Below, piece by piece: positions 1-64,000 of a stretch of DNA of 64,000 nt. Under the pieces are notes generated by a model. It was given only the letters and a program-made list of their open reading frames with translations, was not told where the DNA came from and ran no database searches. Source of the DNA: Ulota crispa (lineage: Eukaryota; Streptophyta; Bryopsida; Orthotrichales; Orthotrichaceae); assembly GCA_963920765.1 (NCBI GenBank), contig OY987242.1, positions 5,792,789-5,856,788 of the forward strand. Direction: 5' to 3'. The stretch's first letter is position 1; each line of letters starts with the position of its first letter. The position numbers and the translations under genes were made by a program.

Positions 1-1247
1 TCCTTTATGGGTTAAAGCATATGGAGATATCAAGGCTCAACGTTAACAGCACGTGCAAATGGGCAAGTTTCAACTGGGTTTTTATCAAAGATACATTTAA
101 TTTAAGATGTACTAACATTATGGAACTTTTGAGCTAACAATTTGATAAGATATTAGTAACTTATAAATAAACGTTAACAACCAAATAATTTTATTATATA
201 TATAAGAAATGGATGCTAATTTCAAAATCAAAGATGGATATCATGTGTAAACCATAATATTCAATTACAATGCTACCAATAACTTTCATATTACTTAGAA
301 AACATGTTCTTGTTGAAAGAAAGATACAAGAGTTATAAGTAAACTTTACAACCTTTACTAGCATTGTTGTTAATTAGTTCTCTTTTTTCGGAATTATCAT
401 ACTCTTGAATAAATTTGTTTCAGACTGAATCTTCAAAATAAGAAGACATAGCTAGATCATCATAGTTATCAGTACAATATGGAATCAAATACTACTAAAA
501 TAAAAGAATAATTCATTATTTTCTTTGGCTGATTATTGAATTATATGCTATTCCAAAAAATGTATATATTAAAATTGAATTGATTTATTCTTACACATTT
601 TTTCTTAAAGTTGGCCAGAAACGTATTATGTAAATGTTTTAGTCTTTCCAGAATAATAAACAAAACAATCTACACCAATTCTATATGCCAAAATCATAAT
701 GCTGCAACCAATTTCCAAAATTTTAACCTTAATTTGCCCTATCAATCCAAAATTAGTTGTTGAGAAATTTTTGCAAGACATGACATTCTTTGATTACTAA
801 TGTATAACTTCATTCATTTAAGTTTCCTAAGATTCTTGTAATAAATTCTTAGATTCCATATAGTATTTGTTTGGGATACATGTTTTGAAACGTAAAGAGT
901 GCAAGTGTGTTTTAAATCAAAGAATAATCTTATTATTTTCAGAAGTGACTTTCAAATTTGACTTCACAAAAAAATTATGTAAAAGTAAGAAGTTGAGGTA
1001 GAATGCCCTCAAATGGCACCTCACTATATTTTCGTCAAGTAGGTTTGATGTTGTGCATTTTAAGTTTAAAGAATTTAGCAATGTGGTTAACTAAACCTTG
1101 TAAGGGGAAGATATTTGCTACTATTGCCCCTCTTTAAACATACTTTATAAAGAACCTTCAATAGTGTTACTGATATGTCCTTATTGATATGTCCTTACAG
1201 TGTCATAATTAACCTACAAACTTTGCTCGCAAAACACATCATGGTTA
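1..1247. other. AT-rich intergenic DNA, no gene seen
   Basis: Very AT-rich sequence with no reading frame resembling a known protein, no clear terminal inverted repeats and no RNA gene that I can recognise. It ends at the TTAA that opens the first family A element. Confidence 0.6.
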
Positions 1248-2121
1248 TTAACCTAAAGGATCAAGTAATTTTTTCTGTGAAAAACACAGAAAACTGCCAC
1301 TTTTGGGGAAGCAAGTACAATGGCAAGAAGAAAAAGCTTTTTACAATAATCCAACCGTAAGATCTTATAGTAGACTACAAGAGGTACATGTGGTAAAAAA
1401 ATCAGCTCAATTTGCACAAAAATGAGTGAGATATTTACATTTGCCCAAAAACTTCAGAAGGCTTTGACCACTCTTAGAGCAAAAACATTACTCTACACAA
1501 ATTTGAGGTTTATTTTTCCCATGTAGGAGACCAAGTTAGGTATATGTGGGAGAATTTTCAAATCAATTGGAAAAATTAGTAAATAAAAAGAAGTAGAAAA
1601 TGGGTCAAAACACTAAATTGTTAAGAATTTAATTATTGAAATGAAAAATGCAAATCCCAACGATTATAATATTGTGATAAACAATCCACATCTTTTGGCT
1701 TTGTTTTTTTTTTTCAAACTATTAAAAATTGAGTAAAATAAAGGACTTCAAAGTTTATATTAGAGTAGAGAATCTAGAACTGCCCGCAAACAAAAACTCC
1801 TCATAACTCTCATCTCATCTATGAGAATTGAATGATTCAAAGCTCCCCACGTCTATACAAGTCTAAAGAACCTATTTTAGATTTTTATTTGAAAAAATTG
1901 AAATTTTTAAAGAAGTTTGTAGTTGCCCGGGGAACAACATTTTCCAAATTTTCATGCATAACTTCTTCAATAAATGTTGGAATGAAGAAAAAATTACACT
2001 CCCACGTAGATCTTTGAATTCCTTGCCTTCCATAAAAATTTCAGAAAATCACGCAAAACCATAGATACATGCCCAAAATCCCATTTGTCCCCCGGAGGGA
2101 CAATGGTCCTTTAGGGGTTAA
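1248..2121 (-). mobile_element. TTAA-flanked non-coding DNA element, family A (reverse copy)
   Basis: The left end reads TTAACCTAAAGGATCA and the right end TGGTCCTTTAGGGGTTAA, an imperfect terminal inverted repeat that starts and ends with TTAA. The interior matches, in reverse orientation, the elements at 37020-37955 and 57215-58142: a shared block around GATTCAAAGCTCCCCA, a block with GTAGAGAATC, and a block around GAAATGAAAAATGC. No transposase can be read. TTAA target sites with CCC-starting ends are the signature of piggyBac-type transposition, so a piggyBac-like MITE is the inferred class. The left end is more diverged than the right. Confidence 0.75.
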
Positions 2122-2388
2122 GTAATGAAACAAGCTACCTTGACTTATGAAGGGTCCCTTTTTTTTCTTGGCTTTAAAAAGAAATTGGAAAAAAAATAGG
2201 AGTCTAGGCTTTCATGTTCAAGTATACCCACATGCTAAATGCTCGGCACTATGTTGCTTTCCACATTAAAACCAATGTGAACATTCTCGGACATTAGCTA
2301 TAACAATCACAAACTTTCAGAGAGTTTACAATGAATGCTTCCATTTTTCTATTGGAAAGGTTGTTGTCTGATTAATAAAAAAAACTAC

Positions 2389-3312
2389 TTAACCCCTGAA
2401 GGACCAAGCAAAGTTTTCTCCAAAAACTCTTCAAAATTGTCATTTTTAGAGCATCAACCAAATTTGAAAACAAAGACATTTTTATGCATATGTGACCGTA
2501 GGACCTTGTAGAAGAATGGTTTTAGAAGATGTAAAAAAAATTCAAAGTTTTCCACCATGTGGATTGGAAGTTAGAATGGTTTGAATATTCAAAAATGTCT
2601 TGTGAGAAATCAGGCACCTACCCTTCAAAAGGTGAAATTTCTAAGGGAAAAAGGTCATGTGGGTGGTGCTTCTCTAAATTCCTTATTCCGCCTAAGTAAA
2701 GTACATGTCAAAAAAGTTTCAAATCATTTGGAGTTATATAACATATGGAAAAAAAGGTTAGTAAGTAAAAAAAAAGTAGAAAATGATTCAAAACTCTAAA
2801 TTGTTAAGAACCTAATTATGGAAATGAAAAATGCCAATCCCAATGGTCAAAATGTTGTAATAAACAATCTACCTCCCTTGGTTTTATTTTATTTTCCAAA
2901 ATGTTGAAAATTGAGTAAAATAAAGGACTTCAAAGTTAATTTCAGTGTAGAGAATCCATAATTGCCCGCAAACAAAAAATCCTCATAACTTTCATCTTGT
3001 AGATTGAAATAGAATGATTCAAAGCTTCCTACATTCACATAAATCTCCTTAACCAATTTTAAAAAATCATTTTTGAAAAAAGTGATTTTTGGAATCTGCC
3101 CAAGCTGCCCGACAAATGTAAAAAACAATATATTAGGCCATAACTTTTTACTCAAAATTCCAAATGTCATGAAATTTAGTGCGTATGAAAGATAAACCTC
3201 ATCCCCACATTTGGTTAAAATTTCAGCCTAAAATATGAAAAACTCCAATCACAGGTACCTGCCCAAAATTGCTATGTTTCTAAAAAAGGGGGTCTAGTCC
3301 TTTAGGGGTTAA
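2389..3312 (-). mobile_element. TTAA-flanked non-coding DNA element, family A (reverse copy)
   Basis: It starts TTAACCCCTGAAGGACCA and ends CTAGTCCTTTAGGGGTTAA. Its interior follows the neighbouring 1248-2121 copy in order (AAATTGTTAAGAA, GTAGAGAATC, GATTCAAAGCTTCC), so the two are separate copies in the same orientation 267 bp apart. It has no coding capacity. TTAA at both ends is taken as the target duplication. Confidence 0.8.
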
Positions 3313-3491
3313 TGGTTCATTTCAAGTTACCATATCTAATTATGTTTGGATTCCAAAACCAAACTCTAAAAATTGCTTATTATATACCTTTACATTCTCA
3401 TCAAATTTTAGAATTGACTTAGAATGTTGCCATAAATTTTAAATTGCATCCATTTGCTACAGTATAGCTTACATTACTCTACCTCATGGGT

Positions 3492-3725
3492 TTAACCCTT
3501 AAACAACCAAAAGGTCCTTTGCAACCAATACAATATGGGGTATTTTTCTTGTATTTGGAATGGATCCACACCTCTACTACATTTGAGACTAACAAAAAAG
3601 GTGGAGAATAGATCTATGCAGTTCTAGTGAGCTACTTGAAATCCCAAATTAAAATTTCTTATTGGTAGCAAATGACAATTATACATTAGTGTATATACTA
3701 TGCCCTATGGTCATTTAAGGGTTAA
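3492..3725 (+). mobile_element. TTAA-flanked MITE, family B (234 bp)
   Basis: The ends are TTAACCCTTAAACAACC and GGTCATTTAAGGGTTAA. The interior contains GGTATTTTTCTTGTATTTGG and GATCCACACCT, which recur in the copies at 28655-28888 (same orientation) and at 48174-48401 and 59992-60210 (opposite orientation). There is no open frame. TTAA is the only flanking duplication seen. Confidence 0.8.
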
Positions 3726-3978
3726 GTCTCTTTTGAATTGAATTGAAGAATGCACATAGATGACATTTAAAGGATACATTGTACATTCAAATCTTCTCCA
3801 AAATTTCACACAAATCATTAAAGTCTTCCAAAAGTCCAAAAAAGCTTGTGGTTTTCATGATTTCTTGTGTTTACTATTTCTCTTGCCCATGAACATTTGA
3901 GCATAAGTTTGACTACATAGATGAAAATCAAATCAACTTATAGTGACGGTTTTAGGGTAGTCCACTTAACCTTATAAT

Positions 3979-4290
3979 AGGGGCTTCAAACATGAAATCT
4001 GGCCCTCAAACTTCTCACCTCACAAGATCTCCGGCACCAGTGATTTGTTTTCGTTCCCTTGCACGCGCAAAATTTGAGATACCAGTGAGTTTGTGGAAAT
4101 TTCTATAAGAGAAGTTTTGGGGTTTGAGGACTCGCGTGAATGAGCCGCAAGAAATCACGAAGATGAGTTTATGAAGTTCACACCTCACGTGCATCACGTT
4201 CGGAGATGAGTCACGGCGAAGTTCAGGAGTGAACCCACGAAAGTAAATCGTAACGTGAGTCACCTCAAAACGTTGATGTTTGAAGCCCCT
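3979..4290. mobile_element. 312-bp MITE with AGGGGCTTCAAACAT ends
   Basis: The ends are AGGGGCTTCAAACAT and its inverse ATGTTTGAAGCCCCT, flanked by AAT on both sides (a possible 3-bp target duplication). It is clearly GC-richer than its surroundings and contains several CACG/ACGT cores. It has no protein-coding potential that I recognise. The 3-bp duplication would suit PIF/Harbinger- or CACTA-type movement, but the superfamily is uncertain. Confidence 0.6.
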
Positions 4291-4494
4291 AATGTGATGG
4301 ATGTATGGGAGTCGGGTCTGCCTGGAAATGCAGAATCTTGGGCCAGTGATCCCAAATGGCTTACCAAATATGGTTACCATAACTAGCACAAATGGTTAAA
4401 ACCTGCTAAGTGCGTTAAAAAGTCAAAATTACTGAAAGCAACATTGAAACGTAAACGATATTTGTAATAACAAACAATCAAGAAAGGATATAAA

Positions 4495-5184
4495 AATGCC
4501 CCTCAATCCTTTCAAAATATCAAATGTACACCTCAATAATTTGAAATATGAAAAATACCCTTCGCTTTGTGTAGGGTTATTATACCCCTAATTTTCTTTG
4601 AGGATAATACCTCTTTATTTTGAGGACAACATCAAAAAGTTCCCTCAATTCTTTCAAAATATCAAATTATACCACTTGGTTAGTTTGAGATATCAAATAT
4701 GTCCCTATGTTATTTGAAATATCAAAAATACATATGGATTTGTGTAAGAATATTAGTTGGACTACACCCTTGGTTGTCTTCAAGAATGTTATATATACCC
4801 ATAATTTTCTTGTGCCTCTTTATTGCATTTATTTTGTAAATATTGGAATAACAACATAAACTACTATGTAGTCAATGCAATAGCCTTTGGCCTTTGGCCA
4901 CAATAAATTTACATGCAAAAAACCCATATAAAGAATTTGGAGATCTTGCCTTCAAGATTTTGCTTGCATTCAACTTGCATCTAATATCCATATCTTCCAT
5001 TGTCATACTAGAATTTATATAAAATTACAATAAGAGATGCAAGAGAACTAGGGGTGATTATGATATTTTCAAAGTTGTTTAGATGTATAGTCTAACTAAT
5101 ATTCTTTCCCAAAACTAGAGGTATTTTTTATGTTTCAAATAATATAAGGGTATATTTGATATTTAGAAAGTATTGAGGGGCATT
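4495..5184. mobile_element. ~690-bp element with ~70-bp inverted ends
   Basis: The left end begins AATGCCCCTCAAT and the right end finishes ATTGAGGGGCATT. About 70 bp inside each end remain complementary (the left stretch with CAAATGTACACCTCA against the right with AATATAAGGGTATATTTG). Short motifs such as TTTCAAAATATCAAAT are repeated inside. No transposase frame is present and no clear target duplication was found. Confidence 0.6.
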
Positions 5185-5212
5185 ATTAATATTTTCCCAA
5201 AATTAAGTGCTA

Positions 5213-5641
5213 CACAAGTTATTTCAATTAGTGCAAGATCCCTCCTCACTAATTTGAATACATTGTGTTTAAAATTAGTGAGAAGGTTTGGCATGCCTCC
5301 CTCCCTTGTTCTCCTAGTGGGGTTTTGGTCAAAACTTCTAACCACCCCACAAGTAGCTACTAGGTCTCTTTCGAGACATTTGACACAAGTAGCTACTAGG
5401 TTGCACAATCATTGTAATGCAACATCCTTCACACACTTTCTAAATGAGGTACATACTTGCAAAATCTCCTTGGAATTCTAGCCACCTAAAATCATGTTAT
5501 ATGAGATACTATCTTAAAAAGTGTAGCCAAAACACACATTATTGAGAAACACACTATTATTGCACTTTGGAAATTCACTTATTTGTTGAACTAGTGCAAG
5601 TTAGATTTATTAGTGCAAGACACAGTAATGGAAATAACTTA
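5213..5641. repeat. Dispersed repeat with AAGTTATTTC ends, first of two copies
   Basis: It begins with ACAAGTTATTTCAATTAG and ends with GGAAATAACTT, an imperfect inverted repeat. A diverged second copy lies at 41341-41761, with the same order of blocks (TTAGTGCAAGA, ACCTCC/GCCTC, GTAGCTACTAGG-like, TGCAAGACACA). The short frames on both strands here look like chance frames, not a gene. Confidence 0.5.
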
Positions 5642-6322
5642 TCTTCACCAAATATTGCAATTAGGTTGCCCCATACAAATTCTTGAACATTTTACACTAG
5701 ATAAATTCTTACCCATACTACAATAATTCTCATCAATAATTATTTTAATAAACAAACCTTAAATGGCAATTTACAAATTGGAGCTCAATAACAATTTTTT
5801 TTTATAGATAAGGGCACAATTTCAAAATAACTACCAATAAGGTGCAATTTAAAAATAACAATTTGTGAATTCTCATAAAAATTTGGTTTGTACATTGGTT
5901 GATTTAGATACATCACATTAAATGTTAGCTAACTTCCAAAAAACTTAGAGGCCTCTCCAAATCAAGTCTAAATAAGGAAATCTTAGTAAAGGGGTGTTGA
6001 AATTGTGCCCCTATATGTAATTTTGTTTTGTTTTTGTGTCCCAATTTGTAAATTCCCAAACTTTAAAGCGCATGGCAACAACTACAATGTAGAAAGATAA
6101 ACTTGCAGCATCCAAGATGTGAATAAACCATGCAAAACTCTAGTATTTAGAGAGTTGCATGCACCTCTAGGTGGTCAAGCGGTGAGTCATGAGACAACTT
6201 TCAAGGGTAATCACTTGGTGTTAAGAGTGGTAGTAGCAAAGGGAAATTAAATGCATTTAGACACACCTTTAGATTGCATTTATATTGCTAAAACCCCTCC
6301 CAACACCAAGTGTGAACATACC
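5642..6322. other. Intergenic, nothing recognised
   Basis: AT-rich DNA without a coding frame, RNA gene or matched terminal repeats that I can see. Confidence 0.5.
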
Positions 6323-6569
6323 TTAACCCCTAAAGGATGTTGTTGTTTTGTATATGGAATCTTGTGTTGTATACAAATGGGGCATTTGGGTAGCACATGA
6401 ATCCCATTGTAGTTGTAAATTTTAACCCACATTATAAACATACTTCTAGTCAATATGGATTTTTTGAGAAATTTTTAGTATTTGTCATATAGTCATTTCT
6501 TCAAGTACTAAATGGTCCTTGTACAAATACATACAACATTTTTGGTAGCCAACATCCTTTAGGGGTTAA
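6323..6569 (+). mobile_element. TTAA-flanked MITE, family C, upstream member of a tandem pair
   Basis: It starts TTAACCCCTAAAGGATGTTG and ends CAACATCCTTTAGGGGTTAA, a terminal inverted repeat of about 20 bp. The last four bases (6566-6569, TTAA) are also the first four of the next copy, so the two elements abut and share one target site. Confidence 0.85.
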
Positions 6570-6810
6570 CCCCTAAAAAATATTGTTGTATTGTATACGC
6601 TCTCTTGTGTTGTATACGAATGTGGTATCTGGGTAGCACATGATTCCCATTGGAGTACTAAATTTCAAGCCAAATCACAAACGTTATACTGGTCAATTAG
6701 GATTTTTTGATTTTTTTGGCATTTGTCAGAAAGTTAAAATTTCAAGTACTAAATGGTCCTCAAATGAATACAGCCAACACTTTTGGTAGGCAACATCCTT
6801 TAGAGGTTAA
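6566..6810 (+). mobile_element. TTAA-flanked MITE, family C, downstream member of a tandem pair
   Basis: A second copy in the same orientation as 6323-6569, roughly 75-80 percent similar by eye, with matching blocks TTGTGTTGTATAC, GGGTAGCACATGA and CAAGTACTAAATGGTCC. It ends CAACATCCTTTAGAGGTTAA. The shared TTAA at the junction means one element inserted into the terminal TTAA of the other, or the pair was duplicated in tandem. Confidence 0.85.
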
Positions 6811-7234
6811 GGCAACCTAATTAGTAAGGAAACCCAGATGCACTGTTTAGTGTACTATAATTTATGCTAACTTAGATTTGGGAAAGCGAGGGTCGCTGGT
6901 GGGGGGGGGGGGCATGGAAAGAGAGAGGAGTGACAGAGGTGGGAGAGCGTGTCTGCAAGAGAGCAAGGTAGTTGGAAGTTCTTGAAGAGTTGGGCAACGC
7001 AGGCAGGGCAGGGCACTGGGCAGGGCAGGCACATGCAACTGCGAGGGAAGGTAATGAAGAACCTCGATGGATAATAATGACCCCCCTGGCAGGTTGCTAT
7101 GTACAGAGTGCTGCCCTGCCACTGCATCCGTAGCAGCACCGGGACTGCGGAAGTGACGAAGCGTGTCTGAAGTGCAGGGCAAGGAAAGAAGGGACGCAGG
7201 GAGTCTGGTAATCTGGTAGGGGACGCTGCAGAAA

Positions 7235-7244
7235 CTATATAAAA
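7235..7244 (+). promoter_or_regulatory. Candidate TATA box of the WRKY gene
   Basis: CTATATAAAA lies about 1.2 kb before the WRKY start codon, at the point where AT-rich intergenic DNA gives way to GC-rich, CT-rich leader-like sequence. A W-box core (TTGACT, 7297-7302), the site WRKY proteins bind, lies just downstream. Use as the core promoter is inferred from position only. Confidence 0.4.
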
Positions 7245-7269
7245 AAAAAGGGGAAAAAGGGCAGGGTGG

Positions 7270-8361
7270 GACAAGCAACGTGCGGGGCGGCTATGGTTGA
7301 CTGAATCCACTCCCTGTCTGCGCAGTTGCTCCCACGCTGGCTGGCTGGCTCTTTTTCCATTCTCTCGGCTCTCCCTCTCTCTCCCTCTCTCTCTCTCTCT
7401 GCCTTTTTGATTCGACTCCTCCTGCTTTTCTCATGCATTCAAGCTCCTCTACTCAAAGCTCGCCTCCACCTGGTCGTGGTCGTGGTCGTGGTCGTGGTCT
7501 TGGTCCTGGTATTTCGGAATCATTCCTCTGCCGCATCGGACCCCCTTTTGCTTTGCTTCACTGCCGTTTCCCGACTCTTGTCCCACTTCTTCAGGTCGCG
7601 TGGTTTTTTTGATCGTTCCTGCCAGGCGCTCAATTGGAGACCGGAGGCGGGGAATATCATCGAAAAATCTACCTGCAAAGTGCCGCCTTTGGGGCCCAGT
7701 TGCAGCTGTTGCTGCAGCAGGGTGGTGTAGCAGGATTGGGACGCGTGGTGCAACTAGTGCAAGGAGTGGAGCTTGTTGGTTGGTTGCTTGCGGAGGTTTT
7801 TGGTTTGGGATTGAAACGTGGGGGCGTTGCTGCTTTCTGATTTGGTACGCCACTATTCTCTTCCAGTCAGTTGTGTGTCTGTGCTTTTGATGTTCGAGGA
7901 TTGAGCAGCAGCTCGTCAGGAGGGCAAACTTCAGAGTGAGAGAGAACGAGAGGAGAACAATTGAGTGAGCGTGAGCAATAAGTCGCTGCAAGCGAGATCA
8001 AGGATTTTGATTCCGCTACCGCCACTGAAGCACTAGCAATCTCTGTCTTTCCTTGTTTTTGAATTTCGGTTTGTAGTAGGCAAGTCGGTGAGCGCCATAC
8101 GGACGTTAGTTTTCTCAAATTTGTCGGGAAAGCGCGCGCACTGGCGTGCAAGCCGAAGTATTCCTCATATTGCTGTGGATCAATTCCGGTGCGACTCGTT
8201 CAGCGTCGGTATTGGGGATACGTAGTGTTCGCAGTTTCGAAATGCGTGACTGTGGAATTCCTGGCGGACCAGGCGGCACCAAATGATCGGAGGAGCTGAT
8301 ATATATCGATGCTGTACTTTGAATCGGTCGTCGTCTCGTCGTTGCATAGCATTTGTCTTGG

Positions 8362-8392
<31 letters not shown>

Positions 8393-8448
8393 AGGGTTTG
8401 CGGAAGATTGTTGATCAATTAGCCGTCTGTCGTGTACCCCGCCACCCC
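7270..8448 (+). other. Long 5' leader of the WRKY gene with upstream ORFs
   Basis: A GC-rich stretch without a family-like coding frame leads to the WRKY start. It holds a CT-rich run (about 7371-7400), a GGTCGT repeat (about 7475-7500), and several upstream ATGs: ATG 7293 (three codons), ATG 7433 with a 59-codon frame ending at 7612 that encodes a short Arg-Gly run, and ATGs at 8283 and 8309 whose frames read the GTT repeat as poly-Val and poly-Cys before stopping ahead of 8449. Whether all of this is transcribed is not shown by sequence alone. Confidence 0.45.
8360..8392 (+). repeat. (GTT)n trinucleotide repeat in the WRKY leader
   Basis: Eleven near-perfect GTT units lie 57 bp before the WRKY start codon. 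The following TAG (8392-8394) is the in-frame stop that makes 8449 the first in-frame ATG. Confidence 0.9.
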
Positions 8449-10750
8449 ATGACCACCCCGAGTACGCACGGTCACAAGGCGCCGGACAGTCCTATGAACT
8501 TAGCCTCCAGTTTCCTCAACGACCAAGTGGACTCGGAGCATGAATTTAATTCGTACTCACGCCTCCTCGCAGGTGCCATGTCGCCCCCCGCGCCCGCCGA
8601 GGCGTCGAAGCCTTGCAACTCCTCGGACTCGTCGAAACCGGGACCGGAGAACGGAGTGCCAGGCAGCAATTCACCCGCCCGCAGCTTTGCCGAGCGCTTG
8701 GCAGCTCGAAGCGCTACCGCGAACAAGAGCGAGACTGAGGTTGGCAACGCTCATCGCCCTCCGCCCTCCAGCAATGGCAGCAGCCGCTACAACAATCCCT
8801 CGCCCCCGTCCAGCCTCCCCAACCCCCGCCATAGCAGTGGCGGTGCTGCAGGCTACTTGACCATCCCTGCGGGTCTCAGCCCCACCACTCTCTTCGACGC
8901 TTCCCCGGTCATGTTGAGCAATTCTCTGGTACACGCAAATCTCTTTACAATTCGGCCTTGACTTGTACACAGTTTGAATGAATGTGCATCACACACTGGT
9001 TGTGTGGCAAGTGTGCAGGACATTTAGTTCGTCGAAGGTCATGATAAAGAGGGTTGAATGTGCATATGTAGTTCAGCATGGAGCATGATTTGAGCGTGTG
9101 GCCAAGTCTTGAAGATGTTCTGTGGTGTCGTTTTAGGGAAGTTTATGGGTAAAGAGTTTATGTCAAATTCAGAGGCAAAAGTGGGGGTAGCGATTTGTGT
9201 GTGTGTTGACACTGTTAGGTCATGTGTGGTTGATGGGGTGCAGTCCGAGCCATCACCAACAACGGGCTCCTTCTCGCTCTCCTCGTACTACAACGGGTTG
9301 CGCAGTGGCAAGGACAATGGCCCTGATCAAGGGTTTTTGTTTAAGCCTTTGGGTGTTAAGACGGCGTCGCATAACCGATTGTCACCTCTGAGCATGCAAC
9401 ACTACAGTGGGATGCAAGCGCAGGCAATAGCACATATGCAACAGCAAGGGAGCCAGGCGTCGTCTCAGAGGACTGCAATGGAAGCTGAAACCTCCCAAGA
9501 GGCAGAGCAAGATCAGACGCCCACAGCTACGGCCCCAGCGCCTACGGCCGTGCCCACATTCATAGACCGACCCTCCGAGGATGGCTACAACTGGCGGAAA
9601 TACGGGCAGAAGCAGGTGAAGGGCAGCGAGTACCCGCGGAGCTACTACAAGTGCACGCAGACGAATTGCCCCATGAAGAAGAAGGTGGAGCGGTCGCTGG
9701 ACGGGCAGGTGACAGAGATTGTGTACAAGGGGGATCACAACCACCCCAAGCCCCAGCCCACGCGCCGGACGGCCATGAACGGCGCGCACCTCCTGAACGA
9801 CCACAGCCTCTCCCGCGACGCGGACAGCAACGATCATCACGCTTGGACGGGGCTCCAATCCGGCGGGGGGCAAGCGCACGTTGGTCCGTCGGACGCGTCC
9901 GGGAGCGACGACGAGGACGGGAGCAAAATCTCGAACGAGGATGGCGACGACGACGAGCACAACTCGAAGCGAAGGAAGAGGAGCCATGACAGCTCCAAGG
10001 ATGTCGCGGCGACGGCGCCGCGGACGATTCGCGAGCCGCGCGTCGTGGTGCAGACCACCAGCGACGTGGATATCCTTGATGATGGCTACCGGTGGCGCAA
10101 GTATGGCCAGAAAGTGGTCAAAGGCAATCCACATCCCAGGTAAGCTTATCCCAATTCAAATCCCATCACAACCAAAATCCCCCTCTCGGACATTCCAGTT
10201 GCGACACTTTCTCTGACGAGTTCTGACAAGCGCTTGCTTCGGTGTGTGCACAATTGACAGGAGCTACTACCGGTGCACAAACGTGGGCTGCCTCGTGCGG
10301 AAACACGTGGAACGAGCCTCCAACGACATCAAAGCCGTGATCACCACCTACGAAGGCAAGCACAACCACGACGTGCCCGCCGCTCGAAACAGCGGCCACG
10401 AGATGGCCGCCCCTGTGAACCCGCCGCCATCGCCTGCCACCTCTCTGCAAGACCAAGGCCTTCGCTTTGGTCGCGGCATGTCCGGCGCTTACGGCCCAGC
10501 TCTGGGACTCCGGGATCGCATGCGGAAAGACGACGACGCGTACATCCCGGCACCCATCACCATGAGCTTAGGGAGGGAAAACGGCGATCACCGACACTCC
10601 ATGGACGGATACCGGTCCCTGCTCATGTCCCGGCCCAAGCAAGAGCAGGGCGGCGACTCCACCAGCAATCTCCGACCTCCGTCCCATCTCAACCCCAACT
10701 CATCGTTGTACCAACAAAGCTCGGCTCATGTCAGCATGGGCAGACGTTGA
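8449..10750 (+). CDS. Group I WRKY transcription factor (two WRKY domains)
   Basis: Sequence-specific nuclear DNA-binding protein of 621 residues that would bind W-boxes (TTGACC/T). Exons are 8449-8928, 9244-10139 and 10261-10750, all GT-AG. The N-terminal WRKYGQK is at residues 277-283, followed by C-X4-C-X22-H-X-H. The C-terminal WRKYGQK is at 444-450, followed by C-X4-C-X23-H-X-H; this pair defines group I. Intron 2 splits the Arg codon of NPHPR-SYY, the conserved WRKY intron site. A proline-directed Ser cluster ([21 protein letters not shown], about residues 145-170) matches the MAP-kinase target region of AtWRKY33-type proteins, and intron 1 falls inside it. An acidic stretch and a KRRKR-type basic patch precede the second domain. 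The start is the first in-frame ATG after a stop. Stress or defence roles are known for the family but inferred here. Confidence 0.95.
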
Positions 10751-12596
10751 AGGTAGCCCATTTCGATGCCCTCCTTGCACACAGCGTCGCCATCGCTATC
10801 GCCAGTTGTGTGTTCCAAAGCTTCCAGAGATTGCTTTGTACAGTTAAGAGGTTTAGTGTTACGAAATATGTTAATTTTTGATTAGAGTAGGACCATCCCT
10901 TGTGTGGGATGTGACTGAGCTGGGGATTGTCAGTCTGTCATTTTACAGAGACCATTACGGACAGACCACAGTGGATTGGATTCAAGCAGACTAGTTGTGC
11001 AACTCTGTTACGGTGTAGCATTGTGGAGGTTTGGAATTGCGAGTCCAGGCCCTTTTGCTGAGACGGTACTTGTAACTGATTGTATTATATACAGGTTTTA
11101 TAAACGTTTGTCAACAACTTGTCAGCCAATTTCGGTTAGTTGAGGGAGGGATTCTGGTGAATGTCATTTTTACACTGAATTCGTGAGAAGAGTTCTTTTT
11201 ATCAACCAGGGTTGAGGATGCACCTCGTGGCTACAGTACTTTAGTGACGCTTACACCTGCGAATTCAATGCTGAGAACTTGCTGCAGTTCCGCTGCGATA
11301 GTAAGGGGTTTTATCGAAAGGTCTTTGAAAAAGGTATGCTCATGTATGCAGAAAGTCCTTCAGGTGTTTGACTTGTAGAAAGATTGCTTTTTATCCCTTG
11401 AAGAATGGCGGGACATTGGGGGATTCTCTTTTCATGCCAAAGCCGTGAGATTCTTTCAGCTTTACGGTGCTGAGAACTTCTTCAAGTTTTCTTTCTTTCC
11501 TCCTTTGCAATAGCATAGGGGTTGTCACACCTTCTTTACCCCATTCTCAATCTTTAAAGGAGGACATGGCACTCTCTCCTTAATTTTCTAAAGCCCCATC
11601 CTTTGAAGATTGAGAAATTTTTTTCTTCATCTTTAGAGGAGATGAATGGGCATGAAGAAGTTTTATCACGTAAATATTTTACCAATTTGTGTATTTTTTT
11701 CAACCGTTACACTCAATCCTCTCTAATGACACAGCTTTTCAAGGCTCCCGGTGATGCTCACTTTTCTCATAAGAATGCACCAGTTTTTCCTCTATCGTTA
11801 CTGGTTTTTCTCGTAACTTCAGAATCTCTTGGTATTTTTCCTCCACCATCATAAGTTTATGAGCTCATTAACGAACCTTTTGAAACCTTTTATGTCATAA
11901 ATTTTACTAGTTTAGAAATGTAAAGTAAATGATCCATAGCATCAAGAATTGAACTTGGCACAGATGAAGTCATAGGGTCCTCCCAATTAATGCAAGATTG
12001 AGTCGATATTTAGGATTATTTTTTTGCATGATATGACAAAATAATAATAATAATAATCAGAGTTCTAGATTTAAATCATTTTCTGGACTAAGTTCCAGCA
12101 CCATTGGCTGAATCTCATACGATTGGTTCAACACAAAACCTTATACCCACTCCAAACCTTAGATAAGTTCTAAGTGTATGCCATGATAATTTGAATACCA
12201 CGTACAAGTATGCAGCTTTATTGAATGAAACCCAGTTGAAATCCATCAAATTTGTAGCTCAGGAAGCTAAAAGATTTATTATCATCTTTTTCTCTTACAT
12301 TTTTGTTTCACGTGGTTCCAAGGTTTTAGGTTTTACATCGTTTACTTTCAGAATCCAATCCCTTATATGGCCATTTTCACTGGTTCACTTTCTATTACAC
12401 AACTAGTCTTCTTGATCATCAAATATAACTCTGTAATATTTGCACTTTCTCAACATGTCTTGAGGATTTGTCACGCCATAACGCAACTTGCACTCAAACC
12501 ATGAACACACATGCCGGGAGCCACAATATTTTGTTCTCTCGAGCAGTGCAATTAAAGTGTGGGTTGAGTGCTCTGCAGCTCCGGTAAGAAGAATCT
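10751..12596. other. WRKY 3' region, then intergenic DNA
   Basis: The first 350 bp or so after the WRKY stop keep the GC level of the gene and probably hold its 3' UTR. The rest is AT-rich intergenic sequence with no recognised gene. A repeat at 11562-11690 is listed separately. Confidence 0.5.
11562..11690. repeat. Dispersed repeat, copy 1 of 2
   Basis: The blocks CATGGCACTCTCTCCTT, TTGAAGATTGAGAAA and TAGAGGAGATGAATGG recur in the same order at 50493-50625. No terminal repeats or coding frame could be defined, so its nature is unknown. Confidence 0.45.
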
Positions 12597-12963
12597 TAGG
12601 GACCGTTCATACTATGTCCCAAGTCCCGCTGAAATCTGACAAAGCTGATTGGGTGTAAAGTCAAAAGTTGGGACTTGGTGCTTCACACTATGACTCAAGT
12701 CCCATGTTTCAGTTGCTTACATGGCAACAATGTTTGAAAATCTTGCTGTCAAAGAAGGTGGGACTTCATTTCAAGTTTGAGTTGACCATTTTGCTAGACC
12801 CAACTTTTAACCCAAGTCCTACCAATATTTTAATATAAAGTATTTAGAGTTTTGTTTAGTACTCCTCTTTGCCCTTAGTAATGCAACTAAGTTGGAATAT
12901 GACGTTGAGGTGGACTTGCATAGATGGGACGTGGGACGTAGTGTGAAGCGTGAACCGCCCCTA
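12597..12963. mobile_element. hAT-like MITE (TAGGG ends)
   Basis: The left end is TAGGGACCGTTCATACTATG. The right end, read inverted, is TAGGGGCGGTTCACGCTTCA. The ends share a TAGGG-(N)-GTTCA core typical of plant hAT MITEs. Several GGGAC/GTCCC motifs recur inside. There is no transposase frame, and no clean 8-bp target duplication, so the copy is probably old. Confidence 0.55.
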
Positions 12964-14396
12964 GTAGTGAGTCACCATTACTTGCCTTTCCGAAGTACAA
13001 CTGAAAAAGAGTTTCAGGTGTCTACTTTATTTAAACTCCCACGTTCGTGGTTATGTGCAGTACAGAGCTCACTTATAAACAAAGTAGTTGAATTTGGGTC
13101 CTTTGTCTCAAATGGTTAGTTGTACTACTGAGTATGAATAGCACTTTTTTCTGTTTGAGCCTTAAAATAAGGTTTGAAGAATACGGAGATGCACAAACAA
13201 AAATTCAGCATACAGTTGAAAAGCTTGGTTGAGTTTTCCAAACCTCATTTTTCAACCGTAGGCTGAACTTTTAGAACCACTGACTGAATGTAAATGCCCC
13301 TTGATAATCTGCTTTGTTGACCTTCATGACAGTTAGAAATGCAATGCAGCATTTCGTGTGACTTTTTGTTACGGCATGCAAAATCACCCAGCTTGTCATA
13401 ATGTAATCTTTGTTATTTTTCGCTGGTCCCTGCTCTAGCTGCATGGGCTCTCTTTAGTTTGGCGCTGTCAATGCTCTTTTTTCAGGTTTTTGTACTTTAC
13501 AATCTCATGGGCCTGCTTTAGTGTACATTTTGTAATGCAAATTTCTGCACATGGTGGTCATTGAATTATTTACACAAATTTCACTTGATGTTTACAAGGG
13601 TAAAGTGGCGGAGCTCCTCTCCTCAAGTGAAAATGATGTTCTTGCACTTCAGGCAACCTTTTGATAGAGATAGATGAAGGGAGAATGCTATATTGTAGCA
13701 AGGATCAGTGAGCTGTGAGCCATGAGCGGTCCTATTTTTTGTCAAAATATTCAACTTCACCTACAACTATGTACATAAGGCCTTATAATTGTGCATTTTA
13801 AACTTTTCTCTTCAGAAAACCTTAAATTTTTAAAGTTTTTGCATTGATTTTGAGTTCAAAATTGGTTCCTACTCACCAAATCTTGATTCACTGCTCACAA
13901 GCTCACCATTTTAAGCTTGTAAAATAGCGTTGTCCCTTATGCAAGTTATGGCATAAGAGGTTGTGCTCTAAATCCAAAAAGAGCATGGTGGGTAAGTTCC
14001 AAATATTAAGCAAATTTGACTAACATCATAAATTTAACTTCAAGGAAATTTTGGTATCACGATTTGCCATTGAATGCAATATGTTTAGATGTTTGGCATT
14101 TTGCTTATATGCAAGAATAAAGACGAAAACCATACACTCATAAAGAATGTTTTTAATGCTTTTACACTTCTAAATTAATAGTATATGAAAAATGTTGAAT
14201 ATAACGTACACCTATTGATAATATCAGTAAGTAGGAATGGAGGTTTTAAATACATAAATACAATGCAATATTTGGATTTCTAAGTAACCATCAACTTTTG
14301 TATGTGTAGGTATCTTCTTGTACTAGGTGGAGAAATGTCATTTTGAGTACTTGATGTACAAACTCTATGAATATAGAGCAATTGCATTAAGATAAC
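12964..14396. other. Intergenic, nothing recognised
   Basis: AT-rich DNA with no protein family, RNA gene or paired terminal repeats recognised. Confidence 0.5.
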
Positions 14397-14629
14397 TTAA
14401 CCCATGAACGGCCCGAAAGCTCTTTGCAGCCGTATGTACGATCATATGTATAGATGTATTTGAGTTACTCTGAGGGTTTTCCAATTTTTTTTATGCACCC
14501 ACCATCATACAACCCTTCAATATGTATGGTTATAACACTTAATTTTTAACTTATTCAAACTCCTGAATATTGGTTGCGACCATATATGGTACCGTATCTC
14601 CAGAGCCCAAGGGGCCCTTCCGGAGTTAA
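14397..14629 (+). mobile_element. TTAA-flanked MITE, family D
   Basis: It starts TTAACCCATGAACGGCCC and ends GGGCCCTTCCGGAGTTAA. Its interior (GTACGATCATATG, TACAACCCTTCAATATGTA, TGGTACCGTATCTCC) reappears inverted at 23294-23498. It is non-coding. Confidence 0.7.
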
Positions 14630-14846
14630 GTTCCTTTTTTGCAAATGAGCACGTAATCGCATTGGAGAGCAATTGCATTGAGTAATATAAATCCACAATT
14701 GAAACATGGGACTGGCAAATTGCAACAACAATGGATTAAAAAAAATGGGGAATAACCAATGACAAGCAACCACATTCCAAAAGTGGGACATATAATAGTC
14801 ACATTCTAACGTTATTGCTCCCTTATCCTCCCTCCCTGCTTACATG

Positions 14847-14925
14847 CACTACAAGGGGAGCAGTGTTAATTCCGACATTTTTGGTCAATTCAGATGTAGC
14901 AATTTGGACAGTTTTTCTTGTAGTG
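14847..14925. mobile_element. 79-bp CACTA mini-element with intact target duplication
   Basis: It begins CACTACAAG and ends CTTGTAGTG, the terminal sequence of CACTA (En/Spm, CMC) transposons, and is flanked on both sides by ATG, the 3-bp target duplication expected for that superfamily. At 79 bp it is little more than two ends. Confidence 0.85.
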
Positions 14926-15572
14926 ATGATAAACTTGTTGCCAAGTTGGATGATACATGACACAAGCCCTGTATCTTGACCATCCTTGGTAGCAAAGAAG
15001 ACATGTTAAATGCTAGCGGTGTAAATGAGTAGATGAACATCCATTGTAGCTAAAGGGTAAAAGAATTGTTTACAAAATTATATAATTGGCATTGTCTGTT
15101 GCTATTCGTTTACAACAACACCAACATATAAAAATTGTGACAAGCTCTATAGAAGTCATATATATTTGGAATGATTAAAACTAGAGTCAATTTAATAGTG
15201 ATTCATTCTTATTTTTTCACAAGTGAGGACAATTCATATTATGTCTTAAGTTCCACTAAATTTTCCAATTTTGATTCATCAAAAGGCTAAAAATCTATAC
15301 TTCTAACATCTTATTACATTCCAATACTCAGAAATACATGCATGGTAGCACTTTTTCACTTATTCAAAATAAACGAGTAATGTATTGTGGAGCTTTGTCT
15401 CAAAGCAGTAAATAATTTGCTTTAATGCTATAATACAAGTCCTTTGGCTCAAGCAACAAAGGTGGAATCACAACTTAACCTCATGGGAAGCTGCCCTCCT
15501 TGTTCTAATCTGTCTTTTTCCAGATGTACCACTTTATAATTGTGTCCTCCGTCCACTTCCATCCTCTCTTTG
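14926..15572. other. Intergenic, nothing recognised
   Basis: AT-rich sequence between a CACTA mini-element and a family E element. No gene or paired repeat was recognised. Confidence 0.5.
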
Positions 15573-16231
15573 TTAACCCCTAAATGGCCAAGCCCTATCT
15601 GAGCTTCTTGAGATTTCCATAAAACAGAACAATCAACCAACCTTTTCAAAAATTTCATCAAGTTTTTTCAATTGTAGCAGTACAAATTTAAATTGAACAT
15701 GTTAGAGATTACTTGGGAAAAGAAATCACAACAATATCATTTTTAGTTTGAAAGATTATAATGTTTGAACATGAGGGTGTTAAAACTGTAAAAGTGACTA
15801 GAAGTTTTCTAATCCTCATTTCATATGTCAAATCTAAAAAGTTGATTACCAAAAAAATATGAGGTTTAAGGTCATTACATGTTTAACTTTAATCAATTTA
15901 CGGCTTTCAAAATCTACTCCTATACATATTTTAAATGGATTTCTAATGTGATTTTTTCTCCAAGCTCTAGTGTATTAGAGGCTCCTTTTCAAGATCTTCC
16001 AACACTAGAAAACTCAAGATTGTAGTGGATACCCTTGTACAAATTCTTGAGTAGAAAAATCATCAATTTTCATTTTCAAAATCAGATTTTTGATGTTGAA
16101 AATAGACTTCAAAACCAACTTATATTGGAAAAAAAAAAAAAAAAATTGAAAATAGTGATTTGATAAGATTTTATTCATCTTCAAAGTTTTGTTGCAACCC
16201 AAATCTGGTCGCTTGGGCATTTAAGGGTTAA
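15573..16231 (+). mobile_element. TTAA-flanked non-coding element, family E (~660 bp)
   Basis: Its ends are TTAACCCCTAAATGGCC and GGGCATTTAAGGGTTAA. Interior blocks ATGTTAGAGAT, CACAACAATATCA, GGGTGTTAAAA, TCTAGTGTA-TTGAGGCTC-like and ATTTTCAAAATCAGATTTTT recur in the same order at 27993-28658 and 59332-59995. No protein frame resembles a transposase. Confidence 0.75.
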
Positions 16232-16381
16232 AGTGAGAGCACTATGGTAAGGCTATAGAATGCGCAAAATGAGTTGATCTAAATTCAAAGAAACATTGCA
16301 CAGGTTGTACTAAGGTAAGAGGCTTGAACTCCGTGAGGGCAGTAATACCGCTCACCTCCCCAAATGAACTCCATTGGTACA

Positions 16382-16669
16382 CATAACATTCAGTAGCCTC
16401 AAGAAAGGTTGCCTTTCCCTCTTTTCAGGTATCATCCATGAACTTCATCTTGACAAAAAAAAAAAAAGTTTTTTTTGATTTTTTTAATTTTTAATTTTAA
16501 TTTTCTAACACATCTGGTCCCCTCAACGTGTGTGCATTGAATTAAGCCTCCCTTTCATAAACTTTGACAAATTCAACCAAGTGTCCCCATAGCTAAAGAA
16601 GGATGTGAAATATTCCATACCATTCTCTTGGAGGGAGGGCAGCCTTTACTAGTGCTACTGAATGTTATG
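16382..16669. mobile_element. MITE with CATAACATTCAGTAGC ends
   Basis: The ends CATAACATTCAGTAGC and GCTACTGAATGTTATG are perfect 16-bp inverted repeats, and a second sub-terminal pair (GGTTGCCTTTCCCTC, GAGGGAGGGCAGCC) is weaker. It carries an oligo-A/oligo-T centre. A second copy is at 58225-58510. No target duplication was clear. Confidence 0.75.
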
Positions 16670-17097
16670 CATGCCCTTATTCATAGCCTTTCAAATTTGT
16701 ACAGTGGGCATGCATTTGAAGAAGTGATCCATTTTAGAGCCCTATTATCTTTCCGCTTCAAAATTTCATAACTAATTCCACATTGTTTTAAAATATACAA
16801 AATAACTTGAGTTAGATGCCAATTCCTCTTGTCTTTCAAGGAAAATTTATTGAAAAACATATCAAGAAGTTCCACCTCCCCAAAATCCAGTTTCAGCTCT
16901 TAGATGGTCGGTTTATGAGCCTCTTACCTTAGTTCAATAAATTTGAAAACGACACCATTTTACTCTGCTTGTTGCATAGAATCTTCTAATTTAAAATACA
17001 ATTATTCCTTTTCTCCAAATAGGCATTATTAAAATGCATTCACTTGAGACAAAGCCAATATGAGTTGTTTAGTTTATTTAATATTTCTTTCATCCCC
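16670..17097. other. Intergenic, nothing recognised
   Basis: A short AT-rich gap between two MITEs. Chance frames only. Confidence 0.5.
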
Positions 17098-17444
17098 TTA
17101 GCGCATCTCCACCCGTATTGGCAAAACATCATACTAGGGACACTTTTGGATGAAAAGGGAGCAACTAATGCTTGGACCCACCAAAACACTCTCCATTGTA
17201 CTTTAAAATTTGCATTTTCCAAGTGCACGGCAACTCCTTCAAAGACTATTTTTCTTTTATCAATTCAAGTTGAGTAAGTAATAATGGAGAATCCATCTAC
17301 TTTTCCAAACAAGGAGGCTTATTATTGGTTGAACACTATTCTACCTAGTTGGATGGGTGGAGGAAATTACAATTCAACATGGTAAACAAGAAACACAATG
17401 TTTGCCCAAGATGAAATCCTAGAAGCTTGGTAGAGATGCTCTTA
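17098..17444. mobile_element. MITE with GCATCTCCACC-type ends
   Basis: It starts TTAGCGCATCTCCACC and ends GGTAGAGATGCTCTTAA, an imperfect inverted repeat matching the ends of the two 423-bp elements at 55917-56780 (AAGAGCATCTCCA type). It is non-coding and has no clear target duplication. Confidence 0.5.
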
Positions 17445-17938
17445 AAACACACACCACAACAAGTCTTGTAAGGTAGACATATCCATTTCCAAGCGTTTAA
17501 TGGTTTAGGTTATTGCAAGGTTTTGGAAATTTAAGAAAAAAATCCGTAGGGTTAGCCTTTCAACAAGCTATCATGGAATGTTGTTTTTGTGGAAAAAAGT
17601 ATTGTAGAAAACTTTATATTATAAGGCAAAGTTACAACTCATGGGGTCCCTAAAAGCAACTCTAGACTAACCCCTGAAACTGCTTGGATGTGTTCCTATA
17701 ACAACACTTGACAGTGCCAATCCCGACCCTCCCAAACCAACTTAGTAGGTGACATGTGGCATGATTCGCTTGTGCAAGTAACATTTAGTGCTCCATTTTG
17801 GATTCAATAATGTATGATGAAACCCTCAAATCTAGGTTGCAGAATAGAGAGCCGCTGGGGAATTGGTGTGTCTACTGTCTACCTTAAAGTTGGAACGTGG
17901 GGCACAAAGTGAATTGCCCCTAAAATTCAAAAAGCCCT

Positions 17939-17948
17939 AAACCCTAAA
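17939..17948 (+). promoter_or_regulatory. Telo-box (AAACCCTAAA) upstream of the SET gene
   Basis: AAACCCTAAA within a short run of CCCTAAA repeats lies about 170 bp before the SET gene start codon. Telo-boxes are known near the 5' ends of plant growth and translation-related genes. Two short overlapping upstream ORFs (18052-18081 and 18062-18094) follow before the main ATG. Confidence 0.5.
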
Positions 17949-18120
17949 CCCCAAAGCAGCTCCGCCAGGACCATTTTCATGGTCACGTTCCCCATACCAG
18001 TGTTTTCCCACCTTCCCCTCTCTGCTGTTTATTGCCATCGTCACTCCGGCTATGGTTGCCCATGACTGCTCCATCGCTTGACTCCCACTCTTGACGAGCA
18101 CCAGCGACAGGCCACCAGCT

Positions 18121-21100
18121 ATGGCAGCCTCCTCAGCTGCTCAATCCTCCAGGTACACACATACACTCTCTGCCTTGGCCCATTCTCCTCTCTAATCTTG
18201 CCTTTGTAAATGTCACAAATGCGGTATCAGTATTCTGGGAATGATGGTGCGAAGAGTGTCGATGTCCTAACGCATGTGTGCGATGCAGGAATTTGCGAGG
18301 GTTTATAAGGTGGATGCGTGACAACAATGTGGAGTACAGTGACGGCCTGTCCTTTCACATCGGGGACAGTGTGGCGGACATAGGGGTGAAAGCGCTGTGC
18401 GACCTGCACGAGGGGGAGATGATCGCCACCATTCCGAAGCAGGCATGTCTCACAATTGTCACGAGCGAGGCGGAGACGATGATCAGTGAAGCGGAAGTGG
18501 GCGGAGGATTAGGTCTGGTCGTGGCTTTGATGTATGAGCGGAGCCTCGGAGAGCGCTCCAAATGGTCTGGATATCTGCGACTCCTCCCGTTCCAGCAATG
18601 CCTCCCGTTTCTGTGGAGCTTGCCGGACATCGATCGCCTTCTTGCAGGCACCGAACTCCACAAGGTGCGTGTAGAAAGAGAAAATCCATGCTTGTCTGTT
18701 TTTCTTCAATTACAGTCCTTTTTTTTTCACTTTTTGTTAAGTTGAGATCGAATTATGTCACAAGAGTAATGTCGTCAATACGTACATCGATCTTTTTCGT
18801 TTTTCGTAAATACAGCATGTGTTCATTTTTGTTTTGATGTAGAGCTTGGATTAATGTACACTTCAGACAAATATACCTCGTATGTGCGGGTAATGCAGAG
18901 GATGTGACAATTATGTTCATGCATGATCAAATCTAGAGTGCCTCTGGGGTATGTGCTTATTTCATATGCTTTATTCATATAGTGCTTGTAAATTTGTTTA
19001 TTCATAATGTGGCAAAACTAGGTGTTTATGTAGCTCATACATTTTGACTGTGAAAGACTTATTCAATTTGAATCAGGTCAAATCCCAAGGCTCTCTACAC
19101 ATCTTGCCAATGATTCTCAGTTTCACAATTTTAGTAGTTTGATCCTAGAACTTGAACCATTGCATTTTAGGTACGGTTACTTTGATGCAGAGGTGGGAGC
19201 TGTTTGCGCTGAAATCCTTGCCCTGAACTGCATCTAGACAGGTGGTAAAGGAGGACAGGCGGATAATGAAATCAGACTGGAAAGAGTGCTATGGAATCCT
19301 TGTTGATCTCTTTGGAGAAAGCAAATTTCCTGCCAAGTGGTTCTCGTTTGAGCACTACTTGGCAGCTAAAACTCTGGTGGCTTCACGCGCATTCCAAGTT
19401 GATGAGTTTCATGGTTATGGCATGGTACCTTTGGCTGACTTGTACGCCATAATTTTCCTTCTCTGTTTCTCCCTCTCGTTTTCTGAACGTATGGTTTCTT
19501 ACTTCCGGTGTCCTTTATGTTCACAGAACCGGATATTGATGGATGTTGTGTCTTGTTCTTGGTGTCTTTGGCAGATTTAACCACAAGACTGGTGCTGAAG
19601 ATGTGCACTTTACATCTATATTCAGTGACTCCGATTCAGAGCCTGAAGAGCCAGAATCCAGCACGCCAGGCAGTCGTGATGGAACTCTTGAAGAAGAAAC
19701 TAGGGGAGGCAACTATAATACCAGTGCTGATGATAGCCCTAAACCTAAAAAAGAAATTAAGGAAAAGGGCAAGTTCAACAATGGTGTCCACGATAGCCCT
19801 AAACCCAAGATAAGGGAAAAACCCAATCCAACAGATGGTAAGAACATCAAAACGCCTAAAGAAGCAATTAAGAAAAAAGGTGATTCTGCTTTAGCTGAGA
19901 GCCCCAAGCCCAACGAACTGACTTATAAGAGGAGATCCAAGCCTAATGCAATTGAAGAAAAAGAAGAACCAACCATGGAAGGTGATTTAGATGCTGAAGA
20001 AGAAGACGATGCGGTAGGTTCACCCTCGAACTGGGAGGGAAGCAGTGAAGTACTCGAGATGATCATGGTGAACAATGTTGCGAAGGGCACCGAGGTAAGA
20101 ATATCTTCATTTTGAAACAGAGTAAAAGTATACTTTCAGGAACCTTTAACGTTGTAATGAAATTTTCCCATTATTTACGGAGAGGCCTCCCTGTGGTCGC
20201 AGTCATTACATGGAAGCATCTCTATGTATCATTGGAAGGCCTCCGTATAATCATTGTAACAACAGGGAGTCCTCTCCACGAATTATGGGAAAGAGCAACT
20301 TTATGCTGTCTGAAAGTCTCTGCAAATGGTTTAGTTATACTGAAAACCATGACCTGCTGTTCATTTTTCATGGAATGTAATACTATCTGGCGTGACATTG
20401 CTCTTTTACAATGTAATGATACCTTAGCCGATCTTAGGGGTTGCTGGATGGTAACTTGCCGGTTTCAAGTTTTAGGTTTCAGATATGCATTTTGACTTAC
20501 TGAAAAGCCTCTATTTATCACAACTACTAAGTCTGGATAACGTGTTCAGATCTACAATACGTATGGTTTACTCAGCAATGCAGCTTTGCTTCACCGCTAC
20601 GGATTCACTGAACCTGACAATCCTTTTGACATCGTAAACGTCGACCTTGCGCTTGTGATTGACGTCTGTGGACGAGTATCCTCCAAGCGACATGTTCGGA
20701 GATGTTTGACTCTTTGGCGAACAGCTGGATGTGCTCCTTGCTCGTCCGAAGGAGCGAAATACTTCGAGTTCTCAGTGGATGGGAAGCCTCAATCAGAGCT
20801 TCTGGTGCTGTTGTATCTCATTCACGCGCCAGATGCCACTCGGGACAACGTGGAAGAGCAAGCTCTTCAGTGGAATGCAGATCAAGTTGAGCTATCAGAT
20901 GATGAAGACATTGAAAGAGTTTCGTCTGCTGCTGTGGACAAGCTTGCTAAAGCGCTCGGGTGGACAACGAAGCTCAAGAACTCAAGCAGGTATTTTGTCC
21001 CGTTTTGTCTTTCCAGCTTCCATTCTGTTTCTTGTGAAAAGCTATTAGATCTGTGAGGTTGTGTACATAAGGTAACCTTGCTTGTAGGCGAGACTTTAAG

Positions 21101-21882
21101 TGCAGAGCATAGTTAATTTCTATTATTGTGGTCAAATATAATATGTGCTTGTTTGCAAATCAAAGGGGATTCTATTGCACCAAAGGGGTAGTTGCTTGGT
21201 AAGGTCTGCAGGAGTTGTAGGGGTTCAAAGTTTGATTCGTAGGCAAATCAAAACCAACACAAGTTTTTAAGTTAAGGTGGTGTACATTCTCAAACTCAGT
21301 ATGTACTCATCGTTTAAGATTTCAGGGTCACATTTTGATACCTGTCTCAGTGAGGTCTTTACATTTCTGCGAGAGTTCTTCCTGGTCCTGAAGAAGAGTT
21401 TGCAAGGTTTCGGATCTGCCAATTGTCATGCTCTTGGGTACTAATGCCTGTGTTCTTTTGGCAGTCGCAAGAGAAGTAGGGATAGTCAGGCAAATGGCAC
21501 ACCAAATGGAAGCAACAAACGGATGACCCTGCAAAAAACCTCTGTTATACCAAAAGAGGAGGATCCTACTTGGCTTACTGACTTTGACAAATGGCTTCTC
21601 ACAAAACTAGTCTGCGCAAGTTTGTTGGAAATAGTGACTGAAAGAGACAGAATGTATCCTGAGGTGAATTCCAAGACCAGTGAGAAGCTAGTTGGTGGTT
21701 CTCCGAGTTCCACTTTGCAAGAGGACAGAGCACTGCTGAGTAGTATCGACAGCAACACTGACCCCAAGCTCTACCATGCGCTTTCCCTGCGAATCAGTGA
21801 GCGCACCATTTTAGACAAATGTGCAACACTAACAAAACCAAAGTCGAAGAAACTAACGAAACCAAAGTCGAAGAAAAGATGA
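18121..21882 (+). CDS. SET-domain protein-lysine methyltransferase, SETD6/RKM4-like
   Basis: A SAM-dependent lysine methyltransferase of the Rubisco-LSMT/SETD6 class, probably acting on a non-histone protein; yeast RKM4 methylates a ribosomal protein, and the substrate here is unknown. Six exons: 18121-18152, 18289-18664, 19242-19441, 19575-20094, 20550-20989, 21465-21882 (661 aa). The SET core is split: the N part ends in GMVPLADLFNHKTGAEDVHF (N205-H206), and the C part has IYNTYGLLSNAALLHRYGF with the usual catalytic-tyrosine YG motif (Y381). Between them lie about 140 disordered residues (218-358), acidic and Lys/Pro-rich, with three (D/E)SPKP repeats. The C-terminal substrate-binding lobe ends KLYHALSLRISERTILDK, conserved in plant relatives. 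The last 16 residues duplicate TKPKSKK. The first ATG giving a continuous family-like N-terminus was used. Family assignment is firm; the SETD6 orthology is less so. Confidence 0.88.
20163..20293 (+). other. Inverted repeat (hairpin) inside an intron of the SET gene
   Basis: Two ~33-nt arms (TTTCCCATTATTTACGGAGA and onward to CTCCCTGT; then ACAGGGAGTCCTCTCC to ATTATGGGAAAG) are largely complementary, about 27 of 33 pairs by eye, around a ~65-nt loop region. It lies wholly in the intron 20095-20549 on the transcribed strand. It could be a small-RNA precursor or a decayed MITE; sequence alone cannot decide. Confidence 0.45.
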
Positions 21883-23293
21883 GAGACGGAGTATGGTACT
21901 GCTATTTGCTGCGACACACGGACAGTTGGAAAATTCTGTAAGATCTCATAATCCAAATTTTCTTCCTTCTAGTGTAGCGCTATTTTTTCCTTGTTTTGGT
22001 TTGCAAGGGTTCGCTACCTTGATAGGTCCAAATCATCTGTAATGTAGTCTCATCTGAAGCGTAGATTTGGGTCCTTACGACGTCTAGATGAAGGTTTGCG
22101 ATGCACAAGGCCTTACAAACACAATCATGTTTGTTGATTACAAGCTATACTGGATCTCTTTTCATGGCAACCTCATCTGTTTTATTAGAGTAAATTTGCA
22201 GCAATTTAAGGCAATTAGAGATGGTTGCTGTGGACCTTGTAATGTTTCTTAGCAGATTTCACGCGTAAGGATACGACCGTAAGCATTTGGGAAGATAACC
22301 AAAATGGAACGTGAAAGCACCAACTCTATTGATAATTGTTATTCATTAGAAAATATTTGTTGCTCTTACTTTTCTGACTTGCTCTCATTCAGCTGTGGAT
22401 ATTTTCTTTATTCATTCTTGTTAATGTCAGGATACAGTATCCTAGTCTGCTCAATTGAAGACACACGTTACAATCTGGGTCACTGAACTTTGTTCTGTTT
22501 TGGAGCACAATAAGTAGTCTACACCGAACTGTTCAATTACCGTGGGCACTATTATTTGCAAAGAATTTACCATTTATTTTAGAAAGGTCGCATACATGAA
22601 CCTAGAACTACTATCTTTTGAAAACCAAAACGATCGTCAAATGAAAACCATAGATATTACGTCAAGATAAGAACCCAAATACTAATTGAAGTTAAGTTAC
22701 ACAAACGTACTGTAACGTTTAAAACTATACTAAGAAGAGACTGAATTGTTTAACATGAAGATAGGTACAGAAATTTAGAGCGTAGTTTAGAGATTGGAAT
22801 GGAGAAGCTTGTGCAGTTTTATGCAAACATGTGGCAATCCTGATTAGTAATAGATAATTGCTAATTTTTCCATTTTTGATGCCATGATCTCGATCGACAA
22901 ATATGGCTGCCAAAAAAGGTTATAGATGTGTTGGTTTTCATCCTTACAAAATGTCCATTCAATTGCGACAAGTTTCTTTGTCACATATTACTACTTTTTA
23001 TTTTAAAATAAACATTTGAAAACTGCACTATAGCCAAGAAAATATATTTCAGCTATGATTACGTCACCTAAACTGTAGTCACGTTATACAGCTATTTAAT
23101 GACTTACTGTACTTGATAGCAAAATTGACATTTTGTACATAACAAACAAATGAATCTCAGCTGTTTTTTACTTGTATTCTTGTGATTCATCCCAAGTGAG
23201 CAACTCTTATTTTACATATTACTTAGTCCTAATTACCAATAACAAAATATAATGTTGTGGCAGGTGATATACTAATATGTACTATTTTCGTTT
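21883..23293. other. SET gene 3' region and intergenic DNA
   Basis: The first few hundred bases probably hold the 3' UTR of the SET gene. No further gene, RNA or paired repeat was recognised up to the family D fragment. Confidence 0.5.
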
Positions 23294-23498
23294 CCCTTGG
23301 GCTCTGGAGCTACGGTACCAAATACGATCGCAACTAATATTCAGAAGTTTGAATAAACTAGAAATTAAGTGTTACAACTATACATATTGAAGGGTTGTAT
23401 GATGGTGGGTGCATAATTTTTTTTGAAAAGTCCTCAGAGCAACTCAAATACATCTGTACATACGGCCGCAAAGGGCGTTTGGGCCCTTTAGGGGTTAA
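23294..23498 (-). mobile_element. TTAA-ended MITE, family D (reverse, one end eroded)
   Basis: Reading the minus strand, this follows the 14397-14629 copy from TTAACCCCTAAAGGGCCC through TACAACCCTTCAATATGTA to TACCGTAGCTCCAGAGCCCA. The far end lacks a matching TTAA, so that terminus is diverged or lost. Confidence 0.65.
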
Positions 23499-23541
23499 TA
23501 TAAGTTTGTAACCTTGCATAGAAGATTCCAATTACTTGTTA

Positions 23542-24514
23542 TTAACTCCTAAAGGACCAAGCCCCCTTTTGGGGGACAAATGGGATTTTGGGCATGTACC
23601 TATGGCTAAACTACTTTGCGTGATTTTTTGAAAATTTTATGGATGATGGGGAAATCAAAGATTTACGTGGCCACCTAATTTTTTCTTCATTCTGACATTT
23701 ATTGAAGAAGTTAAAAATGAATTTCTAGAAAACATGCGCCCAAAAACTACTTTAAAATTTGCATTTAAAGAAAATAAAAATATGAAATAGGTTCTTTAGA
23801 CTTATATATACATAGGGGGCTTTGAATCATTCAATTTTGATTGATGAGATGAAAGTTATGAGAAGTCTTTGTTTGCAGGTAGGTGTGGAAAATTTCAAAA
23901 CCATGCCTACCCGCAAACTAAAAGTTCTCATAACTTTCATCTCATTAGTCAAAATTGAATGATTCAAAGCTCCCCAAGTCTATATAAGTCTAAAGAACCT
24001 ATTTCGTATTTTTATTTTTTTAAATGCAAATCTTAAAGAAGTTTTTGGGCCCCTTGATCTTGCCCATTTTTGGAAATTCATTTTTGACTTCTTCAATAAA
24101 TGCAAGAATGAAGAAAAAATTAGATGTCCACGTAGATATTTGAATTCCACACCTTCAATAAAAGTTTCAAAAAATCACAAAAAGTAAACTAGCTGTAGGT
24201 ACATGCCCAAAATCCATTTGTCCTTCGAGGGAAAGTCACTACAAGAAAAAGGGCCATTTTTGACTAAGGACTTTGACTACAAAAAAGACTAACATGACTA
24301 AGACTAATTGACTAGTCTGTGTGACCACATGTAGTCATAAATAATTTAATTAGTCATGAATAATTTAATTTATGACTATGCATAGTCATAAATTAAACCC
24401 TTGACTGATACTAGACTAGTCAAAAAGTCTTAGTCGTTGTATTGTTTTGGTAATCAAAATCCTTAGTCAAAAATGACCCATTTTCTTGTAGTGAGTTGGT
24501 CCTTTAGGGGTTAA
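23542..24514. mobile_element. Palindromic family A derivative, interrupted by a CACTA element
   Basis: It starts TTAACTCCTAAAGGACCA and ends GTTGGTCCTTTAGGGGTTAA. Leaving out the CACTA insertion (24237-24493), the ~715 bp fold into two arms of about 340 bp that are complementary almost throughout (TGGGCATGTACCTATGG left, GTAGGTACATGCCCA right; CTTTGAATCATTCAATTTTG left, AAAATTGAATGATTCAAAG right). Each arm equals one half of a normal family A element (37020-37955), so the palindrome arose by inverted duplication of that half. A transcript through it would be a long hairpin. Confidence 0.85.
24237..24493. mobile_element. 257-bp CACTA mini-element nested in family A
   Basis: The ends are CACTACAAGAAAAAGGG and CCCATTTTCTTGTAGTG with longer complementary flanks (CATTTTTGACTAAGGA, TCCTTAGTCAAAAATG). 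It is flanked by AGT on both sides, and removing one AGT plus the element restores the family A sequence GGGAAAGTTGGTCC. Many GACTA/TAGTC repeats lie inside, like the sub-terminal repeats bound by CACTA transposases. It is non-coding and younger than its host element. Confidence 0.92.
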
Positions 24515-24897
24515 GAGAAAATAAGAAATTCTCTTTTGAAGAAATAATCTGTGATATATCAAGTTATAAGATTCATAATAATCAACTACCTCAGAAAAAC
24601 CTGCCAAGGTTTTTGGCCCCTATATCAAATCAAGGAATTGTGAACACAAAAATGTAATAATTTTTATTTCTAGTTTTGTTATATTGTGAGCCAAAGATCA
24701 TTGAGGATGGAATGCACACAATAAACACATACAAAACTTCATGCATTATGCTTTCAAAATTTTTATAATTAATCATGAAGTTTATTTTACCAATAGAAAT
24801 CAATCCAAAATGTATTTACATATCAATCAATCTTGCTTTCGATGCTATATAAAAACATATTAGATGCAAGGAAATCCATAAGGGGGTATCAACACCA
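24515..24897. other. Intergenic, nothing recognised
   Basis: An AT-rich gap between transposon copies with no gene or RNA recognised. Confidence 0.5.
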
Positions 24898-25154
24898 AAC
24901 ACCATATTTGTTATAATGAGAGAATAGGGACCTCTCAAAATAAACATTAAAATGAGAGTTTTCAACTCAAATCAAGCTAAATTGACATAAAACCTTTCAA
25001 TTTTAAGTCAAATTTAAGAGGTTTTATGTCAATTTAGCTCTATTGACCTATTACCTTTCCTCAAATTGCCCTAAAATGTTTTAATCTCAGGTTTTAATTT
25101 CTTTAAATTACTCTAATTTCATTAGAAAACTTTCATTATAATGAATATGGTGTT
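24898..25154. mobile_element. MITE with AACACCATATT ends, 4-bp duplication ACCA
   Basis: It starts AACACCATATTTGTTATAATGA and ends TCATTATAATGAATATGGTGTT, flanked on both sides by ACCA. A second inverted pair inside (GACATAAAACCT, AGGTTTTATGTC) makes part of it self-complementary. The outer ends are shared with the elements at 27115, 27646 and 31433. Confidence 0.75.
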
Positions 25155-25314
25155 ACCAACGTCCTTTGTTTGTAAATTATGAGTTGTTATGCTAGACAAG
25201 TTCCTATTCATCAAAAGTCCCATTATGTATAGGGGAGATACATTTCAGAAATTGACTGTGTTCATATATGTACATCTCAAGTACATCATGCAACATTTGA
25301 TAAAGGGAATTGAT

Positions 25315-25740
25315 ATGTGCACACCAGGATTGATTTATGCACACCCCCTGGGGTAAACTATAGATTTCTACCATCAAAAAGTTGAATTTGAGAATTTCAA
25401 ATTCAAATTTGGAATAAGAGACCATGATTTAGTCTAAAATCAAAAAAAGGTTACAATTGAATAACACCTAAGCTTATCTTCTATTATAAACTAAGCAAAA
25501 GTAACACTTTTCCCCTAACTAAGCTTTTCATTGGATGTTGTTTAATTGCAACCTTTTTATGGTTCTAAACAAAATTATGGTCACTAAATCCAAATCTAAA
25601 TTCAAAGTTCTTAAATTTAACTTTTTGATGATAGAAATCTAAAATTTATCCCCACGGGGTGTGATTTATCCCATAGGAGTGTGATTTACCGCATGGGGGT
25701 GTGTGCATATATCAACCCCGGTGTGCACATATCAATTCCC
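25315..25740. mobile_element. 426-bp foldback element with GGGAATTGATATGTGCACACC ends
   Basis: The outer 20 bp (GGGAATTGATATGTGCACAC and its inverse) are perfect inverted repeats, and complementarity continues inward (TTTGATGATAGAAATC against GATTTCTACCATCAAA; CAAATTTGG). The flanks TTGATAAA and TTGATAAC form a near-perfect 8-bp duplication, as in hAT elements, though the GGGAA start would also fit Mutator-like ends. It is non-coding. Confidence 0.75.
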
Positions 25741-26197
25741 TTGATAACTAGGAACTTACCCAATATGACAATTGTGCTTGTAACATGAAAGCTGCATACT
25801 TGAGTACGTAGATTCCAATTCTAATGAATCAAGTGACTTCCATCAATTTTGTTAAATTTTTAGTTGAACTGAACCAATATTGTTTGAGGTCTTTAATTCT
25901 TTTAAATACGGTACCTTACTATTTAACAAATAACCCTGTTAAATCCTACGATTTATGTACTTGGAAGATTGTGTTTTTTATGTAATTTGTCTTAGAGCAG
26001 AATGTGAGAGACACCATTCATAATTTTCTAAATTGAGAGATCATGCCCACAACAATAAGCAACAAATTATGTTTAACACCATATTGTCATAGCAGGTTTA
26101 TTTTTTTTGAACAAATTAGTGTCAAATTACACTAGTGGCTGCCAATCCAATAATTCAGAATTGTGTTACCCAATGAAATGGTACATTCTCGATAGCT

Positions 26198-26915
26198 GCA
26201 AGAAACACTTCACAATTTTGTTTCAAACACCCTTAAAATCAGTACTAGGTAGTACTATGAGCTCTTGAAATACATCTTTTTAAAATAAAATAAAATATGG
26301 AAAATTTGTAGAGCACTAGCATACTTGTGAAAATTTAAACCTAGAAAAATTTTATTCTAAAAGTTATGCACAAAAATAGACAGCCAAAAATTACCAACAA
26401 AAAGATAATTTCTTTTTTTCCTTTTTAGAAAATAGTAAAAAAACTCAAAAAAATAAATCAAAACATGGCCATTTTTGATCTCTTTGAGTTGCTTCACTTG
26501 ATGCTAGGGATTTTTGTAGGAAGATTTTTTTTATTTCACCAATCATTTGAGAAAGGATGCCCACTTTGAGGGTGTGTGCACGGCATGGAATTTAGAATTT
26601 CATGAAACCCTTATATATATCCATGTAATGCTCTATGATGAACAACTTCCCTAACTTGTGGCATGAGATTCACTTTTTTGGACCCAAAATAGTACTAAAA
26701 ACCTCCAAAATGGCCAAGGTAGACACCTATTTGGGGGTTGTTCAAAAATAGTAAAATGATTTTTAAAAAACTGCAAAAACTATGGAAGGTCTATAACTAT
26801 GACATGTACCTTCTTTTGAAATTTCAGCTCAAAAGAACTTGCTGTGCAAAAGTTACAAGCCAAAAAGCACCTACAAAAGGTGAAGGTGACACAAAATAGT
26901 ACAAGTGTTTCTTGC
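26198..26915. mobile_element. ~718-bp element with GCAAGAAACACTT ends
   Basis: It starts GCAAGAAACACTTCACAATT and ends ACAAGTGTTTCTTGC, with perfect outer 13-bp inverted repeats. Its interior holds repeated CAAAATAGTA(C/A) and CAAAATGGCCA motifs. No transposase was seen and no target duplication is clear. Confidence 0.6.
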
Positions 26916-27114
26916 AATCACCCTTCTATGGATTCCTAACCGAAACACACATGAATACATGTGGCCTCACTACAACAAACAGTTTGTTTACTAAAATGTC
27001 ACACTTAATGTAATATTTTGTTAAGATTGGTCAATAAATGATTTCAATATAAACATGTTTCTCCATAATCAATTAATCATAATACATTTCACATTTGTCA
27101 CAAATAATAACTAA

Positions 27115-27377
27115 AACACCATATTAGGTAAATTGGGAAAATAGGGGGTCCCAATTTGTACGTCACTTGGATGGTTGGATCCAAAGAAGTCACTCAAAAT
27201 CAGATTCAAAGGTATCAGATTTAGTCTGAGACACTAAGAATTTTTCCCTTGCAAATTCCTCCTCTCAAGTGAGGACATGTGTACAAAAAAAATGCTAAGC
27301 TTGGTTGTAGGTGATCACTTACAACCTTTGAAAGTCCCAAAATGTACCCTTTTTCTCAATTTACCTAATATGGTGTT
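27115..27377. mobile_element. 263-bp MITE with AACACCATATT ends and CTAA duplication
   Basis: It begins AACACCATATTAGGTAAATTG and ends CAATTTACCTAATATGGTGTT, flanked on both sides by CTAA. It shares internal blocks with 27646-27921 and 31433-31692 (TATCAGATTTAGTCTGAG, AATTCCTCCTCT, AGGTGATCAC). It is non-coding; the 4-bp duplication also fits the 31433 copy. Confidence 0.85.
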
Positions 27378-27410
27378 CTAACCTTTCTTGAACTTACAAA
27401 AAACAACAAA

Positions 27411-27520
27411 GGGAAAAGTGACATTTTGAGACTTTTGAATTTTATGTTCTTTAAAGAGCAATCTATGAATACTCTTTAAAAAAAACATAAAATCCAAAGT
27501 CCCAAAATGTCACTTTTTCC
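27411..27520. repeat. 110-bp hairpin (inverted repeat)
   Basis: GGGAAAAGTGACATTTTGAG pairs with CAAAATGTCACTTTTTCCC, and the complementarity continues inward through TTTTATGTT/AACATAAAA and TTTAAAGAG/CTCTTTAAA around a short loop. It could be a small MITE or an inverted-repeat RNA source. No flanking duplication was identified. Confidence 0.65.
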
Positions 27521-27645
27521 CATTTTAGTATGTTATGTGGCGTTTTCATACATAATGTGATATTAATTTATTTTGGCCATTTTACCATACCTAATCACCT
27601 ATAATATGAAGAGAAAGCTGGGAGGGGAGCTCTACTAGACCAGTA

Positions 27646-27921
27646 AATGCCATATTCATTAAATTGGGAAATCCAAATTCCCAAGTTGTACTTCACCTAA
27701 AATTCATTTTTTCTCCTTAAATTGTTAAACGTCAAATTTGAAAGTACCAGACTTGGTCTGAGCCACTGAGATTCCATCCCTTACAAATTCCTCCTCTTAG
27801 GTGAAGGCACATGTACCAAAAAAAACGTTGCTGAAACATAGAGCTTGGTTTAAGGTGATCACCTTAAACTGAGTTTATTCCCAAAATGGGCGTTTCTTCC
27901 CAAATGAACAAATATGGCATT
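27646..27921. mobile_element. 276-bp MITE, same family as 27115 and 31433
   Basis: It begins AATGCCATATTCATTAAATTG and ends CCCAAATGAACAAATATGGCATT. Internal blocks (AAGTTGTACTTCACCT, GGTCTGAGCC, AGCTTGGTTTAAGGTGATCA) match the copy in the LBD intron. Its flanks AGTA/ACTA are an imperfect 4-bp duplication. Confidence 0.75.
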
Positions 27922-27992
27922 ACTAGCTCCTGGGTAAAAAGATGAGATATTGCAGGTCATACTCTCAACAATATTACAAAACAATAACACTC

Positions 27993-28658
27993 TTAACTCC
28001 TCACCACCCAGGCGCCCACGGATATTCTAGAGTATCTCAGAACTTGCTCTTGGATGAACAAAATGGCAACATTTTGACAAGTTGCATCATTTAAAAAAAA
28101 CTTATAACCTTGCAAATTCAACCTAGATATGTTAGAGATCACATAGGAAAAGAAAACACAACAATATCACTTATGGATTAAAAGATTATAAGATTTGATC
28201 ATGTGGGTGTTAAAATTGTGAAAGTGATTTTAAGTCTTTCAATCCTCTTTTTGCATCTCAAATTTGAAATTGAGGATATCAAAAAAATATGAATATGTAA
28301 AGTACAACATGTGTAACCCTAATCAATTTACAACTTTTTAAAATCTACTTTACAACTTTTTCAATTAAGTTTCTAATGTGATTGTTTCTCCAAGTTCTAG
28401 TGTACTTGAGGCTCATTTCCAAGAGCTCTTAACACTAGAAAGTGAAGATTTCCAATGGGCACCCTTGCACAAAATCTTGAATAGACAAATCATAGTCATT
28501 CATTTTCAAAATCAGATTTTTGATACTGAAACAAGACTTCAATAAGAACAATTTAAAAAAATAACCACTAAAATTAATCTTTTTCTAACAAAGATCCAAA
28601 TTAAAATGTAGGGTGGACAGTTTTGGTCCCCTTGGGCGGTGAGGGCCTGAGGGGTTAA
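27993..28658 (+). mobile_element. TTAA-flanked non-coding element, family E
   Basis: It starts TTAACTCCTCACCACCC and ends GGCCTGAGGGGTTAA. It is collinear with 59332-59995 over nearly its whole length (GAGTATCTCAGAAC..GCTCTTGGATGAACA, TAAAGTACAACATG, CACCCTTGCACAAAATCTTG). Its last TTAA (28655-28658) is the first TTAA of the following family B element. Confidence 0.8.
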
Positions 28659-28888
28659 CCCTTAAACAATTGAGAAGCCCTTTGAGACCAGTACAATACG
28701 AGGTATTTTTCTTGTATTTGGAATTGATCCACACCTTTACTACATTTGAGACCAACAAAAAAGTTAAAGAATAGATCAATACCGTTCTAGTGCGCTACTT
28801 AAGATCCCAAATTCAAATTTGTTATTGGTAGCAAATGACAATTACAAGTCAGCGAACATACGGTTCCCTATGTACGTTTAAGGGTTAA
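28655..28888 (+). mobile_element. TTAA-flanked MITE, family B, abutting family E
   Basis: The ends are TTAACCCTTAAACAATTG and TACGTTTAAGGGTTAA, with the interior as in 3492-3725 (GGTATTTTTCTTGTATTTGG, TTATTGGTAGCAAATGACAA). It shares its first TTAA with the family E element before it. Confidence 0.85.
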
Positions 28889-30278
28889 TATCTTTGCACA
28901 TCACTCCAACTAATCTAATGTAGAATCCTTGGTAGGGGCTTATATCTCTATTCTGCTGGCATCCACTATGCTATGAAAGGGGCTAAATATTGCTGCATAC
29001 GGACTATAAGTTACATTTACACCAAATTGACTGTTCTAAATTAGATTAGAAATCCGCCAATTAAACAAATTTGACGACCAAATCACGTATTGCACTCCGA
29101 CACAATTTGAGTTGTAGAAAAAAACCTGATTAATGCAAAGAATAAAGCATTTGCAACCACTTGCCAGTCAGGAACCAAAGTTTGAAGCACAACCTGACAA
29201 CGACGAGAAAGGCTGGAGTCAGCTCAATTGAGAGCAAGCAAGGGTCGACGACCTATCTAGCAACTGCGCTACCGACGGTTCTACTGAGAGCTAGATAACT
29301 GAGGGAGGAAAAGTAAAGACTACATCCACACGATCATGATGCGTGGAGTTATGTCCAAGGGAGGCGCGGGTATGCTAAAACCCTTTACTCAGTCTGTAGC
29401 CAACCCCTCAAATGCAAAGACAAGGAAGAAATTTAAAAAACCTAGAATAACCATGCTGATCAAACCTACTCACTAGTCTGCCTACGTAACTACCAGAGCC
29501 AAACAGTCACCTAACTACTCATGCAACAACACACCTGCAGATACTGATCACGCTTGCCTAACCTTCCCTTCCCTGCCTAATTCCAATCAATCAAACTAAA
29601 AATGAGCTTCTCTTGCGCCCGTCTAGGTGGGTGATCTTATTGCAGATTCTTGCAGATTTTCAGTTCCAATATGAAACAAATCGCAGCAGCAGCAGCAGCT
29701 TCAGCCAAAGTTGTCATCATGGTTCACAGCGCCAGCCCGTACTAAGTCAACGTTGTTCGGAACAGTGTCTAGCCAATGAAGTATCGATCTCATCTGGCAA
29801 AGTCCCACACTGAAAGGATTATACAAACTCCTCTAGACAGGTCCTTTGTTTCCATGTTTTCATTACCCCATCCAGTACGGTAAATTCTTCATACATCAGA
29901 TTCTTATCTTGCTCGTAACTCTCATCGAGGACTGATCGCCACCGCAAGATGTACCATGCTACCTCGATATCGTTTTCACTAGACTTGATCCATTCAATGA
30001 AACAGCTTCCCTACTCCTATTTTGTCAGCACTAGTAGTAGTACTGTTGTCATCAGCTGCGATGAAAATATTATATGGCCAGAACCGAGGTCAGATCCTTC
30101 ACAGTCTTCATCCATGCAGAGCTCCAAAGTTCTAAACCTAACAAAATGAGATAACGGACTGATCGCCTTTCCAGCCAAGTAGTACTGCAGCTCCCCCAAT
30201 ATTCTAAAAAATAACCCTGACAAAATTCAACGCAATCTACTACACGGTCATGGGAAAGCTCTCACTGTGAGAATGATC
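28889..30278. other. Intergenic and probable LBD 3' region
   Basis: From about 29000 on, the sequence is GC-richer than the MITE field and probably includes the 3' UTR of the minus-strand LBD gene. No other gene was recognised. Confidence 0.5.
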
Positions 30279-33200
30279 CTATTTTCGACGGAGGAGGGAA
30301 GCAAGAGCTTGCAGTTCACCCTCGTCGGGTTGGTCGCCCATGCCTCCGCTGCGGGACTTTTGCAGCAACTCCAGGAGGCTCTGCTCCGTGGCCATGGGCT
30401 CCAGGCTGCTGGACGGCATTCCCATGTCGTACTGGTGCTGCATGCTCTGGAAGTAACTGCCCTCCTCTTTCACTCGGGAATAGGGACCGGCGCTGGAACC
30501 CCCGGGCATGCCCATCGACAGCCCCACCGTCGGCGACAGGTGCGCATGCTCTCCCAGATGCTGCTGCATGTAGTCCGGCGCTTGCGTTGGCGGCGAACCG
30601 AACGCCACCATTCGTTGCTGTTGTTGCTGTTGATGTTGGTGATGCTGTTGCTGGTGCATTTGATGCAGATGTGTGTGTCGATCTGCCAGTTGTGTTTGCA
30701 CCATCGCTAGCTCTTGCTGCAAACTTGCGACCTGAAATATACACAGTCAAGAAGAGTGCACGTCTTACACTGCGGTGAGCTTCTAATTGATGCATTCGTT
30801 AAAATGGCAAATTCCAATGACATTCTCCCCGTTTCAGTTGCCTGACTAAAAGCTCACCAGACCTAGTTTCTGACTTTCTGTGCACATGATACGCCACAGT
30901 TTTGCCACTTGCCACTCTGAAACATGACACCTTATCGAACTTGGCCATGTCATAAATGACTTTCGTAAGGCTCCCACTCGTAGTAAGGTAGAGTAACTTG
31001 ACACCGAATGGATAAACCGGTAGGTCGCATGTCATTTAGCTCAAAAGCACAACTGACACAGTAAGTGTCACTCAAAGCTAGCTGTTCACGTCGATTAATG
31101 GCTTGGTAATTCAAGGCATAGTGACATTCTTATGTTGTCATATTATTCGCACTCGATACAAGCATCAGTAAGTTAACCACCACAAATCCTGAACACATTG
31201 AATGAGAAATTGCCAGAAAATGTTATCACTGTCAGTTCCATAAAGACACCTTAGTAAGTCAATACTTCGACGCTATCAAAAATTCCTGGTGATCAATACG
31301 GCTCTGAACACTATGAAACTAACGACAGTATCGCCGTATTGGCATGCAATATATCTATTAACAAGATTGCTGATCTTCTACAGACCACCGTGGTCTCACA
31401 AAATATTGGTAGGTTGTCTACGAGGAGCTCAAAACGCCATATTCATTAAATTGGGAAAATCGGATTCCCAAGTTGTACTTCACCTTAAACCAAACGTTTT
31501 TCTTTCTGGCTTTAAACGCCAGATTTGAAGGTATCAGATTCGGTCTGAGCCCCTAAGGTTTTGTCCGTCGCACAGGTGAGGGCACGTGTACCAAAAAAAA
31601 TGCTGCTTAAACGTAGAGCTTGATTCGATTTAAGGTGATCACCGTTTATTCCCAAAATCGGAGTATCTTCCCAAATTAACGAATATGGCGTTTCAAGTGA
31701 TATTCAGCAGAAGCTCAGCTACTGATGACGTACCAAGACAGGCTCGTAGTACTCAATCATGAGTAAATCCACACTTAGAATTTAGCAAGGCAATTAGATC
31801 AGTGAATTTGAAAACTGTCATCGAAGGGAGATATCTCTTTGTATCCACTGAGCAGGATTTTGGCAATCATTCACACTGGGGAGTAGCTTGCCCAGGTAGA
31901 CTTGAAGACCACAATGAAGCTGCTGATATCGAGATAAAGGCGAACACAGCCTACAGAGAGCTTCTAGACTGAGATCCCGGTATTCAACAGATCGATCAAC
32001 CAACTATCATCAAGCAGCTGTTGCGTGCCATTGATTCGAGGTCTCACCAAGTGTACTAGCTAGGCTAATGTTGCCTTCCAACATTACATCGACCACCATC
32101 TCCTCATGAACAATTTTGATCACGTTGTACATTTTGAGAAGGAGCAACAGAAGTACTTACTATCAGCTTACCGAAGGATTTACACTTTGGTAGCACCCAC
32201 TCCCAAAAAAACTAGCTAGGTCCCTTGCTAGCGATGGGTTCTAGGTCCTGTATTGATTTTAGCATGTAGCTATTTTGGTGAGTGCGGCAATGACCGCTTG
32301 GCCACTAGCTTGGCTTGATCCTAATTCGGCAACTCGCTTGAATCCCATATTGCCACTGATAAGAAAATCTATAGGTTTCGACGTGCGCTTAACATCAAGT
32401 CTTCTGAAACCTTATGATGCGTTCTCTGGACTTGCATCTGCTGCCAGTAGCGACAGCAAATCCAGCCTCGAGCAGTAGTAACATTAATTGCGATCTATTC
32501 TTTCACGTAACGAGCTACGAAACCGCGTAGACCCGTACGTTTCTTGAAGTAGGAACGCTAGAGGAGGCTATTAACTTCTAATAGTGACCTTATAAGATTT
32601 TTCGTATACTTGATTCGGTCGGGAATCCAGAGGCAAGCGCCAGCTGTCATGAAACACATTCCAGTAGGTGCGACGTTGATTCATAAGGGATATTACACGG
32701 TCTAAGCAATCAAGGCTATTAATTAAGTCGGCTGCGGTAATGTTCTAGGATCATATAAAATCTTACATTCCCAGATCAGTCTGATGGTCGAGGAAAGCAC
32801 TGCAGGCCGTAGGGTATTCTCGGATAGTGCTAGTCTAAATCATGATCTGGTCCTTGAACTCGGTGGCCTCCAAAGGGGTTCACTAAATAAACTGTAACGA
32901 AATTTTCCGCACGTCCAGTAGGTTTCCACCATCCAAAACTGCTTCGTGCTCGTTACAACCGATTTTGTGGGAGCAAGAGTTTGCAAAAAGAAAATATAAA
33001 ACCCAGTACACTTGCAGTTCAACTATTTTATGGTATGTGGGTGATGGGACTGATGCCAGGTTGTGTCTACTGGTTGTAACTGTAGCAGAGGCTTCCAGCA
33101 GGTGCGATCTGCAACCGTATCGGATACCGTATAAAGCTAGTCTGACAAGGCGGCCTAGCTTCTGCATGTACAACGCGGTATCCTGTTGCCATCAATGTAA

Positions 33201-35152
33201 TTACCTCGGCCCGTGTCAATGATCAAACTCCGCAGACTCGAAGTCCGTAAGCTAAGAACTATATTTGGGTGTCAATCTCAAAGAGTGATGAGTGATCCCG
33301 TGCGTCCCTAAACTACCTCATCGGGCTAATAGGAATGATGAAGGTCCAGTTGAACCACGATGTACGAGCTCTAGCAAGTTCCAGTCTATGAATGCGCGAT
33401 CGAACAGTTACTGAAGCCTGTGTGCCTAATTCTCGTAGCTTGCTCATCGTCCAACTTCTGAACTCGAATAGCTGTGCTATGCTATGCTGATGTAATCACT
33501 AGTCTCCCACGATTACTATTGCGGATCAATCAAGTGCAAGGTATCGTCCAAACTGTTTCCAGCTACTTTCGCTTGCTTCGTCTACTGCCATGATAATCCT
33601 GGAATATTCTAAAATTTCATCTGTAACTGGAAACACGCACGTGGATCCAGTACACTATGACAACAGGCGATTGATCAATTAGAGTATTGAGGATCCTGTT
33701 ACTGGATTGCACATCAGCTATCAAACATTTCTCGGAAACTGTACCCGATTGTCGAGAAGGGAAATTGGGAAACTGAAAAGAGGCAGCCAGGAGTTGATCC
33801 AATGTCGGCCTCAACTACTTGATTTTCGACGCAGTCATCTTAAGACTGGAGTGCAAATTCTTTGCTCAGTACTTCAAAATCTAATCCGCTAGTACCGAAG
33901 TTGTGATCGGGGTTTGCTAGGCGACGATAAACCGCAAACTATGGAGGGTCTGTGATCTGATACCACTCTACATGGAGTGGCCGGCACCGTTGAACTCATG
34001 GAATCTATAGAATGTTATGAGGTTCGACAAATAAATCCCATCGTTTCCTGTATTCACTAGGCGTCCTGGGCTTTAACGCCACCATTCATTGAATGAACTT
34101 GGGGGTAGAACATCGATCGAATATTGCGGTGACTGCCTTGAATCATAAAGCCAATTCTGTAAGAGACAAACTCAAGCGCTCGAGAGGTTTAAGTCAAACG
34201 TTTCCTGACGTTCAGAAGTTGGCTAGAGACTGACATTCTACAATAAGCGCATATGATAATACGTCGACTAACTTTTCTCAGCAATAAAACCCGTTTTTTA
34301 TGAACACCCAGAGAACTGTGGGCTCCGATGAAATAGTAATCATTTTGTAGCCGTCCCACGACTGGCTTGAGATCCCATCAGGAATGTTCTCACAACAACT
34401 TGCAGGCTTCCCAGGTACTCACTAATAATGATGCCGCTGCATTCACTAAGTACATGACGACAAACCCAAGTAATCGGTAGCAGGAGGGGGGGGGGGGGGG
34501 GGGGGGGGGGGGCATAATCGTTTCATGGGAATAAATCCTGGCAAGGGGTAGAACCCATGACAATCGCAATAGAGCCCAGGCAACAGTGCCAGCGGGGTAC
34601 CCGTCATGGCTCCTACGATTGCGGAAGCTCAAGGGTTTGATCGGCGAAACGAAATGAAAGGGGGGAGGGGGAAGAGTTAGTTTAGCGCACCTGTCGCTGG
34701 AGAGCAAAAATGGTCGCGACGCAGCCGTACACTGGATCCGACAGTCGCGCCTGCGCTTCATAACTGATGGTGAGGACTGCATCGCTCCGTCGCGGCACAG
34801 GAATATGCAACAGCAATTTGGCCACATTACTGGCGCCGAACACCTTGTGCACGGCGGCGAACTTGGCGGCGCCTTGCTCCGCACTGAAGTAAGGCGCAAA
34901 AATACAGCCCCGCACGCACTTCCGGCGCAGGAACTTGCAGGCGCCACAGGGAGCTCCACTGCCGGCTCCAGTGCCGCTCATGGAGCCGGAGTTGTTGTAT
35001 CCACCACCACCAGCCGTGACGCTGCTGCAACGAGAGGCGTACTCGGCCTGGGCTCCTCCTGCACCGCCACTCAAGCTGCTAGTACCCCGCGGCCGCAGCG
35101 GCGGCCTCCGATAATGCGCTCCTCGCCGCTTTATCCAACTCCCCAGCCGCAT
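30279..35152 (-). CDS. LOB-domain (LBD/ASL) class I transcription factor
   Basis: A plant-specific nuclear DNA-binding factor. Two exons on the minus strand, 35152-34691 and 30731-30279, with a GT-AG intron of 3,959 bp in phase 0; 304 aa. Residues 69-83 are the zinc-type C-X2-C-X6-C-X3-C ([15 protein letters not shown]). The GAS block follows ([15 protein letters not shown], to DPVYGCV at 139-145). The leucine-zipper-like [13 protein letters not shown] coiled coil spans the splice junction, as in other LBD genes. The intact coiled coil makes it class I, and the domain most resembles LBD18/LBD30-type proteins. The C-terminal exon is Gln/His-rich (runs of HQQQ) and ends [16 protein letters not shown] 35152 is the first in-frame ATG after a stop (35198-35200); ATG 34981, 11 residues before the first Cys, is an alternative start that drops a low-complexity Gly/Arg-rich leader. 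The family acts in organ boundary and lateral organ development. Confidence 0.93.
31433..31692. mobile_element. 260-bp MITE inside the LBD intron
   Basis: It begins AACGCCATATTCATTAAATTG and ends CCAAATTAACGAATATGGCGTT, flanked by TCAA on both sides as a perfect 4-bp duplication. The interior matches 27646-27921. It is the only transposon copy I recognise inside a gene here. Confidence 0.88.
34486..34512 (+). repeat. Poly-G tract of 27 in the LBD intron
   Basis: An uninterrupted run of 27 G on the plus strand (27 C in the LBD pre-mRNA) lies about 180 bp into the intron from its 5' splice site. The exact length may be affected by sequencing. Confidence 0.85.
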
Positions 35153-35200
35153 CGGTCGCGCCGGAATCCAGCCTGGCGGCGACGGGCCCCCGGCTATCTA

Positions 35201-37019
35201 GATTGAGCACGCCTTCCGATCTCAATGACTTGCCCTGCTGGCCCCAATTCTCTAGATGATCCCTCTCCTGCTTGTTGCTGGTGTCCTACGGCTGCTGCTC
35301 CAGATCCTTGGCGTTGGCCCAACTCCCAAGGTCCTCGCGGCTGGCCTTGCGGTTCCACGTTTCTAGCTCCTGCCGGTCGCGCAGAGCGTCGTCGCTCTCC
35401 TGCAACACCTGCCGCTTGCCTCGCTGCTTTTGGCCAGCCAACGCTCCGGCCGCTTCGTGGCCACCCCACCCAGCAGCCGATGCGTCGTCTTCGTCTCGCC
35501 GCACCGTGATTCCACCCGAAGTCGCCAGCCTGAGCGTCGTCTACAATCCAACTCTCTTAGCCTCGCCTTTAGAGGACGACTTATATTACTCTAGTCTCCT
35601 CCTCGTCTCGTCTGAATATCTCATAATCACCACACCCCCAAACACGTTGACCCACACTTCAACTCGACACGGCGATCATCACCAAAGCAAGAAAACGGGA
35701 AATGAAAAAAAATGGAGAAAACAAAAGGAGAGAAAAAAGTAGGCCTTCGAGAGAGAGAGAGAGCTAGACAACGACCACAGCGAGCGAGCGAGCAAGGGGA
35801 GGGTAGCCTGATATGAGACGAACTGATATTGATAGATGATTCAACTTAGTTTGTGCATGTCCGAACGATTGATTACCCGGGGCTGTTATCCGGGAGTGCA
35901 TTTACGTTGGCCCTGGTGGTCTCGGTTTGCGAGGCCTCCAGAGATTCCTGGGGTGATTCCCTCCATCGCCTTCGTCCTCGAGTAACAACCGAGCACTGTA
36001 GTATCTTCTGGTCGAAGAAACGCCCCCTGTAGGCGCCTTTGGCTTTGCTACCTAAGCTTAGCCTGCCGCACGAGATCGCCCGTATTCATCAAAAGTTCCT
36101 TTCTCAGCTCCCTAGTCCCTGGCCAATTCCGGCACCCCCACTGGTTCGTGGTGGTTTATTCCTGCCCCTGTTGTAAAATTTTGGACGCTATGGACCTAAT
36201 ACGACATACGGTGGACCCCAGATTTTTAATACAGGTGTGCTTGCTTGGATTGATTGGCCTCGCTTACTGGTGTTGATTGTTTTGATTAGTTTGGCACTTC
36301 TATCCGGCCTTTCATTCTTTGGTGCACATCGCTCCCACAATGCCATCGTGCCTCCGGAGACTGGAGTCTGGACCTCTTCGCCGTGCCATTTTTAGCACAT
36401 CTGAAGAGTTATTTCATCTCCAGGTTGGCCTGGCTGAGTAAAGAGCCTGCATTTGTGGAGATAGTTTTTAAGACACAAATGATTCCTTTTGGTTTGTGTG
36501 GATGTTTCTGTCGTCCAGACTGTCAAGTACCTTGATCCAGGGTTCATTCTAGTGGCGAATGAATGTGTCGTTGTCGCCTCGTCATTGCAGGATATCTGGA
36601 GGGACATATTACCATTGGCAGAAATCATTCGCAACTGGCAAATTTTCGCCACTTGATCGTCATGTTATCAATGCTTGCTGCGTTGGAAGCACATGTGTCA
36701 TTTCCGCATTGCATGCTAATTTTGAGGGGAGTATTTTAGTACATGGCGATGAAACATAACATTGTTAACCTTCACTGGGGTTTCTTTTGCTCCCCAATAT
36801 GAGGATCCCACAGTCAATGTCATTCCCGGGCTCTAGACCAACACAAATGGAGATCTTTAACTAAACTCGAGCCTAGGTATCCGGGGTCAAATATTCCTCT
36901 ACCGGGGAAGGGTTTAGACCTAGTAAACAATGTTATGAAGGAATCATGGATATAATTGGGCCAATTGGACCTCAAGATGAAAAGATCACCTTCAGTAATA
37001 GTATAGCTTGGCATATCAA
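35201..37019. other. LBD leader/promoter region and intergenic DNA
   Basis: 35201-35830 is GC-rich with a GAGA run (35749-35763), as expected for the transcribed leader and promoter of the minus-strand LBD gene. Frames here on both strands are compositional artefacts. 35830-37019 holds no recognised gene. Confidence 0.45.
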
Positions 37020-37955
37020 TTAGCCCCTAAAGGACCATTGTCCCTTGGAGGGACAGGTTGGACTTTGGGCATGTACCTATGGTTAAACTACTTTGTGTGA
37101 TTTTTTGAAACTTTTAATGAAGGTGGGGAATTCAAATATCTATGTGGACATCTCATTTTTTCTTCATTCCGACATTTGATGAAGAAGTTATGCATGAATT
37201 TATGAAAATTTTGGGAGGACCGCCCGCATGGGCAGCCCAAAAACATCTTTAAAAATTACATTTAAAAAAAAATTAAAAATTGAAATTGGTTCTTTAGATT
37301 TTTTTATATGTGAGAAGCTTTGAATCATTCAATTTCAATCAATGACATGAAAGATATGAGGAGTTTTTGATTGCGGGCAATTATGGATTCTCTACTCTAA
37401 AATAAACTTTGGGGTCCTTTATTTTACTCAATTTTCAATATTATGGAGAAAAATTTAAACCAAAGGAAGTAGATTGTTTATTACAACATTATAACTGTTG
37501 GAATTTGCATTTTTCATTTCAATAATTAAATTCTTAACAATTTAGCGTTTTGATTCATTCTCTACTTTTTACTTATTGATTTTTCCCGTGTGTTGTATAG
37601 TTCTAGTTGATTTGAAAATTCTCCCACACATACCTAACTTGATCTCCTACTTGGGGAAAAAAAGAACACAACTTTGGGTAGAGCAATTGTTTTGTTATAA
37701 GAGTAGTCAAAGGCTTCTAAAATTTTTGGGCAACTTTTAAAAAGATTTTTTTTTCACTTTACTTATAAATATCTCACTCATCTCCATCTAGAATGAGCTG
37801 ATTTTTTTCCCATAAGTACCTCTTATAGTCTGGGGCAAGATCCTATGGTTGAATTTCCCAAAAACAAACCATAAAATCCCTTTTTACTAAACCTCCTAGA
37901 AGTGGCAGTTTTGTGTGACCTTCACACAAAAAAGGTGTGGTCCTTTAAGGTTTAA
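37020..37955 (+). mobile_element. TTAA-type non-coding element, family A (forward)
   Basis: It starts TTAGCCCCTAAAGGACCA (TTAA changed to TTAG) and ends GGTCCTTTAAGGTTTAA. It serves here as the reference undamaged arrangement of family A: a left half equal to the arm of the palindromic copies and a unique right half (GTAGAGAATCC inverse, AACAATTTAGCG, CCTACTTGGGG). There is no coding frame. Confidence 0.8.
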
Positions 37956-37983
37956 ACATTATAGTATAGAAGTGCATGTACTC

Positions 37984-38508
37984 TTAACCCCTAAAGGACC
38001 AATTATCTCCTTGGGGGACAAATGGATTTTGGGCATGTACCTACAGCTAATCTACTTTTTATGATTTTTTGAAACTTTTATTGAAGGTGTGGAACTCAAA
38101 TATCTACATGGGCGTCTATTTTTTTTTTCATTTTGACATTTATTGAAGAAGTTAAAAATGAACTTCTAGAAAACATGCAAGATCAGGAAGCCCGAAAACT
38201 TCTTTAAAAATTGCATTTAAAAAACTAAAAATATGAAATAGGTTCTTTAGACTTATATATACTTAGGGAGTTTTGAATTCTTTAATTTTGACTGGTGAAA
38301 TGAAAGTTATGAGAAATTTTTGTTTGTGGGTAGGTGTGGTTTTGTTCAATAAATATCAGAATGAAGAAAAAATTAGATGCTCATGTAAATTTTTGAATTC
38401 CTCATCATTCATAAATTTTCAAAAAATCACACAAAGTAATTTAACCATAGATACATGCCCAAATTCCCATTTGTCCCCCAAAAGGGTGCTTGGTCCTTTA
38501 CGGGTTAG
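37984..38508. mobile_element. Palindromic family A derivative with one shortened arm (525 bp)
   Basis: It starts TTAACCCCTAAAGGACCA and ends TGGTCCTTTACGGGTTAG. The outer ~165 bp of each side are inverted repeats (GGGGGACAAATGG, TGGGCATGTACC, GATTTTTTGAAA), as in 23542-24514, but the inner part of the right arm is missing, so it looks like a deletion derivative of that palindrome. It begins only 28 bp after the previous copy. Confidence 0.8.
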
Positions 38509-38934
38509 AGTCTATCTAATACGGGGCACAGAATTTCAAGGAATCTCATTATTACACAAATCATTTTGTTTACGTGACTGTTCAAAATCAAAAGGTTTAT
38601 TGGTAACATTGACTGACTTCTTATAGTTTTGTAGTGAGGAAAGCGCTCATTTCATTTTTAAAGTACACGTCAAGTAAAAAAATCACTAACGAGCATAGGA
38701 GAGAGTGAATGAATACATGAAACAATTTGTTTAGGTGGTGCTTAATCCCCAAAGCCCTAAACACCTTTGTTGGCAATATAGCAATATTGGGCAGCTCACT
38801 ATCAATGGGGTTTTCATTTCCCTTCTTTAAAGTTTTCACACATGATGTGTCCAAGGAGTAGCCTTAAGGCCCAACAGTTTTCATAACTTTTGATTTAAAA
38901 GTTCAAAAGTTATTGCATAATATGTAGTTTTCTT

Positions 38935-39659
38935 TGCTCAAGGGACAGCCAAAAACTTTTTTAAAAATTACATTTTTTGAATTTTGTTTTTGGAAACTTG
39001 TTCTTTAGATTTATATATACTTGGGAAGCTTTGAGTCATTCTATTTTGATCAATGAGATGAAAATTATGAGGAGATTTTGTTTGCAAGCAATTATGGATT
39101 CTCTACTCTAAAATAAACTTTCATGTCCATTAATTTACTCAATTTTCAATATTTTAGAAAAAATCAAAACCAAAAGATGTAGGTTGATTATCACAACATT
39201 ATAACCATTGGGATTGGAATTTTTCATTTCCATAATTAAGTTCTTAACAATTTAGTGGTTTGAATCATTCTCTACTTCTTTTTACTTACTATTATTTTTC
39301 ATATGTATACAACTCCAAAGGATTTGAAGTTTTTCAAGTGTGTACCCAACTTGCTTTGAAGAACAAATCCAAAAAATTACAACCATTTTGGAGTTTTTTT
39401 CATATAAATATGACCTTGTGAAGTGCAGTTGCCTGGATTTTTGAAAATTGCTTTCTGTCAATTCAAACTCAAATATCTAACAATCTAAATGGTGAAAACT
39501 CTTGAAAATGTTTCCACATCTTTTGGTACTAGTGTAGTACAAGATCTTATGGCTACGTTTACCAAAAAATGTTTTATTCCCAAATTTGGTACTTGCACTA
39601 GAAATGGCAATTTTGGAGCGGTTTTGGTGAAAATGTGAGCTTAGTCCTTTAGAGGTTAA
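38935..39659 (+). mobile_element. Family A fragment lacking its left end
   Basis: The order CTTTGAGTCATTCTATTTTG, GCAATTATGGATTCTCTACT, AACAATTTAGTGG, GTCCTTTAGAGGTTAA follows the middle and right end of 37020-37955. The left terminus is not recognisable. Confidence 0.7.
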
Positions 39660-39902
39660 TAATTTGTTCATAACATCCTTACTATTTAAAAAAAGTTTGA
39701 CTTAAATGTCACGATAGAGTAGCCTATGGACTATGATATATACAACTATACATTGATTATTCAATTTTCTTTTAAATTACAAAAGATATAAGAATAAAAT
39801 ATTGTTGTGATGTACAATAAATCAATTCAATTTATCCCAAATACTATTTACAAACTTGTATATTGTAGAATGATGGAATCAAATAATGCAATGGTAGTTT
39901 AA

Positions 39903-40046
39903 CACTAGAAGAAAAAATTGTCCTAAATGACTAATTCACAATGATTGCAAATGTCCTAAACAACTATACAATGACTCAATTACAATCATTTAAGACATTT
40001 GCAATCGTCATGAATTAGTTGTTTAGGACAATTTTTTCTTCTAGTG
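39903..40046. mobile_element. 144-bp CACTA-type mini-element with TAA duplication
   Basis: It starts CACTAGAAGAAAAAATTGTC and ends GACAATTTTTTCTTCTAGTG, with arms of about 58 bp that pair almost throughout. It is flanked by TAA on both sides, the 3-bp duplication expected of CACTA elements. It is nearly all inverted repeat and non-coding. Confidence 0.88.
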
Positions 40047-40315
40047 TAATTACATTAAAATATTTTGACTTTTTGGTAGCTAGAACACCATGGGACATCA
40101 ACACTTGAAAATCAAAAGGCTACACCAATAATAAGGTGCACTATTCATTGGGTAGCCTTCTCATATTCATGAGTATGTAGAAAAACATCTGGGTAATATT
40201 TAAAGTAGCTAGGCAGGTGAAGCAGGCACAATTGCATTTAACATGATATAAGTTAATTTTTGAAAAAATCTTTCCCAAAATAGATTCTAGATATTTAATT
40301 TTTCATTTGTGAGAA

Positions 40316-40739
40316 ATGCAATATTCATTAATCAGGGAAAAAAACCCAATTTTGGGACTTTTAAACTTTTCTTTTTTAAGTATTTTTGTTTTTTACTCGG
40401 TGATTTAGAGTGAATTTTATGATTATTTTTTCAAGCCCTTACATCAATGATGAAATATCTAGAAGAAATTATCAAAAAAATCACTTTAAAGCACCAAAGT
40501 ATATTCTCACAAATGCAAAATTTAGTATCCCAAACTTTGTTTTGGAAAAGTGTTTTGAATATTGTGTTGAGAATGTTTTGGGTGAGTGCTTTGATAATTC
40601 CTTCAAGATTTCTCATCATTGATGTACGGCCTTGAAAAAATCATCATAAAATCCACTCTAAATCACCAAAATACTTTAGACGTGAAATTTTCAATATTCC
40701 CACAATTGGTGTTTTTTCCCAAATTAACAAATATTGCAT
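40316..40739. mobile_element. 424-bp foldback element with ATGCAATATT ends
   Basis: The ends ATGCAATATTCATTAA and TTAACAAATATTGCAT enclose a sequence complementary to itself over nearly its full length (CGGTGATTTAGAGTG against CACTCTAAATCACC; CATCAATGATGAAATATCTAG against AGATTTCTCATCATTGATG). It is related in its ends to the 27115/27646/31433 MITEs but has a different interior. No flanking duplication is clear. Confidence 0.75.
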
Positions 40740-41340
40740 CATTTTTATTTCATGCAATATCTCACTTCTATGATTGTGTGGCAAGTAATACTCTCTCATG
40801 GAGACACTTCTATTGTACAAAAAGAAAACTTTGAACTCATGTTTATATATGGGAATAAACTAGTTTTAAGATTTGACACACTTTTGTACAATTGAAATTG
40901 AGAACAAAGGTTTTTATTTTCAATTTTGGGCAATGCACTAAAAGTTGGCAGTTTCTGAGATTTTTTCTCAAAAAACACCCTTGGTCCTTTAGGGGTTAAT
41001 GAACTTTGAATAGTCTATAGGTAGTTGTATATAGGATCTATGATTTTACCATATTTTTGATGGAGAAAGGATAAGACACTTGGATATTAATCTTTAAAAA
41101 CATTATACTCTACTTTGGGAGCAATCTAAATTTTAATTGGCTTATCAAAGCCATGCATACACAAAAACCCTTTAAAGCCCTTTATAAAAACTGAATTCAT
41201 TTTCAAAACATTTCTTAACTTTCTAACTCTCACTTATTAAAGGTTTATAAGCTATAAATGACAACCCAAATAACATACATAGACCAATTTTGGATTTTAA
41301 TTTAAGTGGATTTTTTGAATAAACTTTAATAGAGTATTTT
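40740..41340. other. Solo TTAA-element end, then intergenic DNA
   Basis: CTTGGTCCTTTAGGGGTTAA ends at 40999 and matches the right terminus of the TTAA families, but I found no matching left end. The rest to 41340 holds nothing recognised. Confidence 0.5.
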
Positions 41341-41761
41341 GGTACACAAGCTATTTCAATTAGTACAAGATATTGAATAGTGTTAGACCCTTCACACTAC
41401 TTTAGATGAATTTTGTCTAGTTGGTGTGAAAGTGTAACATGCCTCTCACCTTCATTTTCCACATAGGAGTTTTGCTACAACTTTGTATCCTCTTAAGTAG
41501 CAACTTGGTGGTGCAACCTTCATAATGCAAAAATCTTTCACACATTGTCTTGTTGAGATAAATGTTTCACAAAACTCTCTTCAATAGTTTGGTTGCTCAA
41601 CTCACACTTTTTGAGATATAATCAAATATTACAACCTATAACATACTTAATTAACTTTAGTTTTCGTGACTTTCTTTGTGCGCCTAGCAAATTTACTTTG
41701 TTTATTGAGTTAGTACAAGTCGGGGTCACTAATGCAAGACACAATAATTGAAATAACTTGT
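41341..41761. repeat. Dispersed repeat, second copy of the 5213 repeat
   Basis: It starts ACACAAGCTATTTCAATTAG and ends ATAATTGAAATAACTTGT, with perfect inverted TATTTCAATTA near the ends. The blocks parallel those at 5213-5641. It is non-coding. Confidence 0.5.
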
Positions 41762-44166
41762 ATATTGTGGTTTCAAAAACAATTACAAAATATGTTCATA
41801 TATAGTAATATGCTTTAAATATCTAGCAAAGTGTTCAACAATTCTTGAAATTGCAATGTTTTTTTCCTTTTAAGTACCTTATGAGTCTCTTCCAGTAAAA
41901 TCAAATTTTTTTGCTGATTTCTGGACTTGATTATGGGAAGTTGTGGAAAAGAAAGATAGGTTGAAGTAGATAAAAATTCCTAAGCAATTCAGTTAAATGA
42001 TTGAAAGCTTGGGACTTGAATATTTTGGTGGTAACTAAGGCACCTCCCGAGTACAAATGAGTAGATGATTAGCAAGTGGCCGTTTATTGGTAAATCATAG
42101 AGAGGTATTTATAAATTACATGATGCTTGTAGTCTTACCTTACCTTCCTAAATTATAGTTGATATTTCATAAAGCAGCTTAATTTTATTCAAAAATATGT
42201 TACTATTAGAGTCAGGTTTTTTCTGTGGTATCTTATTCCTGCTTTGAAAGGAGGTCAACTAATCAAATATTAATTATTTGAAATATTTGGATAGCAAATG
42301 AACGTCAAGAATTTTAAACCTTATATAATGAGTAAAGCTTGGATGAGCTTTGATACTCGTCACTACACTTTGCTCATGGGATATTTGTAAATATCATATT
42401 TTTCTAAGCCTAACAAAGGTTGATTGTAGTTTCCGAATGAAGATGAAGTGTGCTATGGTTTTTGGGCAAACATGTTTAGTTTGAAATTGCAAATGAACAA
42501 CCTAATTCAAAGTCTACATAGTCACAATAGTCAAGACTAGGCTTAAAAAGATTCCACTTTCAAATATAATATACTCAAAAGTACAATTTTTTACATTCTA
42601 GTCATTCAAGTTTTAGTGACCTTTCCCTTTAACAATAATCTATTTATGGCAACAAGCTAAGTGAAAAATGTTTTAGAAATGGCATTCTTCACTTGCTAAA
42701 GTTGATAAATACTCCGTACATTATACAACATACTCAACATGAATGACCTTCCAATTTTCAAGTTCTAGTAAAAAAATCTTCCTCAACTCCAAAAAAAGAT
42801 TGGGTAAGGATTATATTAATCTTCAATTCCCAAGATAGAGCCACTTCAAGTATTTAATGTGTTAGATTCCCAAAGGATGACCTTGCAGTCTTCAAGTTCT
42901 ATGAAGATGGTTCAAGAACGCATTTCCTTGCCCTATCCTTGATGACTTCAGTGGCATCTTTACAAAAAGCGTCTAGATTCTTTCTGCACAACATTTTGAG
43001 TTCAACTTTTATCAATATTCAGAATGTTTCATTCCCTTTACCCATGCAATCCTCAGTGTTGTCAAGCTTCGGTACTGTAAATAGTGATACTATGGATAGA
43101 AAAAACTTGTTCTACAAGTAGTGACTATGTTCATGAAAGTTAGAAAAGACCTCACCTCTCGTGTGAGTCATCTTAACTTCTGGTTACCTACAGTGGTCTG
43201 TAACCACCCACTTTGAAATTGCTTAAGAAATTCATACAGTGAGAAAAATTCATCTCAACGGATTTGGCTCTTGTATCCAAAGATATATGGACAACTCTAA
43301 ACCCCCAACTTCCCAAAAAACCACGCTTCTACGTACGTTAAAACGCTCAAAGTGATGCAAATAAATCCTATACCTTTCAATTAGCAAAAAATAAGGAAAA
43401 TGGTACTTTTATTTAGAAAAAATTGCACCTCCTAAAGGTCAACTTCCATGTTGCATCGGAGTAAGAGAACTGCGGAAATAACAAAAAAGATTCAGAGCTG
43501 GAAAACAACACAATCAGAAATTGGAAATGGTATTTCCAGCATGGAAATTTTACGATGCTGATTCCGATGGAGCACCCTAAGAGTAAAGCCACACCAACAG
43601 AGCCAAGAAACTTTGTATCCGGTAGCAGGATTGATGCTATTGAAAGCACAAATTGCTCCACAAACGCGCTCCAGAAAGAAAGGCTGATCCTGAGATGACA
43701 GAATTAAGTAAACGTCAGAATTGAAAATATACACAACTCATCTCCAGATTAGACTAAGGGCACCTAGTAGTGCTGCACTGCATTAAGAATACCTACAATC
43801 GCCACTGACCGTAAACCGCCCACCCTAAAACCTTAAATAATGAGAAAAAAATGGACTAAGAAAATATAAACCACCTAAACATCTGTGCATATCTGTGCAA
43901 GTGTTGATTCGAGGTAACCTACTAAAGAGACGTCGAACCTTTCTAATATTTGCATAAACAATGCACTCTTTCATTTGGTAACAAACACATGTGAATTTGA
44001 CCACAAAAATAATAATAGTAAGAATTCTGAGCAGCAGCAGTTTGGGGGAGTCTCTACCTTGAAAAATTGCAAGCTCGACATACTCGTTGCCAAAAGTAGG
44101 GTGTTGCTGGAGATTCGCAAGCCACGTGACCACGTTGCTAGGCCGTGAGGATGTTGCAAAAAGCTC
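41762..44166. other. Intergenic and PPR 3' region, nothing else recognised
   Basis: AT-rich DNA, becoming GC-richer after about 43400 near the 3' end of the minus-strand PPR gene. Small frames on the minus strand at 43413-44183 do not resemble a protein family and probably lie in the 3' UTR. Confidence 0.45.
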
Positions 44167-47026
44167 TTACTCATCGTTGTCATCCGAGAGACTCAGACTG
44201 TGAGAGCTCTCAACTCCATCGACATCGTCGGCAACATCACCATCCGCTGAAATTTCGGTAGAAGAATCTGAAATCTTCTCTTCACCCCCACTGGATAAGC
44301 CGAAGAACTCAAGAGTTTCTAGAAATGAGGCTCCCAATGGTGCAACACCAGTTACTTTCATGCGTTCTGTCAGCTTCTCCATATCGCTTAACCGGTTCTC
44401 CTTTGCATAAGCCCTACATATCCAGCATCGTAAACATTAATCACTTCTCTATTCTGCAAAACGTTGAGCGAAATATTACTTTTTTTTCGCAAATGCTAGT
44501 ATACACAAAAAGGACCACAATTCCTAAAGACCAAGAAGAACAAACTGGGCCTTATTTAGCAGTTTGAGCAGGTCATATGGGGCCTTCTTATTGATTCAAT
44601 ATTATTTTCTTTTAAGCAAAAAAATACGATATTCTTCTTTTTTTTTGGTGATATAAAATTTGACACCATCAGAACTATAGCTCTCTCAGCCTGATGGATC
44701 AGATTGGTCATTATAAACCCACGAATGATTGGTACTTGAGGAGTTAACCTGTCTCCACCAAATCAGGACCTTAAAGTGCGTAGTCAAATATAGAGCCGTC
44801 CACCTACAGTAGCACATGCTGGATGAGTTTTTGAATAAGATGGGAATAATGTCACCTTGTGGTGTATTTCAAGAATTATGTCCCAAAGGAACATACAGAA
44901 GAAGAGTTTGAGGTCACCTTAAAAGGATTAGGTAGGAAGACGTTCGTGGACGTATTTGCCACTCCAAGGCGTTGCTCAAAACCTTGTCCGCTTCTTCAAA
45001 GAATTTGTGTTTACAGTATGCATCGATCATGACATTCAATGTGGACAGTTGAGGCTGAATGTCAGCCTCCAGCATGAGATTAAAGCACTCCCTCATGTTC
45101 GCAAATGCACCAACGCCGCCATGTCCAGTCATCAGTATCTCATAGCTTTTGAGATTAGGCTGAAAATCTGCAGCTTCCATCCTACTGAGAGACCATTCCA
45201 TCTTTTCCACCTCTCCTGCCCGAGCATAATTGCTCATTACGATATTATAAGTTTTCAACTCAGGTTTGTGTCGTGACTGGGCACTTGACATGCTCGTCAG
45301 CACCTGCAACCCCCTCCAAATATCACATGCTCAAAAAACAAAAACAGCTGAAATTCGAACATACAGTTATATAAGGTTTCAAAGTAGCCTACAAGGGTTC
45401 GGGTGGAGAAAAAATAGAGCATTCCAAAAAACATGAAAATGTGGATGATCTATTGTGACAGAGGAGCACTCACTTGCTCCATCTTCACAAAGTCCTGCCC
45501 CCGGCCGTATGATTCCATAAGGGTGTTGGAAGTCACATGGTCAGGCTTTATGTGTTTTTGCATTCTCATGACGAACAAGGTCTTTTCCATCTGGACATAG
45601 TTTCCAGCCTTGCCATATGCACCAATAACTCCATTGTATGAGACAAGATCAGGGGATATCCTAATTGCCTCCATCTCCTTGAAGAAGCTCTCCACTCGAG
45701 CAACGTCACATACTTGTGCACTCGCTCTTAGAAGAATATTGTACGTCACCAAATTAGGTTGGCATCTGTCAATAAAACAAGCACCGTCACAGACGGCCAT
45801 GCATTCGGTGTTTCCATTTGACACCATCCAAATACTAAATAAGTTGATTCAAACAGGCGGAAACCAAACTAAAGAAAGGGCGTCAGTAAAAACACATACT
45901 TTCCTCGTTTCTTCATTTCTTCAAAAAGCTTGAGAGCTTTCTCAAATCCTCTGCCTTGGTCCTTACTGTAAAGATGGGCAGTGATGAGAGCATTGTACAA
46001 AGATGTGTCTGGTCGATTTCCATTCCGTTTCGTTTCATTAAATAGCCACACGGCCATCCGTAGCTGCTTGGCCTTCCCCATTATCACAATGAGTTTGGAG
46101 TAGAATCCGTCGTCGTACTTGTACCATTTCTGCTTTTGCATCCACCTAAAAACCTGACAAAAAAAGAGTCCAACATACTTGATTTGTGATGATCCATAAA
46201 CGCCTGTATCGTGGTCTCATAGGTAAAGGATACGAAAGAACCTGATACTGACCCCTGTTACCAACAGCAAAACATCCATTCATACACTTGGTTGGACTTA
46301 CTAGCAAGTGGTGTAAACATGACTTGGCCAAATATCTATGACCACTCATCATGCAACGGGGTACTCTAATCCACACCCTCCCACTTTAAAAATTGCAGAA
46401 GTGCTTCACACATAACGATGAGTACAAATTTTTCGCTTTTGTGCCCAAAGTAATCTAGCCCCAGCTCCATACTGATGGCTCAAAAATCACACTCTTACAC
46501 ATTGGTTAAGTTGCTTAAAGTTGCAACGCAATCAATATCCTCCATCTTGATACACAAGTAGCAAATATATTCAAAAGATTATGGTTTTTGAATGCTAATA
46601 CCTCAAGTGTGAGTGTCCATTTGTTTTGTTTTCCAAGGCCTTCCAAGAGTGCAAACCAACCAGAGGACTTCATGAACGGCGACTGGCTCTCAAGCACCTG
46701 GAAGCAGAAACAACAGGTAAGTCTAAAAATGAACTGAGTGTAAGACGGGCATAAAATGGTGTGCGCAGGGGCTGAGAGGAAGATGGTGGAAAAAGCGTCA
46801 CCTGAACGACAGAGGCTTGGCCAGCATTCAGGGTTTTGATGATAGAGGGTATAGAAGGGCGGAATGCAGCAGGTGCAGCATTTGACGACGGTCCCCGTCT
46901 GGCAGCAGCACGAATGGCGAGGCGCCCGTAGCAACGAGGAAGCAAGCCTGGAGAACCAGGCAAAGCAAACCCTAAACCGCACGACGGTGGAAGACTCCGT
47001 GTGGGAACGAAGACGACGGGCATCAT
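44167..47026 (-). CDS. P-class pentatricopeptide repeat protein
   Basis: An organelle RNA-binding protein of 499 aa. Six exons on the minus strand: 47026-46802, 46697-46602, 46153-45900, 45765-45474, 45303-44918, 44413-44167. The first ~50 residues are Arg/Ser/Ala-rich and nearly free of acidic residues, a likely plastid or mitochondrial transit peptide. From about residue 121 there are nine consecutive PPR motifs (for example NLVTYNILLRASAQ, DLVSYNGVIGAYGKAGN, RTSSYLILLRAYAKENR), preceded by the helix VFRWMQKQKWYKYDDGF typical of the PPR5/EMB2453-like group. There is no E, DYW or SMR domain, so the role is RNA stabilisation, splicing or translation rather than editing. The last ~40 residues are strongly acidic/serine-rich. 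The last splice restores a full PPR motif (LLR-AYAKENRL), which supports the model over a stop at 44914. RNA target unknown. Confidence 0.9.
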
Positions 47027-47029
47027 CGC

Positions 47030-47600
47030 TGCAGCGAATTCTCAATTCCTGCTCTCTACCAGAAGCACAACAGCCCGCAACAGCCCAAAACAATGAGCAA
47101 TTCTCCCAACCCCTAAAGCCTAAAACCCCAAAACCTAAATCCTAAACCTCATTTCTATGCCACTGACTGAATTCCAGATACGAAGCCTTCGAGACATGCA
47201 ATAGCTCGAAGAAATGCTATCCACAAGAAATAATTACAGGCACACAACAATGACCACTTTTTCGCAAACGCAAAACCCTAAAACCTCATTTCTGTGCAGC
47301 TAGCTGAATTCCAGAGACGAAGCCTTTCACATCGAAAAACCTTCCTCTTTACCAGAAACATTACAGCACACAACAATGACCACTACTCGTGAACCCTAAA
47401 AATTCAAACCTTTTTTTATATTTGCCAAAGACTGAATCTTAATGAAGAAGCCTACTACACATTCCACAGGTCACAGATTCCTCAACTCTATCAAAAACAC
47501 CACAGTCTACAAAAATGACCACTTTCATCACACCTGAAAAATGCCCAACGCTGCGTTTGCATCTGAATGATACTAATTTACACTCTTCCCGCAGAACTTG
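47030..47600. repeat. Degenerate ~130-bp tandem repeat over the PPR 5' flank, with telo-boxes
   Basis: About four diverged units follow one another with starts near 47031, 47166, 47303, 47430 and 47563. Each contains versions of CTGAATTCCAGA-ACGAAGCC, CTCTTTACCAGAAAC, ACAACAATGACCACT and a telo-box-like AAACCCTAAA (clear at 47273-47282, partial at 47391-47400; another telo-box at 46967-46976 is inside PPR exon 1). It covers the likely promoter and leader of the PPR gene. Confidence 0.6.
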
Positions 47601-48173
47601 AAACCCAACAAATCAAGATATATCAATGCTGATAACATGCTGCAGTAAATCAGCCCAACTCACTACAACCCAGGACAGAAAACTATGCATGCAATACGAC
47701 CCGGGTGATATCATGGGAAGAAACTCACTTTCCACCTCCGTCGAAGCCTTCTCTCTACTCTTCCGTTCGGCTCACCCAACTGTTGGGTAGTACAGTGGTG
47801 CCCAATCAACCCAAAAGCAACACCCTCAAACTTTTGACTAACCCTAATGCGGTCAAGTTTTACACGGATATTTTTGTTTCAAAATTCGTTGGAATGGCCC
47901 AACATTTCATGAAACCTCCAGAGATGTACGTGCTTGCAGTACCGTGGAAGCCTTCATTGCCATGGAACTCTGCATGCGGCAAATGACCGACCAATCGGTC
48001 AGATTCGCCGGAGTTATCAAACAAGGCAATTGCAGTTGCCCTTGTGACAAAGGCAATCTAGACTCTAGAGTGGTGTCTGGAAGCATTCACCAGTCGGTGA
48101 ATGAAAGCCACCAGCCCACGATTCTAAAAGCATTGGGCAACCGAATTCTCTTGCGGGCAAAACAAAATCGGTT
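47601..48173. other. Intergenic, nothing recognised
   Basis: Moderately GC-rich DNA with short plus-strand frames lacking any family resemblance. No RNA gene or paired repeat was recognised. Confidence 0.45.
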
Positions 48174-48401
48174 TTAACCCTTAAAGAACCATAGGACATA
48201 GTAGTATATATGCTACCGTATAATCAGTATTTGTTACTAGTAAGAAGTTTTAAGTTGGGATCTCAAGTAGCTCACCAGAACCTCTTTGATTTATTCTTCA
48301 ACTTCTTTATTGATCTTAAAGGTGTGGATCCATTCCAAATACAAAAAAAATACCCCATATTGTACTAGTCGCAATGACACACTTAGTCCTTTAGGGGTTA
48401 A
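48174..48401 (-). mobile_element. TTAA-flanked MITE, family B (reverse)
   Basis: It starts TTAACCCTTAAAGAACC and ends AGTCCTTTAGGGGTTAA. Read on the minus strand it follows 3492-3725 (GGTATTTTTTTTGTATTTGG, GATCCACACCTTTAAGATC). It is non-coding. Confidence 0.8.
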
Positions 48402-48540
48402 GACCCATATTGTGTATTTGTACGGTACAGTCTTAACTTACTATTGGTGTGATCTACACTAAATAGTGCATTTAGGTTGCCCCACACAATTTTTTGACAT
48501 TTTACACTATACAAATACTTACTGATACTACAATATTTTT

Positions 48541-48950
48541 AGGGAATTACTAGAGCAACACCCAAAATTGCTAACGAGACACCCCTTTTGAGCATGAAAA
48601 TGTGATTTTTAATGCTGATTTTGCTGAGTTTTTTATTTGGATCAAAAGATTTGTTTCACCTTTATCATTCTAAGGCTATACTATGAAAAAATAGGTGTGC
48701 TTAAATTTCAAACTAAAAATATAGGACTTTTGAGTTACTTAGAGCAAAAATATATCAAAAATTAATATTGGTGCAATAATATTTCAACAAAAATTTGTAT
48801 TTGACATGTTTTCTTTCAAAAAAGTGACAATGTCATGATTGAATGAATGATGGACCACTTAATAAATCAAAAATAGCACTAAATTATCAAATTTCATGCT
48901 CAAAGGGGGTGTCCGGTTAGCATTTTAGGGTGTTGCTGTAGTAATTCCCT
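48541..48950. mobile_element. 410-bp MITE with ~58-bp inverted ends (AGGGAATTACT)
   Basis: It starts AGGGAATTACTAGAGCAACA and ends TGTTGCTGTAGTAATTCCCT. Pairing continues inward through GCTAAC-GACACCCC and GAGCATGAAA over about 58 bp. ATTTTT lies on both sides, a possible but low-complexity target duplication. The (T)AGGG-type end suggests hAT. It is non-coding. Confidence 0.78.
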
Positions 48951-51900
48951 ATTTTTATCAATAGTTATTGCAGTTGACAAACTTTAACAACACCAAGGGC
49001 CTGGAAGCAACAACAACAGTGCGGTAAAACAAACTAGCAACATTTAGGCTATAAACCTTGTGAAAGAATTGCATGTTTGATGGTGTAGGGAGTGCAAAAG
49101 CCTCATTGTATGACATTAACCATTTCGAGACCACCAAACCATATTTTGATTCAGCAGAGTGGTCTTTAGTGTATACAGTAAAATTGCTCAAGAATTTGGA
49201 AATTGGCCTTGAAGAACGCTTGTGATCACGAGAATTTTGCATCAAACAAAAAAATAACAATGGAATCGTGTATGTGAGTTGATAAATAATGGTGTTTATA
49301 CAACATGGCCTCAAAATACATATTCATATTTGGTCAAAGATGGATCAAAGCAACAACATAGTACATCAAACATCCAAGAAGAATTTCAAATTTCAATTGT
49401 GCCATCCTAAAAAAATTCAAATTGCTCAAGAAACATGGTTGATTTGTTTTTCTATACGGTAGTAGTATAATTGTAGTATTTGAAAATCTATTGAAATGGT
49501 GGTATTATTTCATCTCTAAAAAATTTGTCCTAAATTTAAGGCAAGTTCTTGATTGTTTTCACCAATTGGATTTTCCATGGCATTTATCAAGTTTCTTGTA
49601 AAATTGTTTTTGGGTAGCAAAGAAAGTGGGATCTTTGACCCTTTTTGTCCACTTAGCTACACCTTGTGATTGCTATATTCATCCATTTTGTGTGAAACTA
49701 GTCTCATTGGAAAGGTGGGAAACCCAACTTCCTAGAAATGTAAGGCTCTCATCAAGCAAAGCTTGTATGAAGTAGTATGATCCAAAACCACACACCCAAT
49801 GTCAACTCACTCAATCATTATAATATTTCATCTCCAACAGTAGATCTAGTTGAGATTCCTATGCTTTGTAGTAAACAAGGATTACTTGCCATTTGTACGT
49901 TTAGATTATTGAAATTGGGTCTAGATTCAACCGCACATCCAAGTTTACTACGCCAATTTTTAATGGATTTTGTGAAAATGTGTGTGGTCTTTAAAGGGTT
50001 AACCCAAGTGCTCACAACATCCTAGATTATGCATACATAGAACAATCATGAGGCTTACTACAGGGATTCTAAATTTGATTCCTTTGGCTTGAGAGATGTC
50101 AGGATGTGGCCCTATGCACCACAAAGAAACACCAACAAGGAGCAAGCTCTAAAGGAAGCATGGCTTGCAACCATCCAATCAGGTATGGCTATTTTGTGCT
50201 TTATGCATTTGTAATGAATTCAGCTAATAGATGTAAATCAGAATGTGCATGTCTAGAAAAACAACAACTACATCCATATTTATTTTGTACCTTGGAGAAA
50301 TAAAACAATGGCAATTTGAACCACCCATGCAATTGATCCAATGTTAAATATCAAACCTTGAAATCCACAAAAGGAGTCTAGGAAAGTCCCCACAAGGTCG
50401 TACAAAAGCCTCCTTGTATAAAGTGCTAGTAGTGCTTGTTGTGAATAGAAGGAAAAACCAACGTCAGCCTCCAAATGAATTATAAACATAATGAGGGCAT
50501 GGCAATCTCTCCTTGATTCTTGAAAACCCCACTTTTTGAAGATTGAGAAACTTTCTCTTCACCTCTAGAGGAGAAGAATGGAGTGAAGAAATCTTTGCAC
50601 AAAAACTTTCCACCTTTGCTTATCTCATTTTCATCCTTGTTGGTCTTTTTATAATTGTTGATTCTCCTTTTTAGTTGTTGACTCTCCTACATAGAGAAGT
50701 GCTCCCATTGAGTCATATTTTCACTCCTAAAATTCTCATTCTTCACAAAAGTTTCAATCTCAGGTGCCTACCCCTAATATTTGTGAGATTGAGATTGATT
50801 GGAGGAAGGGTTAAGTGGCGAGCGAATTTTTGCCAAAATCTTACCTTAATTAGTGGCTAGCTACCACAACACTAAAAAAAATTGTGTGAAAAAATGGATG
50901 AAATCACCAAATTCCTCCCCAAGCTTACATCAGGTTCACCAGAATTTGGATGAGTATTAGTAGATTTTATGGATGAGCGAGCATACTTTGTCGATTCTAT
51001 CCATTTGTCCAAATTCTCCTTACCAGCCTGCATTGGTGGGTGCCTGTCACACGACCACCGAAAAAGAAAACCAATTTTAAAAGCTGGTTTCAGGGTGTGT
51101 GCACTCCTTCAGATGCTGACTTCTGCCACACAACTGCACACCAAGTCATCGTGCACGATTTCCATCATTTGACAAGCCCCGTCCACTGGACCAACCGATC
51201 GATCGCTCATCTGTCGCCTGCAGAGAGTCTCACTGCAACGGCGGCTTCCATGGGTAATGCCAGCACGTGTATCCCGGGAGATCCAACTTCGTTAACCTTG
51301 AAAGTCGTGACACAGTATCAGCTGCGCATGGCCTGCCTCGCCCCGCTTGCTTGGACTGACCAGCTGCACCTCACGCAACGCACACGCCTCACTGGAAGGC
51401 CAACCAGATCCCCTGCTAAAAGTAGTTAACAGAGAAAGAAGGCGACTGTCATCCAGACACGCTACGGGGACATGGGAACAACTAAACTCTATAAACATAA
51501 TAGGATTTAGTTTGATTGTACGCTGAAAAGCAACGCATCAATACCGATGTTTAGGAACCGAAACTTAAGTGTGCACAGAAACGCAGCTGGTTTAGCAAAT
51601 AGGGCATGATACATAACATGAATGAGACCTCTCTGGAGTAACGGACTACAATAACAAATGTATAAAATCTGCTACTTGAACCGAAATGTGCTACTTGTAC
51701 CGAAATCTGCTACTAGTAAGGAAATCTTCCTTTGGTGACCGGTTTGCAAGCCTGGGCTGCACCTGTGACTGAAATCTACAGTGTTGAATCAGAACAGTTT
51801 GAAAGCAATCTTGTTGTGACATGGAGATACAGGTTGCACAGAGAGCATCGTCACATCCTCGTACCGAATCTTGAGGCTGCTGAGGAGGAGGGATTGACGG

Positions 51901-52047
51901 TTATCTGCAACTAAGCCATGATCTGAGCTGGAATAACTTTCTTCATGTGAAAGCATGGTGTAATGGACACGTCAAGTTTGACAATACAGCAGGTATAGTT
52001 TACTCCGAAGCTCTTGAGGCGCACTACCTTTAGGTCGTTGTTGTTGG
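48951..52047. other. Long intergenic stretch, no gene recognised
   Basis: Contains a lone TTAA-family right end (TGGTCTTTAAAGGGTTAA, ending 50002; upstream text faintly resembles family A) and the dispersed repeat at 50493-50625. The stretch 51000-51500 is GC-richer with a 129-codon plus-strand frame that matches no family I know. I searched the minus strand here for a missing C-terminal part of the AN gene and saw none. Confidence 0.5.
50493..50625. repeat. Dispersed repeat, copy 2 of 2
   Basis: Parallels 11562-11690: CATGGCAATCTCTCCTTG, TTGAAGATTGAGAAAC, TAGAGGAGAAGAATGG in the same order. No ends were definable. Confidence 0.45.
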
Positions 52048-53774
52048 CTAAGACCTGTTCCACTCCTTTTTTAAATGATCTGGTTTTGTCATGACGTCCT
52101 CTTGCCAGCGTTGATCGTCATCATCATCGTCATCATCTGCCGCTGTGTTTGAAGGGATGAGTCCTTCCACGAAAAACGAGCACAGAATAGAGGCGGCCTT
52201 CGACCGAATCTCGGCCCAGACTTCCTCACTGTAGTCTGCACTGCGAGGAAGAATCAAGACGTTTGGCATCTCCCTCACCTGATAACGATGAAATGAAACA
52301 AGGAAGTGAGTAAGATAATACTTGCAGCGGGAATTTAATGCAGTAAAGACGTGAAAGGATGAAGGAAAAGCACTGTACCCAAGCTTCGAGCCACTGCGGG
52401 CCTTCAATCCCATCTAAAGCACAGCCAGCAACAGTGCCATTGACAAGCGCTTCCTTCAACGCACAGTCGTCCAGGAGGTGGCTACTACTTGTGTTCACCA
52501 CCACCGCACCTGCCCACGATCCCCATCATATGGAACACAAAATCAAAGCCGTAAACCACAAAGCAGAACGATTTTCGAAAAATGCGAATACGAGAAAAAA
52601 AGATATTAGCTAGACGGCACATTTGTGTGACACCTGAGAAGGCTCTCCGAGATCAAAATATGAATACCTGGTTTGATGTGCTGCAGATTGTCAGCATTAA
52701 TCAGCTGTACAGTGTCGTTGGTAAGAGCACAATGAAGCGCGACAATGTCGCTGCAGGCGAGCAGCTCCTTCAAACTGTTCAGTTTTTTAACTCCAGGAGG
52801 AAGTACCCTCCGACGACGGCCCTCTTTCTCCTACAAAAAACCATCAAAACAATGCACGATTTTACAGCTGATGTGGCAGAGACTCAATTATTAACAGTAG
52901 GAGGATTAGAACCCATAATGCTACCCCGCCTTAATTATACTCACAACCCACTTAAGAATTTGATTTACAAGATCTGCATTACCCTCAAAGCCAAAGTGTG
53001 GCACAGAATTTCGAAGTCTAAAACTTTGATTATTATGTCTTCTAGCAAATATTGGAATCTACTGAAACTCTGAGAGAACCACCAACACAACACTTGAGTT
53101 TAGACAATATTGCTTTACAGAGGTTCTTACTGTACCTCTTCGGGGTCAAAATACACGACCTTCATTCGGAAGGCGAGGCTTCGACTGGCAACAGCACAAG
53201 CAGAGGCGGTGGCACCGATGATACCGATGACCATGCCCTTGGAACGACGCATTCCCCGGCAAGACGAGTGCATGGTCCCCAGCCAGCCCGCCGAGGCATA
53301 CCCATGCGAGGCAAGCACATGCGTGTGTCGAAGCAGCCCCAGAATCAACGCCATGACCGTGTCCGCAATTTCCTCCGACCGGCCACTATCCACATGCAAC
53401 AATTGCAACCCTAATTCATGCGCCAGGGCGGAATCCACCATCTTGTCCATGCAGCTCAACGTCAGAATCAACTGCCATGGTTGCAACCGCCTCTGCGCCG
53501 CGCGAGGGAGGTACGCCAGCGAGTGCAGCAACACCGCGGCTGCCGTCTCGATCTTGCCGTCTGCCACCTGCGCTAGACTGATATGCTCGATCTTCGCCAC
53601 TCCTTGCAGCGCCTTCTCCTCCAACGAGCAGTCCGGGAGACAGTTGAGCGCCACCACCAGTGGCAACCTCGGCGGCGCTTCAGCAGCAGGAATTGTCGCA
53701 GCCTCTGTGGTCGAGGCCGGTTTGGCAGCAACACCGCCCCCCCTCTTCTTCTCCGTTCGATGTACCTTCCCCAT
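52048..53774 (-). CDS. AN: ANGUSTIFOLIA / CtBP-like protein, short form
   Basis: A plant member of the CtBP/BARS family; ANGUSTIFOLIA controls cell shape and microtubule order and acts as a regulator, not an enzyme. Four exons on the minus strand: 53774-53136, 52830-52668, 52509-52379, 52278-52048; 387 aa. Diagnostic stretches include VLLHSLAYLPRAAQRRLQPW, AEEIADTVMALILGLLR-like SEEIADTVMALILGLLRHTH, SAGWLGTMHSSCRGMRRSKG, the nucleotide-fold turn GIIGATASA, and PNVLILPRSADYSEEVW. Dehydrogenase catalytic residues of CtBP are not kept: the Arg region reads NTSSSHLL and the His position reads Arg (LPRSA), as in Arabidopsis AN; the Glu region (DGIEGP) remains. The protein stops soon after an Asp run (DDDDDDDD) and lacks the ~200-residue plant C-terminal extension of Arabidopsis AN. 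The ATG at 53774 begins MGKVHRTEKK after a leader without a family match. Confidence 0.92.
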
Positions 53775-54664
53775 TGTGGCGCACCAGCCCAGGGTTTGGC
53801 ACAAATTCTCACCGCTTCCTCATTCTGTTTTCCAAATACCGCTTCTCCTATCAATCGATTCTATAGTAAGAAAACCTCCAATCTCACTGCCCGTCCAAAT
53901 CTGTAACCAGAAACCCGTTACTACGAAGCACGAAGATGAATACAAAGAGAGAGAGAGCGAGTCCTTATCCTTCTTCTCCAGTTAGGAATTTGAACCAAAA
54001 TAATCCACAAGCAGTTCAATCTTCTTGATTGGAGAGAAATTTGAAAATAAAAAGTGGCGCGATTGAGCAGAAGAACCAGACCACGACAGGACCCAAAATC
54101 AGGCACAGCGTTACAGTGTACTCCACACGCCTCTGCTCTCAACCCCTGTTATTGCAAAACGAAGTACAAGGAGGGCCTCACCCATTAGGTTTCACCCCGA
54201 TGCCCGCAAACTGAACTGAAATGTTCAAATTGACCGAGCGCGGTAATCAATGTGGAGTGGCGGTGATACGATGCGGTTCATGTCCTGCAAATAACTTATT
54301 CCAGGTTCCTGAAAAGTGCTACTGCTCTGCCGACAGCAATGATCCGCACATTCTGACAACATGGCTTGGTTGTAGCTGCGCTGTGGTGCACAGACTGGTG
54401 CAAGAGCGAGAAAGCTGAGTGAGAGACGATGAGGCGCCGCTGCAGCTGCCAATGCAGCAGTGAATGCCGAAGATGAAATGTTGATGAGTGCTTGATCGAT
54501 CGATCGGGAGAAGCGAGCACTCTGCCCAGGCAGCGGCGTTCGGCTCCCCCAAGGCCCAGGGCGTGGGCATTTCAAAGGAAGCATTCAGTTATGCTACGTG
54601 TCGTGCCTCAGTTGGTTTTGATGGGAACCGATCGGGAACACAACTGGTCCGATGTTCTTTTCAC
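53775..54664 (-). other. Probable 5' leader of the AN gene
   Basis: GC-richer DNA between the AN start codon and a minus-strand TATA-like site. Short frames on both strands have no family resemblance. This is read as leader/promoter by position and composition only. Confidence 0.4.
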
Positions 54665-54674
54665 TCTTTTTATA
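54665..54674 (-). promoter_or_regulatory. Candidate TATA box of the AN gene
   Basis: CTATAAAAAG on the minus strand about 890 bp upstream of the AN start, where the composition changes from GC-richer leader-like DNA to AT-rich intergenic DNA. Functional use is inferred. Confidence 0.35.
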
Positions 54675-55916
54675 GTGGCAACACGAGGAAATGCTTGATA
54701 CTAAAGTAAAGGTAGGAGGCTCAGAATTGGAGCATCTAAGGGCTGAAACTGAATTTTGGGTAGGTAAAAACTCTTGTAATATTTTTCAGTAAATTGAAGA
54801 ACGGGCATTTAACCCAAGTTATTTCATAATTTTTAGAGCTTTGTGGAATTAGTTATAAAATCTTGAAGTGGAACGGTCATAGGGCTCTAAAATGGAGCAC
54901 TTCTTCAACTGTACATTACATGTACATTGTTGAAGGGTTATGAAAAACAACACGTATAAACAAAGTACATTTGAGGAGGTGCTCCATTTTGGAACTTGCT
55001 CCAAATTAGAGTCTTGTACCTTAGTATTTATTGTAAATAAATTTTTTATGGATATCCTTGAAGTTTGCCATATTTGTATAAATATCCCGGTTTTTCAAAA
55101 GTTGCACAAATACACTTAGACCATAATTTTTAGGGGTTTGTTTTGTTTGGCACACTAATTCCTTCATGGCCAATGTTAAAGCAAGGAGTGCAATAGAACA
55201 AAAAAAAGGTAACTTGTGCACAATGCAGAAAAAAATTGGCATTTACAATAAAACAAGTGTTTGAAAATTAAGATATTTGTGCAATTTTTGAAAAACCAAG
55301 GATATCTATATAAATATGACAAACTTGAATGGTACCCATAAATTTTTCCTTTATTGTAATGGACTCTATAAGAAAAGTTCCATGCCTCATTGCCCCAGAA
55401 TTGGAAAACCTAAAAATAACAAATAGTTTTTACACTCCAAACTTGCTTTTCTATTTATTTTGCTTTTTGAATTCTACAAACAAACATGAAAATTCACCCC
55501 AAACCTCCCAAGGACAGAGTATTCACAAATTGGTTTTGAAATGGTCATTTTGACTTGTCACATTCAAAAAGTTATCTTAAGATATCACAACTTTTACCCC
55601 CAACATTTCAACATGATCACTGAAGAATGTAAATTTTGCTTGAACAAAACCCTTTGCATTGTTGGTTGCCTTATATTTGTGACCCTAACTACCTCCCCCA
55701 AGCACGTGAATTATGCAATGGAGCGTAACCGGAAATTACAAGTGATATCATGTTGCGTAACATCACTTTTGCTAGCAAAAAGTGTAAAAAGGACACGTGA
55801 CAATATTTTTGTTCAAATAACATTTAAGCAAGTTAAGGCTCTTACTCACAAGCAATCTCTCATTTGCACTACTAACAACTCAAGCTTCACCCTTGTTTCC
55901 AATGGTTTAAACAAGA
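54675..55916. other. Intergenic, nothing recognised
   Basis: AT-rich DNA with chance frames only. There is a loose inverted similarity between 55045-55100 and 55260-55330 (AAATTTTTTAT..CAAACTTG-like text), but no defined element. Confidence 0.45.
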
Positions 55917-56339
55917 TAAGAGCATCTCCATCTGTCCAGCAAGGTGCAAGCTCGTCAAAGGAGTTTGAGCGGGCCCTTGGAGGCGATTCAAAGCGGGAAT
56001 CTCCACCTGTGCAACTCGCCAGAGGATTAGCTGCCTTGTTCTGAGCAATGGTAGTGCTTTTTGTGGCACAGAGTTACTTAGATTTTACAACGGCTCAAAT
56101 GAGAGACACCGTTAGAGACCTCCCATTGGCACCAAGAATAGCATTCCCCGACATCTGCGTCTACAGTCCATAATTCCAACTCGCCCAAAGAGAAGTGAGA
56201 CCCGGGAGGTCACCGTCCCCGGAGCCTAGTTTGGCGAGGCCGCTCTCAAACTTTGTATGCGCAAGGCACCGGTGGAGATCCAAACAACCTTCGGCCACGC
56301 TGTTTGAGCGACTTGAGTCAATCGATGAAGATGCTCTAA
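55917..56339 (+). mobile_element. 423-bp MITE, left half of a head-to-head inverted pair
   Basis: It starts TAAGAGCATCTCCATCTG and ends GATGAAGATGCTCTAA, so it has its own terminal inverted repeats. Apart from scattered differences it is the reverse complement of 56358-56780. It is GC-richer than the surroundings. Frames within it do not resemble a protein family. Confidence 0.8.
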
Positions 56340-56357
56340 TGCCCCTACTTGAGGCGC

Positions 56358-56780
56358 TTAGAGCATCTCCACCGATTGACTCAAGTCGCTCAAACAGCAT
56401 GGCCGAAGGTTGTTTGGATCTCCACTGATGCCTTGCGCATACAAAGTTTGAGAGCGGCCTCGCCAAATTAGGCTCCGGGAACAGTGACCTCCCGGGTCTC
56501 ACTTCTCTTTTGGTGAGCTAGAATTACAGACTGTAGACGCGGATGTCGGGGAATGCTATTCTTGGTGCCAATGGGAGGTCTCTGACAATGTCTCTCATCT
56601 AAGCCGTCGTAAAATCTGAGTAACTCCGTGCCAGAAAAAGCACTACTCTTGCTCATAACAAGGCAACTAATCCTATAGCAAGTTGTACAGGTGTAGATCC
56701 CCGCTTTGGATTGCCTCTGAGGGCCTGCTCAAACTCCTTTGGCGAGCTTGCACTTTGCCGGACCGGTGGAGAAGCTCTTA
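56358..56780 (-). mobile_element. 423-bp MITE, right half of a head-to-head inverted pair
   Basis: It starts TTAGAGCATCTCCACCG and ends CGGTGGAGAAGCTCTTA. It is the same length as its partner, separated from it by an 18-bp spacer (56340-56357). The shared blocks GGCCGAAGGTTGTTTGGATC and GGGGAATGCTATTCTTGGTG appear inverted in the left copy. Related ends occur at 17098-17444. Confidence 0.8.
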
Positions 56781-57214
56781 CTCTACGCATTACATCTGTT
56801 GGTCCAAACTACATAAAACTCAAACACAAGAATGTCTGGTTATGACCGTCTCAAAAGTGCTAAAAAAAAAAATATCATATATGGTCTAATTTGGACCGTT
56901 AGAGTTTAGCAGCTGCGTTTGGGTAGACTTGTTCTGCGCTTCTGACTGAAAGATGCTGCCGGTATGTCAGTGAGGGCCTTTCCCTTTTGATCCGCATCGT
57001 TGACAACATCTGGCGTTTCGGGACGACGTTGTGGATTTTTGGGTACTCGCAGCACACCTGGAGAGAGAATTGTGTACCTTTAAAGTATGGGGATGTTGAG
57101 ATTGACAATTATTGACTGCCAAGTCTAGCCGAACGAATTGCACATGAGACGATAACAATAATTCTTGGGTTTGTCAAGGGAGGACGTACTTCTTGTTATG
57201 AGTGCTTGTTATCT
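56781..57214. other. Intergenic, nothing recognised
   Basis: A short gap without a recognised gene or paired repeat. Confidence 0.5.
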
Positions 57215-58142
57215 TTAATCCCTAAAGGACCATTGTCCCTACTGGGGATAAATGGGATTTTGGGCAGGTACCTACGGCCTCAAAGTTTGTTCTAATTTTT
57301 AAAACTTTTTTTGAAAATAGAAAAAGACATTAGTTTTTGAGGAATCTAATTTTTTTTCCAATTGATGCCAAGGAGCAAAAGTTATGCCCAAATAAGCACA
57401 AATTTGGGGACTAGGGGCAGCAAAAAAAATTCTTGTAAAAACCTGAAAAAATATTTTAATTTTTTTTCTTATAAATTATATCTTTGTCTACATTTGAAGC
57501 TTTGATTCATTCCATTTGGACTAGTTATGGAAAAGTTATGGACAATCTTGTTTTTTGGGCAACTCAAGCATCTTTTTGAAAAAATAACTTATAAACTTCA
57601 TTTCTGAATGTAGGTTTAACATTTTTTCAAAAAATATTGTTGGAGAGGGTGAAGTTTGCTTTCTAGAACAATCTCACCATTGGGATTATTGCGTTTCAAT
57701 TCCATTGCAGGGTTACTAGCAATTTAAGTTTTTATTCAATCTCATTCCTTCTTCTACCTAATGTTTTTTTAAAGAATGAAAATTGAGTATTCTTTAAAAA
57801 AAAGAATTTCCCAAGATTCCCAACTCAACTTACCACCATGCAAAAATAGAATTCCAAACTCCGTGGCGCAAAAATTTTAAGTTAAAAATGTTCAAAGTTA
57901 AAAAATCTAGTCAAGTGAGGCGCAAACAACATTTTTTTTACACTTTAAAAGCATATGTCTTTCAATCTGTGTGGTCAAAGTTCTTGAGTTTTGTATGACA
58001 CATTTTTATAGTAGTTTAGCACAAGATCCTACGGTCAGATCTACAAAATGCTTGATTTTCAAACTTTTTTACTCTTTGCCATAGAAGTGGCAATTTTGAG
58101 TGTCTTTTGACAAAATAATGGCCATGGTCCTTTAGGAGTTAA
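57215..58142 (+). mobile_element. TTAA-flanked non-coding element, family A (forward, diverged)
   Basis: It starts TTAATCCCTAAAGGACCA and ends TGGTCCTTTAGGAGTTAA. The order of blocks follows 37020-37955 (GATTTTGGGCAGGTACCTA, GCTTTGATTCATTCCATTTG, GTGGCAATTTTGAG), but many interior bases differ. It is non-coding. Confidence 0.75.
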
Positions 58143-58224
58143 TGCCATATTTAATTCCATACCACCCAAATAGGAGGTAGAATTTGTTCGTTTTCAATCT
58201 ATTTTGAGATTTTTAGGACTGAGA

Positions 58225-58510
58225 CATAACATTTAGTAGCCTGAAGAGAGGCTACCTTTCCCTCTCTTCAAGTATCATCGACAAGCTTCATCCTGACAAA
58301 AAAAAAAAAAAAGGTTTTTTCTCTTTCTCTTTCTTTCTTTCTGACATGGCTAGCCCCCACATCAACGTATGTGCACTAAACTGAGCCTCTCTTTCATAAA
58401 CTCTCTCACAAATCCAGCCAGTTGTCATCTTAACTGCTGATGAGTGTGGAATATTCCACACTCTTCAATTGGAGGGAGGGCAGACCTGTTGAGTGCTACT
58501 GAATGCTATG
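58225..58510. mobile_element. MITE with CATAACATTTAGTAGC ends, second copy
   Basis: It starts CATAACATTTAGTAGCCTG and ends GTGCTACTGAATGCTATG. Blocks CTTTCCCTCTCTTCA, GACAAAAAAAAA, CTTTCATAAACT and GGAGGGAGGGCAG correspond to 16382-16669. A pyrimidine-rich microsatellite replaces part of the centre. Confidence 0.75.
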
Positions 58511-59331
58511 AGGGATTAACTAATTACAAAGCTATAAATGATATTCATGTCAGCAGAGAATATTGAAAGTTTTAGCCCATTTAGAGCCCTCTCAAATTTC
58601 ATGAGGAGATTTCTTGATAGGGACCAATCCACGTGTAGAGAATTTAGGTTTAGAGGATGTGCATGACATTATACACTACAACAAAAACAACACATCTAAA
58701 TTGATTAAATGTGTTCAAATTGATAAAAAAGTGTCCTCAGTGACAGTGACAAAAACATGATTAAGTTGACAATAAATGTCCTGATTGACACTGTTCCCTT
58801 TATTCTAATTAAATTAGCTCTTGTTGATCATGGTCCCAAATAGTCCAAATTTGCTTTCATTGTTTAGATTTAGGATCCACTTTCATGTTGCCTCAAAATT
58901 AGGTACAATGATTAGCATTTTCTAACTTCCAAACTGATTTCAAATCCCCAAAATTCTCATGCTTCTTGCTATAAAGTTACCTAACCACCATTTCCAATTC
59001 TAAATTTTTCCTTTGTTTTTGCAGTTGTCCAATTCGATATAGCATAGAATTTGACTCTAATTTAATAATGACATTGTCATTGCATACATATTCTGTATTT
59101 TTTTGCGTACGCAACAAGCAAACAATGTCAGTTTGGACATTTTTGGTCAATTAGGATGTTTTTTTTTTTTTTTTTTTTTCAATTTAGATGTTTTTTTAAT
59201 AAATTTGGACATTTTATCTTAGTTTGAATATTTTTTTTTGTTAATTCAAATGTATTCAGTCAATTTGGACATGTCAGTTTGAACAATTTTTTCTGCAATG
59301 CATAATGATAGCACATAGTTTTCCAGCAAAG
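58511..59331. other. Intergenic, with poly-T and TTTGGACAT-like repeats
   Basis: It starts a CACTACAAC-like motif at 58674 without a matching right end. 59130-59290 contains a 20-T run and several near-repeats of (C)AATTTGGACATTTT. No gene was recognised. Confidence 0.45.
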
Positions 59332-59995
59332 TTAACCCTTAATCCTAGACCATCCACGGACATTCTCCAATATCTCAGAGTGTGCTCTTGGATGAACAGA
59401 ATGACAACATTTTGATAAGTTACATCTCATTTTTTAATAAATTGTAACCGTACAAATTCAAGCCAGATATGTTAGAGATCACATAGGAAAAGAAAACACA
59501 ACAATATCACTTATGGATTGAAAAATTATAACATTTGATCAAGAGGGTGTTAAAACTGTGAAAGAGATTTGAAGTCTTTCAATCCTCTTTTCATATCTCA
59601 AATTTAAAATTGAGGATGTCAAAAAAATATGAGTATGTAAAGTACAACATGTGCAACCCTAATCAATTTATAGCTTCTTAAAATCTACTTTACAATTTTT
59701 TAAATTAAATGTCTAATGTGATTGTTTCTCCATGTTCTAGTGTACTTGAGGCTCATCTCCAAGAGCTCTCAACACTAGAAAGTGAAAATTTGCAATGGAC
59801 ACCCTTGCACAAAATCTTGAATAGTCAAATCATAGTCATTCATTTTCAAAATTGGATTTTTGATACTAAAACAAGACTTTAGTAAGAGTAATTTTAAAAA
59901 ATAACCACTTGAGTTAATCTTCAATAAAAGTCAAAAAACTTCAAGTTAAAATGCACAGCGGCCACATTCCGTCCCCTTGGGTGGTCTAGGGTTAA
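59332..59995 (+). mobile_element. TTAA-flanked non-coding element, family E (first of three in a chain)
   Basis: It starts TTAACCCTTAATCCTAGACC and ends GGTGGTCTAGGGTTAA, collinear with 27993-28658. Its terminal TTAA (59992-59995) is the start of the next element. Confidence 0.82.
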
Positions 59996-60210
59996 AGGAC
60001 CAAGCTACTACAATACATAGTATGTACGCTATTGTATAACCGGCATTTGCTACCAACAAAGTGTTTTAAGTTGGGATCTTGACTACCTCACTAGAACAAC
60101 ATTGATCTACATTCTAACTTCTTTGTTGATCTCAAATGTAATAAAGGTGTGGATGCACTCCAAATACAAGAAAAATACCCCTTGTTGCAAAGGGCTGCTT
60201 GGTCGTTTAA
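59992..60210 (-). mobile_element. TTAA-flanked MITE, family B (second of three in a chain)
   Basis: Reverse copy of family B: GTGTGGATGCACTCCAAATACAAG and AAAATACCCC inside, with ends TTAAAGGACCAAG (its CCCC shortened) and TGCTTGGTCGTTTAA. It shares TTAA with both neighbours. Confidence 0.75.
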
Positions 60211-60584
60211 CCCATTAAGGACTGGTCAACCAGTTCCTGGTCAATTTTGACTCTTTTCAATATGTAGAGAGAGCATGTTAAGGAATTTGATGACGTAGCA
60301 AAGGGGACGGGTTTGGGGAATTGGAAAGTGAAGAGTTCAGGACTATAACCATGTCAATCTGAGGTGGCATGTGGCTAGAGGGTTGGAAAAACTAAAAGAG
60401 TACCGGCTGAAAATACACCAATAAATGCAAAAAGATGACCATAACACTAAATGTTGCAAGATACTTCCATCTATACGGTCAAATTTGTGATAGACATTTG
60501 TATTCAATAACCCTAAAATATCCCCAAATGAAAATACAAAGGATTACCCACCCCCAGAATCGACCACGGTCGTTAAAGGGTTAA
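60207..60584. mobile_element. TTAA-flanked MITE, family F (third of three in a chain)
   Basis: It starts TTAACCCATTAAGGACTGGTCA and ends CGACCACGGTCGTTAAAGGGTTAA. It is the only copy of this interior in the window. It shares TTAA 60207-60210 with the family B copy before it. It is non-coding. Confidence 0.72.
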
Positions 60585-61982
60585 GGGTTAACTACTCCAA
60601 TTTGCCAATTTGCCATAGACATTAAACAATTGTGTACGGGGTAAGTTTGCATCCAGGACAAGTCTGAATGCAGGGTAAATATTGAGGGTAACTATGAATC
60701 TCAGTTGCATTGGCGAAAGCAATCCATAAAGAACAAAGTAAAAAAATTATCACTTGACACATTCAAAGCCTGGTTTACACCAGTTTGAACTAAGGTACCA
60801 GTAGACCAATGAATTACCACACCAGATTAGCAACTAAACACCTTGGAGACATCTCCGAGAATGACACTTAATTTTCATGACGTGCTTTTCATAAAACCCT
60901 AACCCGTATGGAATTGTTCTTTGCCGATAAGTTTCTTACCCATGGTGAATTGATCATCATTGATCAGATTTCTACGTGTTTCCGACTTTAAAAACTCATA
61001 AGCATTTCCACGCGAGTTCAAAAAGCATGAACCAAACAATGGGTAGTATGTGATATTAATTTGTGTTTGAAGAAAAAATTACCACAAGTTAGTACAGGAC
61101 GTGATCTTTCTAAGAACGCAAACCAATCCTTATAGGGAAGCTCTTTTGCACCTCCTACTTTGTTGCCTTTGAACAACAGTGAAATTGAGATGATTTCAAA
61201 GGTGACAAAGACTACCATAAATACGTGGTGTAGCTTACGCTCTAGTTTACCTTTTGCCACTCCAGTGCGTGAAAACTATCACTTCATTACAATGCTGCAA
61301 TTTCCAGAGTTCTTACGTGGCGCGTGCACATGCTTTGGAAGGACTAGTAGGGTTGAGTACATGTCGAGTGGATTGGAATATGAAAAGCACAGTTCAAACT
61401 TTGTATGCAAAAGCAGTGAATTATAAGAAATCTCACCGTTTTCGCTGCGTAGGAGGGCCTGTTACATGCAAAATGGAAAACGACAGGAACAGAAAATGTC
61501 GTCAAAGATTAGCATCAACTGGGATTCAAATGAACTACATCTGCAATTCTAACGCCACACCGTAATTTTCACTCCGTTGCAACACTCCACTCTAGGCCAA
61601 AAAAGTTGGAAGTTTTTCTAGTCTGAAGACAGCACCTTGTGAAGCCCACGACATTGTACCCACATACAATACATTACGAAAATCCATCAGCACTGGATGC
61701 CCAGTTTGATTCAATCTGATAAAGTCAAAAACACAAACCTCCAGTTGAGGATCAAACACCAAAAGCAATGCATTAAAGAAGAAAAGTAAAACTGCCTTGA
61801 AACTTGACAAGAAATCCTGAAATCCTTCCAAATACAAGTCCTGGCAACTCATCATGCACAAGGCCAAATCACATCCACAATGCAAAAGTCCTGTGTTCTG
61901 AGGCTACTTTGTCACTGTCGCATTGGTTATTCAGAAGAAAGATTACACCCCAGAAATCCTGCTTCTCATTCTATCTAGTCCA
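60585..61982. other. Intergenic and fucosidase 3' region
   Basis: Probably includes the 3' UTR of the minus-strand fucosidase gene near 61600-61982. Short frames on both strands show no family resemblance. Confidence 0.5.
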
Positions 61983-63959
61983 TCAAGAGACACTGTAGTT
62001 TCTACTGGACCGCGAGTCGAGAAACAAGCCCACGGCAGCAACAAGAGGAGTTGCCCGAGCTTCATCGATATGGATTCGAACGAACTGGCTCTGCATTTGC
62101 TTATCAAAACGGTCCAACTTCTTGTACCCAATGGTGGTCCCGACAACGGCAGTCTCCCATTCTCCATCCTGCATCACGTCCACGTGGTAACGCTGCACAC
62201 GCTGGCCCATATGCACAGCCTCCTGCAGCTTGATAATGTTGAAGACTTTGCTTGATCCCAGGTCCAGTGTCAGGTAGCCTGTTGTGAGGTCCGCCTCGGG
62301 CGCCCAATATACTTCCAAGTGGTCAGTCAAGACCTGGTGAGGGCAGAAAGCGGACATCTCACCCCCTCGAGTGCTGCTGGCATTCACATGAGCCATGGAG
62401 GCCAAATTGGTTGCAAAGATTTGGTCGATTGAGGACTTGAACTCACGGAGCATGGCCACGTCGGTCTCCTGCAGAAGCCCCGTTTGATTTGGAGGTGCGT
62501 TGAGGAGCATCACACAGTTGCGGCCCACTGATTTGAAATAGATGTCCACCAGTTGGTCCACGGTCTTGGGATCCTGGTTTTGGTGCCAAAACCAACCCGG
62601 CCGGATGGAGACGTCACACTCTGGAGGAACCCAGTCTTGGCCTTGCGGATCACCCTTGTTCAGATACCTGGCAACAGAGCGCCTCGTTAGATGATAACGG
62701 AAATATAACGACTATTTCAAACAGATCCCAACATGCCTGTGAATCGGCGTTCAGCCACATTGATGAACATTCTTCACCCATTTGTTATACAAGGGACAAA
62801 GAGAGGAATTACTCTTCAACTCCAAAGGCTCCAATAGTCACCAGCGATCTGTTCATCATGGACCAACTGGTGGGGCCAGCCACTCCACGTTCGTTCCCGA
62901 CCCAACGAACATCCGGTCCATCGTCAGAGAAGATGTTGGCGTTCGGTTGCAGTTGGTGAATCAAGGAGAACCATAAGTCGAAGAGATAGTGCATGTCCTT
63001 GAAGGTCGGATCCTTGTTCCCATCCAGGAAAAACTGCGAGATAGGTCCATACCTGCGATCAGCAAAACATGATACTACTATTACATCCATGTTCAAAACG
63101 CTTCAAAAAGCTCCAGGATCCAAAAACCGGACGCAATGAACAACATGTTAAGATACTCCTATGTCTTTACTTCGAAAAGACCTACGAAAGCTCTACGATT
63201 CAAATGCAGGTGAATTGAAATGAGGACGCTAACGATATTACATGGTCAGAAGCTCTCGCAATTGGCCGAGATAGTACTCGTTGTAAAGCAGAGTGTCACC
63301 GTAAACGGATTCATGGCGGTCCCACGGCGACATATACAGGCCAAACTCAAGACCCTCCTCCCTTGCTGCATCAGAAACCTCACGCACCACATCACCTTTC
63401 CCATTCTTCCAAGGGCAGCTCTTGACCGAGTAGTTCGTGTATGCTGAGGGCCACAGGCAGAATCCATCTGCGTGTTTAGCTGTGAGGATTACCACCTTAA
63501 ACCCCGCACTCTTCGCCTCTCGTACCCACTGCCTTGCATCCTGACAGACACAGAAACATAAACAAGGGGAGTCAGGTTAACGAGAAGAACCCTGCTCCAG
63601 CATTACCCTCATGGACTAGTTAGATGTACAAAGGACGGCCAATTGATACATGAATGAAGTTTAGTGCCGAATGATGGCCATGGCTGAAGGTTAAATGGCA
63701 ATACCAGTGCTTTGGGGTTGAAGATGGAGGGATCGTCAGTTCCATCTCCTTGTTCGTTACCTGCAAACGTGTTGACGCCAAAATGGAAAAACATGGCCTG
63801 TTCCTGCTGCTGGAATTTGAGCTGTCGGTACGACGGGAGTGGCATGAGCGGCAGTGGTGGTGGAGTTACCATCGCCATGGCCGCCATGGCCACAAGCACG
63901 AACAGGAAGGTGATTTGCGCCAGACCCGATTGCAGATTCAATGTGCAATTCCCCTCCAT
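61983..63959 (-). CDS. FUC1: Alpha-L-fucosidase, glycoside hydrolase family 29 (plant FUC1 type)
   Basis: A secreted hydrolase that removes fucose from glycans; Arabidopsis FUC1 acts on alpha-1,3/1,4-fucosylated N-glycan epitopes. Four exons on the minus strand: 63959-63705, 63540-63242, 63052-62813, 62667-61983; 492 aa. A hydrophobic signal segment (about residues 16-31) precedes LPSYRQLKFQQQEQAMFFHF, the start of the GH29 barrel. ILTAKHADGFCLWPSAYTNY and LYMSPWDRHE follow. FFLDG places the candidate nucleophile at Asp195. QGQDWVPPECDVSIRPGWFW and SVGRNCVMLLNAPPN complete the barrel. The C-terminal part (YWAPEADLTTGYLTLDLG, HMGQRVQRYHVDV) is the discoidin-like beta-sandwich of plant enzymes. 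The motif usually KHHDGF reads KHADGF. Phases agree at every splice; M185 is completed across the exon 2/3 junction. It is complete in the window, but the promoter lies beyond the edge. Confidence 0.93.
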
Positions 63960-64000
63960 TGCTAAGCTTCAACGTCATCAGCACACCCGGAGCTTAAAAC

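Follow-up and report, generated by a model that had tools for sequence, protein, structure and literature searches.

The window analysed here, 64,000 nucleotides of contig OY987242.1 of Ulota crispa, carries at least seven families of non-coding, TTAA-bounded elements. These are almost certainly MITEs of the piggyBac superfamily, non-coding derivatives presumably mobilized by DDD transposases of the piggyBac type that other parts of the genome encode. The families were grouped from comparisons of the window elements and the pairing of their ends, and measure ∼234 bp (A), ∼650 bp (B), ∼930 bp (C, several subtypes), ∼246 bp (D), ∼233 bp (E), ∼890 bp (F) and 378 bp (G); the original prediction had spoken of at least six families, which agrees with this number, and of a plant, which the LOB and WRKY domains found in the window, on a 41-Mb contig, support. 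The listed elements cover ∼9.4 kb, or 15% of the window, a figure that leaves out an uncertain element at 38504-39659. When families A, D, E and G were used as genome queries, ∼40 best candidates were scored per family, and the counts, which include the query's own copy, are lower bounds (A, D and E in Table 1); for family G the alignment spanned exactly 1-378 in at least 30 of 40 cases. The elements are short, non-coding, high in copy number and fixed at their ends, and internal deletion from a parent is seen as well, with a relative matching at both ends for family G only and at the right end only for family C.

Table 1. Elements and element ends in the window, by family (positions in the window).
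Element	Position	Strand	Observations
Family A MITE, 234 bp, TTAA-CCCTTAAA...	3492..3725	+	At least 37/45 genome alignments exact at both ends (1-234); further window copies
Family A MITE	28655..28888	+	83.3% to 3488-3733; left TTAA (28655-28658) common with adjoining family B copy
Family A MITE, 228 bp	48174..48401	-	Window-copy comparison and end pairing
Nested cluster	59332..60591	+	Family A copy 59332-59338 + 59992-60210 + 60585-60591, split by 59339-59995 and 60207-60584
Family B element, TIR TCCTAGACCATCC / CCCTAGACCACCC	59339..59995	+	Inside family A copy
Family B element, 659 bp	15573..16231	+	TIR 12/14; relatives in L005, L006, at 28113-28542 and 59405-59879
Family B copy, right end 28658	28016..28658	+	86.4% to 59354-59985; left/partner end not found
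Family C element, 874 bp	1248..2121	-	Left end one C fewer; query 5-324 to L047 7478-7131, 76.6%
Family C element, 936 bp	37020..37955	+	Left end TTAG-C in place of TTAA-C, right end begins AAC; query 591-936 to L048 7207-7555, 75.4%
Family C-related element, 924 bp	2389..3312	+	TIR 12/14 bases
Family C-related element, 973 bp	23542..24514	+	TIR 13/14; partial copies (to 24223) in L003, L005
Family C-related element, 525 bp	37984..38508	+	Right TTAA reads TTAG (CTAA inward)
Family C-related element, 928 bp	57215..58142	+	Full-length copies in L008, L044
Family D MITE, 247 bp	6323..6569	+	TIR 14/14 bases; at least 27/46 genome alignments exact at both ends
Second family D MITE	6566..6810	+	One TTAA (6566-6569) common with first family D MITE
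Family E MITE, 233 bp	14397..14629	+	TIR 10/14 bases; at least 35/43 genome alignments exact at both ends
Family E copy, intact end at 23498	23294..23498	-	81.6% to 14397-14613; partner end not found
Family F element, 887 bp	49116..50002	+	Full-length copies: L040 749-1657, L043 8582-9498
Family G MITE, 378 bp	60207..60584	+	Sits in internal TTAA of family A copy
Single element end TTAACCCCTAAAGGACC	40872..40999	-	40872-40997 is 92.9% to L042 7249-7372; partner end not found

A genome search with the PF13843 profile (piggyBac transposase family) yielded at least 120 matches, the best at 1.3e-73, from 116 scored of 528 candidates; 14 control genomes yielded none. As anticipated, the window holds no autonomous partner among the matches listed (0 of the at least 120). 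Internal stops occur in 110 of 120 matches, some of which may be accounted for by introns read through. Aligned with the T. ni transposase (PDB 6x67), the open reading frame of locus L042 has aspartates at positions 268, 346, 447 and 450, which are the catalytic residues, and so carries the DDD triad of the superfamily. Among the 30 best-scoring copies the aspartate is kept in 27, 22, 26 and 25, respectively, and many copies are decayed. At 23 of 30 loci a loose cysteine pattern follows the domain at a distance of 177-252 bp and points to the C-terminal cysteine-rich domain of the superfamily; none was found there at the other 7. The lowest identity between transposases of these 30 copies is 27%.

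These transposases lie inside elements with termini of the same type as those in the window. Two transposase-bearing copies on different contigs, L045 and L046, align in one piece of 5,029 bp at 90.5% identity, and the similarity ends at the termini, which in L045 read TTAACCCCTCATCGCCAA ... TTGGCAATGAAGGGTTAA. The L045-type left end gave five genome alignments, four of them long, starting at query position 1 or 3; the one on C8 lies ∼2.5 kb from a third transposase match (C8:14765820-14766620), with the spacing of the query copy. The second type is the 5.7-kb transposase-bearing element L042 1595-7250, both ends of which are related to the family G MITE: the left 196 bp of 60207-60584 are 66% and the right 120 bp 68% identical to its ends. 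These two alignments score 60 and 40, whereas 15 shuffles reach no more than 27 and 29, and eight other transposase loci no more than 30 and 26. Judging from both of its ends, the family G MITE derives by internal deletion from a transposase-bearing element of the L042 type. The right-hand TTAA of L042 is mutated (TTGA read inward); position 8215 had been taken as its right end and was replaced by 7250, since both ends then match the window MITE. Finally, the two family C elements 1248-2121 and 37020-37955 together provide matches to the final ∼350 bp of L047, L048 and L049. Same-type ends are found on both sides of the transposase in L045/L046 and L042 and on the right in L047-L049, whose left ends were not found. 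The search that the original prediction had proposed, for a piggyBac-like transposase bounded by the same termini, came out in its favour.

Other searches for such ends gave less. None was found within 1.5 kb of 30 transposases because the elements are longer, and when 18 window ends were first compared with 10 candidate ends of transposase elements, the scores lay mostly at or near background. Position 749 of L040 was rejected as the left end of a transposase element (749-7355), 749-1657 being itself a MITE, and no convincing left end was seen in L039 and L043. Similar ends also surround the transposase in L041 (161-7655) and L044 (827-7822); a second copy as proof is lacking for both, and they are not relied on here.

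For families A, B, D, E and F no transposase-bearing parent was found, and their putative tie to piggyBac runs through termini and target only. This leaves some room for another TTAA-target superfamily, Kolobok or Sola3, which also duplicate TTAA, with the piggyBac transposases of the genome a coincidence. We consider this very improbable: the five families without a tie to a transposase share with the others the CCC(C)T start of most ends, and two families are linked to PF13843-bearing elements through long stretches of sequence beyond the termini.

The target duplication was examined at empty sites. Two paralogous sites in the same genome are without a second TTAA, so that 4 bp and nothing else are duplicated; the nested host described below also has a single TTAA when emptied. 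The first site reads TCAA. At the second, the filled left side reads TGAA and one of three uninterrupted copies CTAA, and the family of the insert is uncertain because its ends read CTCTTGAA and CCTTGAAC. Given these altered reads and insert ends, both sites are old. The flanks of the window elements have no common bases outside TTAA, in keeping with the claim that TTAA is the only duplicated flank. When genomic copies of the ends were collected, as had been proposed, T preceded TAA-CCC(C)TWAAAGGACC in 9,259 of 9,624, giving 9,259 exact genome copies of merely two 17-bp end patterns, and abutting copies of families A, D and E overlapped by exactly 4 bp in six of eight pairs. It follows that a Tc1/mariner-type (TA duplication, termini ACCC) or PIF/Harbinger (TTA/TAA) origin, with the outer T and A present by chance or preference, has hardly any likelihood left. 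TA, TTA and TAA are all contained in TTAA; yet the outer T is retained, 4 bp are lost at empty sites, the overlaps are of 4 bp, the linked transposase is of the PF13843 type, and no 2-bp TA duplication next to freely varying bases was observed.

Some of the ends that had been taken for simple termini prove to be nested. The best reading of TTAACCC at 59332-59338 and GGGTTAA at 60585-60591 is that they are the separated tips of a single family A copy, which two later insertions have broken up. Rejoined, this presumed host measures 233 bp, aligns with 3492-3725 over its full length at 77.8% identity and has TTAACCCTTAAA at each terminus. TTAACCC 'stutters', of which there are 165 genome-wide, were considered as an odd footprint and this reading was dropped, since they are explained by insertion into a TTAA that lies 7 or 8 bp within the end of another element, as worked through at this one cluster.

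The abundance of the ends is far above background. Exact TTAACCC(C)TWAA ends, a start that the original prediction had seen in about eighteen elements or ends, number 19 in the 64-kb window against ∼0.2 expected from shuffles (TTAACCCTWAA, 8 against 0.18; TTAACCCCTWAA, 11 against 0.03), and TTAACCC alone occurs 32 times (9.3 expected). Termini starting CCC or CC[C/T]T are thus present in the window as at L045/L046, and some window ends start CTC, TCC, CCA, GCC or AAC instead of CCC(C)T. Pairing of TTAA sites 120-1400 bp apart, with inverted bases matching in at least 10 of 14, gave 22 pairs (1-8, mean 3.6, in 20 dinucleotide-block shuffles). By itself this number is weak evidence because other palindromic 4-mers also pair often in the real window (AATT 24, ATAT 24, TGCA 6, TATA 5, GATC 1). 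The specific signal is that both arms start with CC in 11 of the 22 pairs, 3 of these 11 being cross-pairings between ends of neighbouring elements; element 28655-28888 was missed by this pairing. A reading of the TTAACCC signals as chance or telomere-like sequence, CCCTAAA within the ends resembling the plant telomere unit, can practically be set aside in view of the 19 ends against 0.2 expected and of whole elements that recur with exact ends.

We propose that the elements are derivatives, some internally deleted and others non-coding for different reasons, which have retained TTAA-CCC(C)T at their termini for recognition and would be moved by the piggyBac transposases encoded elsewhere in the genome. 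The transposase would cut at these ends with the chemistry known from piggyBac and insert into TTAA with only 4 bp duplicated, and the remaining window families would use the same enzymes as the linked ones. The flanking TTAA, and in some families the TTAA 7 or 8 bp inside the terminus, would themselves be targets, which would explain why elements chain on one TTAA and nest in each other's tips.

The piggyBac group is best known from animals. The elements described here resemble piggyBac of Trichoplusia ni and piggyBat (PDB 6x67, 9c0f) in the homologous transposase with its four aligned aspartates, the TTAA target, the CCC-starting ends and the cysteine pattern that closely follows the catalytic domain; they differ in being numerous and diverse within one plant genome. 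Where the ends are established, in two element types, the lengths are 5.0 and 5.7 kb, compared with 2,472 bp for a well-defined PB transposon and 1.23-9.51 kb for animal ones as given in the available part of PMC10813416. Another parallel is provided by the CMITEs of coral, described in the accessible text of PMC2872659 as piggyBac MITEs flanked by TTAA, with TIRs such as CCCTTTAAGCCCTA and in tandem arrays, in a genome that also has piggyBac-like elements; the left TIR of coral AmiPB2, CCCTTTAACGCCC, is close to CCCTTTAACGACC of the window. The CMITEs are ∼100 bp with a conserved core, whereas the window elements span 228-973 bp, have several unrelated interiors and reside in a plant.

The view that piggyBac is little documented in land plants has to be qualified. 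Excerpts of PMC6890710 tabulate 1,230 PiggyBac fragments (122 kb) in the land-plant genome of the fern Ceratopteris, whereas here there are bounded elements, transposases, empty sites and >9,000 exact ends, and an excerpt of PMC8319324 lists one 75-bp PiggyBac element in a grass. The superfamily is already listed for plants: the portions at hand of PMC8086355 and PMC10813416 mention piggyBac-like elements in plants, that of PMC4438587 places PiggyBac among the superfamilies in all groups surveyed, land plants included, and that of PMC10794571 includes it in a list of plant superfamilies. Among the open-licence papers listed in literature searches, no title or opening of an abstract reports piggyBac elements in a moss; the moss genome paper PMC10619864 was ruled out, its available text using 'piggybacking' in another sense. 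The superfamily is known; what stands out is how many copies and how diverse a set of transposases a land plant, here a moss, carries.

Transposase diversity and the number of exact ends suggest that the elements have long been resident or came in repeatedly, rather than in a single recent event. A large land-plant piggyBac population is now documented with boundaries, transposases and paralogous empty sites, which gives annotators of plant genomes concrete ends for searches and offers a natural plant host in which active piggyBac can be sought. Some transposase copies have an open frame, for example L040, L042 and C2:34594948; that one of them still makes a working transposase moving these MITEs we regard as rather unlikely, and if it were so, a land plant would possess a piggyBac system of its own that is still alive and has substrates in the thousands.

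The exact end TTAACCCTWAA was found eight times in the window against 0.18 expected, and the exact end TTAACCCCTWAA eleven times against 0.03 expected. Paired ends delimit elements of 228–973 bp, and self-comparison of the window grouped these into at least seven families (denoted A–G), which bears out the at least six families of the original prediction. The genome (274.8 Mb, 157 contigs; window at G000:C1:5792789-5856788) was queried with families A, D, E and G. Both query ends were exact in 37 of 45 rows for family A, 27 of 46 for family D, 35 of 43 for family E and 30 of 40 for family G; these rows include the query's own copy and derive from the ∼40 best candidates scored per query, so true copy numbers are higher. 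Genome candidates at first look numbered 3,966 (A), 1,347 (D), 2,047 (E) and 743 (G).

The TTAA target was assessed from the bases preceding the ends, from abutting copies and from empty sites. Genome-wide, T precedes TAACCCTWAAAGGACC in 1,105 of 1,145 ends and TAACCCCTAAAGGACC in 8,154 of 8,479 ends, which together amount to 9,259 of 9,624. Eight pairs of neighbouring copies no more than 10 bp apart were obtained with the family A, D and E queries; six of these overlap by exactly 4 bp, and in the remaining two the copies stand 3 and 7 bp apart. This genome yielded two paralogous empty sites. At the first, the filled site on the minus strand of locus L045 reads GTAGAA-TTAA-CCCC ... GGGG-TTAA-GCCTTTT, and its empty counterpart in locus L002 reads GTAGAA-TCAA-GCCTTTT. 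At the second, a family A copy in locus L046 is split by a 361-bp insert flanked by TGAA and TTAA, the ends of which (CTCTTGAA and CCTTGAAC) are not clean CCC ends; uninterrupted copies carry TTAA at this site in two window copies and CTAA in locus L004. The two empty sites, including the one reading TCAA, support the earlier proposal that TTAA is the only duplicated flank.

One family A copy in the window appears to have been split by two later elements, at the TTAA located 7 bp inside each of its tips. Rejoining the pieces yielded a host of 233 bp with 77.8% identity along its whole length to the family A copy listed in the table, and both recovered tips read TTAACCCTTAAA. Genome-wide, we counted 165 arrangements of the type TTAACCC-(0 to 2 bases)-TTAACCCCTAAAGG, a number that refers to one end type only. 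From the single window case dissected we infer that insertion into the TTAA just inside another element's tip would generate these arrangements.

A profile search with PF13843 (DDE_Tnp_1_7), the piggyBac transposase family, gave at least 120 rows in this genome, with 116 of 528 candidates scored, and none in any of 14 control genomes. None of the 120 rows lies inside the window, as expected from the original prediction that it holds no autonomous partner, and 10 of the 120 are free of internal stops. The open reading frames of loci L042 and L040 match the solved structures of the piggyBac and piggyBat transposases. In the L042 reading frame, aspartates align with positions 268, 346, 447 and 450 of the T. 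ni piggyBac transposase structure (PDB 6x67), which we take to be the catalytic residues; these aspartates are kept in 27, 22, 26 and 25, respectively, of the 30 best-scoring transposase copies. A loose cysteine pattern downstream of the transposase domain is present in 23 of the same 30 copies, whose pairwise identities range from 27 to 81% (median 35%).

A piggyBac-like transposase bounded by termini of the same type, proposed as a search target at the outset, was found with both ends in loci L045 (contig C3) and L046 (contig C10). The two loci, each containing the transposase, align in a single piece of 5,029 bp at 90.5% identity, and no similarity was detected beyond it at E 1e-5. The L045 element has the termini TTAACCCCTCATCGCC and TTAACCCTTCATTGCC with TTAA on each side; in the L046 element the left TTAA is replaced by TTCA. 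A genome search with this left end returned five rows, four long ones and a 36-bp one, all of which begin at query position 1 or 3; ∼2.5 kb separate the row on contig C8 from a third transposase row.

Two window families were compared with further loci of the genome. The transposase of L042 lies within an element whose left 196 bp and right 121 bp show 66% and 68% identity, respectively, to the two ends of the family G copy. The alignment scores of 60 (left) and 40 (right) compare with at most 27 and 29 in shuffle controls (n = 15), and with at most 30 and 26 for eight other transposase loci; the right ends of the related transposase loci L043 and L040 match over 35 and 40 bp. For family C, the last ∼350 bp of loci L047, L048 and L049 are common, at 68–77%, to the two window copies between them. 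The similarity of L047 to both L048 and L049 ends at the right termini TTAACCCCTAAAGGACC, TTAACCCCTAAAAGACC and TTAACCCCTAAAGGATT; that between L048 and L049 ends ∼160 bp before the right termini. A search for the left ends of these three loci found none.

Coordinates of the features in the window and in the compared loci
Location	Position	Feature	Remarks
Window	1248-2121	Family C
Window	3492-3725	Family A
Window	9109-10750	Gene with two WRKY domain matches
Window	25300-25745	Separate repeat	45-bp inverted ends, 91% alike, not beginning TTAA-CCC; relatives in L007, L012, L022, L034, L038, L042
Window	34682-35152	LOB-domain gene
Window	37020-37955	Family C
Window	59332-60591	Tandem TTAACCC at element ends
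Window	60207-60584	Family G
L042	1587-1601	Tandem TTAACCC at element end
L042	1595-7250	Transposase-bearing element
L045	8952-9604	Filled site, minus strand
L047	7484-7491	Tandem TTAACCC at element end
G000:C4	21391382-21499621	Clustered genes for chlorophyll a/b-binding proteins, very similar to one another	PF00504 search

The LOB and WRKY domains of the window, on a contig of 41.4 Mb, point to a land plant as host. When a chlorophyll-binding protein encoded in the genome was compared with solved structures (60 of 89 matching chains listed), a 620-aa chain matched in two stretches ranked first, followed by 8htu_U and 7xqp_a at ∼456 bits; the remaining listed chains reached at most 442 bits. 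8htu_U and 7xqp_a come from the moss Physcomitrium, which suggests that the host is probably a moss.

Collectively, the window elements are piggyBac MITEs, and related elements that carry a transposase are present elsewhere in this land-plant genome. Five families (A, B, D, E, F) are probable piggyBac members by their termini and target. Elements of the piggyBac kind are already known, and several papers list them for plants; what is notable is not the kind, but the copy number and diversity of piggyBac in this host.
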